Shown here: positions 1 to 64,000 of the stretch, piece by piece | Layout of the letters: the number at the start of each line of letters is the position of its first letter | Numbering within the stretch: position 1 is the first letter of the stretch | DNA from: Membranipora membranacea | Lineage: Eukaryota > Bryozoa > Gymnolaemata > Cheilostomatida > Membraniporidae | Direction: 5' to 3' | Assembly: GCA_914767715.1 (NCBI GenBank) | Contig: OU612072.1 | Span: 20,026,001-20,090,000, forward strand | Length of the DNA: 64,000 bases | Translations under genes and position numbers: made by a program | Notes under the pieces: generated by a model | Database searches by the model: none | What the model was told of the DNA's origin: nothing | What the model saw: the letters and a program-made list of their open reading frames with translations, nothing else

Positions 1-54
1 TTTTAGAGAGCTGCGCCCACTCATCTCCAAGGTAGCCTGTCTAAACACAAAGAC

Positions 55-620
55 CATCAGCCAGTGTCAATATTGTTTCATCTTGGCAAGCTTACTCAGG
101 AGGTAATAATAAACAAAATGAGATCCAAATTGACAGAGGTCATAGAACCCGTTTGCTTACAAGCCGCACATAGGGACAGTTGACGCCTTTATCAAACTGC
201 TCAATGATTTCACATCGGAGCCTGACGCCCCAAATTTAAAGTACATTCAAACTGCCGCCTTGGACCTTTTGGAGGCATTCCATTGACTGCTGTACTTCTT
301 TAGAAATTAGAGGGTTACAATTTCAACCCTAATACCCTCCCACTTATACCTAAATTTTGGATAACCGACTACAACGTTTGAGATGTGGTAATGAGCAGCA
401 GCACTAAGGTTGGCGCTCCTCAAGGTACCAAACTAGGACCAATTTTATGGCTCTTGTATTCCAACGACCTGGCTGGGATGGCTTTAACCACATCAAATAT
501 GCTGAGGATACAATGTTTTACACCTCGGTGGTTGACCTCAGTCACACATCGCCGGTAGCCACCTCAGTATTAAGGACACAGTGATGGGCAGCTGATAATG
601 ACATGCAGCTGATTTTTGTA
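55..620 (+). mobile_element. LINE-2 reverse transcriptase fragment, degenerate
   Basis: A broken + strand stretch of non-LTR retrotransposon RT. A recognisable motif GAPQGTKLGPIL lies near 409-450, and about 45 nt later KYAEDT stands where the catalytic YADD should be, so the motif is damaged. The 5' part (about 55-260) is the same sequence that precedes every LRR exon in the modules downstream. It therefore shows what those short fragments originally belonged to. Stops and frameshifts throughout make it non-functional. Confidence 0.75.
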
Positions 621-1030
621 AAGATTGAGTCATGAACACCAACCTTAGCTATAGGTTTAAACTACTGCTGCCACTCATGCAAATTTGTGCTCATTGAATT
701 CTGCATAGCTCCAAGATAATTAATTGAGACTTAAATCTCATAGTTGTCACCATGTACTGCTAAGCCCACCTCCAGGCTAACTGTAGATGTTATGATAGAA
801 TCTGACTTCTTTCCCAATGATATTACTTGTTGTTGGCGTTGTGTTAGATAGCTGTATATCCAATCCGATGATGTTTTGGTGAAGGTTGGTCTTTATTAGT
901 TTGTTTATGAGTACTATTGGGGATACCATATTACCAGTGCTTTAAAATCAAAGAGTCCTAGGGTTTAGCATCTAGATATTGTGATAGATATTGTGTGACT
1001 GTGTCGAAAGTAAGCAGTAGAACATCCTCA
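621..1030. other. No gene seen
   Basis: AT-rich sequence with no coding signal I can support. It joins the degenerate LINE-2 fragment to the first cassette module. Confidence 0.5.
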
Positions 1031-1614
1031 GTAGATCGGCTTTGGAGATATGGTTAGAATCTTTGATAAACAGACTGAAATATTTAGGCTGAAGTCCCCC
1101 GAGGCATACTAATAGATAGAAGAAAGTGACGTTAGGCACAGTTTTTACTAAATTACACATGATGATGTCAAAACGTCAAATAAAATGGGTGTTGCCCCAT
1201 CTCTAAACAAAGTTTAACAACTTCCATGTTGCGAACCAGATTAAAAGCAATTCAAATGATTTTTTATGAGTCTCAGTGTCATCCTAATTAAAAGAAACTA
1301 GGGCCAATGTAAAATAGCTATCAAATTGTGGATATTCGAATATAATTGTACTAAATGACATTGAAGTTGCTGCCATCCTCTTAATACCTGATGGTCGCCT
1401 GAAAATTGTAGTTCTGTTTTCAATTGTCGGCAGTAAATCACTATCTACAATTAATTTGTTTCACTCATTTAGCATAGTCACTGATTACTATAGTTGATTT
1501 ACTCTGGTGGATAATTCATAATGTTCTATAATTTTTTTCATCGGATGCTCCCAAACTGACCCATGTCCCTGACTATGATTAAATTTGTACCGAGATTGAG
1601 TTTATGCAGTTTGC

Positions 1615-2335
1615 CCGTCTTGAGAAGTTTTCCATTTTCCCTTCACTTGATAGCCGGCTAGCTCGCCCCATCTCCTACCCAGGAGAGAATCCCAGGTAGA
1701 GAGGTTCCAAGGTGAAACAATATTGACACTAGCTGATAGTCTTTGTGTTTGGTGGGGCAAGCAACCCTATGGATTGGTCGGATTTGGGCTCTCTTGCATT
1801 TAACTGGGATTTCCGATGAAGATTGCATCAAATTCAATATGTTATTGAGAGGCAAGCAAACATCTTCTTCACCATCCACTCAGATCCATGCCTAGAAGTC
1901 TTCAGATGATGTTGACTTCTCACCATCCATCTTATACATGAGATGGGATTTCTCCCAGATTATGAGGCTCCAAATGCATATTAGACTCCAGTATTTGAAC
2001 AGATGGTAGAGGCGACGTCCTGAGATTTTGAGTTTTTAAACTCCTCTCTGCTATATGGTATTATTCAATGAGTCAGAAACTGATGAGGTTATAATAAAAT
2101 AAATGAGATCCAAATTGACAGAGGTAATAGAGCCATCGCAGTTTGCTTACAAGACACACATTGGGACAGTCGACGCCTCGATCAAACAGCTTGATGATTT
2201 CACATCAGAGCTTGACAACCATAATGTAAAAGTGGCGCATTGGACTTTTCAGAGGCCTGCAATCGACTGCAACCTTCAACATCTTATTATCAATGTCGAA
2301 TTCAGATTTCACCACTCTCTGTTATGAAAAAATTT
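1615..2335. mobile_element. Inverted pair of LINE-2 RT fragments (module 1)
   Basis: A minus fragment (about 1615-1900) encodes the RT N-terminal region with the KHKDYQLVSILFHLG motif, a decayed form of the usual NYRPISIL block. A plus fragment (about 2090-2330) follows with IEPSQFAYK and a DFSEACNRLQP remnant of RT motif A in a shifted frame. Both are dead. They flank the LRR exon on its 5' side. Confidence 0.65.
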
Positions 2336-2359
2336 CAATGTTTTGTTGGTACCTTGCAG

Positions 2360-2506
2360 AATTTCAAAGATGGTATCACTGAAGGAGCTGAATGTCAACA
2401 ACAACAATCTGAGTACAGATGATCAGTTGAGCGATACGCTGTCAGGACTTACAAGACTAGAGGAACTGGATATGAGTCATTGTCATCTGGTCGAGTTACC
2501 TTCAGG
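2360..2506 (+). CDS. LRR cassette exon 1
   Basis: A 147-nt internal exon between a TTGCAG acceptor and a GG|GTATGT donor. It begins with one base that completes a codon, has 48 full codons, and ends with two bases (phase 2-2). It can therefore be included, skipped or repeated without changing the frame, and the split codon is always Gly. It encodes two LRRs, starting ISKMVSLKEL and ending HLVELPS. Concave-face residues at codons 11/13/14 are N, N, N and at 37/39/40 are D, S, H. It is one of six near-identical exons that differ mainly at those codons. It is read as an upstream exon of the Roc-COR-caspase gene at 39,539 because phase and LRR register match. The alternative is an exon of a separate or dead gene. 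Confidence 0.8.
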
Positions 2507-3754
2507 GTATGTTCCGTTTGTTTGGTGGATCATGCTATTGAAATAACACATCGCAAACTATATCGCATGTATGTATGTATGTGTGTTGATTTTCAAATTT
2601 TTGGAATTGTGCTCACCCACAAGTTAGAAGTGTCAGAATCAATCTGAAAGGTAAACACTGGCTACCACAATGTAATGCAATCTGAATGCCTTTCAGTTCT
2701 CAATGGAAATTGTTTTCAAGAATCATCTCACATCAATCTCTGGTACATTTTATTAGGAATCAATCTCAATTTGGAAAACTCAATGTTTAGCCCACTGTCA
2801 AGAAAATGGTTATATCTTTTCCAGAGATTGATTGAATGTGTTGAAATTTTTAAAACTATGTCACATTCAAAACATTCATGGAATTTGAAAATGCCGAAAG
2901 ACGGCGACATAATGTGGAGTCGATATACTAGATATCAGAGTGTTTACCATCATAAAGGTAAATTTATCCCCAATGAGTAGGGCAGCTGCCATTCAGTTTT
3001 GTAATATCATAACTGGCTGGTAGTAGAATTGCTGATATTTAATCAATGAAAATTGCCTCCGTTCAGAAGTTATACTATAGTATCGTCCAGCAAAGTAAAA
3101 TTACAAATTATAAATAACCACCCCATCAAACAGCTGTAAGTGTTGTCAGAAAATCAGGCTCAGGCTCAGTGCAAACAAAATCAAGGATTTGTCAAAATAT
3201 ATTTAGACTTCAATGACGACAGAATGGATGGGACAGTAGTATCAAACCTTTCACACCAAGAGATCAAAATTTAATCCCTGGGTTGACTTGATCACATAGT
3301 ATAATCATTAAAGTTTGCAAAGTTTGCATATTTGACAGGTGTAAGATTAACACCTGAGCAGCAAGCATTGAAGTTATTATCCTTTAAAATGTGATCTGGA
3401 GTTAAACTCGGGATGATGTATTCACAGTTTTTACTAAATTACACATGATGACTTCGAAACGTCAAATAATATGGGAGTTGCCCCATCTCTAAACGAAGTT
3501 TGACAACTTCCATGTTCCGAATGAGGTTGAAAGCAATGAAATGATTTCTTTATGAGTCTCAGTGTCATCCTAATAAAAAGAAACTAGGGCCAATGTAAGA
3601 GAGTTATCAAATTGTTGGTATTTGATTATAATTGTACTAAATGACATTGAGGTTGCTGCCATCCTCGTAATACCTGATGGTCGCCTGAAAATTGCTGTTC
3701 TGTTTTCAATTGTCCGCAGTAAATCACTATCTACAATTAATTTGTTTCACTCAT

Positions 3755-6700
3755 CGAAGGACTCAGAAAGTGAAATAAAATAAGGCGGCGGCATGGTCAG
3801 ATTAGTCCAGGACTAGTATGGCGACCACCCGATTAGCTGGAAAACAAAGGCTACTGTCCCGAAGGCGAGCCCAGACACGCAGCCTACACGACAAGAAGCG
3901 ATCCACACCCCCACAGCGAGGACGCCAGCCTCCCACGCAAAGCAGAAGGAGCTGCCCCTTCCTCCCCCAGTAGGTGTGAATTCCACAGGTTATCACCTGT
4001 GGTTAACAGTGACCTCTCCCCTCTACAGTTGTTGGCTCTCTTTGGGGCAAATTTTTCCTTCGACCTAGTGGCTGTAATGGCATGGGCTCGAAGTTCTAAC
4101 TCATTATGAAGACGAATATTATTAAAATGTAACAAATAGCGGTATTTAAAAAGCATTTCAATGGGCATAATTTGATACTAAGAGAAGAAAAAGGTCACAT
4201 GACCACGTGGGCTGATTATAAGTATGACACAGAGAGCTGATTTTTGAAGTAAATAGATGTGATTAAGATTACAATTTGCGGCATGACCATGAAACTCAAT
4301 ACCATAGATTAAATGTGAATAAAAGAATGTGCAACACAAATTGATCATCGTAGGAATATTGAAATATGGTCGTACACTACGCATTAAAAATAGGATGTAG
4401 TTCAATTTTCGACAAACTTCTAAAATATGGGTTTTGAAAATAAAGCTCTCATCCAAGTGAATGTGGAAAAATTTGGTGCTATTTTTTGTCTCTAAAGCCC
4501 AATTTTAATCTGGTACTGTTCGGGATATAAAATTTGCTTATTTTGGGATTTAAAGATTACCTGAATTGTTTTTGTATAGTTTAAAATCAATAAATTACTC
4601 AAGCATCATTGTTCAATTTTAAGAACATTTGATTTTAAAATTTCAGGATCATTGGAAAATATATTTGTGTCGTCGGCAAAGAGAATATATTCAAACATTG
4701 GCGCAGATATTACCAAATCATTGATAAATATTAAAAATAAAATTGGACCTAATACACATCCCTGAGGAACTCGTTTATCGACCTATTTCATTGTACTGGA
4801 ATGATCATTGATTTTGACAAATCATTTTTTGTTTTCTAAATAAGATTCCAGCAAGTCACATGCATCATTTGTAAAATTCTAAAATGGCAAATCTTTAGAT
4901 TAAAATATCATGGAATCCAAACTGGCTGTCAATAAAAATATTAGAATTTTCCAAATAAAATCGAAGTTGGATAGCTAATACTTTTTCTGTAACTTTGGAT
5001 TTTTCAGTTAATATCGATATCGGCTGATAGTTGTTACAGTCAAATTTATCACCTTTTTTATGCAGTGGTCGTTCTCTGGCAATTTTCTGGCTATCTGGAA
5101 ATTCTGATGTTGGAACAATAAGATTGATCATGTGGGTCAAGATTGGGCTGATAGAATTTTGTTTTCTTTAATGATTTTCATTGAAATCCCATCGTACCCA
5201 ACTGCTATTTTTGCAGAGGAATTATTTATGACAGTCTCTGTAATGTCATTTGTAATTTCTAAGAAGTCAAAATTGTTAATTCTGTCGTATTTTGATAGGT
5301 ATGATAACGGGTCAGCTCCACATTCAGGTAATTTAGCTGCCAAGCCAGGACCTACACTCGTAAAAAAATTGTTAAAACATTCATCAATTTCAATTCAGAT
5401 GTGTACCTTTGTCCATTTGTTTCAATACAGCTTGGTGATGAAGACTTGTCTGCTTTTCTGTTTAAAAGCCCATTTCTCATTTTGATTCGATTTTACATTT
5501 TCAAATTCAGTTTTGTAAAAGTTCTATTTTTGCATCTTTGATGGTATTACATGTCAGATTTTTTATCTTAGAATATTTTTGAAGAAGCTTACTGTTGAAA
5601 AGCTCATCCCTAAATTTTTGGGCAAGTTTTTCTCGCTGTTGAATCAATTTGACGATTTTGAGCGTCATCCAAGGCTTTTTAAAAGTAAATTTTTAGCTTA
5701 GCTTTTTAGTTTTAGTTGTGAATGACTCAGCTACTAATTTCTGTAGAGTATTTTTAAAAATTTCAAAGGCGTCATTTGGATTACTGCTATTGAGCACTCC
5801 CTGTCATACTTCTGGGTCATTAACTTTTTTGTAAAGTGTGTTTGGATCAACCTTAGTAATTAAAATTTGGTTAGCTTGGTTTGTCTTCCATGTGTTTGGA
5901 AAAGCAATGGAGCTGATAAAGCCTTGTACCCACCAATGTGCTTTTTTAATCTCAGGAATTTCTTAGATTTTGCACTGGCAATCATTAAAGAATTTGTGGG
6001 TACCACAAAATGTAGCACAACATATCGCACGAATGTAGAATCGATTCTACTTTCGTGCGAAGGTATTTGTAAACGCACGATCTCTGTGTATTTTGTACCC
6101 ACCAATCACAGCAATGCACAAGTGGTCGTGTATGATCGCAGTTATGCAGTTATCACAGTTATGCAGTTGATGGGTACCAGGCCTAACTGGAAAATGGTCA
6201 GCTATCATGTCAGTCTGAACTGTACATGACAAAATTTCATTACTGGTGTTGTTGACCAGAATATGATCTAAAATTCTGTCTTTCGTGCGGCCGCACTGTG
6301 TTGGCGACTCAATAATATTAAAGCAGCCATTCATGCTCATAATTCTCATATAGTGTAGGGTAATGTTTTCAGTTTCATTTGAAGGTTTTAAGTCAAAATT
6401 TTGATCAACTAAAGAGTTGATAGGGAGCGAAGGCAGCAGCGCCTCCCAGTCCACCAGGATATCCGCCGGCCCCACCGAAGGGGTGCGATAGACTGCCAGC
6501 ACAGAGCAGACTGGGCGGCCAGAACAAATCATACGAACCACCATAGCCTCCGCTCCAGACAACCGAACATTTGTCACACTAGCCACAAACTCCTCTCATA
6601 CATACATAGCAATTCACCTCCAGCGCTATGAAATCGAGATCTACAAAACATTTTATAACCATATAGTGAAAACTTCTCTAAAATTTCATTTTCTGAAAAC

Positions 6701-6944
6701 CAAATCTCCGAAATGACAATACATGAACAATGAACATTGAGTTGAGCTAGCAGTACTTCAAACAAAGGCATTTTGTTGATTAAACTACGCATATTGATGT
6801 GTAAAATTGTAAAGGATCGGTGCTAAAATTTTTAATAACAGTATTCACAGATCCTGGGCTAAGATTTTGTACTTGATTAAAAAAGTCAATGATTTGGTAA
6901 TTGGTTGGCTTAGCCATCCTGTTTTGGTGTTGTTACTTGGTGTT
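3755..6944 (-). mobile_element. LINE-1 copy A (CR1/jockey-like non-LTR retrotransposon, broken)
   Basis: Minus-strand element of about 3.2 kb. The 5' half (6050-6920) encodes an APE-type endonuclease with an INMRSL start, a SETW-like motif (SEIW), DRILDHILVN and ADHFP. The 3' half carries RT pieces: GYDGIS near 5190-5230, an intact FADDT catalytic motif near 4670-4690, and the C-terminal region ending in LWNSH near 3970-4020. RT motif A is deleted near 4910. Direct repeats of 16 nt with two mismatches (AATTTGTTTCACTCAT at 3739-3754 and its variant at 6945-6960) look like a target-site duplication. Modules 1, 3 and 5 have the empty site. Confidence 0.8.
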
Positions 6945-7079
6945 AATTTGTTTCACACACTTAGCATAGTCACTGATTACTTAAGTTGATTTCCTCTGGT
7001 AGATAATTTATCATGCTTTATAACTTTTTCATTGGATGCTCCCAAACTTACCCCAGTCCATGACTATGATTAAATTTGT

Positions 7080-8015
7080 ACCTAGATTGAGTTTTATGCA
7101 GTTTGCTGTCTTGAGAAGTTTTCCCTTTTCCCTTCACTTGATAGCCGGCTAGCACGCCCCATCTCGTACCCAGGAGAGAATCCCAGGTAGAGAGGTTCCA
7201 AGGTGAAACAATATTGACCCTGGCTGATAGTCTTTGTGTTTGGAGGGGCAAGCAACCCTGGGATTGGTCGGATTTGCGCTTCCTTGCATTTATCTGGAAC
7301 GTAGATCGCATCAAACTTAATTTGTTATTGAGAGGCAAGCAAACATTTTCTTCACCCTCCACTTAGATCCATGTCCGGAAGTCTTCAGATGGTGTTGACT
7401 TCTCACCATCCAACTTATACATGATATGGGATTTCTCCCAGATTACGAGGCTCCAAATGCGTATCAGACTCCAGTATTTGAACAGATGGTAGAGGCAACA
7501 TCCTGAGATTTTGAATTTCTAAACACCTCTCTGCTATAGCGTATTATTCAATGAGTCATAAAGGACAGCGATCTATGGGCTGGTTGCTACAATTTAGTAT
7601 AGGTTGAAATACTGTACTCAATGGTTAAAGTGGCAAACAGACAACAATTGTAGATAGCTGTGTGAGTTCAGCCTGTCACTCCGAGCGCCCACTCAGCTCC
7701 CAAACACAAAGACCATATGTCAGTGTCAATATTGTTTCACCTTGACAAGCTTACTGATGAGGTTATAATAAAATAAATGAGATCCAAATTGACAGAGGTA
7801 ATAGAGCCATCACAGTTTGCTTACAAGACACACATTTGGACAGTCGACGCCTCGATCAATGAGCTTGATGAATTCACATCAGAGCATGACAACCATAATG
7901 TAAAAGTGGCGCATTGGACTTTTCAGAGGCATGCAATCGACTACAACCTTCAACATCTTATTATCAATGTCGAATTCAGATATCACCACTCTCTGTTATG
8001 AACAAATTTCAATGT
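7080..8015. mobile_element. Inverted pair of LINE-2 RT fragments (module 2)
   Basis: A minus fragment (about 7080-7420) and a plus fragment (about 7690-8010). They meet head to head around about 300 nt of unrelated sequence. The shared core, about 45 nt around KHKD-SILFHL, occurs once in each orientation and forms an inverted repeat. Confidence 0.65.
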
Positions 8016-8033
8016 TTTGTTGGTACCTTGCAG

Positions 8034-8180
8034 CATTTCAAAGATGGTATCACTGAAGGAGCTGACAGTCAGAGTCAACAATCTGAGTACAGATGATCAG
8101 TTGAGTGATACGCTATCAGGACTTACAAGACTAGAGGAACTGGATATGTCTAATTGTCATCTGGTCAAGTTACCTTCAGG
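8034..8180 (+). CDS. LRR cassette exon 2
   Basis: 147-nt phase 2-2 exon, acceptor TTGCAG|C, donor GG|GTATGT. It carries the same two LRRs as exon 1 with a different exposed face: T, R, V at codons 11/13/14 and D, S, N at 37/39/40. Codon 11 has gone from AAT to ACA and codon 14 from AAC to GTC, so the changes are multi-base. Other differences from exon 1 are the first base, two silent changes (24, 27) and Glu to Lys at 45. The frame is fully open. Confidence 0.8.
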
Positions 8181-9574
8181 GTATGTTCAGTTTGTTTGTC
8201 GGATTATGCTATTGAAAAAACACATCGAAAACTATATCGCGTGTATGTATGTATGTGTTTTGATTTTCAAATTTTTGGAATTGCGCTCACCCACAAATGA
8301 GAAGTGTCAGAATCAATCCGAAAGGTAAACACTAGCTACCACAATGTAATGCAATCTGAATGCCTTTCAGTTCTCAATGGAAATTGTATTCAAGAACCAT
8401 CTCACATCAATATCTGTTACATTTTATTAAGAATCAATCTCTATTTGGAAAACTCAATGTTAAGCCCACTGTCAAGAAAATGGTTACATCACTTCCAGAG
8501 ATCGATGGAATGTGTTGAAATTTTTAAAACTATATTACCTTCAAAACATTCATAGAATTTGAAAATGCCGAAAAACGGCGACATAATGTGGAGTGGTCAT
8601 ATTAGATATCAGAGTGTTTACCATCATAAAGGTAAATTTAACCCCAATGAGTAGGGCAGCTGCCATTCAGTTTTGTAATATCATAACTGGCTGGCGGTAC
8701 AATTGCTGATATTAAATCAATGAAATTGCCTCCGTTCAAAAGCCATACTATAGTATCGTTCAGCAAAGTAAAATTACAAATTATAAATTACGACCCCATC
8801 AAAAAGTTGTAAGTGTTGTCAGAAAATCAGGCTCAGGCGATACTAACATGAGTATCTTCGCAGTGCAAACAAAATCAAGGATTTGTCAAAATATAGACTT
8901 CGATGACGACAGAATGGATGGAACAGTAGTATCAAACCTTTCACGCCAAGAGATCAAAATTTACTCCCTGGGTTGACTTGATCACATAGTATAATCATCA
9001 AAGTTTGCAAAGATTGCATAGTTTGACAGGTGTAAGATTAACACCTGAGCAGCAAGCATTGAAGTCATTATCCTTTAAAATGTGATCTGGAGTTAAACTC
9101 GGGATGATGTATTCACAGTTTTCACTAAATTACACATGATGACTTCATAATGTCAATTAATATGGGAGTTGCCCCATCTCTAAACGTAGTTTGACAACTT
9201 CCATGTTGCGAATGAGGTTGAAAGCAATGAACAGATTTTTTATGAGTCTCAGTGTCATCCTAATGAAAAGAAACTAGGGCCAATGTAAGAGAGTTATCAA
9301 ATTGTTGATATTTGATTATAGTTGTACTAAATGACATTGAGGTTGCTGCCATCCTCTTAATACCTGATGGTCGCCTGAAAATTGCTGTTCTGTTTTCAAT
9401 TGTCTGCAGTAAATCACTATCTACAATTAATTTGTTTCACTCATTTAGCATAGTCACTGATTACTATAGTTGATTTCCTCTGGTGAATAATTCAAATTGT
9501 TTTATAATTTTTTCATTGGATGCTCCCAAGCTGTCCCCAGTTCGTGACTATGATTAAATTTGTACCTAGATTGA

Positions 9575-10495
9575 GTTTTATGCAGCTTGCCCGTCTCGAG
9601 AAGTTTTCCCTTTTCCCTTCACTTGATAGACGGCTAGCTCGCCCGATCTCCTACCCAGGAGAGAATCCCAGGTAGAGAGAATCCAAGGTGAAACAATATT
9701 GACACTAGCTGATAGTCTTTGTGTTTTGTGGGGCAAGCAACCCTATGGATTGGTCGGATTTGGGCTCTCTTGCATTTAACTGGAATTTCCGACGTAGATA
9801 GCATCAAATTCAATATGTCATTGAGAGGCAAGCAAACATTTTCTTCACCCTCCACTGAGATCCATGTTTGGAAGTCTTCAGATGATGTTGACTTCTCACC
9901 ATCCAACTTATACATGAGATGGGATTATGAGGCTCCAAATGCATATCAGACTCCAGTATTTGAACAGATGGTAGAGGCAACGTCCTGAGATTTTGAGTTT
10001 CTAAACTCCTCTCTGCTATAGCGTATTATTCGATGAGTCATAAGCGACAGCGATCTATGGGCTAGTTGCTACAATTTAGTATAGGTTGAAATACTGTACT
10101 CAATAGTTAAATTGGCAAACAGACAACAAGTGTAGATAGCTGTGTGAGTACAGCCTATCACTCCGAGCGCCCATGCAGCTCCAAGGTAGCCCTCCCAAAC
10201 ACAAAGACCATTGGTCAGTGTCAATATTGTTTCACCTTGACAAGCTTACTGAGGAGGTTATAATAAAATAAATGAGATCCAAATTGACTGAGGTAATAGA
10301 GCCATCACTGTTTGCTTACAAGACACACATTGGGACAGTCGACGCCTCGATCAAACTGCTTGAAGATTTCACATCAGAGCGTGTTAACCGTAATATAAAA
10401 GTGGCGCATTGGACTCTTCGGAGGCATGCAATCGACTGCAACCTTCAATGTCAAATTCAGATTTCACCACTCTCTGTTATGAACAAATTTCAATG
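9575..10495. mobile_element. Inverted pair of LINE-2 RT fragments (module 3)
   Basis: The minus fragment (about 9575-9920) has the longest open frame of this type, about 93 codons, with IPVKCKRAQIRPIHR, the usual block before the RT fingers. The plus fragment (about 10,180-10,490) has lost about 20 nt relative to module 2. Confidence 0.65.
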
Positions 10496-10514
10496 TTTTG
10501 TTGGTACCTTGCAG

Positions 10515-10661
10515 CATTTCAATGGTGGTATCACTGAAGGAGCTGAATGTCCATTTCAACAATCTGAGTACAGATGATCAGTTGAGTGATACGCTATCAG
10601 GACTTACAAGACTAGAGAAACTGGATATGAGTCATTGTCATCTGGTCGAGTTACCTTCAGG
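10515..10661 (+). CDS. LRR cassette exon 3
   Basis: 147-nt phase 2-2 exon with intact splice sites and open frame. The exposed residues are N, H, F in the first LRR and D, S, H in the second. It differs from the others at codons 3-4, where Lys-Met becomes Met-Val through two base changes. The second LRR is identical in its variable codons to exon 1, so the two LRRs vary independently. Confidence 0.8.
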
Positions 10662-11880
10662 GTATGTTCAGTTTGTTTGTTGGATTATGCTATTAAAATA
10701 ACACATCGAAAACTATATCGCATGTATGTATGTATGTGTTTTGATTTTCAAATTTTTGGAATTGTGCTCACCCACAAGTGAGAAGTGTCAGAATCAATCC
10801 GAAAGGTAAACACTGGCTACCAGAATGTAATGCAATCTGAATGCCTTTCAGTTCTCAATGGAAATTGTTTTCAAGAACCATCTCTGTTACATTTTATTAG
10901 GAATCAATCTCTATTTGGATACCTCAATGTTTAGCCCACTGTCAAGAAAATAGTTATATCACTTCCAGAGATTGATTGAACTTGTTGAAATTTTTAAAAC
11001 TATGTCACCTTCAAAACATTCATGGAATTTGAAAATGCCGAAAAACGGCGACATTATGTGGAGTCGATATACTAGATATCAGAGTGTTTACCATCATTAA
11101 GGTAAATTTATTCCCAAGGAGTAGGGCAGCCGCCATTCAGTATTGTAATATCATAACTGGCTGGCAATAAAAATTGCTGATATTTAATCAATGAAAATTG
11201 CCTCCGTTCAGAAGCTATACTATAGTATCGTCCAGCAAAGTAAAATTACAAATTATAAATTACGACCCCATCAAAAAGTTGTAAATGTTGTCAGAAAATC
11301 AGGCTCAGGCTCAGTGCAAACAAAATCAAGGTTTTTTCAAAATATATTTAGACTTCGGTGACGACAGAATGGATGGAACAGTAGTATCAAACCTTTCACA
11401 CCAAGAGATCAAAATTTAATCCCTGGGTTGACTTGACCACATAGTATAGTCATCAAAGTTTGCAAAGTTTGCAAAGTTTGACAGGTGTAAGATTTACATC
11501 TGAGCAGCAAGCATTGAAGTCATTACACTTTAAAATGTGATCTGGAGTTAAACTCGGGATGATGTATTCACAGTTTTTCCTGAATTACACATGATGACTT
11601 CGAAACGTCAAATAATATGAGAGTTGCCCCATCTCTAAACGTAGTTTGACAACTTCCATGTTCCGAATGAGGTTGAAAGCAATGAAATGATTTTTTTACG
11701 GGTCTCAGGGTCATCCTATTAAAAAGAAACTAGGGCCAATGTAAGAGAGTTATCAAATTGTTGATATTTGATTATAATTGTACTAATTGACATTGAGGAT
11801 GCTGCCATCCTCTTAATACCTGATGGTCGCCTGAAAATTGCTGTTCTGTTTTGAATTGTCCGCAATAAATCACTATATAC

Positions 11881-14800
11881 AATTTTTCTTTTTTGTTTCT
11901 GCAACAATTTATTGTATTTAAAATCAAAGGACTCAGAAAGTGAAATAAAATTAGGCAACGGCATGGTCAGGTTAGTCCAGGACTAGTATGGCGACCACCC
12001 GATTAGCTGGAAAACAAAGGCTACTGCCCCGAGGGCGAGCCCAGACATGCAGCCTACACGACAAGAAGCGATCCACACCCCCACAGCGAGGACGCCAGCC
12101 TCCCATGCAAAGCAGAAGGAGCTGCCCCCTCCTCTCCCAAAAGGGTGTGAATTCCACAGGTTAACACCTGTGGTTAACAGTGACCTCTCCCCTCTACAGT
12201 TGTTGGCTCTCTCTGGAGCAAATTTTTCCTTCGACCTAGTGGCTGTAATGGCAGGGGCTCGAATTTCTAACACCCCATGAAGGCGAATATTATTAAAATG
12301 TAACAAATAGCGGTATTTAAAAAGCATTTCAATGGGCATAATTTGATACTAAGAGAAGAAAGAGGTCACATGACCACGTGGGCGGATTTTGAGTATGACA
12401 CGGAGAGCTGACTTTTGAAGTAAATAGATGTGATTAAGATTACAATTTGCGGCATGACCATGAAACTCTCTACCATAGATTAAATGTGGAAAAAAGAATG
12501 TGCAACACAAATTGATCATCGTATAAATATTGAAATATGGTCGTACACTACGCATTAAAAATAGGATGTAGTTCAATTTCCGACAAACTTCTAAAATATG
12601 GGTTTTAAAAAAAATGCTCTCATCCAGGTGAATGCCGAGAAATTTGGTGCTATTTTTTGTCTCTAAAGCCTGATTACCAAGTTTAATTTGGTACTGTTCG
12701 GGGTCTAAAATTTGCTTATTTTGGGATTTAAAGATTACCTGAATTGTTTTGTATAGTTTAAAATCAATATATTACTCAAGCATCATTGTTCAATTTTATG
12801 AACAATTGAATTTAAAATTTCAGGATCATTTGAAAATATATTTGTGTCGTGGGCAAAGAGAATATATTTAAACATTGGCGCAGATATTACCAAATCATTG
12901 ATTACTATTAAAAATACAATTCGACCTAATACACATCCCTGAGGAACTCCTATATCGACGTTTTTCATTGTACTGGAATGATCGTTGATTTTGACAAATT
13001 ATTTTCTGTTTTCTAAATAAAATTTCAACAAGTCACATGCATCATTTGTAGAATTATAAAAAGGCAATTAATTTTTTTGATTAACATATCATGGTTGATG
13101 GTATCAAAAGACTTGCTGAAGTCTAAAAATATTCCTTGTGTAATTTTACTGTTATTGAAACTGTCGTACAGGTGTTCCATTAGTCTAGATAAAGCAGAAG
13201 TTGTGTTCCGTTTTTCATGGAATCCAAACTGGCTGTCAATAAAAATATTAGAATTTTCCAAATAAAATCGAAGTTGGATAGCTTAAACTTTTTCTGCAGC
13301 TTTGGATATTGCAGTTGATATCAATATCGGCCGATAGTTGTTACAGTCAAATTTATCACCTTTTTTTATGCAGTGGTCGTTCTCTGGCAATTTTTTTGCT
13401 ATCTGGAAATTCTGATGATGGAACAATAAGATTGATCATGTGGGTCAAGATTGGGCTGATAGCATTTTTATTTGCTTTAATGGTTTTTATGGAAATCCCA
13501 TCGTACCCAACTGCTATTCTTGCAGAGGAATTATTTATGACAGTCTCTGTAATGTCGTTTGTAATTTCTAAGATGTCAAAATTGTTAATTCTGTCGTATT
13601 TTGATAGGTATGATAACGGGTCAGCTCCACATTCAGGTAATTTAGCTGCCAAGCCAGGACCTATACTCGTAAAAAATTGTTAAAACATTCAGCAATTTCA
13701 ATTTCAGATGTCTACCTTTGTCCATTTGTTTCAATACAACTTGGTGATGAAGACTTGTCTGCTTTTCTGTTTAAAAGCCCATTTCTCATTTTGATTCGAT
13801 TTTACATTTTCAAATTCAGTTTTGTAAAAATTCTATCTTGATGGTATTACATGTCAGATTTTTTATCTTAGAATATTTTTGAAGAAGTTTACTGTTGAAA
13901 GGCTCATCCCTAAATTTTTGGGCAAGTTTTCTCGCTGTTGAATCAATTTGACGATTTTGAGCGTCATCCAAGGCTTTTTAAAAGTATTTTTTGCTTAGGT
14001 TTTTAGGTTTAGTTATGAATGACTCAGCTACGAATTTCTGTAGAGTATTTTTAAAAATTTCAAAGGCGTCATTTGGATTACTGCTATTGAGCACTCCCTG
14101 TCATACTTCAGGGTCATTAACTTTTTTGTAAAGTGTGTTTGGATCAAGCTTAGTAATTAAAATTTGGTTAACTTGGTTTGGCTTCCGTGTGTTTGGAGAA
14201 GCAATGGAGCTAATAAAGCCTTGTACCCACCAATGTGCTTTTTTAATCTCAGGAATTTCTAAGATTTTGCACTGGCAATCATTAAAGAATTTGTGGGTAC
14301 CACAAAATGCAGCACAACATATCGCACAACATATCGCACGAAAGTAGAATCAATTCTATTTTCGTACGAAGGTATTTGTAAACGCACGATCTCTGTGTAT
14401 TTTGTACCCACAAATCACAGCAATGCACAAGTGGTCGTGCATGATCGCAGATGAGTTGCTGGGACAGTTATGCAGTTGATGGGTACCAGGCCTAACTGTA
14501 AAATGGTCAGCTATCATTTCAGTCTTAACTGTACATGACAAAATTTCATTACTGGTGTTATTGACCAGAATATGATCTAAAATTCTGTCTTTCGTGCGGC
14601 CGCTCCGTGTTGGCGACTCAATAATATTAAAGAAGCCATTCATGCTCATAATTCTCATATAGTCTAGGGTAAAGTTTTCAGTTTCATTTGAAAGATTTAC
14701 GTCAAAATTTAGATCACCAAAAACTATAGAGTTGATAGAGAGCGAAGGCAGCAGCGCCTCCCAGTCCACTAGGATTTCCGCCGGCCCCACCGAAGGGGTG

Positions 14801-15260
14801 CGATAACCTGCCAGCACAGAGCAGACTGGGCGGCCAGAACAAATCATACGAACCACCATAGCCTCCGCTCCAGACAACCGAACATCCGTCACACTAGCCT
14901 CAAACTCCTCTGATACATACATAGCAATTCCACCGCCAGCGCCATGAAATCGAGATCTGCAAAACATTTTATAGCCATATAGTGAAAACTTCTCTAAAAA
15001 TTCCTTTTGTGAAAACCAAGTCTCTGAAATGACATATAAGAAGAATGAACATTGAGTTGAGCTAGCAGTGCTTCAAACAAAGGCATTGTGTTGATTAGAC
15101 TACGCATATTGATGTGTAAAATTGTAAAGGATCTGGTGCTAAAATTGTTAAAAACGGTATTCGCAGATCCTTGGCTAAGATTTTGAACATCGTTAAAAAA
15201 GTCAATGATTTGGTGATCCGTTGGCTTAGCCATCCTGTTTTGGTGTTGTTACTTGGTGCT
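11881..15260 (-). mobile_element. LINE-1 copy B (CR1/jockey-like non-LTR retrotransposon, nearly full)
   Basis: The most complete LINE-1 copy, about 3.4 kb, minus strand. The endonuclease part (14,356-15,233) shows INMRSL, GDLNFDV, DRILDHILVN and ADHF. RT pieces follow: GYDGIS (near 13,500), FLDFSKSFDTINH (motif A, near 13,100), VPQGCVLG (near 12,950) and the C-terminal LWNSHP (near 12,150). The catalytic FADD is mutated to FAHD near 12,855 and frameshifts split the ORF, so it is dead. Its 3' end has about 40 nt that copy A lacks and copy C shares. The 5' flank is the same AATTTGTTTCACTCAT seen at empty sites. Confidence 0.8.
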
Positions 15261-15404
15261 AATTTGTTTCACTCATTTAGCATAGTCACTGATTACTTAA
15301 GTTGATTTCCTCTGGTAGATAATTTATCATGCTTTATGACTTTTTCATTGGATGCTCCCAAACTTACCCCAGTCCATGACTATGATTAAATTTGTAACTA
15401 GATT

Positions 15405-16655
15405 GAGTTTTATGCAGTTTGCCCGTCTTGAGAAGTTTTGCCTTTTCCCTTCACTTGATAGCTTGCCCGATCTCCTACCCAGGAGAGAATCCCAGGTAGA
15501 GAGGTTAAAAGGTGAAACTATATTGACACTAACTGATAGTCTTTGTGTTTGGTGGGGCAAGCAACCCTATGGATTGGTCGGATTTGGGCTCTCTTGCATT
15601 TATCTGGAACGTAGATCACCTCAAACTTAATATGTTATTGAGAGACAAGCAAACATCTTCTTCACTGAGACCTATGGCAGAACTTCCCCCTACAATTGCT
15701 TCAGTGAATACAGCCATAGAATTTAGCGCAACAAACATGTTGTAATTGTGGTGTATTTATATATATTATATAAAAAAAAAATCCAATCCAATCATAGCCG
15801 GCTAGCTCGCCCGATCTCCTACCCAGGAGAGAATCCCAGTTAGAGAGGTTCCAAGGTGAAACAATATTGACCCTGGCTGATAGTCTTTGTGTTTGGTGGG
15901 GCAAGCAACCCTATGGATTGGTCGGATTTGGGCTCTCTTGCATTTAACTGGGATTTCCGATGTAGATTGCATCAAATTCAATATGTTATTGAGAGGCAAG
16001 CAAACATCTTCTTCACCCTCCACTGAGATCCATGTCTGGAAGTCAGCAGATGATGTGGACTTCTCAACATCCAACTTACACATGAGATGGGATTTCTCCG
16101 AGATTATGAGGCTCCAAATGCATATCAGAATCAATTATTTGAACAGATGGTAGAGGCAACGTCCTGAGATTTTGAGTTTCTAAACTCCTCTCTGCTATAG
16201 CGTATTAATCAACGAGTCATAAACGACAGCGATCTGTGGGCTGGTTGCTACAGTTTAGTAAAGGTTTAAATACTGTACTCAATGGTTAAACTGGCAAACA
16301 GAGAACAATTGTAGATAGCTGTGTGAGTTCAGCCTGTCACTCCGAGCGCCCACTCAGCTCCAAGATAGCCCTCCCAAACACAAAGACCATTGGTCAGTGT
16401 CAATATTGTTTCACCTTGACAAGCTTACTGAGGAGGTTATGATGAAATAAATGAGATCCAAATTGACAGAGGTAATAAAGCCATCACAGTTTGCTTACAA
16501 GACGCACATTCGGACAGTCGACGCCTCGATCAAACTGCTTGATGATTTCACATCAGAGCCTGACAACCGTAATGTAAAAGTGGTGCATTGGACTTTTCAG
16601 AGGAATGCAATTGACTGCAACCTCTAATGTCAAAATCAGATTTCACCACTCTCTG
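15405..16655. mobile_element. LINE-2 RT fragments, two minus and one plus (module 4)
   Basis: Two minus fragments (about 15,405-15,665 and 15,795-16,100) and one plus fragment (about 16,350-16,650). The doubling of the minus fragment is unique to this module. Confidence 0.6.
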
Positions 16656-16693
16656 TTATGAACAAATTTCAATGTTTTGTTTGTACCTTGCAG

Positions 16694-16840
16694 GATTTCA
16701 AAGATGGTAGCGCTGAAGGAGCTGGATGTCACTTTCAACAATCTGAGTACAGATGATCAGTTGAATGATACGCTATCAGGACTTACAAGACTAGAGAAAC
16801 TGGATATGATTTTTTGTCATCTGGTTGAGTTACCTTCAGG
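16694..16840 (+). CDS. LRR cassette exon 4
   Basis: 147-nt phase 2-2 exon, first base G (still Gly after the GG donor). It is the most divergent cassette: D, T, F in the first LRR and D, I, F in the second, giving a much more hydrophobic concave surface. Codon 40 is TTT against CAT, AAT, GAT or AGG elsewhere. Codon 6 has changed TCA to GCG (Ser to Ala), and codon 24 is Asn. Splice sites and frame are intact. Confidence 0.8.
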
Positions 16841-17055
16841 GTATGTTCAGTTTGTTTGTTGGATTATGCTATTGAAATAACACATCGAAAACTATATCGC
16901 ATGTATGTATGTATGTGTTTTGGTTTTCAAATTTTAGGAATTGTGCTCACCCACAAGTGAGAAGTGTCAGAATCAATCCGAAATGTAAACACTGGCTACC
17001 ACAATGTAATGCAATCTGAATGCCTTTCAGTTCTCAATGGAATTTGTTTTCAAGA

Positions 17056-17824
17056 ACTCAACATGTAACCGGCATGGTATTTTTTGGAAGATATCAGCCC
17101 TAACTCCATTGTGTGTACAAACGAAATTCAAAACTCAATGCTGTGTATTGACATTAATTTTGCCAGAGTTTAATGAAGCCTTTTTCATGGGAAAATTTAT
17201 GCTATTCACGCAGTAAAACCTGGTTGTATTGTTTTTAACTATCAACATTGTTTTATAATGAGATTTTTTTTATTTTGACACAATGAACTCAAATTCGGGC
17301 TGTTTGACTGTATTCTTGCCTGTAGTTAATTGTTGTAGCTGTAATTATAGGAATTAATTATATACTTAGATCCATTGCCTATGATAATTATTGTGCATAA
17401 ACATGGATTAGGTTCCACTACAACTACTACAGGTTTTCAGGGATTATCAACTGTTACGCTGCAAATGCCAACACCACTAAACAAACTATAATCACTCAAC
17501 CAAGGATAAAAGTGAATTTCGGCAATAGTACTTGTAGGCCAGCAGCAGCACCTCAATATTGTTTCATTGTGTGTAAGGATGATGAACAGAGAAAATTTAT
17601 GGCAAATAATCAAATGATATTTACTATTGTTGGGATTTTTCAAGTGGTACTATTCCATAAGTGGGGCAACTGCCAAATGTTTTGCTAAAAAATTTCCTGA
17701 TGCAGATTCTGCAGTATTTCTGCAGAACTAACTTGCAGAAGTTACTTGGCAACAGTTAGCCAATAGAAATAGATAATTTTTATGATTAGCCAATCACAGT
17801 GCAGAGCATTTTTATTTATAAAAG
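17056..17824. other. Non-module sequence; shared 50-nt junction
   Basis: The first 50 nt (CAACATGTAACCGGCATGG and onward to CCTAACTC) recur at about 33,028-33,077, where module 6 begins. The rest is AT-rich and shows no supported gene. It leads to the start of the PIN-CXC gene. Confidence 0.55.
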
Positions 17825-18520
17825 ATGGCCGCTAACTATGAGATGTGCTGCATCCATTATCAGCACACAGCATATGATAAAAATCCACTGATTAAATGGT
17901 CACAAGAGCAACTAGAAAATGCTTTGAGCAAAGCTAAGGATTGGGTTTTACTAGATCAACAGCCTGAGCAGCAGATAGCTACTGAGTTTCTCCGGATCAG
18001 GGAGATTAGATACCATCAGAATGCCTATGATCATGATCATAATGATATTGATAGTAGGATGGAGAAGAATGATGACAATAGAGATAAACATTCTTTCTTC
18101 TATGCTCACAAACTTTGCTACCTGAGGTTTGCTAGCATGACTAAACTACTAGCTGCCCAGAGAGTCCACACCAGGAGAAATGTGAGTGTTAAGATGATTT
18201 ATTGTGATTGTTTACTTTACTTTCAAGTTCAATGTTTTTGTTTACTACAACAAGACAATTTATTTTGTTATCTCATGAACATGCTAGTGTCACTACTGGT
18301 ACTAGTAGTCTAGCCTCATCCCAGAAGTTTGAATGTGTTATTTATATTAATAAAATCATTAATTTAAAAAGAGTTTGTCTATTAAATAAAGGTAGGTTTA
18401 TGAAATTGTTGACCTTACTTTCAGTTTGCTCCAGTCCACGTCATGTCACGTGCTAATTACTCATCAGCCTTTTTATGCCAGTGGGACTGGATTTCTGCTA
18501 CTACTACTAGCAAGGCCGAA

Positions 18521-18771
18521 TGGTCAAAACACACTTAGAGGTTGCAACTTCAGAGGTTTGCACAACATAACATAACATATGCTGACAGCAGCCTCAGCTG
18601 ATCCTCAGAGGTTCGGTCAGCGGTTGGAACCTCAGAGTGCAGAGTGGTTTGCATGACATCACATTACTAACATATAAGCCTCAGTTGATCCTCAGATCCT
18701 GATTTGATGTGTATATAAAAACTTATCGAGGATCCGCTGAGGTTGAAACCTCTCCCAGTGTGTTTAGACCA
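18521..18771. mobile_element. MITE copy 1
   Basis: A 251-bp element in intron 1 of the PIN-CXC gene. The ends are TGGTCAAAACACACT and its near-perfect inverse AGTGTGTTTAGACCA. Inside, CAGCTGATCCTCAGAGG-like units repeat. It is about 85 percent like the copy at 19,829. No coding capacity. Confidence 0.75.
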
Positions 18772-19828
18772 TAACACAGTTAGCATAACTAGAAGTGCCA
18801 ATGTGTTGACAATGTCACATTATCAAACCATTATTTGTATATTTAGAATGAAGATACATCTAGTGATGATGACAACGGAGACAAGGCGACAGCTCCCAAG
18901 AAGCTGTTGCGTTCAGCAATAACCACATCCTTAAAAGGCCGCATCCTGCCCAAGGAATGTGTTATATGTCACCAGGTTACTAAGCGATACAAGAAGAAGG
19001 GCCGAACTATACGGGAGAAGTTAACACAAACAGAAACCTTACATGGAGGTAAAGTAGAACAAATTGATTGACATTGCTATGTTTGATTACTCTTTACTGT
19101 TCGGGTTTATGCATTACAGTTGCTAAATTTGTTTGTTTTTTAGCTGGTTTGTATCAAGCGGCTCAAGCTAAAGAAGATAGAGAGCTTACTACTGTATTTG
19201 AAACTTCTGATGCTGTGGCTAGTGAAGTGCATTATCATTCAACCTGCCACCGACAGTACATCAACTCTTTGACTAACAACCTCAGGTCTCAGAATTATTG
19301 AAATAGTTATACAAACATCAGTGATGCATAATTATCTATCCATCTATTATGGTACGCTGTGATACAACATTATGAACTATTTTGTATCTTTTCAACAGCC
19401 TAATATCTAAAAAAGGTGAGAGCTTTAATGGTTGCACATTAGTGTTATAATAACCGCACATATATTTTTTTCCTAATGATTATGTGCAAGCTATCCTAAC
19501 TAGCCTTCCCTTCCCAACACACCAGCAAAATGTAACACACTCGAGTGTTTATATTAAATATTCCTGAAATAGAGCAGTTGTGAAATATTTTGACTGTTTT
19601 CTAGGACGTCATCCTCTCATTCAATAAGCACCGCATCTACAAAAGCGTGGTATATGTTTGCGGAGTTTATAAAACATAACATCATTCAAGACTTGAAGTG
19701 CTACCACCTGACACAACTACTCACAACATTCAAATCTATGTGCCGGGAACACAAACAGAATGAAGACCATAGGTAGGTCCTCGGTTACATTATTGCGGCT
19801 TTAGAATTTATGATAGCGTCATCTCTTA

Positions 19829-20068
19829 TGGTCAAAACACACTTGGCGGTTGTAACCTCAGAGGATTGCAAAACGCCACCATTGTTAACATATATGATGA
19901 CAGCAGCATCAGCTGATCCTCAGAGGTTTGGTCAGCGGTTGCAACCTCAGAGTGCAGCGCGGATTGCATGACGCCACATAACAAACATATAAGCTCAGCT
20001 GATCCTCAGAGGATTGATGTTTATATAAAAACTCATCGAGGATCAGCTCTGTCATTGTGTTTAGACCA
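19829..20068. mobile_element. MITE copy 2
   Basis: A 240-bp second copy, in intron 4, with the same 15-nt terminal inverted repeats. TTA lies on both sides, which fits a 3-bp target duplication of the PIF/Harbinger type. It ends only 31 nt before exon 5, so the exon's polypyrimidine tract lies directly against it. Confidence 0.75.
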
Positions 20069-20099
20069 TTACATCTCTTGCTTTTTTCCTTCCTCACAG

Positions 20100-21913
20100 T
20101 CGGCAATGGCTGCAGTACACCCTCAAATCGAAGTTTGGCAAAGAGATAAAGTTTCATGCTGCCTCATCCTCCACTGAGAGCGCACTTGTCACGTCGAGAA
20201 ATGCTAATCTCAATGACCTTGTATACAATGACGATTCTATAAATGTCGGTCATGTCACAACAGAAGATAGTGATACTTGTGACGATGAAACGTTAAGTAT
20301 GAGAGCAAGTGCGGCGCAATCTAACACCAACAATCACTATAAACTATTCCACGCAGCTTTGAAGATTAGGAGCGACATTCACAAGAAGAATGCTGAGGCT
20401 CATATCCCATGGCCACCTTCAGCCAGTGACTTAGATCTTGAAAAATGCAAAAACATGATCCCCACGTCACTATACAACTTTATCGCTATTTTAGTGGGAG
20501 CTGTAGAAGAACCAACCGATATGTCTGCTAAATATATATTATTGCTGACCACCAGTTGTGCAAGAGAGTCACGTCTATTTCCCAAGATCTTATGTATTTA
20601 GAAAGTAAGGGTGCAAATCCAACACCAAAATCCCTAGCTCTTGGTCTAACCTTACGTCACATGACTGGTTCTAAATCTGTGTCGCGTCTTCTCAGTGGTT
20701 TTGCACATGCCTGTAGCTATGACACTACCGTAAGGCTTGAAACTATGCTAGCCTTGAAACAAGTCCATGACAGTGACACGCTCCCACCCGGCTTCTCTAA
20801 AAAGACCTTCACGGTTCTAGTGTATGACAATATCGACTTCTCAGAAGAAACGCTCACTGGCCATGGCACAACTCACCACACCAACGGTCTAATGATTCAG
20901 CTCAAAAGTCAAGATTGTCCAGCGGCGCCTGATACAGAAGATGGTTGTAGACTAGTAGGTCTACCTAAATCAACGAGAACTTTTAATATGCCTGCTGAAG
21001 AAATCTTGCCCTACTACCAAGCAGCAAGAAAAGGTCCGCAGAACATTGCACCATAAACTGCAGAGCAAAATTATGATACTGGTGACTTTGCATCTTCCAA
21101 AGCAGCTGACTTGTCTTTTATCATGAGGAAAGTTGTTAACACGTCAGAAGACATGGCACTGCCTGGCCGGACGGCTCATAACAATAAAATTTCAGATCCC
21201 CTACCACTATCCAAGATTCACTACCTACCTGTCATTGAGGCTTCACCAACAGATCTGGCAACAGTGAAGCATATCTTGGAAGATGTTGTGAAATACTGCA
21301 ACAAAGTCGAATGCGAGTCAGTCATGCTCATTATGGATCAAGCCATTTATAGCAAAGCTCAGCAGATTCGTTGGGCTGTGGAGCCTGATTCGCTATACTA
21401 CCGTCAAGTTGTCCCGCGATTGGGCGAGTTTCATACGATCATGTGTTTTTTGAGCATAATTGGAAAGCGCTTCTCACTGTCTGGACTTGATGACATACTC
21501 ATAGAAAGTGAGTTGGTTGCAGCTGGCTCAATGAATGGAGTATTAAGTGGCAAGATGTACAACAGAAGCGTGAGAGCGCATAAGGTCCTCTTTGAAGCTT
21601 TATCACGACTCCAAATGATCAGCTTTGTCGAATCACTGGACGACGAACACAGAGCCTCAGTTTCTCAGTTTGCTCAATCTGAGGATCATAGCATAGTAAT
21701 GGATGAAGATCTGATTACACGATACAATAACTATATTGAAGAAAGAAGCTCCAACAGACCAACCTTCGCTTTCTGGAAATCATATCAGGATATGGTATTG
21801 ATGTTGTTGGCTTTCATCCGTGCTACATGAACAAGCGACTGGAACCTTCACCTAGCTGCTCTCCTTCAAATGTTGCCGTGGATGTTTGCATATGATCGTA
21901 CACATTATTGTAG
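20100..21913 (+). pseudogene. PIN-CXC gene exon 5 (largest middle exon), with three lesions
   Basis: The acceptor TTCCTCACAG is strong. The frame reads through KLFHAALKIRSDIHKKNAE, shifts by one near 20,530-20,560, and resumes at SISQDLMYLESKG and LGLTLRHMTGSKS. It then meets TAA at 21,054 in frame, continues with LPGRTAHNNKISDPL, and meets TGA at 21,828 just before the conserved MLPWMFAYDRTHY. The TGA sits where the family has a basic residue, so a CGA to TGA change is plausible. Sequence on both sides of each lesion keeps family-like reading, so decay is recent. Confidence 0.75.
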
Positions 21914-21954
21914 GTGAGTTAAAAATACCTGCTTAATTTTTTTTGGTATACTAC

Positions 21955-22090
21955 ACATTATTTCTATATACTATATACTACACATTATATATATAATTAT
22001 ATACTATACTATATTCTATATATATAATATACTTAAGTATTTAATATATTATATATATATAATATATATATATATATATTCTATATACTA
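21955..22090. repeat. AT microsatellite
   Basis: A run of TATA/ATAT with few interruptions inside an intron of the PIN-CXC gene. Nothing else seen in it. Confidence 0.85.
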
Positions 22091-23390
22091 CACATTGTTT
22101 TACTCGTTATTGCAGAATGTTTATACACTTTTTTTATATAAAGTTTGGAAATTCCCTTTCTCAGATACGCTCCAGCTTACTGGCTAGAGATGATCAATAG
22201 GCCAAATACACACCCTAGGCTTCACAAAGAACTGATGGCAAATAGAGGCTCTTGGACTGTTCAGCGTCAATCTGAGACAGGATTTAGCTCACTGGCAGCG
22301 GATCAAACCATAGAAGTCACCATCAATCGTGAAACTAAAACATCTGGAGGGATAAGAGGAATAACTCTTACTCAAGGTAAATACAAACTTGGAAATTAGA
22401 ATAATACACCAATATGATTGTTTGGCAAGCTTATTTCAATGTATGTTTGAGTTTTCGGCAGCTTAGCAGCAGACAGATCAATCGGTTATTACGCTTAATC
22501 ATCCACATTTATCTTCACTTAGGTGCGGTACAGCGCTTGGTCTTGTCACAACCGGCAAAGGCAGAAATATCCGCTGTTTGCAATCAGCTGGCTGGATTGT
22601 CAGATGGGTTTCGTGTCCACAAAGAAACAGACAAAACCAGGTATACATAGCGGTCGTCACAGGCAAAATAGGTCTATCTGTATTTTTTTATATTATATAA
22701 TAATACGTTTTTTCTGAGTCAACAATGGTTTTCAATTATTCATTTTATTATTTCAAAAAAACTCAACTGCTAGTCTATTAAGCTTTTTTTCAGGCTTTCA
22801 TTCAATACCAAACTTGTGTGGATCAGTAAAGGCACTTGCGCGTAACGCGCAAAAAACGAAAATACCCCCGAAGTTACAAGCGAGAATAGTCTATCTGCAT
22901 GCAAACAGACCTTTTTGCCTTGAGTCCAACACAGCAGCTGGCCAGAATTGACAAACTAAAATGGTCTATGTGTCATTTTATTGCAGCAACACACCACCTC
23001 GTCCATTTATGCCAACCTCATCAAACTTTTATCAACTCATAACCATCCCGCACAGGGGAGACAATCCCAAAGGTGCAATTACCAGATCTATTTACTTGTT
23101 CTGAGTAAAACCACAGTCAGAAATACTACACAATGTTTGAAGTAAGGGTGTCATTTTCCATTTTATTTTTCTATCAAATGGAAATTTAAACATAACAAAA
23201 AAACAAAAAACAAAACAAAGAAAATCAGCTAACCAAGCAAAATTCAATAGAAAACAACAATACTGTAAAAAATAATCATTATCAATAAAAATGCAACTCT
23301 TAGTGATGCTAGTACACCGGCTACTGTACACCATGAACTTTGGTTCTGTCAATTCCGTATACTCTTCCAGAACCAGGGGCTAGGATGACA

Positions 23391-24401
23391 TCAGATGTCA
23401 TCCTCCTGAGTCTGCTCTGCCACAGCAGGATACAGGCGCTCCTGGTCCCTGACAAGCCCCTCAAAGAACTGCCTGGCTACACGATGATTCGCAAGCTTAT
23501 CAACGAGCTCCAGGCAGTCTTTGAGCTTTAGCCTTGACACACGCTGGGGCTTATCATAGGCAGCATTAATCAGTTGAAGGTTGGCTGGTGCCCCAACCCT
23601 CCTCCAGCTGACCTGTCTCAGATCCGCCTCGTAATTCTTACTGACAGCCATAGAAATGGCTGTCCCAGCCTTTACGAGTCGGATCGTATGCCACTGCGAT
23701 ATACCGATCAGGGAGGTTTCACGGATTGCCCTTTCAGAAAGCTCTCTGAAATTTAGGAAATCTGTGAAATCCATCACCTTCACGGTATATCTAGGCGGCT
23801 TGACTTTCGCTGTCTGGAAGAGCGTGTAGTAGCTGTCTGGAGTGCCAAGCTCAACACCCCTCCCTGCTCTTTCAATGAGACCATGCATGCCATCGGCCTC
23901 CATCATGCTATGGCCTGTCTCAAAGTACTTGATGGCAATGCTGATCTCACCATCAAGAGCAGGTCGAGTGGAGATGGCAGCTAGCAGAGCAGCTACAACC
24001 ATCTGGTTCTTGTTTTGTCCCACGCAACCGTCTGACCACAGAATGATGTTTTTTTCTGTGATCAGGGACGGTACTGTGGTTAGGAAGTGGAAGAGATACG
24101 AGGCAATTTCATTGCCTCCCCTCATGCCTTCCACTTCCGTCCAGGTGTAACAGTAACCATGTGTACTGGCATCACTTAGAGTTGCATGAAAACAAAGGTT
24201 AAAAAGAGTTAATTTTTGTTTATAAAAGGCAGAGCCCGCTGCCAAGCGTGGCACCAGCATGATCTGCTGGAGATCAAAGCTTACGTTGATGGTATTCGGC
24301 TTGCTTCGATCTCCAGCTTTCTCAGCTCTTTTCTGTCTTTATGGATCTGATGGGCTGCCGCATCACCCCCTACCCGCTCGTATTGGATACATCGGTCACA
24401 G
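23391..24401 (-). CDS. DUF7869-like terminal exon (core domain)
   Basis: About 290 codons are open from 24,260 down to the stop at 23,391. It holds TEVEGMRGGNEIASYL, then ILWSDGCVGQNKNQ, then FETGHSMMEADGMHG. The Asp of SDG, the Asp of EADGMHG and the His residues resemble a retained catalytic set of a nuclease or transposase fold. That is inference from spacing only. Confidence 0.65.
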
Positions 24402-25976
24402 CTAAAACAAAAACAAGGTTGGATTATGCAACTTTGCTCAAGAGCATTGATAACTGAATAGCATCCAATCTATTGAAGCGCACGATACATAATCTATCTC
24501 AGTTTACCACAAATTTACAGTGGAATGGACTACTTACAGATCTGACTTGGGTATAAAGAACCCGATGTTGGTGTTTGTGTTGAACCACTCTCTATACCAG
24601 CTGATTGATGGAGGAATGGCTTGGCAGTGGCTGCGGAAATCGTCGTATAGAATACGGATATTGAGTCCATGCTCTAGATAAAACTTTTTCGACTTTGCTC
24701 GACAGTAGTGAGCTGGTATCCTGGGGAAATAAAAACAGAACCGATGGTAAGCACAAGCTTCACATAAATCATGAACAAGCTACAGCGACTGAACTGATGT
24801 ACCAGCTTAATCCACCAAAGTTAATTGCGTCTAACTTTCAATGGGTAGACTTAATTACCTGTTAAAAGTCCTGAGACGTTCCTTGGCAAGCCGTATGGTG
24901 ATCTCAGAAACTTTGTTTGCTGGTGTGTGAGGGGTTGGTGGCGTCCGGATATTATTGACGCACACCTTCTTAGTTCTTGCCGCCTGAAAGAGATAAGTGA
25001 AGAGTTACAAACGCTGTTAGTGGAGAAGCTAATCAACAGCAGCTCTGACTTTATTCAAAGACACAGTTACCCATAATTCATAGCTCATTTCCAACAGAAA
25101 CTATCGAAGGCACAAACCTTGTGATACGACACATCGAGTGTACAGTTGTAAAACTCCTTACAAACACGTCTCTGCGTGTTGTCTGCCATGGTAATAAAAT
25201 ACTGGTTGGAGACAGACTTTCTCCTAGATGTTACACGTCCAGGAGCACTCTGAAAGAGAACAGTCACAACATTAAGAGGCAGTTGATTTGGAGTAAAAGC
25301 GGTACATACAAACAAGTTTGAGAAAACAAAAGCAAACATACTGGCAGAGATAACATTGTAACAGTAGGAACGTATGAAACATGGTGGTACTTACCGATCT
25401 TACTGACTGGGCGTCGTAGGCCCAGTGGCCTTCCCGTCTTCCTTGTCCCCAGTAGGCATCTAATGCCTGCTGCCTTTCAGGTTCTGTGATGGTGTGACAT
25501 TTAAAAACCGGGCTGAGATGACCCTCTGCAGGGCAAGGTCTCTGGCGTAACTGCCTTGGCACTGACTCCTGAGCTGATGAGCTGATGTATTTGGCTTGGC
25601 CAGAATTCACCAACCGTCTCTTTTCTGCCCGCTTAGTGGCACTGGGGTTTGCCCTGATGATACGCGCTCCCTCACCAAACTCACCCCGCTTTGCTAAGTC
25701 TACAATGTAGATTGGAGTAGTTTAGGATAGATCAATTAGGACAGGGTTACTAGATAGCCACAACTTTGGATGACAGAATGATAGGTTGATGTCAATAACT
25801 TGTAAACTTCAACTGACGTAATAAATGTGTGTCTGTAACTTACCAGTTTGGTCTATTCTCGTGAGCGAGATAGAAAGAGTTGGGAGAGAGGAGGCTGAGC
25901 TGCTTGATGTCCCTGCAGGCTGGCAAAAAAATCTGTGACTGATGGTGCAACGTCCACAACTGCAGTTTGGAATCAT
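23391..25976 (-). pseudogene. DUF7869-like transposon-type protein gene, six exons
   Basis: Exons (minus, 5' to 3'): 25,976-25,844; 25,699-25,395; 25,249-25,118; 24,983-24,859; 24,720-24,538; 24,401-23,391. All phases join. The start MIPNCSCGRC is Cys-rich, as is a later CDRC, suggesting zinc binding. The family signature follows: PAHYCRAKSKKFYL, FFIPKSDLCDRC, VSFDLQQ, and the core NEIASYLFHF with WSDGCVGQNKNQ. I recognise this as the protein type called DUF7869 in insects and cnidarians. It is usually multi-copy and transposon-linked, with no known activity. One base appears lost near 24,275 (frame breaks between RIPST and VSFDLQQ), so the copy is probably inactive. One donor is weak (GTTTGT at 25,117). 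It lies antisense inside an intron of another element's gene. Confidence 0.7.
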
Positions 25977-26682
25977 TGTAAATTTAATAGAGGTCTTTCC
26001 TGTGTGATGGCTGTAAAATAAATGGCAGATCGTAACAGGTGCTCTCTCAATAGTGGGCGGAGCTTATTTCGAGAAATCTCATTGGACAAAAAAGTGGTCA
26101 CATGCATGCGGAGAGGGAACTGAATGATCATTACATTCTGATTGGGTAATAGGCGATGATGTCATCTTACGCCAAAGGTTATAATTTTTTAGCATCTTCT
26201 GACTTAGCATGTTTAAGCTCGGCATTCACATGAAAAATACACTGATGCAATGTCCAATATTGGTACTAATCATGAAAATGAGAGAAACTACTAACCTTTC
26301 TTCTTGATGAGTCTGTTTAAATGACTTTTGAAGAGCTTTGTGCAAATAAAGTGACAATGTGTTTTACCTCTCGAGAAAGCAACAAATAGACCATTTTTGC
26401 CTGAACAATGGCGTGGCATGGTGCAAATAGACCGTTTTGTAAGGGTTGTATCTTTTGAACCGCTAGGCGTAGGGGGATAATTCCCGCAGATTTGGACTCG
26501 CCATGGTCTATTACGTCTGTTTTAATTTACATTGCAATATCCGTTGCAAATACATATAGACCTTTTTTGCCACTCTTTTTGACACTCTACAAATGCATAC
26601 ATGTCTGTTTATGTAGTGCTTATATAATTGTACTATATCTGGTGCCCTACTTTTTTTTCAATTTTTAAATTCTAAATTTTAG

Positions 26683-28501
26683 AATCGAGAAAGACGAAGC
26701 ATGTGTTCAGAAAGTGATGGGACAAATCCAGAGCTTCATCAATCCATGGGAGTGCGAATCAGAAAGTCTCTTGTCTCTAAGCTCAGGAGCTATTGCCAGC
26801 AATGAGGTACTCGCAGACATGTCCGGTGCACATGGAATGGGTGAGACCAAAGCTTTAGAATATATAAACAAGAGACTTACCGGAGACAGCGAAAGCGTTT
26901 TTGACACCATTAAAGCTTTAAGGCTCAAGACATTTCAAACCAAACAAGCCACAAAATCTAAGGCCAAGTCAAATCTCCAGTCTGCGAAAGGTGAGCGATC
27001 TTTGTTTGCACGCATGCTCTTGGTTGCCAAACAAAGAGATTTGGATATGAAAGAAGTTCTATCTTACTCGCTCTCTCCCATACCTGCAGCCCTTTGTACT
27101 GCAGACATGTCCACCCACAGCAAAAATGACAAGGCTGAAATACTTCATGTCTTGGAGGAGAATATAATGTCCCTAAATCAGCAGCAGGTTGACGAAATCT
27201 TCCAGTCAGGTCTGGTTGTGGATGCATTGGCAATATTACAATCCATAGTCGTAGCACAGTTACCAAATACATTTGGTGAGCTGGCGGAATTAGTGCTGCA
27301 AACTGCAACTCGCCTAGCAATCCAATTTAAGTCGGTGCGCATCGACTTTGTTGGTGACCAATATTTGGAGGTCAGTATCAAGAATGTTGAACGGAAACGT
27401 CGCACTAAGAACGCTGTTCAGCAAATGGAAGTAAATGGGCCAGACCAGCCTATCCCAAAACAATGGAAAAAATTCATGGCCTCTGGAGCAAATAAACAGA
27501 GTTTGCAGAGGTTCATAGCTGATCATTGGAGTACTGCAAAGATAGATCTGAAATTAGATCTCTTTGTAGGCATTGACAGATACTGCCGGAAGCTTTCTTG
27601 GGGAGGAGCTCATCAAATACCAGAGGTCAGCCTTGTACCTGAGCTGGCCAGTGATCATGAGGAGGCAGATACTCGGATCATGTTACACTGCCTACACGCA
27701 GCTAATGAATTACCAAATGTTGTCATTCATTCGCCAGATACTGATGTGGCTGTTATCGCATTGGGAAACCTAGACCCACATGTCGGCCGCTTTTTGTTCT
27801 CTACTGACACCGGAAATAAAAGGAGGCTTATTGATCTCAGTGAGCTACATCTAAAACTGGGCGCAGAGCAAGCCAAGGCTTTGATTGGGTTGCACGCATT
27901 CACCGGGTGCGACAGCATATCATCATTTGTTGGTAAAGGCAAGCGGACCTGCTATAAACAATTCAAGCCAGAATTTTATTCTGCATTCGCACAGCTTGGT
28001 GAGAGCTTTACTTCCAATGAACTGGTGGCAAGTGATCTTGAGAAGTATGTTTGCCGTCTCTACAACATCTCATCTGTTGAGTCTGTGAATGCAGCTCGAC
28101 ATCAGCTGTTCTGTACAACCACTCCCGAAGAGAGGAGCCTGCCACCAAACAGGGATGCACTTACACAGCACCTTGCTCGCTGTGCTTACCAGGCTGGAAT
28201 TTGGCGTCTCGCAGGTACTGCCATAATGAATGCACCTTCACCTGTCGATCATGGGCGGGAGATGTGCGACGATATTCTTTCTGTCATTTGGCTGAAGGGA
28301 CCACCGGCACCGCCCACAGTAATGAAGCTGTACCGTTGCAGTTGCAAAGCTACCAACTGCAAAAGCCGTGGATGTTCATGTGTGAAGGCCGGTTTAAAGT
28401 GTACGCAATTGTGTGGATGCCTTCAATGCGACAATGGCAAGGATGACACTCAGCAAGATGAGTACGACCAAAGTACCGACGATGAAGACCTCGACCTTTA
28501 A
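26683..28501 (+). CDS. PIN-CXC gene terminal exon (nuclease-like block and CXC tail)
   Basis: An open exon of about 605 codons without lesions. It joins exon 7 across the 4-kb intron: AG plus A gives Arg, then IEKDEACVQKVMGQIQSF. The middle shows DHEEADTRIMLH, HSPDTDVAVIAL and LHAFTGCDSISSFVGKGK. Spacing and acidic residues match PIN/XPG-type nucleases (EAD, DTD, GCD followed by a GKGK turn). The last 60 residues contain YRCSCKATNCKSRGCSC and CTQLCGCLQC, a tesmin/TSO1-like CXC metal-binding motif. An acidic tail ends it. It likely bound DNA and may have cut it. Intact while exon 5 is broken. Confidence 0.7.
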
Positions 28502-30129
28502 ACTGGTATGAATTTACATCCTTTCTATGTTTTGGCAGTGATACTTTTTAAAATAGCTATTAAATTTAAAATACATTATCAGATTACACGCTGTACCAGA
28601 ATAAACTTCATAAACGTATACCTGTTTTTCACATCCTAACTGGATCCACCCCTTTCTCATAATATTATATATAAATATATATATATACATATATATATAT
28701 TATATTCTCAATTTATTATTATATTGCTACCAGATACTTTATAATTGAGTCTTTTTATAAACAAATCATGAAAAATGACATGAGAAGTACATTTATCACT
28801 GTTATTCTTGCACGCTTGCACAAAACCTATTATTATGCCGCAACTGTGTTCGAGGGGTGACTTCAATTTGTCTGTAAAACGTCAACCATTGGGTTTAGCA
28901 GTATGATATTTTCCCAAAAACTACTCAAGATATGCATGATATTGATAAAAAAAATTCAATGACACTGCTTCATTCTATGAACTTTGCCAAGAGAAGTTAA
29001 ATTGCAAAAAACGCCCTTTTTACCCCCTTTTCCGTGTTTCTTACTTGGATTCGCCCCTTTTTGCCCCATTTGTGAAATGGTACATATGCGCCATCAGAAC
29101 GGCCATACAAAACTACACCAGATACAGTCTTCAATTTTCTCTGTTCAAGACACTTACGCACATGTAAATTTTAGAGCCTTTTATGTATAGCCGCTGCTGG
29201 CCTATTGACAGCCTTTATGAAAATCAAAAAAGGTATGGCTACTATTTCACTGGCTGTGAATGGGATTGATTTCATCAAACTGCTGCAGGATCGTGATTGC
29301 ATATTTGAGAGCTGAATCTGCTGAGTGTAAATTTGGCAGTCCTCAATACTGATAAGGCCTGCCATAGTTTGTTATCGGCAACTTTTTTGACTTCAGCTTA
29401 ATAACTATCAAGTGGCAAGGTTGTTGGGAGGTGGTGACCGGCCATACACATTCATGAATTTTAGGAAAGCACATTGGTCATCATCATCAGTTTAGATTAT
29501 CCTGAGCAACAACTATCCAAACATGTACTTTGCCCAGTGAATATGAGAATACAGGTTTTAGCTATATGCTTTCTTTATTTATGTTTCTAAAATTCTGTGA
29601 AAATTACGAATATAAAACAGGTATGCTAATAAAACAGGTAGGCTAATAAAACAGGTAGGCTAATAAATAGGGTAAGCCAATAAAACAGGTAATAAAATAG
29701 CGTACACACCTTTAAAAAGTTGAATTAGAAATTCATGTAAAGTTATGTAAAATTTTCATGAGAGATAATGTCATCACTTTTGAATGTTTTGAACCATCCT
29801 GCTATAAATGACAAGTGCAGGGTCACCAGCTCAAAAAGTTAGAAAGTTTAGGAATCTTATGAAAACATGACATTTGATTTTTGAACAAAGACAGCAGTAG
29901 AGGCAGTTAAGAAATTATTTCCAATCCCATGTGATCTAGTATTATAAGGCATTCATATCAGTTCATTTTTGTTGCGCATTTCTCATGGCCATCATCTCAT
30001 TTACTCTTTTGCTTCCGGTTTCAGCAGAGGAGATAAACCTGGGAAGCCCTTTTCAGGGCACCGCATAATTATTTTTAAGCTCAGAGTTGAAATCCTTTAT
30101 GGCCAGTATGATGCCCATAAGGTCCCTAT
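28502..30129. other. No gene seen; small repeats only
   Basis: AT-rich sequence with TA microsatellite (28,670-28,705) and a short minisatellite at 29,610-29,700. No supported exon. Confidence 0.5.
29610..29700. repeat. 17-nt minisatellite, about five units
   Basis: Tandem units close to AATAAAACAGGTAGGCT, with variants near the right end. Confidence 0.8.
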
Positions 30130-30699
30130 ATTGATCGTAGATCGGCTTTGGAGATATGGTTAAGATCTTTGATAAACAGACAGAAATGTTTAGGCAGAAG
30201 TTTCCCAAGGCATACTGATAGATAGAAGAAAGTGGCGTTAGGCACAGTCTTTACTTAATTACACATGATGACGTCAAAACGTCAAATAAAATGGGAGTTG
30301 CCCCATCTCTAAAGGTAGTTTGACAACTTCCATGTTACAAACCGGATAAAAAGCAATGAAAAGGATTTTTTATCAGTCTCAGTGTCATCCTGTTAAAAAG
30401 AAACTAGGGCCAATGTAAAATAGTTATCAAATTGTGGATATTCGAATATAATTGTACCAAATGACATTGAAGTTGCTGCCATCCTCTTATTACCTGATGG
30501 TCGCCTGAAAAATGTAGTTCTGTTTTCAATTGTCGGCAGTAATTCACTATCTACAATTAATTTGTTTCACTCATTTAGCATAGTCACTGATTACTGTAGT
30601 TGATTTCCTCTGGTTGATAATTCATAATTTTTTATAATTTTTTCATTGGATGCTCCCAAACTGACCCCAGTCCGTGACTATGATTAAATTTGTACATAG

Positions 30700-31635
30700 A
30701 TTGAGTTTTATGCAGTTTGCCTGTCTTGAGAAGTTTTCCCTTTTCTCTTCACTTGATAGCCGGGTAGCTCTCCCGATCTCCTACCCAGGAGAGAATCCCA
30801 GGTAGAGAGGTTCCAAAGTGAAACAATATTGACACTAGCTGATAGTCTTTGTGTTTGGTGGGGCAAGCAACCCTATGGATTGGTCGGATTTGGGCTCGCT
30901 TGAATTTAACTGGAATTTCCGTTATGGATTGCATCAAATTCAATAGTCATTGAGAGGCAAGCGAACATCTTCTTCACCCTCCACTGAGATCCATGTCTGG
31001 AAGTCTTCAGATGATGTTAAATTCTCAGCATCCAACTTGTACATAAGATGGGATTTCTCCGAGATTATGAGGCTCCAAATGCATATCAGACTCCAGTATT
31101 TGAACAGATGGTAGATGCAACGTCCTGAGATTTTGAGATTCTAAATTCCTCTCTGCGATAGCGTATTATTCAATGAGTCATAAACAGAAGCGATTTGTGG
31201 GCTTGTTGCTACAGCTTAGTATAGGTTTAACTACTGTACTCAATGGTTAAACTGGCAAACAGACAACAATTGTAGATAGCTGTGTGAGTTCAGCCTGTCA
31301 CTCCGAGCGCTCACTCAGCTCCAAGATAGCCCTCCCAAACACAAAGACCATTGGTCAGTGTCAATATTGTTTCAGCTTGACAAGCTTACTGAGGAGGTTA
31401 TAATAAAATAAATGAGATCCAAATTGACTGAGGTAATAGAGCCATCGCAGTTTGCTTACAAGACGCACATTGGGACAGTCAACGCGTCGATCAAACAGCT
31501 TGATGATTTCACATCAGAGCTTGACAACCATAATGTAAAAGTGGCTTTCCAGAGGCATGCAATCGACTGCAACCTTCAACATCTTATTATCAATGTCGAA
31601 TTCAGATATCACCACTCTCTGTTAGGAACAAATTT
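30700..31635. mobile_element. Inverted pair of LINE-2 RT fragments (module 5)
   Basis: A minus fragment (about 30,700-31,020) and a plus fragment (about 31,320-31,630). Small deletions happen to open the frame from the plus RT fragment across the acceptor into the LRR exon. This looks accidental. Confidence 0.6.
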
Positions 31636-31659
31636 CAATGTTTTGTTGGTACCTTGCAG

Positions 31660-31806
31660 CATTTCAAAGATGGTATCACTGAAGGAGCTGACAGTCAGAG
31701 ACAACAATCTGAGTACAGATGATCAGTTGAGTGATACGCTATCAGGACTTACAAGACTAGAGAAACTGGAAATGAGTGATTGTCATCTGGTCGAGTGACC
31801 TTCAGG
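31660..31806 (+). pseudogene. LRR cassette exon 5, with nonsense codon
   Basis: 147-nt phase 2-2 exon with intact splice sites. The exposed residues are T, R, D and E, S, D, the only cassette with an acidic set on both LRRs. Codon 46 is TGA where the others have TTA (Leu), so including it would end the protein. It must be skipped, edited, or be a dead cassette. Confidence 0.8.
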
Positions 31807-32715
31807 GTATGTTCAGTTTGTTTGTTGGATTATGCTATTGAAATAACACATCGAAAACTATATCGCGTGTATGTATGTATGTGTTTTGATTTTCAAATTT
31901 TTGGAACTGTGCTCACCCACAAGTGAGAAGTGTCAGAATCCATCCGAAAGGTAAACACTGGCTACCACAATGTAATGCAATCTGAATGCCTTTCAGTTCT
32001 CAATGGAAATTGTTTTCAAGAACCCTCTCACATCAATCTCTGTTACATTTTATTAGGAATCTATATCAATTTGGCAAACTCAATGTTAAGCCCACTGTAA
32101 GGAAAATGGTTACATCACTTCCAGAGATCGATGGAATGTGCTGAAATTTTAAAAACTATACTACCTTCAAAACATTCATGGAATTTGAAAATGCCGAAAA
32201 ACGGCACAATAATGTGGAGTCGATATACTAGATATCAGAGTGTTTACCATCATAAAGGTAAATTTATCCCCAATGAGTAGGGCAGCTGCCATTCAGTTTT
32301 GTAATATCATAACTGGCTGGCAGTAGAATTGCTGATATCAAATCAATTGCCTCCATTCAGAAGCTATACGTCAGCAAAGTAAAATTACAAATTATAAATT
32401 ACAACCCCATCAAAAAGTTGTAAATGACGTCAGAAAATCAGGCTCAGGCGATACTAACATGAGTATCTTCGCAGTGCAAACAAAATCAAGGATTTCTCAA
32501 AATATATTTAGACTTCGGTGACGACAGAATGGACGGAACAGTAGTATCAAACCTTTCACACAAAGAGATCAAAATTTAATCCCTGGGTTGACTTGATCAC
32601 ATAGTATAATCGTCAAAGTTTGCAAAGTTTGACAGGTGTAAGATTAACACCTGAGCAGCAAGCATTGAAATCATTATCCTTTAAAATGTGATCTGGAGTT
32701 TAACTGGGATGATGT

Positions 32716-33075
32716 ATTCCCGATTTTAATTCATTCAAAAAAAGCTGCACATATAATTATGGTTGTGCTGTTTGCCTTCCTCCTGGAATCCAAAATGATC
32801 GCCGTTGACCTAAGCCACTGATGGAATTGAACTCAAGAACTGTAGAAACATTGTCCATTGTCATACAGTTTGTCAATACATTTCCGACCTATATCAATAT
32901 GGATCGATGATATTTTGACCGCAGAAGGAATCAAAAACTTAGTATCAATGTAATAATGTATTATACAAGATGTCTGCTAAGCAAGAATATCGCAATTTGT
33001 GGTGGAAGTTGAAAACATTAGATGATAACTCAACATGTAACCGGCATGGTAGTTTGTGGAAGATATCAGCCCTAA
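32716..33075. other. Non-module insert between modules 5 and 6
   Basis: About 360 nt without similarity to the module. Its last 50 nt match 17,055-17,105, the point where module 4 breaks off. No gene seen. Confidence 0.55.
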
Positions 33076-33690
33076 CTCGCCCGATCTCCTACCCAGGTTC
33101 CAAGGTGTAACAATATTGACACTAGCTGATAGTCTTTCTGTTTGGTGGGGCAAGCAACTCTATGGATTGGTCGGATTTGGGCTCTCTTGCATTTAACTGG
33201 AATTTCCATTGTGGATTGCATCAAATTCAATAGTCATTGAGAGGCAAGCAAACATCTTCTTCACCCTCCACTGAGATCCATGTCTGGAAGTCTTCAGATT
33301 ATGTTGACTTCTCAGCATCCAACTTATACATGAGATGGGATTTCTCCCAGATTATGAGGCTCCAAATGCATATCAGACTCCAGTATTTAAACAGATGGTA
33401 GATGCAACGTCCTGAGATTTTGAGATTCAAAATTCCTCTCTGCTATAGCGTATTATTCAATGAGTCATAAACAGAAGCGATTTGTGGGCTTGTTGCTACA
33501 GCTTAGTATAGGTTTAAATACTGTACTCAATGGTTAAATTGGCAAACAGACAGCAATTGTAGATAGCTGTGTGAGTTCAGCCTGTCACTCCAAGCGCTCA
33601 CTCAGCTCCAAGATAGCCCTCCTAAACAGAAAGACCATTGGCCAGTGTCAATATTGTTTCACCTTGACAAGCTTACTAATGAGGTTATAA
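33076..33690. mobile_element. LINE-2 RT fragments, truncated (module 6)
   Basis: A minus fragment (about 33,076-33,320) and only the first 90 nt of the plus fragment (33,605-33,690), ending at the deletion. Confidence 0.55.
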
Positions 33691-33721
33691 TAAATTTCAA
33701 TGTTTTGTTGGTACCTTGCAG

Positions 33722-33868
33722 CATTTCAAAGATGGTATCACTGAAGGAGCTGAATGTCAGAAATAACAATCTGAGTACAGATGATCAGTTGAGTGATACG
33801 CTATCAGGACTTACAAGACTAGAGAAACTGGATATGAGTAGGTGTCATCTGGTCGAGTTACCTTCAGG
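33722..33868 (+). CDS. LRR cassette exon 6 (closest to the effector exons)
   Basis: 147-nt phase 2-2 exon, frame and splice sites intact. The exposed residues are N, R, N and D, S, R. The last codon of the second set is AGG against CAT in exons 1 and 3, a change at all three positions. It lies 5.7 kb upstream of the Roc-COR exon, with only LINE-1 C and non-coding sequence between. Its GG donor joins the T of the exon at 39,539 to make Gly and continue the LRR pattern. Confidence 0.8.
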
Positions 33869-34424
33869 GTATGTTCAGTTTGTTTGTTGGATTATGCTAT
33901 TGAAATAACACATCGAAAACTAAATCGCATGTATGTATGTATGTGTTTTGATTTTCAAATTTTTAAAACTATGTCACATTCAAAACATTCATGGAACTTG
34001 AAAATGCCGAAAAATGGCGACATAATGTGGAGTCAATATACTAGATATAAGAGTGTTTACCATCATAAAGGTAAATTTATCCCCAATGAGTAGGGCAGCT
34101 GCCATTCAGTTTTGTAATATCATAACTGGCTGGCAGTAGAATTGCTGATGTCAAATCAATTGCCTCCGTTCAGAAGCTATACGTCAGCAAAGTAAAATTA
34201 CAAATTATAAATTACGACCCCATAAAAAGTTGTAAATGACGTCAGAAAATCAGGCTCAGGCGATACTAACATGAGTATCTTCGCAGTGCAAACAAAATCA
34301 AAGATTTCTCAAAATATATATAGACTTCGGTGACGACAGAAAAGATGGAACAGTAGTATCAAACTTTTCACACAAAGAGATCAAAATTTAATCCCTGGGT
34401 TGACTTGATCACATAGTATAATCA

Positions 34425-34772
34425 TCAAAGTTTGCAAGGTTTGACAGGTGTAAGATTAACACCTGAGCAGCAAGCATTGAAATCATTATCCTTTAAAATG
34501 TGATCTGGAGTTAAACTCGGGATGATGTATTCACAGCTTTTACCAAATAGCACATGATGACTTCGAAACGTCAAATAATATGGGAGTTGCCCCATCTCTA
34601 AACGTAGTTTGACAACTTCCATGTTGCTAATGAGGTTGAAAGCAATGAAATGATTTTTTTTATGAGTCTCAGTGTCATCCTTATAAAAAGAAACTAGGGC
34701 CAATGTAAGAGAGTTATCAAATTGTTGATATTTGATTATAATTGTACTAAATGACATTGAGGTTGCTGCCAT
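34425..34772 (-). other. Unassigned open frame in the shared block (not supported as a gene)
   Basis: A minus frame of about 115 codons (including STIIIKYQQFDNSLTLALVS) is open here but broken in most other modules. It could be the remains of another mobile element ORF. I recognise no family. Confidence 0.25.
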
Positions 34773-34845
34773 CCTCTTAATACCTGATGGTCGCCTGAAA
34801 ATTGCTGTTCTGTTTTCAATTGTCCGCCGTAAATCACTATCTACA

Positions 34846-37431
34846 ATTTTTCTTTATGGTTTTTGCAACAATTTATTTGATTTGAAATCAAAGGACTCAG
34901 AAAGTGAAATAAAATAAGGCAGCGGCATGGTCAGATTAGTCCAGGACTAGTACGGCGACCATCCGATTAGCTGGAAAACAAAGGCTACTGTCCCCAGGGC
35001 GAGCCCAGACACGCAGCCTACACGACAAGAAGCGATTCACGCCCCCCCCCCACATATGTTGCCTCTCTTTGAGGCAAATTGATCCACACCCCCACAGCGA
35101 GGACCCCAGCCTTCAACGCAAAGCAGAAGGAGCCGCCCCCCTCCTCCCCCAGTAGGTGTGAATTCCACAGGTTAATACCTGTGGTTAACAGTGACCTCTC
35201 CCTTCTACAGATGTTTGCTCTCTTTGGGGCAAATTTTTCCTTCGACCTAGTGGCTGTAATGGCAGGGGCTCGAATTTCTAACTCCCCATGAAGGCGAATA
35301 TTATTAAAATGTAACAAATAGAGGTATTTAAAAAGCATTTCAATGGGCATAATTTGATACTAAGAGAAGAAAGAGGTCACATGACCACGTGGGCGGGTTA
35401 TAAGTATGACACAGAGAGCTGATTTTTGAAGTAAATAGATGTGATTAAGATTACAATTTGCGGCATAACCATGAAACTCTATACCATAGATTAAATGTGA
35501 ATAAAAGAATGTGCAACACAAATTGATCATCGTATAAATATTGAAATGTGGTCGTACGCTACGCGTTAAGAATAGGATGTAGTTCAATTTCCGACAAACT
35601 TCTAAAATATGGGTTTTAAAAATAATGCTCTCGTCCAGGTGATTGCCGAAAAATTTGGTGCTATTTTTTGTCTCTAAAGCCTGATTACCAATTTTAATTT
35701 GGTACTGTTCGGGATCTAAAATTTGCTTATTTTGGGATTTAAAATTACCTGAATTGTTTTTGTATAGTTGAAAATCAATATATTACTCAAGCATCATTGT
35801 TCAATTTTAAGAACATTTGATTTTAAAATTTCAGGATCATTGGAAATTCTAAAGTGGCAAATTTTTTGATTAAAATATCATGGAATCCAAACTGGCTGTC
35901 AATAAAAATATTAGAATTTTCCAAATAAAATCAAAGTTGGATAGCTAATACTTTTTCTGTAACTTTGGATATTGCAGTTAATATCGATATCGGCCGATAG
36001 TTGTTACAGTCAAATTTATTACCTTTTTATGCAGTGGTCGTTCTCTGACAATTTCTGGCTATCTGGAAATTCTGATGTTGGAACAATAAGATTGATCATA
36101 AGGGTCAAGATTGGGCTGATAGCATTTTTATTTTCTTTAATGATTTTCATGGATATCCCATCGTACCCAACTGCTATTTTTGCAGAGGAATTATTTATGA
36201 CAGTCTCTGTAATGTCGTCTGTAATTTCTAAGAAGTCAAAATTGTTAATTCTGTTGTATTTTGATAAGTATGATAACGGATCAGCTCCACATACAGGTAA
36301 TTTAGCTGCCAAGGCAAACCTACACTTGTAAAAAAATCGTTAAAACATTCAGCAATCTCAATTTCAGATGGGTACCTTTGTCCATTTGTTTCAATACAGC
36401 TTGGCGATGAAGACTTGTCTGCTTTCTGTTTAAAAGCCGATTCACAAAAGCCCATTTCTCACTTTGATTCGATTTGACATTTACATCAATTTGAATATTT
36501 TGAGCGTCATCCAAGACTTTTTAAAAGTAAATGTTTTGCTTAGCTTTTTAGTTTTAGTTGTTGATGACTCAGCTACTAATTTCTGTAGAGTATTTGTAAA
36601 AATTTCAAAGGCGTCATTCGGATTACTGCTATTGAGCACTCCCTGTCATACTTCAGGGTTAAGCTTAGTAATTAAAATTTGGTTAGCTTGGTTTGGCTTC
36701 CATGTGTTTGGAAAAGCAATGGAGCTAATAACTGGAAAGTGGTCCGCTATCATGTCAGTTTTAACTGTACATGACAAAATTTCATTACTGGTGTTGTTGA
36801 CCAGAATATGATCTAAAATGCTGTATTTTGTGCGGCCGCACCGTGTTGGCGAGTCAATAATATTAAAGAAGCCATTCATGCTCATAATTATCATATAGTC
36901 TAGGGTAAAGTAATCAGTTTCATTTGAAGGAGCCTCCCAGTCCACCAGGAAAGCCGCCGGCCCCACCGAAGGGGTGCGATAGACTGCCAGCACAGAGCAG
37001 ACTGGGTGGCCAGAACAAATCATACGAACCACCATAGCCTCCGCTCCAGTCAACCGAACATCCGTCACACTAGCCTCAAACTCCTCTGATACATACATGC
37101 AATTACACCACCAGCGCCATGAAATCGAGACCTACAAAACATTTTATAGCCATATAGTGAAAACTTCTCTAAAAATTCATTTTGTGAAAACCAAGTCTCT
37201 GAAATGATAATACATGAAAAATGAACATTGAGTTGAGCTAGCAGTACTTCAAACAAAGGCATTTTGTTGATTAAACTACGCATATTGATGTGCAAAATTG
37301 TAGAGGATCTGGCGCTAACATTTTTAATAATGGTATTCACAGATCCTGGGCAAAGATTTTGAACACGATTAAATAAGTCAATGATTTGGTAATCGGTTTG
37401 CTTAGCCATCCTGTTTTGGTGTTGTTACGTG
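34846..37431 (-). mobile_element. LINE-1 copy C, internally deleted
   Basis: Minus strand, about 2.6 kb. The endonuclease part (36,646-37,409) keeps INMRSL, SETW and ADHFP but has lost the GDLNFD segment. The RT start AVGYDGIS is near 36,160. A deletion at about 35,845 removes RT motifs A to C. The C-terminal part is present, as is the extra 40 nt of 3' sequence shared with copy B. Its 5' end marks the right limit of the module array. Confidence 0.8.
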
Positions 37432-37440
37432 GTATATTTA

Positions 37441-37698
37441 TATATATATATATTTGAACTCTGGCCTCTGGTGCTGAGATCAACCCTCAGCCGCGCTTGG
37501 CCGCTGAAGCTTGCAAAGTTCGGTGTGAAATACTCAAGGTGTTTAAATTTAATGATGTAGTGGGTTTAAGTAGTAATATATACCATCCACCTCCTTGCTT
37601 CTTTTGGTCTATACCGGGATTCGAACCTGGACCACTCACTGTGATCGGCCACGCCGTCCCGCTGAAGCTTACAGATTTTCATTGATATATATATTTGA
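37441..37698 (-). mobile_element. tRNA-derived SINE-like element
   Basis: On the minus strand, CAGGTTCGAATCCCGG is a good box B, and GCGTGGCCGATCACAG upstream could be a decayed box A. TATATATATTTGA-type sequence flanks both sides (37,441-37,455; 37,685-37,698), fitting a target duplication. CGCTGAAGCTT occurs near both ends. No cloverleaf forms, so it is not a tRNA gene. Confidence 0.5.
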
Positions 37699-39538
37699 GA
37701 TATATGGGTAAAGTAAGCATACCCCCTTCTGGTTTTACTATGCATATGTGGTAGGATACAGGACTGTGTTTCAGCCGTTTCTTCTATTTTTGCCCAAAAC
37801 ACTTTTTGAAAAAGTGATATGAGGCACTGGATATGGGTTTTTATATACACATACTGCAGTTTTGTGGATTATATGCTGCTCAGATATCAAAAAAGCCTGT
37901 ACATAAATTAGTGAATCTATTGAAGTAAAACTGCTATCACCATCAATTAAATAGGACACATATTTGTTGAATCTGGTTTTTATTTTAAAACAGAATAAAT
38001 GATCACAGCTCCGCAGAAAATTTACATTACCAATTGCCATCCTCTCCCTATCAATATTCTGTGCATGATGTGTGGTCATGATTGCAGTCATCACGTTAAT
38101 CTGAATAGGAATAAATTATTTCATAGTAGACCCGTAGCAACCATAAATGCAACATAACAACAGGTAGTCCGACGAAAGCAACTAATAGCTAGCTTTTAGT
38201 TTAATGACATCTCTTTGGGGCTTCAAATTGAATGTTTACAGTTCATGAGAAAGCTTAGGAATGTTCACAACCGCAAACGTTACACCTCTCAGTGTACACA
38301 ATAGAGAGCTGGGGCCATTTTTAGGGGGCGAAAAATATTACATTAGGAGAAAACTATCATATGAAATGGGAGAACCCCTACTATTGTAATGGAAAATCCA
38401 GGTCACATGATATTGTGTACAATGTTAACAGTGTATTAGTAAATAATTTAACATATTTGTTTGGAATGTGGATGCTGTTGGTAACAGAGAGCAGATTCAC
38501 AGAATTGCAGTCTTTACTAGATCTCAGAAGAGGAAAAGTAATAATGACATTTTTATAATGATTATGAAAAAATATAAAGCAGTCAGCTGATCTATCCCCG
38601 ATTTCTCCGAGATATATAAGTCCCGTTATCTGCTGCCTCAAGAGAGCCCTCTGATTGCTTATATTCACCTTCCACACGGCCATACAGTTCTCAATCGAAT
38701 TGTTCACTTCCACAGTGATTGTGATTTATACGGGCACCATGTTTTTTTGGAGGATAATTCAAGGTGATTTGCCCGGTGGGTTCAGTTATAGTTTTCAAAT
38801 ATTGGACACTATAGTGCCTATTTCTTTTCTGGTAAGGGTAGTTCCCAGTGAGGGGTGAAGTAGGTTAGTAAATTTCTGCCGGCTATTTGATGATATTGTC
38901 TTCTTGTTTTGGCCGATTTGATGTCTCATCAGGTGAAATAAAAGTTGAGGTGCCATTATTTTTGTCTCAATCTCCCCAACCACACCTTCATCGCGGCCGA
39001 TAGACATAGCTTCAGAAAATAACGGCATTGGTTATGGTGAAAAATATATTGTATATATTATTGTGGTATTTTATTTGTGTTAAAATCACAGATGATGCAC
39101 CATTTAACTACATATTTCAAGTGAGCCTACAGGCGATTCAAATTTTAATTTTGTTTTGACATTTTTTATGAATGTGACTGATGGGAAGGGGTTTGCAACA
39201 TCACGCTCATTTAAGACAACTCTGAAAATGATGAAAATACAATCCGGTTTCACTCATAATTGCCTAGCAATAATCCCCTTCAGATTATTAGTTTATTTTA
39301 ACATCGACGACTTACCTAGTGGTACATTGATCCACATTTATGCTGTGGAATGCTCAAATAGATTGGCTCCCAGCTGCAGATAAATTCATTAGATGCCGCA
39401 TATACTGTTGAACAGATATCCGAACTGATCTCGGTATTTGGAGAGCAACAAATTTTACCAAAATGAAATCAAAATAAGATAAATAATCATAATTATCTGA
39501 TTAGTATAATATACACATAATTATCTCATCTTATTCAG
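37699..39538. other. Upstream intron or promoter region of the Roc-COR exon; no exon seen
   Basis: No LRR-like reading and no module sequence. If the cassettes are spliced on, this is intron. If transcription starts at the ATG at 39,549, it contains the promoter; TAGTATAATATACAC at about 39,502 is a weak TATA candidate. Confidence 0.45.
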
Positions 39539-41451
39539 TATAAGAACCATGGGGAGACTGAAACAGCTGAAGTTGCGCGCTAATAACATCAAACAGTTAC
39601 CTGATTGGATCGGTGAACTAGTCTCTCTAACTTATCTGAACCTTGATGCAAACTCTGATCTCATCCGATTACATTCCAGTATTAGTTCGCTGAATCTCTC
39701 TACATTCAGCCTTAATAACTGCCGCAAGCTAATAGAGCCACACTATGCTGTGTGTGAAGGAGGTTGGAGCGACATAAAACACTACTACACAGACATGGAA
39801 AGTGGAAAAGAAGTCATCTCTCTATCACCTATTGTCCTCATTGGTAAAAAAGAGGCAGGGAAGTCTTCTCTTCTAAGTGTCATGAAGCATAACTTCAAAG
39901 CTCGAAGTCCACAGGATGCAAGCGTTGAAAAAACAAAGGTTTTTGGTTTTGAGAAGGTACAGATTCAAGGCCCTGATTCAGAGAAAAGTGATGTCGAGGT
40001 TATTGACTTTGGAGGTGATGAAATTTACCATCACGGCTACCACCTGACATTGCGTGAAGACTGCATACCAATAGTCGTGGTGAATATGTCAGAATTTGAA
40101 GAAATAGCCAAAAAGCGAGGACCACGTGAAGCCACTAGAAAGGTGGCATTTGATTGGGTAGCACACCTTGGCTCAGCAGTTCAGAAGATACAGGACCCAA
40201 TTGTAGTTCTCACCCACCATGATGAATATAAAACTGAATCAGACCTGTATAACAAACTAGCAATGGATTTCACACACACTCTACAAAATTTGACTGATGA
40301 GCTTCTAAAAGGAAACAGTCAAACAGAAAGGCTCGCTGTTCGTTCTGATGGGGATCATTTTTCATCCGTGTTCAGCCAGGAAAATGTGTTCTCTGTAGGC
40401 TTTTCTCGAGATGACAAAGTCTATTCCACAGTATTCCAGAGGCTAGAGAGAACCCTCTACAACAGAGTAGAGGGTTCAAAATGCTCCATTCCAAGTATTT
40501 GGCTTGCTGCCCTCGCCGAGAATAAAGACAGCTATCTCAAATATGACCTTATTTCTCCTTCTCTGAAGCACCCTCAGACTGTGTTTGACTTCATGAAGCG
40601 ATCTGGTCAGATATTGTGGTACCCAGATTCCTCTTCCCCTGGTCTGGCAAATACTGTGTTCCACAAAATACCAGTTTTAACAGAGCTCATAGAATCATTG
40701 TATGGTCACACCATGATTCCTGATATCGTCATGCAGCAATCAACAGATGGAAAAGTTACTTCAGGACCCAGCAGCTATCAGAGAAAGGGAATAATGAGCA
40801 AAGCTGACCTTCATTCCCGCATTTCTACCCTCTCCTCTAAGATACCGTCTGATATTGCTGTTGCGCTTTTGGTAAAGTTCAAACTTCTGTTTGGCCCAAC
40901 TGTAATCAATAATCAGGATGAATGCTATCTGATGCCATACTTCATGCCTGAACATTCATTTTCTCATCATAGAGCTGAGTTTCAGCTATATGCATCTCTG
41001 AGTTTTGTTGGATTGAAAGTGCCTGACTACGCATTTCACCAGCTGACAGTGACATTCCTTGAGCTTATGCAGGAAAGTTATCAAATTTACCCGTATGGTA
41101 ATGGAGCATCCGCAAAAGTACACGGTCAAAGATCTAATCAACTGGATGTTGATGTTCACTTAGTTGCTGAGAAAGAAGCACAGAGATTGATAATCAAAGT
41201 AGATGGGTCTGTTTCTGTGATTCCAGAATGTTGGCAGATATTCTATTTGCTTCTCAGAGAACTGTCATCTGCAGCAGAGGATGCCTGGCCTGCAACAAAG
41301 ATAGCATATGAAATTCCCTGCCCACATTGTTGCATTAATGAGAAATCCAATCCAGCACTGATGGACTACCCACCTACAACCAGACAACCAGCGGAGAGAA
41401 CAGGTTCATGTAGTGGTGAAACTCAAATACCATCTGCACTTTTAGGACAAT
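39539..41451 (+). CDS. LRR-Roc-COR exon of a ROCO-caspase protein
   Basis: The acceptor TTATTCAG precedes one base (T) that completes a phase-2 codon, and the donor is AAT|GTAGGT. Numbering from the ATG at 39,549, residues 4-65 are two to three LRRs (LKQLKLRANNIKQLP, LTYLNLDANSDLIRL). Residues 93-230 are a Roc GTPase with P-loop GKKEAGKSS (99-107), DFGG (153-156, switch region) and THHD (222-225, guanine specificity). Residues 314 to about 595 are COR, with FDFMKRSGQILWY, LLVKFKLLFG, YLMPYFMPE and a closing CPHC. ROCO proteins use Roc-COR as a dimerising GTPase switch. Start: ATG at 39,549 has a good context (ACCATGG), so it could be a true start. The preceding codons (G-I-R-T-M) align with G-I-S-K-M of the cassette exons, so I favour splicing from them. 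No kinase or death domain. Confidence 0.88.
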
Positions 41452-41731
41452 GTAGGTTTAATAATCTGTTATGCTTAATTTGTTAGAGGATGATGGCAAA
41501 AAACTACCAGACAGATCAAACTCAACATCATTGGTATCCACATGTATGATAACTTACAAGTTAAACTACCATTCCCTTGCTTTGCAATGAACAAATAAAT
41601 TCATAAACAAAATATTTCAGTATTGTTACCAGGGACCATCTATTTTTTGTGGTTTTAACCAAACTCAAAAAATTTTGCCTGGCGCACATCGCTCAGTCCA
41701 AATCTGAATCCTCTTTTCGTTTTTGATTTAG

Positions 41732-41889
41732 GTTTCCTCGAAGAATACAATGATTTGAAAGAATATATTCTTGGGAAAGGACTCAATGTTAAAGATGAGT
41801 TAAAGCGACTGGTTGAAGAACAGGAAGGAATTATAGACATGGTGCCTGAGTATCAGACGTCATTGTATGGCACACCTTATACTGATAAG
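41732..41889 (+). CDS. ROCO-caspase gene, linker exon
   Basis: Acceptor TTTGATTTAG; two bases complete Cys with the T of the previous exon; ends in phase 0 at AAG|GTAGTA. It encodes 52 residues, mostly charged and helical (ELKRLVEEQEGIIDMV), between COR and the caspase. It does not resemble a CARD or DED strongly enough to call. Confidence 0.75.
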
Positions 41890-42126
41890 GTAGTAGGCAT
41901 GCTAATCTTAGGTTCAGAATTTCATGACTGAATAACATAAATAATTCCATTCCTGGAATGCGTCTGCAGTTTACAATTATTTTGAGGTCCCAGCATTCAA
42001 AGCCTCGTTGATCATTATTGCTATACATAAGATTCCATTGAATAGATGTTTGCATCGAACCAATCGAATATTTATCCTTTAACATTCTCGTATCATCGTA
42101 TACAACGAACACTTGAATCTTTTAAG

Positions 42127-42291
42127 GTTTACAGAATGACAGCCACTCGGGGTAGAGCCCTTATCCTAAATTACAGCAAAACAGGAGAGAGAAAAGGTTC
42201 CCAGTATGACTACCAAAATCTCATAACAATGTTCAAAAATTTTGGATTTATCATCAGTGAACAAAGTATGAACAAGGATTGGAGCCATCAG
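42127..42291 (+). CDS. Caspase p20, first exon
   Basis: Phase 0 on both sides. VYRMTATRGRALILNYS matches the caspase opening (Y-x-M, RG, ALIxN). ERKGSQYDYQNL matches the RxG-D-NL segment. The Arg there corresponds to the first S1-pocket Arg of caspases. The following FKNFGFII is the usual hydrophobic strand. It joins the previous exon directly, so COR and caspase are in one protein. Confidence 0.85.
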
Positions 42292-42510
42292 GTACGATTT
42301 GTGTGCCATTATAGGTACTTAGCTACGATAAATATAATTGAATGACCTCTCTATGACTAGACTTTTTCCTCACAAAGTGTATCTGGTTAGAGCCAAAGAT
42401 AAGCTCTGAAATTAGTCATATTGATGGTTGCTATAAATGAGCTCTGCGATAATTAATTTCATGACTTTGATGTTTGATCGCATTAAATGGTCTTTTTGAA
42501 TTGCGCACAG

Positions 42511-42748
42511 GAACTGTATGAAGCGATTGCATATGAGACCAAGTATGTAGACAAGGACACAGGAAGGTCAGTTCATGCTAATCTTGGAATGTTTGCACTG
42601 GTGCTGATGGGTCATGGTGGATATGGATGTATGAAGACTAAAGAAAAGGACATGTATCTCGAAGATATATACAGACTTCTGGCACCAGATGAATTTCCTG
42701 CCATGAGGGGAAAGCCAAAGATGATTATACTAGAAGCCTGCTCGGGAG
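42511..42748 (+). CDS. Caspase p20, catalytic exon
   Basis: Acceptor TTGCGCACAG, phase 0; ends phase 1 at GGAG|GTGAAG. It holds the catalytic His in LVLMGHGGYG (family: LSHGxxG) and the catalytic Cys in IILEACSGG (family: QACRG). Both dyad residues are present. The residue two before Cys is Glu, not the usual Gln that lines the S1 pocket, and Ser replaces the Arg after Cys. The spacing of about 40 residues between His and Cys is normal. Confidence 0.88.
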
Positions 42749-43161
42749 GTGAAGTTTGCTAAATAAATGCTCTTATTCTTTACTTCTTTGCACATGAATC
42801 ATCAAATTGTGTAACTGTGATGCATGTGCTTGAAGATTTTAAAAAGGCTATTAAACATAGGTGAACTTAGTTTACTTATCAGGAATGTTCACATGGATTC
42901 GCTTACTTTTTTTGATGCTGTGGCGTTGAGTAAAAAAGGTCATTCCAGCAACACTGTTTTCTTTACTAAGATTACTTTGCATATGAAACACAGGAAGGTG
43001 TGAGTCATCAAAATACTAACACCTAGTGTTATTAGATATATCAGCAGGGTATTTTCACACTTATGGAGCGGTATTATATTTACAAAATGCAGGTTCAAAA
43101 TGCTAGATTTAGGACCACGTTTTGCAGGGTACTTGAAACTAAAGACTGCTTTACATTTCAG

Positions 43162-43221
43162 AAGAGGAGATGAAGCTAGAGCGGGTACCCACAAGATCGG
43201 CAGGTACAGATACCCTGACTG
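43162..43221 (+). CDS. Caspase p20-p10 linker exon a
   Basis: A 60-nt exon, acceptor ACATTTCAG, donor CTG|GTAAGT, phase 1 in and out. It reads EEEMKLERVPTRSAGTD. It follows the active-site Cys, where caspases have the end of the large subunit. Confidence 0.65.
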
Positions 43222-43599
43222 GTAAGTTGAATCTCGTGTATGCTATCTGATCAGCTAGCTCATGTGATCACTTATATGTGGGTGAGCACTGTGTATTATG
43301 TTTATACTTTTTTGCAGAAAATTGCAGTAGTAGTAAAAGAATTTAATTGTGTTGAGACATTGATGAAGCTAATGTAATATAAAAAAATGTCGATTAATTA
43401 AAAAAAATTTTCCCATTGCAGTGTCAGTATAATACATGTTCTCACTGATCAGACTTAATTATTAACAATTTTAAAGGTTGTCCATCACCCTAGGATAAAA
43501 TATCAGTTTGATCAAAATGCTTGAGTATGTGAAATTAAAATCAAAGTATATAATTGTGCCCTTATATTTGCAAATCATGAATGATGAAATCTATTTTAG

Positions 43600-43734
43600 A
43601 GAACCAAGATATCCAGTCAATATCTGCCACAACATTGTCAGACGGAGATATGCCTTCAACATCAGATGGACAGTACAAAAAGCGACCACAAGAAACGACA
43701 CCAGGTCCTGCTCAAAAGACAAGGAAAACCAAAG
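43600..43734 (+). CDS. Caspase p20-p10 linker exon b
   Basis: 135 nt, acceptor CTATTTTAG, donor AAAG|GTACCT, phase 1 in and out. It encodes a Ser/Thr/Lys-rich linker with SDGDMPSTSDG and KKRPQETTPG. The Asp residues are candidate processing sites between the subunits. Low complexity, so the exon call rests on phase and splice sites. Confidence 0.6.
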
Positions 43735-44811
43735 GTACCTGTCATGCTTCTTCACTATTATAACTGTCAATCAAAATTAAAAGATCTGATGTATTCATCT
43801 TAGTCCCATTGCTGAAAACAAAATCAACACTTGTAAGGGGTCTGAAGTCATTCAAAGATATTTGTAACGCACTTCACATTAAATGGTTTAATGAAGATGC
43901 CGAATACACAATTGCAACTAATTTTGGCCATCATTGAAAAAAATTTGTGTGCATTTTTAGTGTGCTCTGCACTGGCCGATTCACTTGTCACAGGTAACTG
44001 TAATGATGCTATTTTTAAGTAATTAAGTTGAAATTGTTCCGTAGTGCCTCAAGGAGACACAATTGTAAAAGATCTTCATTGTAGTACTAAGTCGAATCAA
44101 AATCTGATGCATTCATATGCAGACAAGTTCATCACATACAAAAACATCACATGCAAAACCAACACAATCTATATATTATATAATATATAATATAAAGTGT
44201 AAGCTGGTTAATTCGAATCCTGATAGTTCGAAATTCCTGTTCATTCAGACAACTGAGTGTGGTCCCGGCTCAGCCAATGGTTTTTAGACTCGTTTAATAC
44301 GAAAATGTAACTGTAATTCGAAATCGTCTTCCCCTATCTAGGAAGAAAATAACTCCATATATTGAGAGGGTTTATGATGTTTATCTTTACTAACCAAAGA
44401 ATATTTTAATCCTTGTTCAGATGTTTGTTTTTGACAATGCAGACAAAGGAAGTGATCAATATCTGGACTTAACACTCTTAAAAAAAGCTGCCAACTCCGC
44501 ATATTCAATTCAGTGGTTACTGCTGTTCACTAGTCATCAGTGTTTTATTTCCATTATCACTTGCATTACACAATACAAAAAATAAAAAGTTGATGTTTGT
44601 CAAACCCCTTAAATACGCCCCACATTCGTTGAAAATCCCAGCGAGGTGGCATTATTGTAATTAAAACAACTCATAATAAGAACTAATTTCTTGGGTCCCC
44701 TGGAGTTTGAATTGAGTGACTGACACTGTAATATGTATTAGATTATGATGATTATAGGTGGAGCCTGGCTTAAATTGATTGTTGATAATCACTTTTTTTC
44801 GCTCATGGTAG

Positions 44812-44931
44812 ATCAACATTCACACAAGGCTGATAGTACCAGAAGAGACCAAACCAAGTATACAGAGGACTTTCCAGATGACAGTCATCTGTGTATGGAT
44901 GATCTAATTATCTTCAAGCCTAGCTTTCCTG
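44812..44931 (+). CDS. Caspase p10, first exon
   Basis: Acceptor CATGGTAG, donor CCTG|GTAATA, phase 1 in and out. It ends with HLCMDDLIIFKPSFPG, which matches the start of the caspase small subunit (D-x-L-x-x-x-S-x-x-PG). The Asp-rich stretch before it could be a maturation site. Confidence 0.75.
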
Positions 44932-45430
44932 GTAATAATTTAGCTACAATAGTAAAGACATAATGTTGTCAAAAGTACTCATTTCAAGTCCCATTTATAT
45001 GCACACTTATTTTTTATATTAAAGCTGATATATCATTAATACTATCAACAATGGGATCCAGACACACAGTGTGTCTCTATTCTCGCACACAAAGTCGCAT
45101 ATGCTGGCAGAAAGACTGTAATTGCAGCCATGCAGACTCCATTACAATTTTTCGCATACAATCAAACATATATCAACCAAAGGTAATGCAAATCAAATTC
45201 TGCACTGCAAATCTGGTTTCCCTGAAAATGATGCAAAAAATGCTTAGAACTGTGAGTGTTTCAGAATTTTATGAGTTTTGATGGCCTTGACATCAAAGGT
45301 TATAATATTATGACATTTTGATATTGAACTGGTGAGTGGCATTACCTGATTCATAGAGCGTTGACTGTTAAAAACCACAATACAACAACATCCATTACCA
45401 TATTTTCATTGCTATTCATCATTTTTATAG

Positions 45431-45537
45431 ATTATGTTGCAAACAGGGATGAAACAGGGTCAGTCTTTATTAAAGCTCTTGTTACAACATTCTACAAGCA
45501 GGCGGGAAAGAAGCATGTAGAACAACTGAGTAAACTG
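45431..45537 (+). CDS. Caspase p10, second exon
   Basis: Acceptor TTTTTATAG, donor CTG|GTAAGT, phase 1 in, phase 0 out. YVANRDETGSVFIKAL aligns with the caspase SWRNxxxGSWFIQAL segment. GS, FI and AL are kept. The second S1-pocket Arg of caspases aligns with Asn, and the Arg is one position later. Confidence 0.8.
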
Positions 45538-46070
45538 GTAAGTTTTCTCTCTATGTTATTTTAATGTTGGATATGATTCTTAAGGCGGCACCCGTCGAAC
45601 TCGGCGCTTAGACTGCAGCGGGATTCAAAACCTAGTGTTTTACAGGTCAGGTCCCCTAACCAGCTTACAAACCTTCTATTACAACATGCTTTGTCAGTTG
45701 TTCAACATTAATGCTCTCAATAATTTATCTGACAAATTAGTGATGATATTTGAAAATAGTGGGCTCTGCATCAAAAATTAAGGAAAACTAAAAAATGTGA
45801 CTACCGATATGTAACTTTTGAGAAAGAGAACTACACATCAGGTACAGGTCAGGTGAAAATACCACCAATAAACTGTTTTACAGGTTATACACCAAATGAT
45901 GCTTGCTATGAAACATACCGATGTAGAGGTGAAATTTTATTTTGAGGTTATGTCCAAATGGTAGATTGATGGAACTACTCAAATACGTGAATGCCTGATT
46001 GGCATATTTTGTTCAGCCTACACAAGTTTTATGATCGAAAACCTGATTTAAATATGTTGTAATATTCTAG

Positions 46071-46277
46071 ATTCAGTCGATTGTGAGGGAGACTCCACCA
46101 TTCAAAGATGAGGATAAAGGGGATCGTCAGATTCCTGTAACAACCTGCACTTTCACTAACGACAGGAAGCTCTACCTATCACCAGGAGTTAATATGAGAA
46201 CAGAACATCCTAAAGAGCTCACTGAACCGGTACTACCTCCAGGTCTAAATACACCAAAACAGGATTCTCCGAACTGA
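46071..46277 (+). CDS. Caspase p10, terminal exon
   Basis: Acceptor ATATTCTAG, phase 0; stop TGA at 46,275. It contains DRQIPVTTCTFTNDRKLYLSPG (written RQIP then KLYL), matching the caspase ending Q-I-P...LTKxLYF. About 30 Pro-rich residues extend beyond. From 39,540 to the stop the joined exons encode about 1,033 residues. Confidence 0.82.
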   Translation: MQSIVRETPPFKDEDKGDRQIPVTTCTFTNDRKLYLSPGVNMRTEHPKELTEPVLPPGLNTPKQDSPN

Positions 46278-47247
46278 ACAACCAAATAACAAAACGCTAC
46301 CATAAAATCCATATAATATTATCTGATAAAAGGGCAGAACGAAGACAGATACTCCTTCTCGGAAGCAGGTTTGACTGACATGCTTGTACATGATGCCTTT
46401 CCTTTCATGAAAAACTGCAAGACTTGCAATATACTTGGCTTTTTAGATATTCCTCTAATAAGTGTAACATCAGGATTTTCTTTCTTATACAAGAACTATG
46501 GTCAGCCTGTTTCGTTACCTGTATGTACAAATAAGAGCAGCTGACTAAATCCTCCAAAATATGGCATATTTGTAAGCTAACTATCCATAGAGGTATACGT
46601 TATACTTAAGACCACCTAATATTTTCATGTGATCTGTAATGTTTCTAGATTGATATTAATTGCTACTAAGCATCATCATTTTATATGATATATATCTATT
46701 CTTTATTTTTTTGCCTCCATCCTGCGCATAATTTGGACAGGTTGACGCAGACTGCTCTGCACCTAGAGCTGATAGTGGTGTGTACTATTTCCAATATTTT
46801 GGTTGTATTCTAAGCCCTCATTGTCTTATACCAATTCAAGTATTTAAAACTGTGAAAAATAATAATAAATGTCCCTTCATCATTTTATAGTAAAATCATA
46901 TATAATTCTCAGCCTCTCTACTTCAACATAAATATCGTTTGATAATTTTCATCTTAAAAACTTTAGTGATGAGAGATACACTAATAAGTAGTTTGTTGTG
47001 TCAATATTCACCTAAGTAATGTTATGAGGATATAATTTAGTAATTTTGATGAGACATTATCTCTCACAGCTATCACACAGTGTCAGTCAGGGCCATAGAG
47101 TTGGTAGCTGTAAAACAGTATCAGATGTCAATTCAGAAATATCACAGCACCCATAATGATGCACAATGTTTTGGATAGAGGTAAGGTAATGTCAAAGACC
47201 GATCCGAATATCAACATATCATATACCGTTGGAAAGCTGCCGAGCTA
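46278..47247. other. 3' flank of the caspase gene; no gene seen
   Basis: AT-rich. AATAATAAATG near 46,860 contains an AATAAA-type signal that could serve the caspase mRNA. Nothing else is supported. Confidence 0.4.
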
Positions 47248-48152
47248 CTGAAAATGAATACCTGAACCAAAACTTGATTCGATGACGTTGTGTCATTTTA
47301 GGGAGGAAATGAGGCTGAAAACGCTCTTTTTGTCGATGCAGGTTGAAAATTCAAATTAATTGCAAGAAATTTCAAATCAGGTGGAATGTATACTTAGAGA
47401 TTGCGTTCATCGTAAAATTTGATTTTCTTTGATATATGACTAGTCTAAATTGACCTTTTATGTCACGCCATACAACGCATTTTTTTGTGAAGCCGTGAAA
47501 ATATGTGAAATTTCAATCATTAATTCACAACAGATCATAGGCTCGAATCAAAATTAATTAAGATTTTCTCTTAGAGCATTCTTCAAATGTCGTAGAAATT
47601 GACTTTCAAAAAACAAGCTTGCATATTGCAGTGACAGTAGACTCTCGAATACGGCTAATATTTTTGCCGCCCTTGCATAGCGTCAAACATGCTGTCCAAA
47701 TAACCATTATTGTGGCCAAACAAAGTTTTTTTGAAAGTTCTCACATATGAAGCCGCTTTCATTAACCATGGTGCACACAGGAAATGCTAACATCACTTTC
47801 CACTGCATCTTCATTTTTCTTGAATTTAATGCAAAAGAATGCCAAAAACAGCTATTTTTAGTGACTTTTGAGGTCTTTTTGAGGACTTTTGAGGCGGTTT
47901 TTGGCATTCTTTTGCGTTAAATTCAAGAAAAATGAAGATCAAAAAGTCAATTTAGACTAGTCATATATCAGATAAAAACAAATTTTATGATGAATGCAAT
48001 CTCTAAGTATACATTCCGAATGTTTTGAAATTCTTTGCAATTAATTTGACTCCTCCATCTGCATTGACAATAACAGCGGTTTTTGCCTCATTTCCTCCCT
48101 AAAATGACACAACGTCATCGAATCAAGTTTTTGTTCAGGTATTCATTTTCAG
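47248..48152. repeat. Long imperfect hairpin with one arm interrupted
   Basis: The right arm is continuous (47,897-48,152). The left arm is in two parts (47,248-47,459 and 47,809-47,849), separated by about 349 nt. Shared landmarks are CTGAAAATGAATACCTGAAC with GTTCAGGTATTCATTTTCAG, and ATGACTAGTCTAAATTGAC with its inverse. Mismatches amount to roughly one in eight. It resembles a foldback or MITE-type element. Confidence 0.75.
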
Positions 48153-48168
48153 CACAAAAATCGGCACC

Positions 48169-48176
48169 TATATAAA
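48169..48176 (+). promoter_or_regulatory. TATA box candidate
   Basis: CTATATAAAGG lies 17 nt past the hairpin arm. A possible start would be near 48,200, and a GTGAGT donor lies near 48,350. It may drive the retrotransposon-like unit downstream. Confidence 0.4.
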
Positions 48177-48616
48177 GGCCGAAATTTTGAACAGTAAATT
48201 AGTACAGTTTAATTCTTTGAGCAGCACAGTCAACTTTTTACATAGCTAGTAAAAGACATTATATTTCGATTTAATAAATGCTAGCTTTAGATCAGAGATC
48301 TTTGTTGGAACGCTAAAACTAAAGTGGAGTCTAAGGACCAATATATACTGTGAGTATCATTTGAATTACATTATTATTTTTTTATAAGTATCAAGACAAT
48401 AAATAATAACTTTAGTGAATATACTGTTGTAATTGATTTCTACGCATATAGTAATTGGCAAAGTAATTAGGGACAGTTCATCAGGTACTCAGACGTTAGG
48501 TCATATTCACTAAGAGTTTATAAGGCAATTTTGCAATCAACTAAAGTAAGTCGTTGTTAATTGTTACTATAACAACACTCTGAAACAGGATTCAAAATTA
48601 ACTTTAGGAGATTTAA

Positions 48617-48800
48617 TCATTGTGACCCACCATAAACGCAGGTATTTCACGTAGGTGCTCATATCAAAGTCGGAAATCATTGTGACCCACCATAAAACGC
48701 ATGCAATTCGCATTGGTGCTCATATCAAGTCGGAAATCATTGTGACCCACAGTTAAACGCAGTTAATTCGCGTCTGTGATCATATCAAGTCGGAAATCAT
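48617..48800 (+). repeat. Three tandem units of about 60 nt
   Basis: Each starts ATCATTGTGACCCAC and ends CATATCAAGTCGGAA. Unit 1 has one extra base near its end. They lie between the TATA candidate and the LINE-3 RT. Confidence 0.8.
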
Positions 48801-49769
48801 TTAGAAGTATCATTGGGAACTATTGTTAAGGCAGAACATAATTAATATGTATTCATATTTGTTTTAAAGAAGTAGGACGCTACCGATTTAAGATAAGATA
48901 CCTCTAATCTGTGAAACATTAATTCAACATTGAATATAGAATTTGAACATCAATTTTAGAGTGACCACAGACTGATACCTCTTTCCTTCACTAGAAATTG
49001 GGTTGGAGTCTTTAGCTAATTTAACTTGGCTAAGAGGCCTGTGATACTGATACACCGCCTTGATTACCTGATTGGGCCTCCAGACACTATACAGAGATCA
49101 AGTAGGTGCTCCTAATTAAAATCAGTCACCTAAGTTGAATAACAAAAATATCAAACGTACCTGAACACATTCATAAATAGTGATTGTGTCATATTAACAT
49201 CTAAGGATAATATTGACTTTGTGGTGTAAGAGCATTGTCTCGAAACTCATCAAGAGTTTTACTGTTAGAACAAGACAGGGGTCTTAGCAGGTTATCGGCA
49301 GGAACCTTTCTTAAACAACTTGAAGGCAACTTCTAGTGAAGCTAAGAAGAGGTCAGGCTCAATAACAACCCCGTAGTAAATTGCTTTGTGGAGTAGTGGG
49401 AACCAGCTGTTCGTCATTAGAAATTAATAAGTTAAATACCTCGTACTCACCAGAGTGCTAGCATTACCAATTCGAACCACGTTTTAATAGATTTGAGCGA
49501 TCTTGTCTTTCTTCAGTGCATGAAAGAGGAGGTAACTCCAAATTAGAACTTCAAATATATTACACAATAAGGTGACATTTTGAAGTGTCCGGAGTGCAAG
49601 ATTTAAAACCATAACTACAAACATAGTTAGAACCAATTTATAAGTAGGACGGTTATAGAACAACTATACATACTAATAATACACGGCATTTACTTTGGTA
49701 TAGGATAGGACGACAATTTCTGTTCCTCACAGCATATACCCTCTTAAAGTTTTCGTCAATCCAATTCAC
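48801..49769. other. No gene seen upstream of LINE-3
   Basis: Stop-rich sequence. It may be the 5' part of the element whose RT follows, but I see no motif to prove it. Confidence 0.35.
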
Positions 49770-50440
49770 GTACAGAAACCTCTGGGGTGCCCCAGGGAAG
49801 CGTTCTTGGACAGTTATTACTTCTAAACTACATAAACGATATGCCTACCCGTATAACATCAAGCACGTTAAAGCTTTTCGCCGATGATTCTTTACTATAC
49901 CGACCAATCGAGAATAACGCTGATATTGCAACATTCCAGTCCGTCCTGGATTCCTTGGTTACTTGGTCTAAGGACTCCCAGATCAATTTCAATGTTAAAA
50001 AATGTCAACACATGCGAATTACTAGGCAGCCTCAATCCTCTTATCCTGATGTTTATTATAAGTCCTCTCAACCAGTAACCACAGTTAATGAAGTTAAATA
50101 TCTAGGGGTTATTATAGACGAGATGCCCTCGTTTGATAGTCATATTGTAGATATTTGTAGCAGAGCCAACAGAACTCTACTCATGCTTATGCGTAATCTT
50201 GAGAAAGCAAGAACAAAAACCCGTCTATTAGCATACAAAACGTTATGTAGACCAAAACTTGAATATACCTCCGATACGTGGTCTCTCCATCTATTAAAAC
50301 ATAAAAACCTCATTGAAGCTATTAATAGGAAAGCTAAGTTAGCCCAATCAAAAAAACAATGAAGTCATAGTGAGATCATGTGGGAAATGATGAGAATTGA
50401 CACTGTACACGATTATGATAAGAAATTTATGGTCGACCAA
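49770..50440 (+). mobile_element. LINE-3 reverse transcriptase fragment
   Basis: A 191-codon open frame from 49,787 with PQGSVLGQLLLLNYINDMP (RT motif B), KLFADDSLLYR (motif C, catalytic DD intact), VKKCQHMRI and VKYLGVIID (motifs D and E). Upstream RT motifs and an endonuclease are absent, so it is 5' truncated. The sequence is unlike LINE-1 and LINE-2 and lies on the opposite strand from LINE-1. Reading continues past the stop at 50,362 with decayed C-terminal sequence. Confidence 0.85.
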
Positions 50441-50965
50441 GATAGTGTCTTGCTAATCGCCTTATCGATCACAATGTGTCAGAAATCGATCATCTAAACC
50501 AACAAATTGTGAAATGTCAGGCATTGACCATTAGTTTTATACTAAATAGGGACCACTGGTGGGTTGCATAACCTAACTATACTGAATAATACAGCGAGAG
50601 CGGGCATATGCGTTTTATAGTAGTCGTCAGCCCATGCTTGATAATTAGTCTTAATTTATAAATTTTCGTCTGCTTCCTTTGAGGAGGGTATAGTTTTTAC
50701 TCAACTTAGTTAAACAGGCGCGAGTCACTCGTTTAGTGTGCTGTCAAAATTAGAGCCAAATATGCATCCAAATTTCAATAAGAGTGAAACTTCCCCTCAT
50801 TGTCGACAAACATACACATCATAGATGAATTCAGTTAAAAAAATTACTAGCAGCAGGTCCTTTCAACTTATTAAGACAAAAAGACGCTAGGAGACGGGAT
50901 TGACATTTTCAGTGTTTTGGAAATCTTTGTCTAATTTCAATTTACAATACTTATCAAGGCTGGAC
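50441..50965. other. No gene seen
   Basis: AT-rich, stop-rich sequence between LINE-3 and the small secreted-protein gene. Confidence 0.45.
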
Positions 50966-51657
50966 TCATCCCATAGGTGCACATGAAGAGTATCCCACAG
51001 TGCATCTCTGGATCTTCCAAAAAATCAGTAGCGACAAACATTGACCTAATTTATTTGAGATTGAGGGTCTGTTGCATTGTGAGGCCTGCACATTATAAAA
51101 GAGTTTGTACTTACAATTTGGTTGATGTTTGTATTTGACGACAGAATTGCTCTTTGTTTTGTGAGGTAGCGATGTAGGTATTGAGTTCTGAATGATGAAA
51201 TGGAATGGATTCTCTATTAGCCTGACTTTGGGTCTGTTCGTCTCATCAGACCCGGAGTTATGTCTCTGTATTCGAAACGACTGAGCGTAGTGAGCCTGTA
51301 AAAAAGACAACTCTAATAACATTATCATAGAACACTGTTAGAAAATTCATGACTTTAATTTCTCTGAGCCTTCCACAAAGGAGTACTCCTTGCTTCGGTG
51401 TATCAAACTTTTATCTGTTCATTGTGGGTCTTCAGAGATAAGGAGTTGTATGTACTTTGAACCGCCTGTTGGTTCCTTCATTAAAGAGTAACTACAAATA
51501 ATTACCCAATTGCAGAGCCTCAAAAAATGTATAAAGACAACTTCTAAATAAAGTGATGTTAAGTGTAAGATTCCATAAAACTTACAAAAAATATAACTGT
51601 AATAAATAGGATATCTGTGAGCTTCACCGAGCACCGTGTTGACATGTATTGAGCCAT
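50966..51657 (-). CDS. Small predicted secreted protein, three exons
   Basis: Exons: 51,657-51,586 (ATG to GTAAGT donor), 51,295-51,115 (acceptor TTTTTTACAG, donor GTAAGT), 51,045-50,966 (acceptor AAATTAG, weak). Phases join, giving about 110 residues. Residues 1-24 contain a short charged start and a hydrophobic run (ILFITVIFF), consistent with a signal peptide. The middle is polar and basic (RIQRHNSGSDETNRPK, LPHKTKSNSV). The last exon adds CQC, RCTVGYSSCAPMG, so Cys are clustered at the C-terminus. I do not recognise a family. A propeptide or small cysteine-stabilised ligand would fit, but that is inference. Confidence 0.5.
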
Positions 51658-51874
51658 TTTATGATTCTTTATTTTGTGGGATTTTCGCTGATGATCGCTA
51701 TGTGTAGCTGGTGATGATTCTTCTACGCTGAAGTATGATATCCGAGTTTTTTCAAAAAATTTAAGTTCCTCTTATGAAATGATTATCTCAAAACGTCAGA
51801 GTTGTATGAATGCTGGACCAGTTGGTTTGCCTGAATGTTCAGTAATAATTTTATCCACACAGCATTACTGTGTT

Positions 51875-51882
51875 TATATAAG
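51875..51882 (+). promoter_or_regulatory. TATA box candidate with a possible non-coding first exon
   Basis: TTTATATAAGAGC on the + strand; a start near 51,905 and a donor ACAG|GTATGT at 51,935 follow. This would be a promoter divergent from the small secreted-protein gene. I could not find a convincing coding exon downstream. An acceptor at 53,188 opens about 42 codons to 53,318, but that is weak. Confidence 0.4.
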
Positions 51883-51935
51883 AGCAGAGTTTTCTTTACA
51901 TCACATATTATTATCAGAAACTACATTATAACAGG

Positions 51936-54900
51936 TATGTATTAATTAACACTTCAAAAGGATTCAAATCATGTCCAATCAGCATTCGTAGATTGACGGA
52001 ATTTTGACATTACAAGGTATAGCCTCAGATCTGACACTGTCATTCTGACCAGTGCGGGTGTCAGACAGAACCCCGGGTATGAAATAAAACCAGTGTAAAC
52101 CATAAAGATGAGCTGATAAAGTTGTAAAAATAGTTCCGCTGCCAATTATTTATGCTGCCAGCAAAATTATCATTCGTACAAAACCATCACATTTCTCAAT
52201 TTCCATATAAATCGACACCCCTCCCGACATCAATTAGGAAATCGTAGATACTAGGGCAATAAATTCCTATCACTTAGCTGTCAATTCTGACATACCAAAC
52301 AGGTAGCTTGCTACAAAAATATAAATACAGAATACGTAATTCTGCATATTTCAAATAGCCTTATGTCTATATTTACATAAATGAATCACAAGGGAGTAAT
52401 TAGCTAATCTAAGGAGGTATTTAGATTGAGACTTCAATTTTGTCATAGCGTCTACTCAAATTAGGGCTGCACAGTTTTTTACCAAACTTTTAAGTAGTTA
52501 TTTTACAACATTTAATAACATTGACTAAATACTGAATAATTACGAAACCGCATCTCCTATAATTCTCAATTCATTATCTTTATGGTCCCATGGATTTCAC
52601 ATCGACTTTAGCGGTTATTGGATCATGGAAATAGCGTTGGTTCCATTTTCGTAGGTATCAGTTTCTGTTTTGGAGTGGATGAATGGACGGCATCAATACC
52701 TATGATGTCAGGAGGCCCAAGTTAAATATTCATGGCCATCTGACCTTTTTGGATTTTTTCATCATGGAAGCCGTAAGCAATGATTAGAATTGAGTATGGA
52801 CACCTGCATTCAAAGCAGGAAATCGATCCACGGAAATGGATGAAATGAACTCTCCGAGAGTTATCATCAATGGGCTGGTCTGTTGCTCTCATTGAAAATT
52901 TCAAGTTTGACAAAAAGGTATGCTAAGTTTGTGTCAATATAGAACTTAATAAAATGATTTAAAATGAAACATAAATGAATAGCTGCGCAGCTCTACCTTT
53001 GTTTTATTAATAAGTTTTGAGAGGAGTGGAGATAATACCCGGACATAATCAGGATATATATGACTAACTCTGCCGGTGTGGTAGAGTACAGAAATGAAAC
53101 AGGAACAATTGCAGTGTGCTTGGCTCAGATTTCTTATTCACTCTAAAGTGCAGTATGTTGGATTGATGTGCGTTTTATTTATTTTTAGATGTCGACCCCT
53201 CTTGGTTGGAAGGTGGCCCGCTTATCTCCCTAGTATTGACCAGGATACAAAGTTAAATCAGGAAATATCCGACCAGGATGTTACTGTGACCCCTTCTCAT
53301 TATATAATACTGAGATAGAAGTGATGTTGTATTAACCAGACTTATTTTGATATACGGTGACGGAATTGCTGCATTTGACCGATCTGACTGTTATTGTATT
53401 TAATAATTTTTATTTTTATGTACAGTGAGCATCTCAAAAACAATTTTGCACACACTTACCCAAATTCACAGTCTATCGGCGATGTCTTGGAAGTTGTACC
53501 TCTTGTTTTTATAAAATATCGGCATGGCGAGCTTAATAATATCCTCAGACAGCGATGATAAACTCTCACCGAACTAAACCAAACCATGTTCCTGGCTCTA
53601 GGACATTCTGATTATGCAGCTGGCTTCTAATGAAATATGCATTGTTGGAGTATGGTAAAATTGGCCGCACCCATAGTCATTCCTGAATCAGTACTTGCCC
53701 ACCACTGCCTTGGCTAGGTCTTTGCGGAATGGGACTCAACTTACCGAAGGCCAACTATAAATTTGCAATGAAAATATCCCTTCCTTATGAATTAACTGAT
53801 ATACTGAGTTCCGTTAGGTTGGGTTGGGGTACATGGATCAGCTCGCAGACTATCGGGCCCGGCAATCATTCTCAATAGCAGATTAATCTCTCCGTGTTTT
53901 AAGCTTGTATGGTCTCAGGCCAGGGGGGTCACCCTCCCACCCTCCGTTATCAGCCTGTTGTAAATACAAACTTTTGCATCTGCAGTGCAAATAAAATAGA
54001 GCATTTCAATCCTAGATGCTTTGTTTGACAGAAACTACTTAATTTTACTCAACAGCAGCTATGGGATGACGGCATGCTTTCTTTCCGGCAGCTCTAAACA
54101 CAGCATATACAATGGTCAATTGTTACATAGCAGGTTATATATATTTATATATATATATTATATATATCACCTTGTTGTATATTAACGTAGTCAGCAATGT
54201 GGTCTGTTGGGTATTGTCTAGCTGTAGTGTCAATTCAGTGTAGAATTCTTCAGTATGCTGTCAGCAACCTGCTGTGGAATGTCAGGAATTACCATCGTTA
54301 CTGATAGTAGCAGAGGGACATATCCATCTACTGTATAACCTCAGTAACCAGCCTATCTGGAATGGCTATACCCATCAGTTGTTCTAAGAAGTAAAAAAGA
54401 CATTTCCCTTTTATTTCATTGTTTAATTCAATTTAATTTAATTTTAATTTAATTCAAGTTTATAATTAAGCCTCAACCTTGGTTGTTGAGTCGATTGTTT
54501 GAGCAAGTAGATGGGGAATAATATTGGCGGTCCAGCGCCTGAGATCTTGTAGATGCATTGGTGTCAGAAAGGTGCTAGACTACAGTTGCTTTCGCTACAA
54601 GTCTGCAGACCATCCAAAAAATCCTTCACTGGAAACAGTGTGTCATGGAAATTAACAATCGTGACCTCAAGAGTTTGATTTTGGGATCCTCGATGAGTGC
54701 ATATTAGTAGATATACAGTACTGACCTACTTCCTTGTCGGAAATTAGTCCTATTATGAAATATCAATAGTAGCATATAATAAAACACCTGTGTGGCCCAG
54801 TCAAACACTATAAGACACAGCGCCTAACACAGGAGTGGCATGCCATCTCTACTGTAACAGGGGTGTATTGCAAATATCCCGGATCCCCAGATGATCTTCG

Positions 54901-55600
54901 ATTGAAGTATCGCCTGAAGTTGAGATGTGACTCATCCATGAATTTTAAATCTCTTTCCAGCTTTTTTATAATCAATTTATTTTCACTCACATTTCTTATC
55001 ATTGGTATAAAGTTGGGAGACAATGTTACAATACACCCCTGCCTGGGCTGTTATTACCATTTCCCTTACGGACATTAGGATATGTGTAGAAAATTTTCTA
55101 AGCATTCTATTCTGTCAAGCCTAAACAATGAATTTATTAATAACCAAGTAAAATATGTATAAATCAAACATTTGACTGCTAGTTTTATAAGAACAAAGAG
55201 GCCTTCATTGTATGGATGTATCGCAATCGTGTTTGGAATTTGTGAAACTCTTTCAGTATCTGTTCTTTTGCTTGAGTATGAAACTTTACGCATTTGTTTA
55301 GACAACTCACACATGTTTGAAGGGCCAAGCTTGCACTATGAATACAGGGCTGTACTAATGTACCAGTATCTTTCCATTTTAAAACACCAGTACCTGATAT
55401 CTTTGGGAATACAGAGTTTGTCAAGGTTTTACTTTGTGACTGTTATCACTTATTTCCTGCTGTTATTCTGGGTTTCTGGGATCATTGCATCATATTACCC
55501 CCATACAAACTAATGATGTTGAAATCAAATAATAGTAAAAACACAAAAGAAGGAAGTTGTCATTGCTAAGCAAGCAGGCTGAATGATGATTAAGTGAGCA
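51936..55600. other. No supported gene
   Basis: AT-rich, with a TA run at about 54,140-54,165. Several short open frames on both strands lack family resemblance and paired splice sites. Confidence 0.4.
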
Positions 55601-55605
55601 TGCAA

Positions 55606-55661
55606 GGGAGGGAGGGAGGGAGGGAGGGAGGGACGGAGGGACGGACGGAGGGAGGGACGGA
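55606..55661. repeat. GGGA/GGAC tetranucleotide microsatellite
   Basis: About 14 units of GGGA with GGAC interruptions in the right half. Confidence 0.9.
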
Positions 55662-58217
55662 GCCCACCGGTGACTATAGCTTCACCTCAGTGCAGCTGTC
55701 ATGTATGATTGCGGAAAATGCTGACTTGTCAGAATTACACTCAGTTTATTATCTGACAGATTAATTTTGTGAATATTTTTTCCCAGCTGAGATCACATTA
55801 TTTTAGATCTCCCTTGTACTACCATCATCTCTATATTTTTCTACAAGGTTGTTCATTGACCCACAATGCTATAACTGTTTTGTTCAAATAGAAATAATCG
55901 AGAAGGATATGAACTAAAAATAGCGATCCTAAAGAAAGTATCTCCAAATATAATCTTCAGAGCATCTCAAGAGTCCAATTATTGAGACCGAGAAGCTGGT
56001 TGCTTTGTAAATACTTCTCTGTGGGTTTAATGTAACTGATTAACCAAAAAGACTCTCTATCTAAGAGTCTGGCCACTTTATAATAGTTCCTGGTACGGTG
56101 TTGACTGTGGGTATTTTTTATTACGACGCTTATCTCCATATCCTGTAATGCAACATGAGAGAGTACTGATATCCGGCTTTAGGATGCAGTGTTTTCTAAT
56201 CGGTTACCCACAGTGATATCATGTGCTAGATATCACTGCTCCTTTCCTCGCGTAACACGAACACCAAGGTGTACAATAAATCATTTTTGAAGATGGTTTT
56301 CTGGTGAAATAACGGTTGATGACTGATATTGTAATACCCTACTGATGCTATGAAACCCATGCAGGCATGTAGGCAAAATAAAAAGAGCGGCACCTCTTTG
56401 ACAGAATATGGTTGATGATCAGCTCAGGACAACCATCTCTTCAAGAAATACATATAAGTTGATCTGGGAGGGAAATTTCAGGGGGATATATGTTAACTGT
56501 TTGTGTAGCTGACGGTTAATCTGTTCCAGAATACCAAATTCTTGCGCATATAAAGCCGAATTGAGCGTTAGAAACCATCACTTCAACTAAAAAGAGTGTA
56601 CGATTATTTTGAAAGTGAGTTGGGGCGAGGAAATGTACTGCTATTAAATAGAGCATATCACATATCAAACTGTACTGACAACCATACATTTCATTAACTT
56701 CAGATATAGAACTAAAACTCCAGTGTATTTTCTCTCTCCAGGTATTTATGATCTCACACCATTCATATTCCTGTAAAAGATGATGATAGATACTAATGGC
56801 AATCATTTCAAAACAGCAGATTGTAATTATTACTATCTATACACTTTGTATAGAATCAAAGTATCATTACGTATTTATGTGGACAGCAATTCAATCTTTA
56901 TTGAATAAAATTCTAATTTTGGTTTTGATGGCTGTGCATTACTACTCTTCTCATTCACACCAGCTGATAACTGTTAAAATATTCAGAAAACATTTATATA
57001 TTAACGACTCCATTGGCATCAATTGCCCATCAGCGAAAAGCATCAACCAATTGTGTCTTCCTCATTCTTATGGATATATTGAGGTTATGGGGAGTTGTGC
57101 TCTCAGAGGAAAAGAGGGTATAACTTCGTCAATCTTTTAAATACTCCAATAGAGAGAGGACGTTGTTGGTATAAAAATATGGCATTGTTTGTCACTCACA
57201 GCATCTTAGAAAATGCATGGTGAGGTAGGGGTGTACCTTGAGGAATATGATCCCTGGGAACAAAATGTCGCAAATACTTAATAATCATGCCTGAATCTTG
57301 AAATGTACCATCATTAATAAAATCCTGGGTTCACACTTAATCCTTCCTCCCTCTATAGGAAGGTTGGGAAATACCCGGGTACAGGTAGTTCGTCAGGGTT
57401 TAGGAAAATTAGAAAGACTTACAGTATTAACACTGCATTGTGGGATACTATATTACTATGATATATGGTGTAGGAAGTGGAAATGGTTGTGGTTTACATT
57501 TTGTACTGCACCTATGTTGTGCAAACAGCAGGGGCTGTGCAGCGAGGCCTATTACCACCAAACTACAATGACTGGCGGCACCGGAAATGAGCTTAGTTTA
57601 CTCAGATCACTACTTGCTCCGATGTTGGCTTTAACGTGCCTATCAATATATCTAACTCCAAAAAAATGCTTCATCCTCTACTGTATTAGGAATTGTGTTA
57701 CATTGTAAAATGCACCATTCGTATTATTGAATAGCAGTGGATGAACCCTTGTCACCCGGCTTCATAAGGGCCACAGCTATTTTTTTGCAGCTGCGCATCA
57801 AGCCTACAGTTCATGCGGATAAGACCATCAATACATGCCTGATAAGAGTAGAACAGTAATAATATGATTCAGGATAAATTTGGAAAATAATTTGATGGGT
57901 TGTATGTCTTGCATATGGGCTAAAGCATGAAGGTCGAGGGTTTAATACACAATGATTAGGAACTTACTGTACCCTGTTTCAGTTGAAGGCCAGTTGGAGA
58001 ATACCTAGATACAAGCAGTCACTCAGGGTACATTTTACCATTTTTCTTTCTTGACTCTACCATTTTTGAATTTTTAACAATGTAACCTGGTAAAGTGTAC
58101 TTGCAGGATATTTATGATAAGAGTGTCAATTACTTTGCGGCTGGAGTCCTAAATATTGGTGACGTGAGAAGGTCTTATCAATGCCAAGTGCGCAACACAG
58201 CACCCTATTAAAAGTCA
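55662..58217. other. No supported gene
   Basis: AT-rich with scattered short frames. Nothing with a recognisable domain. Confidence 0.4.
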
Positions 58218-58988
58218 TGCTTGTTCTACATAGGTTCCAAATATTCACCGCTCATGGCTAGATGCGTCAAACATTTGATAAGAGAACCTTTCACTGGATA
58301 TTTTTGAATACTGTTGCACTAGTTTCTATTGTAAATATTGCATTGTCATTAATACAGACAATATGCGGTCTCATGGTCGATAATTCACAATACATAACCA
58401 GATGGCGACGATTTGATAAAAGCACGCAATTCACCTTTCACTGCATGTAGCCAAATATAGAGGTCCTGGGACTGTGTCTTAGAAGGGAATTAATTGATAC
58501 ATGACAACAGCACTGTGATGTTATCATAGCCTGCATGCGCCTATGAATATATCACACATTAACCTTACATCTCAGACCAATAGTTAGCTACTTGGCCTCC
58601 TGTTTTATGATTTGAATTACACTATGTGCATCGCTTGTATAATAGAAGGACAGAGTGGGCGAAGCCAAGTCAAAAGTAAACGGAGACAAGACTATACAGT
58701 CAATGCATGTAGGACAGCTAAGGGTAAAATTCACACTTCTTGTTCTACATCAGTTCTAAATAATATGTAACCACTTATGGCTAAATGCGTCAATCATTTG
58801 ATAAGAGAACCTTTCACTGCTTGTTATTGAATATTGTTGACACAGGTTTCTCTTATCAATGTAAATATTGCAAGGTCAGTAAGACATACAAATCCAGGTC
58901 TCATGATCAAACATAATATATATAACCAGATGGTCACACAACTGATAAGAGCACCCAATTAACCACTAACTGCTTGTGGCTGAATATA
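58218..58988 (+). repeat. Two direct copies of a 245-nt repeat
   Basis: Copies at about 58,218-58,460 and 58,738-58,988, about 520 nt apart. Both share CTTGTTCTACAT, ATTTGATAAGAGAACCTTTC and end in a common AATATAG. Identity is around 75 percent. No coding signal. Confidence 0.7.
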
Positions 58989-60139
58989 GTTAATGTATTA
59001 TTATGTTATTGGCTTTGGCTCAACAAACCACTGAATTGACTGCCGGATTCGTGATGGAAAAAAGACTGCTAAGATGGCCATCCGTAATTCAATTTTTTGA
59101 AGAGGGAATCAATATTTTTGTAACCTTGACAACATGATAGCGCCTGGTGGATATAAACCAATATTACATTATGACAGAAAGGTTACGCTGCTGGTGAAAT
59201 GTTACTAGCTACGCCAACACACCTGCTCAAATGCTGCTGAGGCAATGTGGCTCTTTAGAAACACACAGAAAGGCTAGCATATCAACAACTGCAGATATTT
59301 TTGGTCTCAAAAAAACCTTGAGGAAAAAATATTTTAATTAGTAATTTTTATTAAACAAATATGGTAAGAATCAAAACTTGAAGCCTAGCCCTAGTTTTTT
59401 TGGAAGTTTTACAGAGTGGAGAATCGTAGCTGGATGATACGATAAAAAGTAGAACAATGCATGTAATATAGCAAGGTTTATGTAAGGTAATGTAATAAGG
59501 AACCAAGGGGGAGGAGTGAAGCTCAGAAGCGAACCCCGGGGTTTAAGCCCCCCCCCCCCTCCGTAAACTCCTCAGAAATTAAATGTTTACTCAGGATAAT
59601 CAGGATAATTCATAAATAATTGTCCCTAATATAAACTTAAACTTAGAGCTCACTGAATTATCAGCAGCATGGTTCATCCAGTTCCTCTTTCTTGTTATAC
59701 CATCATCGGAATTTAAGTGAAGCAGCCAACATTTATTTCTGACTTTATTAGACACAGGAATCTGTTTTCTCATTGTAGCTCTTATTGTGGAGACATGAAG
59801 AGGTCAGCATCAACTCAGCATAAGCGCCAGCTTTAGTCTTTCTCGGGTAAACCAGCCTAAGAGTTCAGAAAACATAACAAATCAATTGAATGCTGAATAT
59901 TTTGTGATTCGATTTAATGTTTGAGCGAGTATATTCATAAGGTAACCATTCTGTCTTGATTTGTATTACTTACTTATAATAATTTGTGAAGAGCATGTTT
60001 TTTCATATGATCGGCAGCATGCTAAAATGATCATGTGACCTAATCTAGTGGTCACATATTATAAGGGGAAGACTCAGCCTAACAAGAACACAGCATACAT
60101 TTTTTGATTAATTTTAATATTACAATAAATCTGTATCCC
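58989..60139. other. No supported gene
   Basis: AT-rich; contains a C homopolymer near 59,550. It forms the 3' flank of the minus-strand NHL gene. Confidence 0.4.
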
Positions 60140-63100
60140 TTACGGAGGCATCCTACTGATGACTACAATACTCAGAGTGGGATATCTGCTCTCTTTAACA
60201 AGTCTGTCTGTCAGTCTCTGCTTCAGTTCATCCGGTATTTCTGTGACTGTGCCATCAAATGTGACATCCGTAGACCAGGTTACTGTCAAAGTGTCATTCT
60301 TACAGCTCAGCTTTGCCTGAGAACCAACCTTAGGTCTGCAATCTGAAAACAAACAAATAATTTAATGTGATCGCGCTTGTATCTCTTACAAAGTTTTGCC
60401 TTTTGAAGCAGCCAAATTATCACCCCTCTGCGTTAAATTCTGATTACAGCAGCCACGGAGCCAAATAACATCCACATCAGCTTCAAATTTTATTAACCTC
60501 GAACCAGTGCTCGTTCAGAAAATTTTATCACTGGTTTGAGGTCTTATATATGCAGCTTATCATTAAACTGAATGAGTCAAATTGTCCCCCTAAACTAAAA
60601 TGCTTATGAGACATTTCTCATCATATTAGTTATTGTCTCAAATTATTCTCAACATACTTATATTGGACTTCAAATATAAGATTTGTACGTTTACATTGTA
60701 CATTTATAGGAATTTATTTGTAACAAACCTAACTGCTCACCTTGTTGACATAATTCTCTTATCTGGTTGACATATCCATTAGTGAGGGTTGTTAGAGTAG
60801 ATAGGGCCACCACATCAGTCAGTACTGTACACTTTACGTGATCATACCTAGCAATGATATCGACTCCTCTCACCAATAAGTAATCTACAATATTAATAAA
60901 TATTCTTTAGAGTATAACTGTAGGCGTTATACATGGGCTTGGCAATTATCAGGCGCTCTTTTTGCTATTTCCATTTATTAAATAAAAATTGGAAGCCTTT
61001 TTGATTCTGCCAAAAAAAAGTTGGCAGCATGAAAAGGCTATAACTTTAGCGCTTCAACACTACGCAAGTGTTATATCTCAGTCTGTACCTTTGATTTCTA
61101 CTTTGAGTGAACAGTTGGTATTTTTCCCGTTTATACGATACTTGTAGACTCCGACAGGTAGTTCTAGTGTATGAGTAGTGCCATCTAGTGAGAGGTCAAG
61201 CGCTGATAACCCAGTAGAAGCCGAGACAACTCCTCTGATTACTTCTGGGCACTCTTCTAGCCCATATTTTGTACCTGATAACGCAGTCATAGTAGTTGTT
61301 GTAGTAAACTTAAAATGCTAGCAGATAGCTGAGTAGTAGAACGAGTATCAAAAATGGCAGCACAATCTCAAAGATGGTGTGGCTACATGCAACGAGAAAC
61401 TATGGAGCTGAAATGATACCACAAATGTAAATAGACTATCCAAGTAAAAATAAATACGGTTAGTAACGGAGTAGGGACCCGGGTGCTTGTGTGCTAAGTG
61501 TACGGGCTGAGGTCTTAGGCTCAAAGTAAATAATTGTAAATACTAACTTAAAAACCTCATATATGCTTATCAATAACCTATTTATATAAATACTCACCAT
61601 TATTTATGACTATGATATTAACAGTGCAGTTGTCTCTTTTGATCACATGACTACCGACGGCATATCCAGATTGTACATCAGGAGTTATCTCCACAAACGC
61701 CCTCTCCTCAGCAGATGTCACATACAGTGTCATGTTACTGTCCTGACACTGGTTACTCATTGTAGTTCCTGCAGGATGTAAGAGATATTTAATATTTAGT
61801 TGTCGATACTAAACATTGATGAAGTTCAAATACTATCTGGTAGAAATAAATTGAGGCAAATTTAGGATTTGAAGGGGAGTACTTGTGCACCATGAAAGTT
61901 ATTGATGATCGTATTTTTGCGGGTCCAGATCTTAAGATTATATTACTCCACTGGACTGTAATAAGAAGCTAAACTTGATGACAAACTATTTATAGATATT
62001 CTCACCATTATTTATTACCATAATGTTGAGAGTACAGTTGTCCCTGTAAACTACGTGAGTTCCAACTGCATATTCAGATTTTATTTGAGGAGTTATCTCC
62101 ACAAAGAATTTTTCCTCTTCAGATATTACATAGAATGTCATATTACTGTCCTGACAAAGTGTAGTTGTTGGTGTGGTTGTAGTTGTCGGTTTGGTAGTTT
62201 TTGGTGTGGTTGTAGTTGTTGGTTCGGTTGTAGTTGTCGGTTTGGTAGTTGTTGGTGTGGTTGTAGTTTTCTCTTTGGTAGTTGTTGGCGTAGTTGTAGT
62301 TGTTGGTTGGGTAGCTGTTGAAGTTGTAGTTGTCAGTTTGGTAGTTGTTGGTTTGGTAGTTGTTGGTGTGGTTGTAGTTGTCGGTTTGGTATATGTTGGT
62401 GTGGTTGTAGTTTTCTCTTTGGTAGTTGTTGGCGTGGTTGTAGTTGTTGGTTGGGTAGCTGTTGAAGTTATAGTTGTCAGTTTGGTAGTTGTTGGTTTGG
62501 TAGTTGTTTGTGTGGTTGTAGTTGTCGGTTTGGTGGTTGTTGGTGTGGTTGTAGTTTTCTCTTTGGTAGTTGTTGGCGTGGTTGTATTTGTCGGTTTGGT
62601 GGTTGTTGGTGTTGTTGTAGTTTTCTCTTTGGTAGTTGTTGGCGTGGTTGTAGTTGTTAGTTGGGTAGCTGTTGAAGTTGTAGTTGTCAGTTTGGTAGTT
62701 GTTGGTTTGGTAGTTGTTGGTGTGGTTGTAGTTGTCGGTTTGGTATATGTTGGTGTGGTTGTAGTTTTCTCTTTGGTAGTTGTTGGCGTGGTTGTAGTTG
62801 TTGGTTGGGTAGCTGTTGAAGTTATAGTTGTCAGTTTGGTAGTTGTTGGTTTGGTAGTTGTTTGTGTGGTTGTAGTTGTCGGTTTGGTGGTTGTTGGTGT
62901 GGTTGTAGTTTTCTCTTTGGTAGTTGTTGGCGTGGTTGTATTTGTCGGTTTGGTGGTTGTTGGCGTGGTTGTAGTTGTCGGTTTGGTGGTTGTTGGTGTG
63001 GTTGTAGTTTTCTCTTTGGTAGTTGTTGGCGTGGTTGTAGTTGTTGGTTGGGTAGCTGTTGAAGTTGTAGTTGTCAGTTTGGTAGTTGTTGGTTTGGTAG

Positions 63101-64000
63101 TTGTTGGTGTTGTTGTAGTTGTTGGTTTGGTGGTTGTTGGTGTGGTTGTAGATTTCTCTTTGGTAGTTGTTGGCGTGGTTGTAGTTGTTGGTTGGGTAGC
63201 TGTTGAAGTTGTAGTTGTTGATGTGGTAGTCAGTTTTGGATCTACAAAGTTAAAAAATAATTTTGTGAAGAGATATTTACATCCTTAGGTAATATAGACT
63301 GAATTTTGTGGCCATGAAAGGAAACTATAGTCTTATTATTTATCAGTTATTTCTTCATGTGAGTGAAGGGATGGCACTTTTATCCACGATCAAACAAGAG
63401 TATTATCTATAAAGTGATCTTCCATTCAGACATATGCGCCATGTTAGAATGGGTGACTCTCTACCTGCCAGTAAGTTCAAGTTTGGGCACCCATTCATTA
63501 TATATTTATATATATACCGTACAAACAGGTATTTTCTCTATTAAGCGCTATATCGCTCAAGAATAGGTGCAGTATTAAAATAAAAAAATCTTGTTCCACC
63601 TATTAATTCAACTTGAAATAAGGTACAAAATACTCCTTTTGTAATTCTATGTAGTGTACTCACACATGAACTGCTGGATCTTTTTGTATTGTCCGACGTA
63701 CAGAGAATTTTTAGTGATGAGCAGAGAGGTTGGGCGATACAAACATCCTGAGCAGAGATCCAGGGTGGTCACTCTGTCTGTGTTCAGGTCCACTAACCGG
63801 ATCTTGTTATTGTACTGATCAGCCATGAGTAGTGTCTGATTACCTAAGAACACGAGGTCACATGGGTAGTAGAATAGAGAGTTTAGTAGAGTGCTGTCTG
63901 CGTAGCCTGAGGTCCCTGGTGACCCGGAGATAAGTGTTATCATCTTCTCTCTATATGTGATACGGTAGAGAGCGTGATCCCATGTTGTGACATACAGATC
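60140..64000 (-). CDS. Secreted NHL-repeat, Thr-rich, HYR-like protein gene (5' end outside window)
   Basis: Exons (minus): 64,000 or beyond to 63,664; 63,241-62,006; 61,768-61,598; 61,274-61,089; 60,884-60,741; 60,342-60,140 (stop TAA). Every junction is phase 1, the pattern typical of extracellular modular proteins. Order: NHL-type beta-propeller repeats, a Thr/Pro/Lys tract of about 360 residues, then short domains. Two of these are close repeats (CQDSNMTLYV...GSHVIKRDNCTVNIIVINN). A third (ECPEV...LPVGVYKYRINGKNTNCSL) resembles a shortened HYR domain. Then come two unassigned Cys-containing exons. There is no transmembrane segment at the C-terminus, so secretion is likely, with the Thr tract probably O-glycosylated. 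N-terminal signal not visible. The HYR call is tentative. Confidence 0.7.
62160..63235 (-). repeat. Thr-rich coding tandem repeat
   Basis: On the minus strand it reads as units such as PTTTTTPTTTK, PTTTKEK, and STATQ. A higher-order copy of 354 nt (118 codons) is visible: the ATATGTTGG variant occurs at 62,391 and 62,745. All copies keep frame. Probably length-variable between individuals. Confidence 0.85.
63664..64000 (-). CDS. NHL-repeat exon (partial)
   Basis: Open to the window end. LISGSPGTSGYADSTLLNS, then DLVFLGNQTLLMADQYNNKI and RLVDLNTDRV are a clear NHL-type blade (G-x-A-x-F...P...L...D..N..IR). The next blade begins RPTSLLITKNSLYVGQY. The donor ATGT|GTGAGT leads into the Thr-rich exon in phase 1. 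Confidence 0.75.

Follow-up and report, generated by a model that had tools for sequence, protein, structure and literature searches.

The window, which is the whole 64,000-nt stretch of Membranipora membranacea DNA analysed here, contains an array of six LRR-pair exons and, 3' of the array, a coding region for a Roc-COR switch and a caspase (Table 1). All six 147-nt exons were found where the sequence-only reading had placed them, with two LRRs each, and the residues it had quoted for codons 11, 13 and 14 and codons 37, 39 and 40 are correct in every copy. Each exon is preceded by CAG and followed by GTATG, with a codon split 2+1 at either end. Since every exon starts and ends in phase 2, the exons are joinable in any number. 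The introns of the array contain many LINE pieces. Upstream of the window the array continues with one further close exon at about -2528 and two more divergent LRR exons at about -6231 and -9450 (window coordinates). The stop codon in the fifth copy was overlooked in the earlier reading; it means that the array skips that exon, or is partly dead, or that the sequence has an error there.

Table 1. Coding features of the LRR array, the Roc-COR frame and the caspase (window coordinates)
Feature	Position	Strand	Remarks
LRR-pair exon 1 (NNN/DSH)	2360..2506	+	147 nt, phase 2-2
LRR-pair exon 2 (TRV/DSN)	8034..8180	+	147 nt, phase 2-2
LRR-pair exon 3 (NHF/DSH)	10515..10661	+	147 nt, phase 2-2
LRR-pair exon 4 (DTF/DIF)	16694..16840	+	147 nt, phase 2-2
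LRR-pair exon 5 (TRD/ESD)	31660..31806	+	147 nt, phase 2-2; in-frame TGA at codon 46
LRR-pair exon 6 (NRN/DSR)	33722..33868	+	147 nt, phase 2-2
Open frame: last LRR(s), Roc GTPase, COR	39539..41486	+	starts at phase-2 acceptor; 3' end approximate
Caspase domain, first part (profile 1-41)	42148..42291	+	PF00656 17.9 bits, below cut-off 21.4
Caspase domain, central part	42487..42753	+	PF00656 32.7 bits, cut-off 21.4
Caspase domain, last part (profile 162-207)	45406..45540	+	PF00656 14.8 bits, E=0.023, below cut-off

The Roc domain in the open frame scored 29.7 bits against PF08477 (cut-off 27). Directly after it, COR-B scored 19 bits, under its cut-off of 27. A low-confidence model of the Roc-COR part (pLDDT 55.4) gave LRRK1, LRRK2 or bacterial Roco proteins as its first 22 fold matches, and the Foldseek matches (LRRK1, LRRK2, bacterial Roc-COR) extend over 500-690 columns. 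The frame thus has the Roc domain of a ROCO protein, followed by a COR domain recognised by a sub-cut-off profile match and low-confidence fold matches. A Pfam scan limited to this frame listed Roc and other GTPase/ATPase families and contained no NACHT or NB-ARC. The central part of the caspase contains the motifs HG and EACSGG, in which the catalytic His and Cys are expected, and is assigned as a caspase; searched against PDB, it matched caspase-3-type chains (best E=1.6e-5).

The last LRRs share the Roc frame, and phase and order would join this frame to the exon array. Only one Roc and one caspase are present in 124 kb, in the orientation and phase of the exons; the idea of six separate genes for the six exons was dropped on this count. 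From phase and order we infer that the LRR exons, Roc-COR and caspase belong to one transcript. The exons could also be alternative cassettes, one or few chosen per transcript as in Dscam, which would give many receptors per gene. Every exon could be skipped without a frame shift, the stop-bearing copy would need skipping, and the LRR exons of brown-algal ROCO genes are reportedly alternatively spliced (PMC11378527, available portion). Simple duplication, however, predicts phase 2-2 equally well, and we regard cassette splicing as rather unlikely.

Variation among the LRR exons

The sequence-only reading had proposed that the copies are hypervariable only at six ligand-facing codons (11, 13, 14, 37, 39 and 40) between nearly unchanged introns. 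In the six window copies, 15/18 nucleotide columns are variable in these codons versus 11/126 elsewhere (Fisher p=5.7e-11). When the seventh close copy just upstream was added, 0/20000 random six-codon sets were as different. Copy pairs differ at 4-11 of the 18 nt in the named codons, and the donor-side introns of five of the six copies at 5-13 of 200 nt. The introns are similar, which is less than "nearly unchanged", and the copy at 33722 stands apart: its donor-side intron differs from the other five at 33-43 of 184-190 nt. Raw counting at the six codons gave pN 0.46 vs pS 0.34, so that pS is high there too. The exposed, concave face is assigned from the LRR motif because the model of the two-LRR cassette, a check proposed with the sequence-only reading, was poor (pLDDT 52.4).

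Another 39 close exons were collected from the genome, bringing the sample to 46 close exons, 44 of them distinct. The variation along these cassettes is not uniform: among the 44 distinct exons the named codons occupy ranks 1-6 of 48 in variability, and 0/100000 random sets reach them. Among the 37 distinct out-of-window exons they are six of the top seven, with codon 42 in fifth place. A second array of nine tandem exons (C8:24.42-24.43 Mb) behaves alike, with 11/18 vs 9/126 columns variable (p=3.6e-7). The word "only" in the earlier claim is too strict, however, as codons 42, 9, 44, 35, 26 and 16 come next in rank.

In a codon model of 43 sequences, the six codons pooled gave alpha 0.91, beta 4.88 and omega 5.36 (p=2e-4), and the remaining 37 codons gave alpha 0.39, beta 0.32 and omega 0.82 (p=0.46); all such tests presuppose a tree, an assumption that exchange among exons would violate. 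Six placebo codon sets had beta values of 0.39-2.15, the higher ones in sets containing exposed codons. A codon model on a tree built from scaffold codons only returned alpha 8, beta 37 and LRT 766, which are too large to be plausible, and was set aside. The predicted selection at the six codons is thus found when they are pooled, but it extends beyond them, and codons tested singly reached p<0.05 (uncorrected) only at 9, 14 and 35 of 48. It was concluded that the results support positive selection on the variation at the concave-face codons, with the face assigned by motif.

A mutation process targeted to the exposed codons might produce such a pattern in place of selection. These codons are A/G-rich at positions 1 and 2 and T-rich at position 3 (mostly AAT, AGT, GAT and GGT), as a targeted process could leave them, but many other codons are among the changes, and such residues would equally be expected if a binding face were selected for. 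The synonymous rate at the six codons is not significantly raised over that elsewhere (p=0.25, a test of low power). We consider targeted mutation very unlikely. It is still less probable that the array is a functionless, decaying product of retro-duplication whose pattern arose by chance or assembly error. The stop codon, the introns packed with LINE pieces and several very similar copies elsewhere that may be uncollapsed haplotypes would fit decay. Against it, the stop is found in only 1/46 close exons, and in each of two distinct subfamilies of exons the variation tracks the LRR motif.

Exon clusters and possible exchange along the chromosome

For the cluster count, 150 of 499 candidate exons were scored. 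Of these matches, 143/150 are on the same chromosome (C8), in 21 clusters spanning 4.65 Mb, each confined to one strand. Exons of different clusters are as similar to each other as exons within one cluster. LRR exons of other genome regions (LRR_8 search, 20 stretches) were considered as relatives and rejected, the matches being weak.

The 44 exons carry 28 LRR1 and 30 LRR2 motif variants in 41 combinations. The case for mosaic exons is made by these 41 combinations in 44 exons together with the lack of a detected association between the LRR1 and LRR2 motif halves (Mantel r=0.08, 339/2000). It is weakened by the scaffold halves, which show no association either (r=0.14, 311/2000), and the LRR2 motifs do track the adjoining intron (r=0.36, 2/2000). 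A PHI-like recombination test on the exons was not significant (323/2000 permutations as low). Exchange among exons is presumably the mechanism.

In another account the exposed codons are old differences and gene conversion homogenises the remaining exon and the introns (concerted evolution; compare fungal NLR repeat arrays). The exposed codons differ at two or three positions together, the scaffold omega is near 1, so that purifying selection is not strong, and exons from different clusters are no less alike than neighbours, all of which speaks for this account. It would, however, have to spare three codons within 12 nt repeatedly unless selection keeps the differences. Because it needs selection in this way, conversion complements diversifying selection and does not replace it; as the explanation of the pattern we hold it possible but doubtful. 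A bolder and distinctly unlikely proposal is that the 4.65-Mb region is a library of interchangeable two-LRR exons for ROCO-caspase receptors, in which the motifs recombine both within exons and across loci separated by megabases. Somatic rearrangement or splicing would then give each individual an anticipatory repertoire, an animal parallel to a proposal made for brown algae.

The proposed receptor and known systems

The window probably covers two thirds, at the 3' side, of a single LRR-ROCO-caspase gene, a recognition receptor that diversifies by duplication, exchange and positive selection. The diversified recognition repertoire proposed earlier gains support from the top rank of the six codons among 48, their pooled omega and the similar nine-exon array; the recognition role itself is putative, as are ligand binding, caspase activation and an immune or allorecognition function. 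In the proposed mechanism, the concave side of the LRR solenoid would bind a ligand inside the cell, either microbial or self/non-self; the Roc-COR switch would oligomerise, and the caspase would then trigger cell death or inflammation. Receptor diversity would be generated in the germ line. Unequal crossing over would duplicate exons together with their LINE-bearing introns, and the copies would disperse and be exchanged between about 21 clusters within a 4.65-Mb part of a single chromosome. Selection would diversify the ligand-facing codons while the scaffold stays alike. If the gene model holds, a caspase effector within the same gene would make a one-protein alarm, and the ROCO family, whose best-known member is LRRK2, would gain a candidate recognition job. 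With dozens of almost identical exons, whose matching introns can serve as a neutral reference, the system is a natural test case for the diversification of repeat receptors.

PDB chains of VLRs and plant NLRs were among the weak LRR matches. In lamprey VLRs and plant NLRs, it is the concave side of the LRRs that varies; VLRs arise by somatic assembly and have their anchor outside the cell, and NLRs use a NACHT or NB-ARC switch. The likeness to VLRs is best taken as analogous only, the gene being of the ROCO type. The repeats of het-d/het-e vary at few codons and are WD40 repeats within one coding sequence. These genes are NLRs, whereas the gene here belongs to the ROCO type. The Podospora genes het-d/het-e, fungal NLRs whose internal repeats are highly conserved, resemble the array in having near-identical repeats in a receptor family of regulated cell death (PMC12222747, available portion). 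The available portion of PMC6564038 describes Tetrahymena LRR genes with 90-bp exons, which like the array have LRR exons of equal length in arrays and phase-2 introns, and in whose spread a LINE-like element is suspected; they differ in belonging to a ciliate, in the 90-bp unit and in numbering thousands of genes, and that portion mentions no ROCO.

The closest known system is the exon-shuffled LRR-ROCO genes of brown algae (Ectocarpus, Saccharina and others), proposed immune receptors for which the available portion of PMC11378527 reports positive selection on the concave face. The order LRR-Roc-COR (here predicted), arrays of phase-2 LRR exons and selection on the concave face (here assigned by motif) are common to both. 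The brown-algal exon is 72 bp for one LRR, whereas here 147 nt encode two LRRs, in phase 2 in both cases. LRR-ROC-COR is the sole architecture in the brown-algal account (same portion of PMC11378527), whereas here a caspase lies downstream, the host is an animal and the exons occupy one 4.65-Mb chromosome region. Should the gene model be right, the same design, a ROCO switch with shuffled phase-2 LRR exons and diversifying selection on the binding face, would have arisen separately in brown algae and in an animal.

Variable codons of the window exons

The six window exons (147 nt, two LRRs each) are flanked by CAG (5') and GTATG (3') and are in phase 2 at both ends, so that any number of them can be spliced together or left out without a frameshift. 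The sequence-only reading had placed these exons and proposed that they are hypervariable only at ligand-facing codons 11, 13, 14, 37, 39 and 40 (the six codons; the rest is called scaffold); positions and quoted residues both hold. Of the 18 nucleotide columns that make up the six codons, 15 vary among the copies, compared with 11 of the 126 others (Fisher p = 5.7e-11), and the mean pairwise difference is 0.44 at the six codons and 0.03 in the exon remainder. On the donor side, the introns of any two of five copies show 5 to 13 differences in 200 nt. The flank of the copy at 33722 diverges further out (33 to 43 of 184-190 nt on the donor side). The fifth copy (31660-31806) is interrupted at codon 46 by an in-frame TGA.

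The array units are nested duplications of ~2.3-2.5 kb and 8.2 kb, the larger alignments being 88-95% alike. Carried within these duplications are LINE fragments on the minus strand (endonuclease PF03372, E = 2.3e-7; see table). Between exons 4 and 5, an apparent mobile element with several open frames was found at 20065-28501; its matches are DDE-like (weak, E = 0.05), DUF7869 (below cut-off, E = 0.003) and CXC/TCR (just below cut-off). A long minus-strand open frame at 61986-63284 encodes mucin-like, threonine/proline-rich tandem repeats and has no Pfam match.

Array and mobile-element features (negative positions lie upstream of the window start)
Feature	Position	Strand	Remark
Seventh close LRR exon	-2528		upstream of window
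Divergent LRR exon	-6231		upstream of window; 55% identical
Weaker LRR exon	near -9450		upstream of window
LINE pieces	4908-7355, 13215-15665, 35836-37433	minus	co-duplicated with LRR exon units; endonuclease domain 14356-15072
Reverse-transcriptase fragment	49748-50362		PF00078, E = 1e-13

Copies across the genome

The genome (339 Mb, 18 contigs) was searched in six frames with one exon as query; 150 of 499 candidates were scored and copy numbers are lower bounds. C8, the chromosome-scale contig carrying the window, holds 143 of the 150 scored matches at 19.89-24.54 Mb, in 21 clusters (45-kb gap as divider) of uniform strand within each cluster; the other seven are on C2, C7 and C10. At E ≤ 2.1e-17 there were 46 matches, seven of them known from the window array, and the other 39 were taken with short flanks. 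These 46 close exons include 44 distinct ones, and one has a stop codon. The copy number is made uncertain by some very similar pairs elsewhere (exon matches L035/L036, L037/L038, L070/L071, L074/L087 and L086/L091), which could reflect either recent duplication or haplotypes left uncollapsed. The nearly identical exons of L074/L087 and L086/L091 lie in two clusters 0.1 Mb apart (C8:24.4161-24.4337 and 24.5308-24.5391 Mb).

The site-specific variation is real, with support reaching beyond what the first reading could know. Ranked by pairwise difference in the 44 distinct exons, the codons run 14, 40, 13, 39, 11, 37, then 42, 9, 44, 35, 26 and 16. The six codons named from the window thus occupy ranks 1 to 6 of 48, which none of 100,000 random six-codon sets reached. 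In an independent set of 37 distinct out-of-window exons they ranked 1 to 4, 6 and 7, with codon 42 fifth (mean difference 0.368 vs 0.056 for the rest). Twenty more distant exons were retrieved, nine of which (L077-L085, a regular array of ~1.26-kb period at C8:24.4196-24.4298 Mb) were counted as a second array and the other eleven left out. In this array all six codons vary, with 11 of 18 variable columns compared with 9 of 126 elsewhere (p = 3.6e-7). In the 44 distinct exons, A or G is enriched at the first and second positions of the six codons (0.82 and 0.90), and T at the third position reaches 0.73 vs 0.24 in the scaffold. A second group (codons 9/35, 16/42 and 44), picked post hoc from the ranking of the 44 exons, corresponds to LxxLxLxxN positions 3, 10 and 12, also exposed by motif.

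Selection and probable exchange between copies

A custom-written codon model was applied to 43 sequences (the 44 distinct exons minus the stop copy). The six codons pooled gave alpha 0.91, beta 4.88 and omega 5.36 (LRT 13.9, p = 2e-4). Omega was 3.27 for the second group (p = 0.0085) and 0.82 for the remaining 37 codons (p = 0.46). Positive selection had been predicted at the six codons only: the pooled estimate bears out the selection, but the second group shows that it is not confined there. With a single synonymous rate across the exon, beta was 4.93 at the six codons vs 0.57 elsewhere (LRT 164). Synonymous rates at the six codons and in the remainder did not differ significantly (p = 0.25). 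Six placebo codon sets gave beta of 0.39, 0.42, 1.29, 1.30, 1.63 and 2.15, the last four including exposed codons. Two results count against selection: per-codon tests reached p < 0.05 (uncorrected) at only codons 9, 14 and 35 of 48, and raw counting at the six codons of seven exons gave pN 0.46 and pS 0.34, with few synonymous sites. The model also assumes a tree, which exchange among copies would violate.

Such exchange is likely. Exons from different clusters resemble each other as closely as those sharing a cluster: the scaffold difference is 0.051 between and 0.049 within clusters, and the six-codon difference 0.389 and 0.369 (939 and 96 pairs). The 44 exons contain 28 motif variants of LRR1 and 30 of LRR2 in 41 combinations, with no association between the two halves (Mantel r = 0.08, 339/2000), a pattern that points to mosaic exons. 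Strong selection could also produce this lack of association. The LRR2 motif tracks the adjoining intron (r = 0.36, 2/2000), and a PHI-like recombination test on the exons was not significant (323/2000).

Roc-COR and caspase region, and known systems

A phase-2 acceptor at 39539 leads into a frame with the last LRRs and a Roc domain that scores 29.7 bits against a cut-off of 27; COR-B in the same frame scores 19 bits, below the cut-off of 27. Although structure prediction for this frame gave a low-quality model (pLDDT 55.4), each of the first 22 of 50 fold matches listed is LRRK1, LRRK2 or the bacterial Roco tandem. A search of the protein collection gave five homologues; the closest match among them is 40% identical across 93% of the query. 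Downstream of Roc-COR lies a caspase in three correctly ordered pieces, which cover profile positions 1-41, 60-129 and 162-207. The second of these, with HG and EACSGG, is above the Pfam cut-off and its best PDB matches are caspases (best E = 1.6e-5). To our knowledge, true caspases are animal enzymes, and the genome is therefore very likely that of an animal. The 124 kb around contain only one Roc and one caspase. If exons, Roc-COR and caspase form a single transcript, as we infer, the LRR array would sense a ligand, Roc-COR would switch and the caspase would act, presumably in defence or self/non-self recognition. The repertoire probably expands in the germ line by exon duplication and exchange under diversifying selection.

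For animals, our searches of the open-licence literature turned up no description of an LRR-ROCO-caspase gene whose LRR exons are shuffled; that does not prove absence. Brown-algal ROCO genes (PMC11378527) have phase-2 LRR exons of 72 bp with alternative splicing, four concave-face residues under positive selection and LRR-ROC-COR as sole architecture; according to the same paper, no somatic recombination of their ROCO loci is on record. Tetrahymena carries 90-bp phase-2 LRR exons in arrays, and a LINE-like helper is suspected (PMC6564038). Placozoan ROCO proteins (PMC4104024; PMC11378527) have varied accompanying domains, CARD among them.
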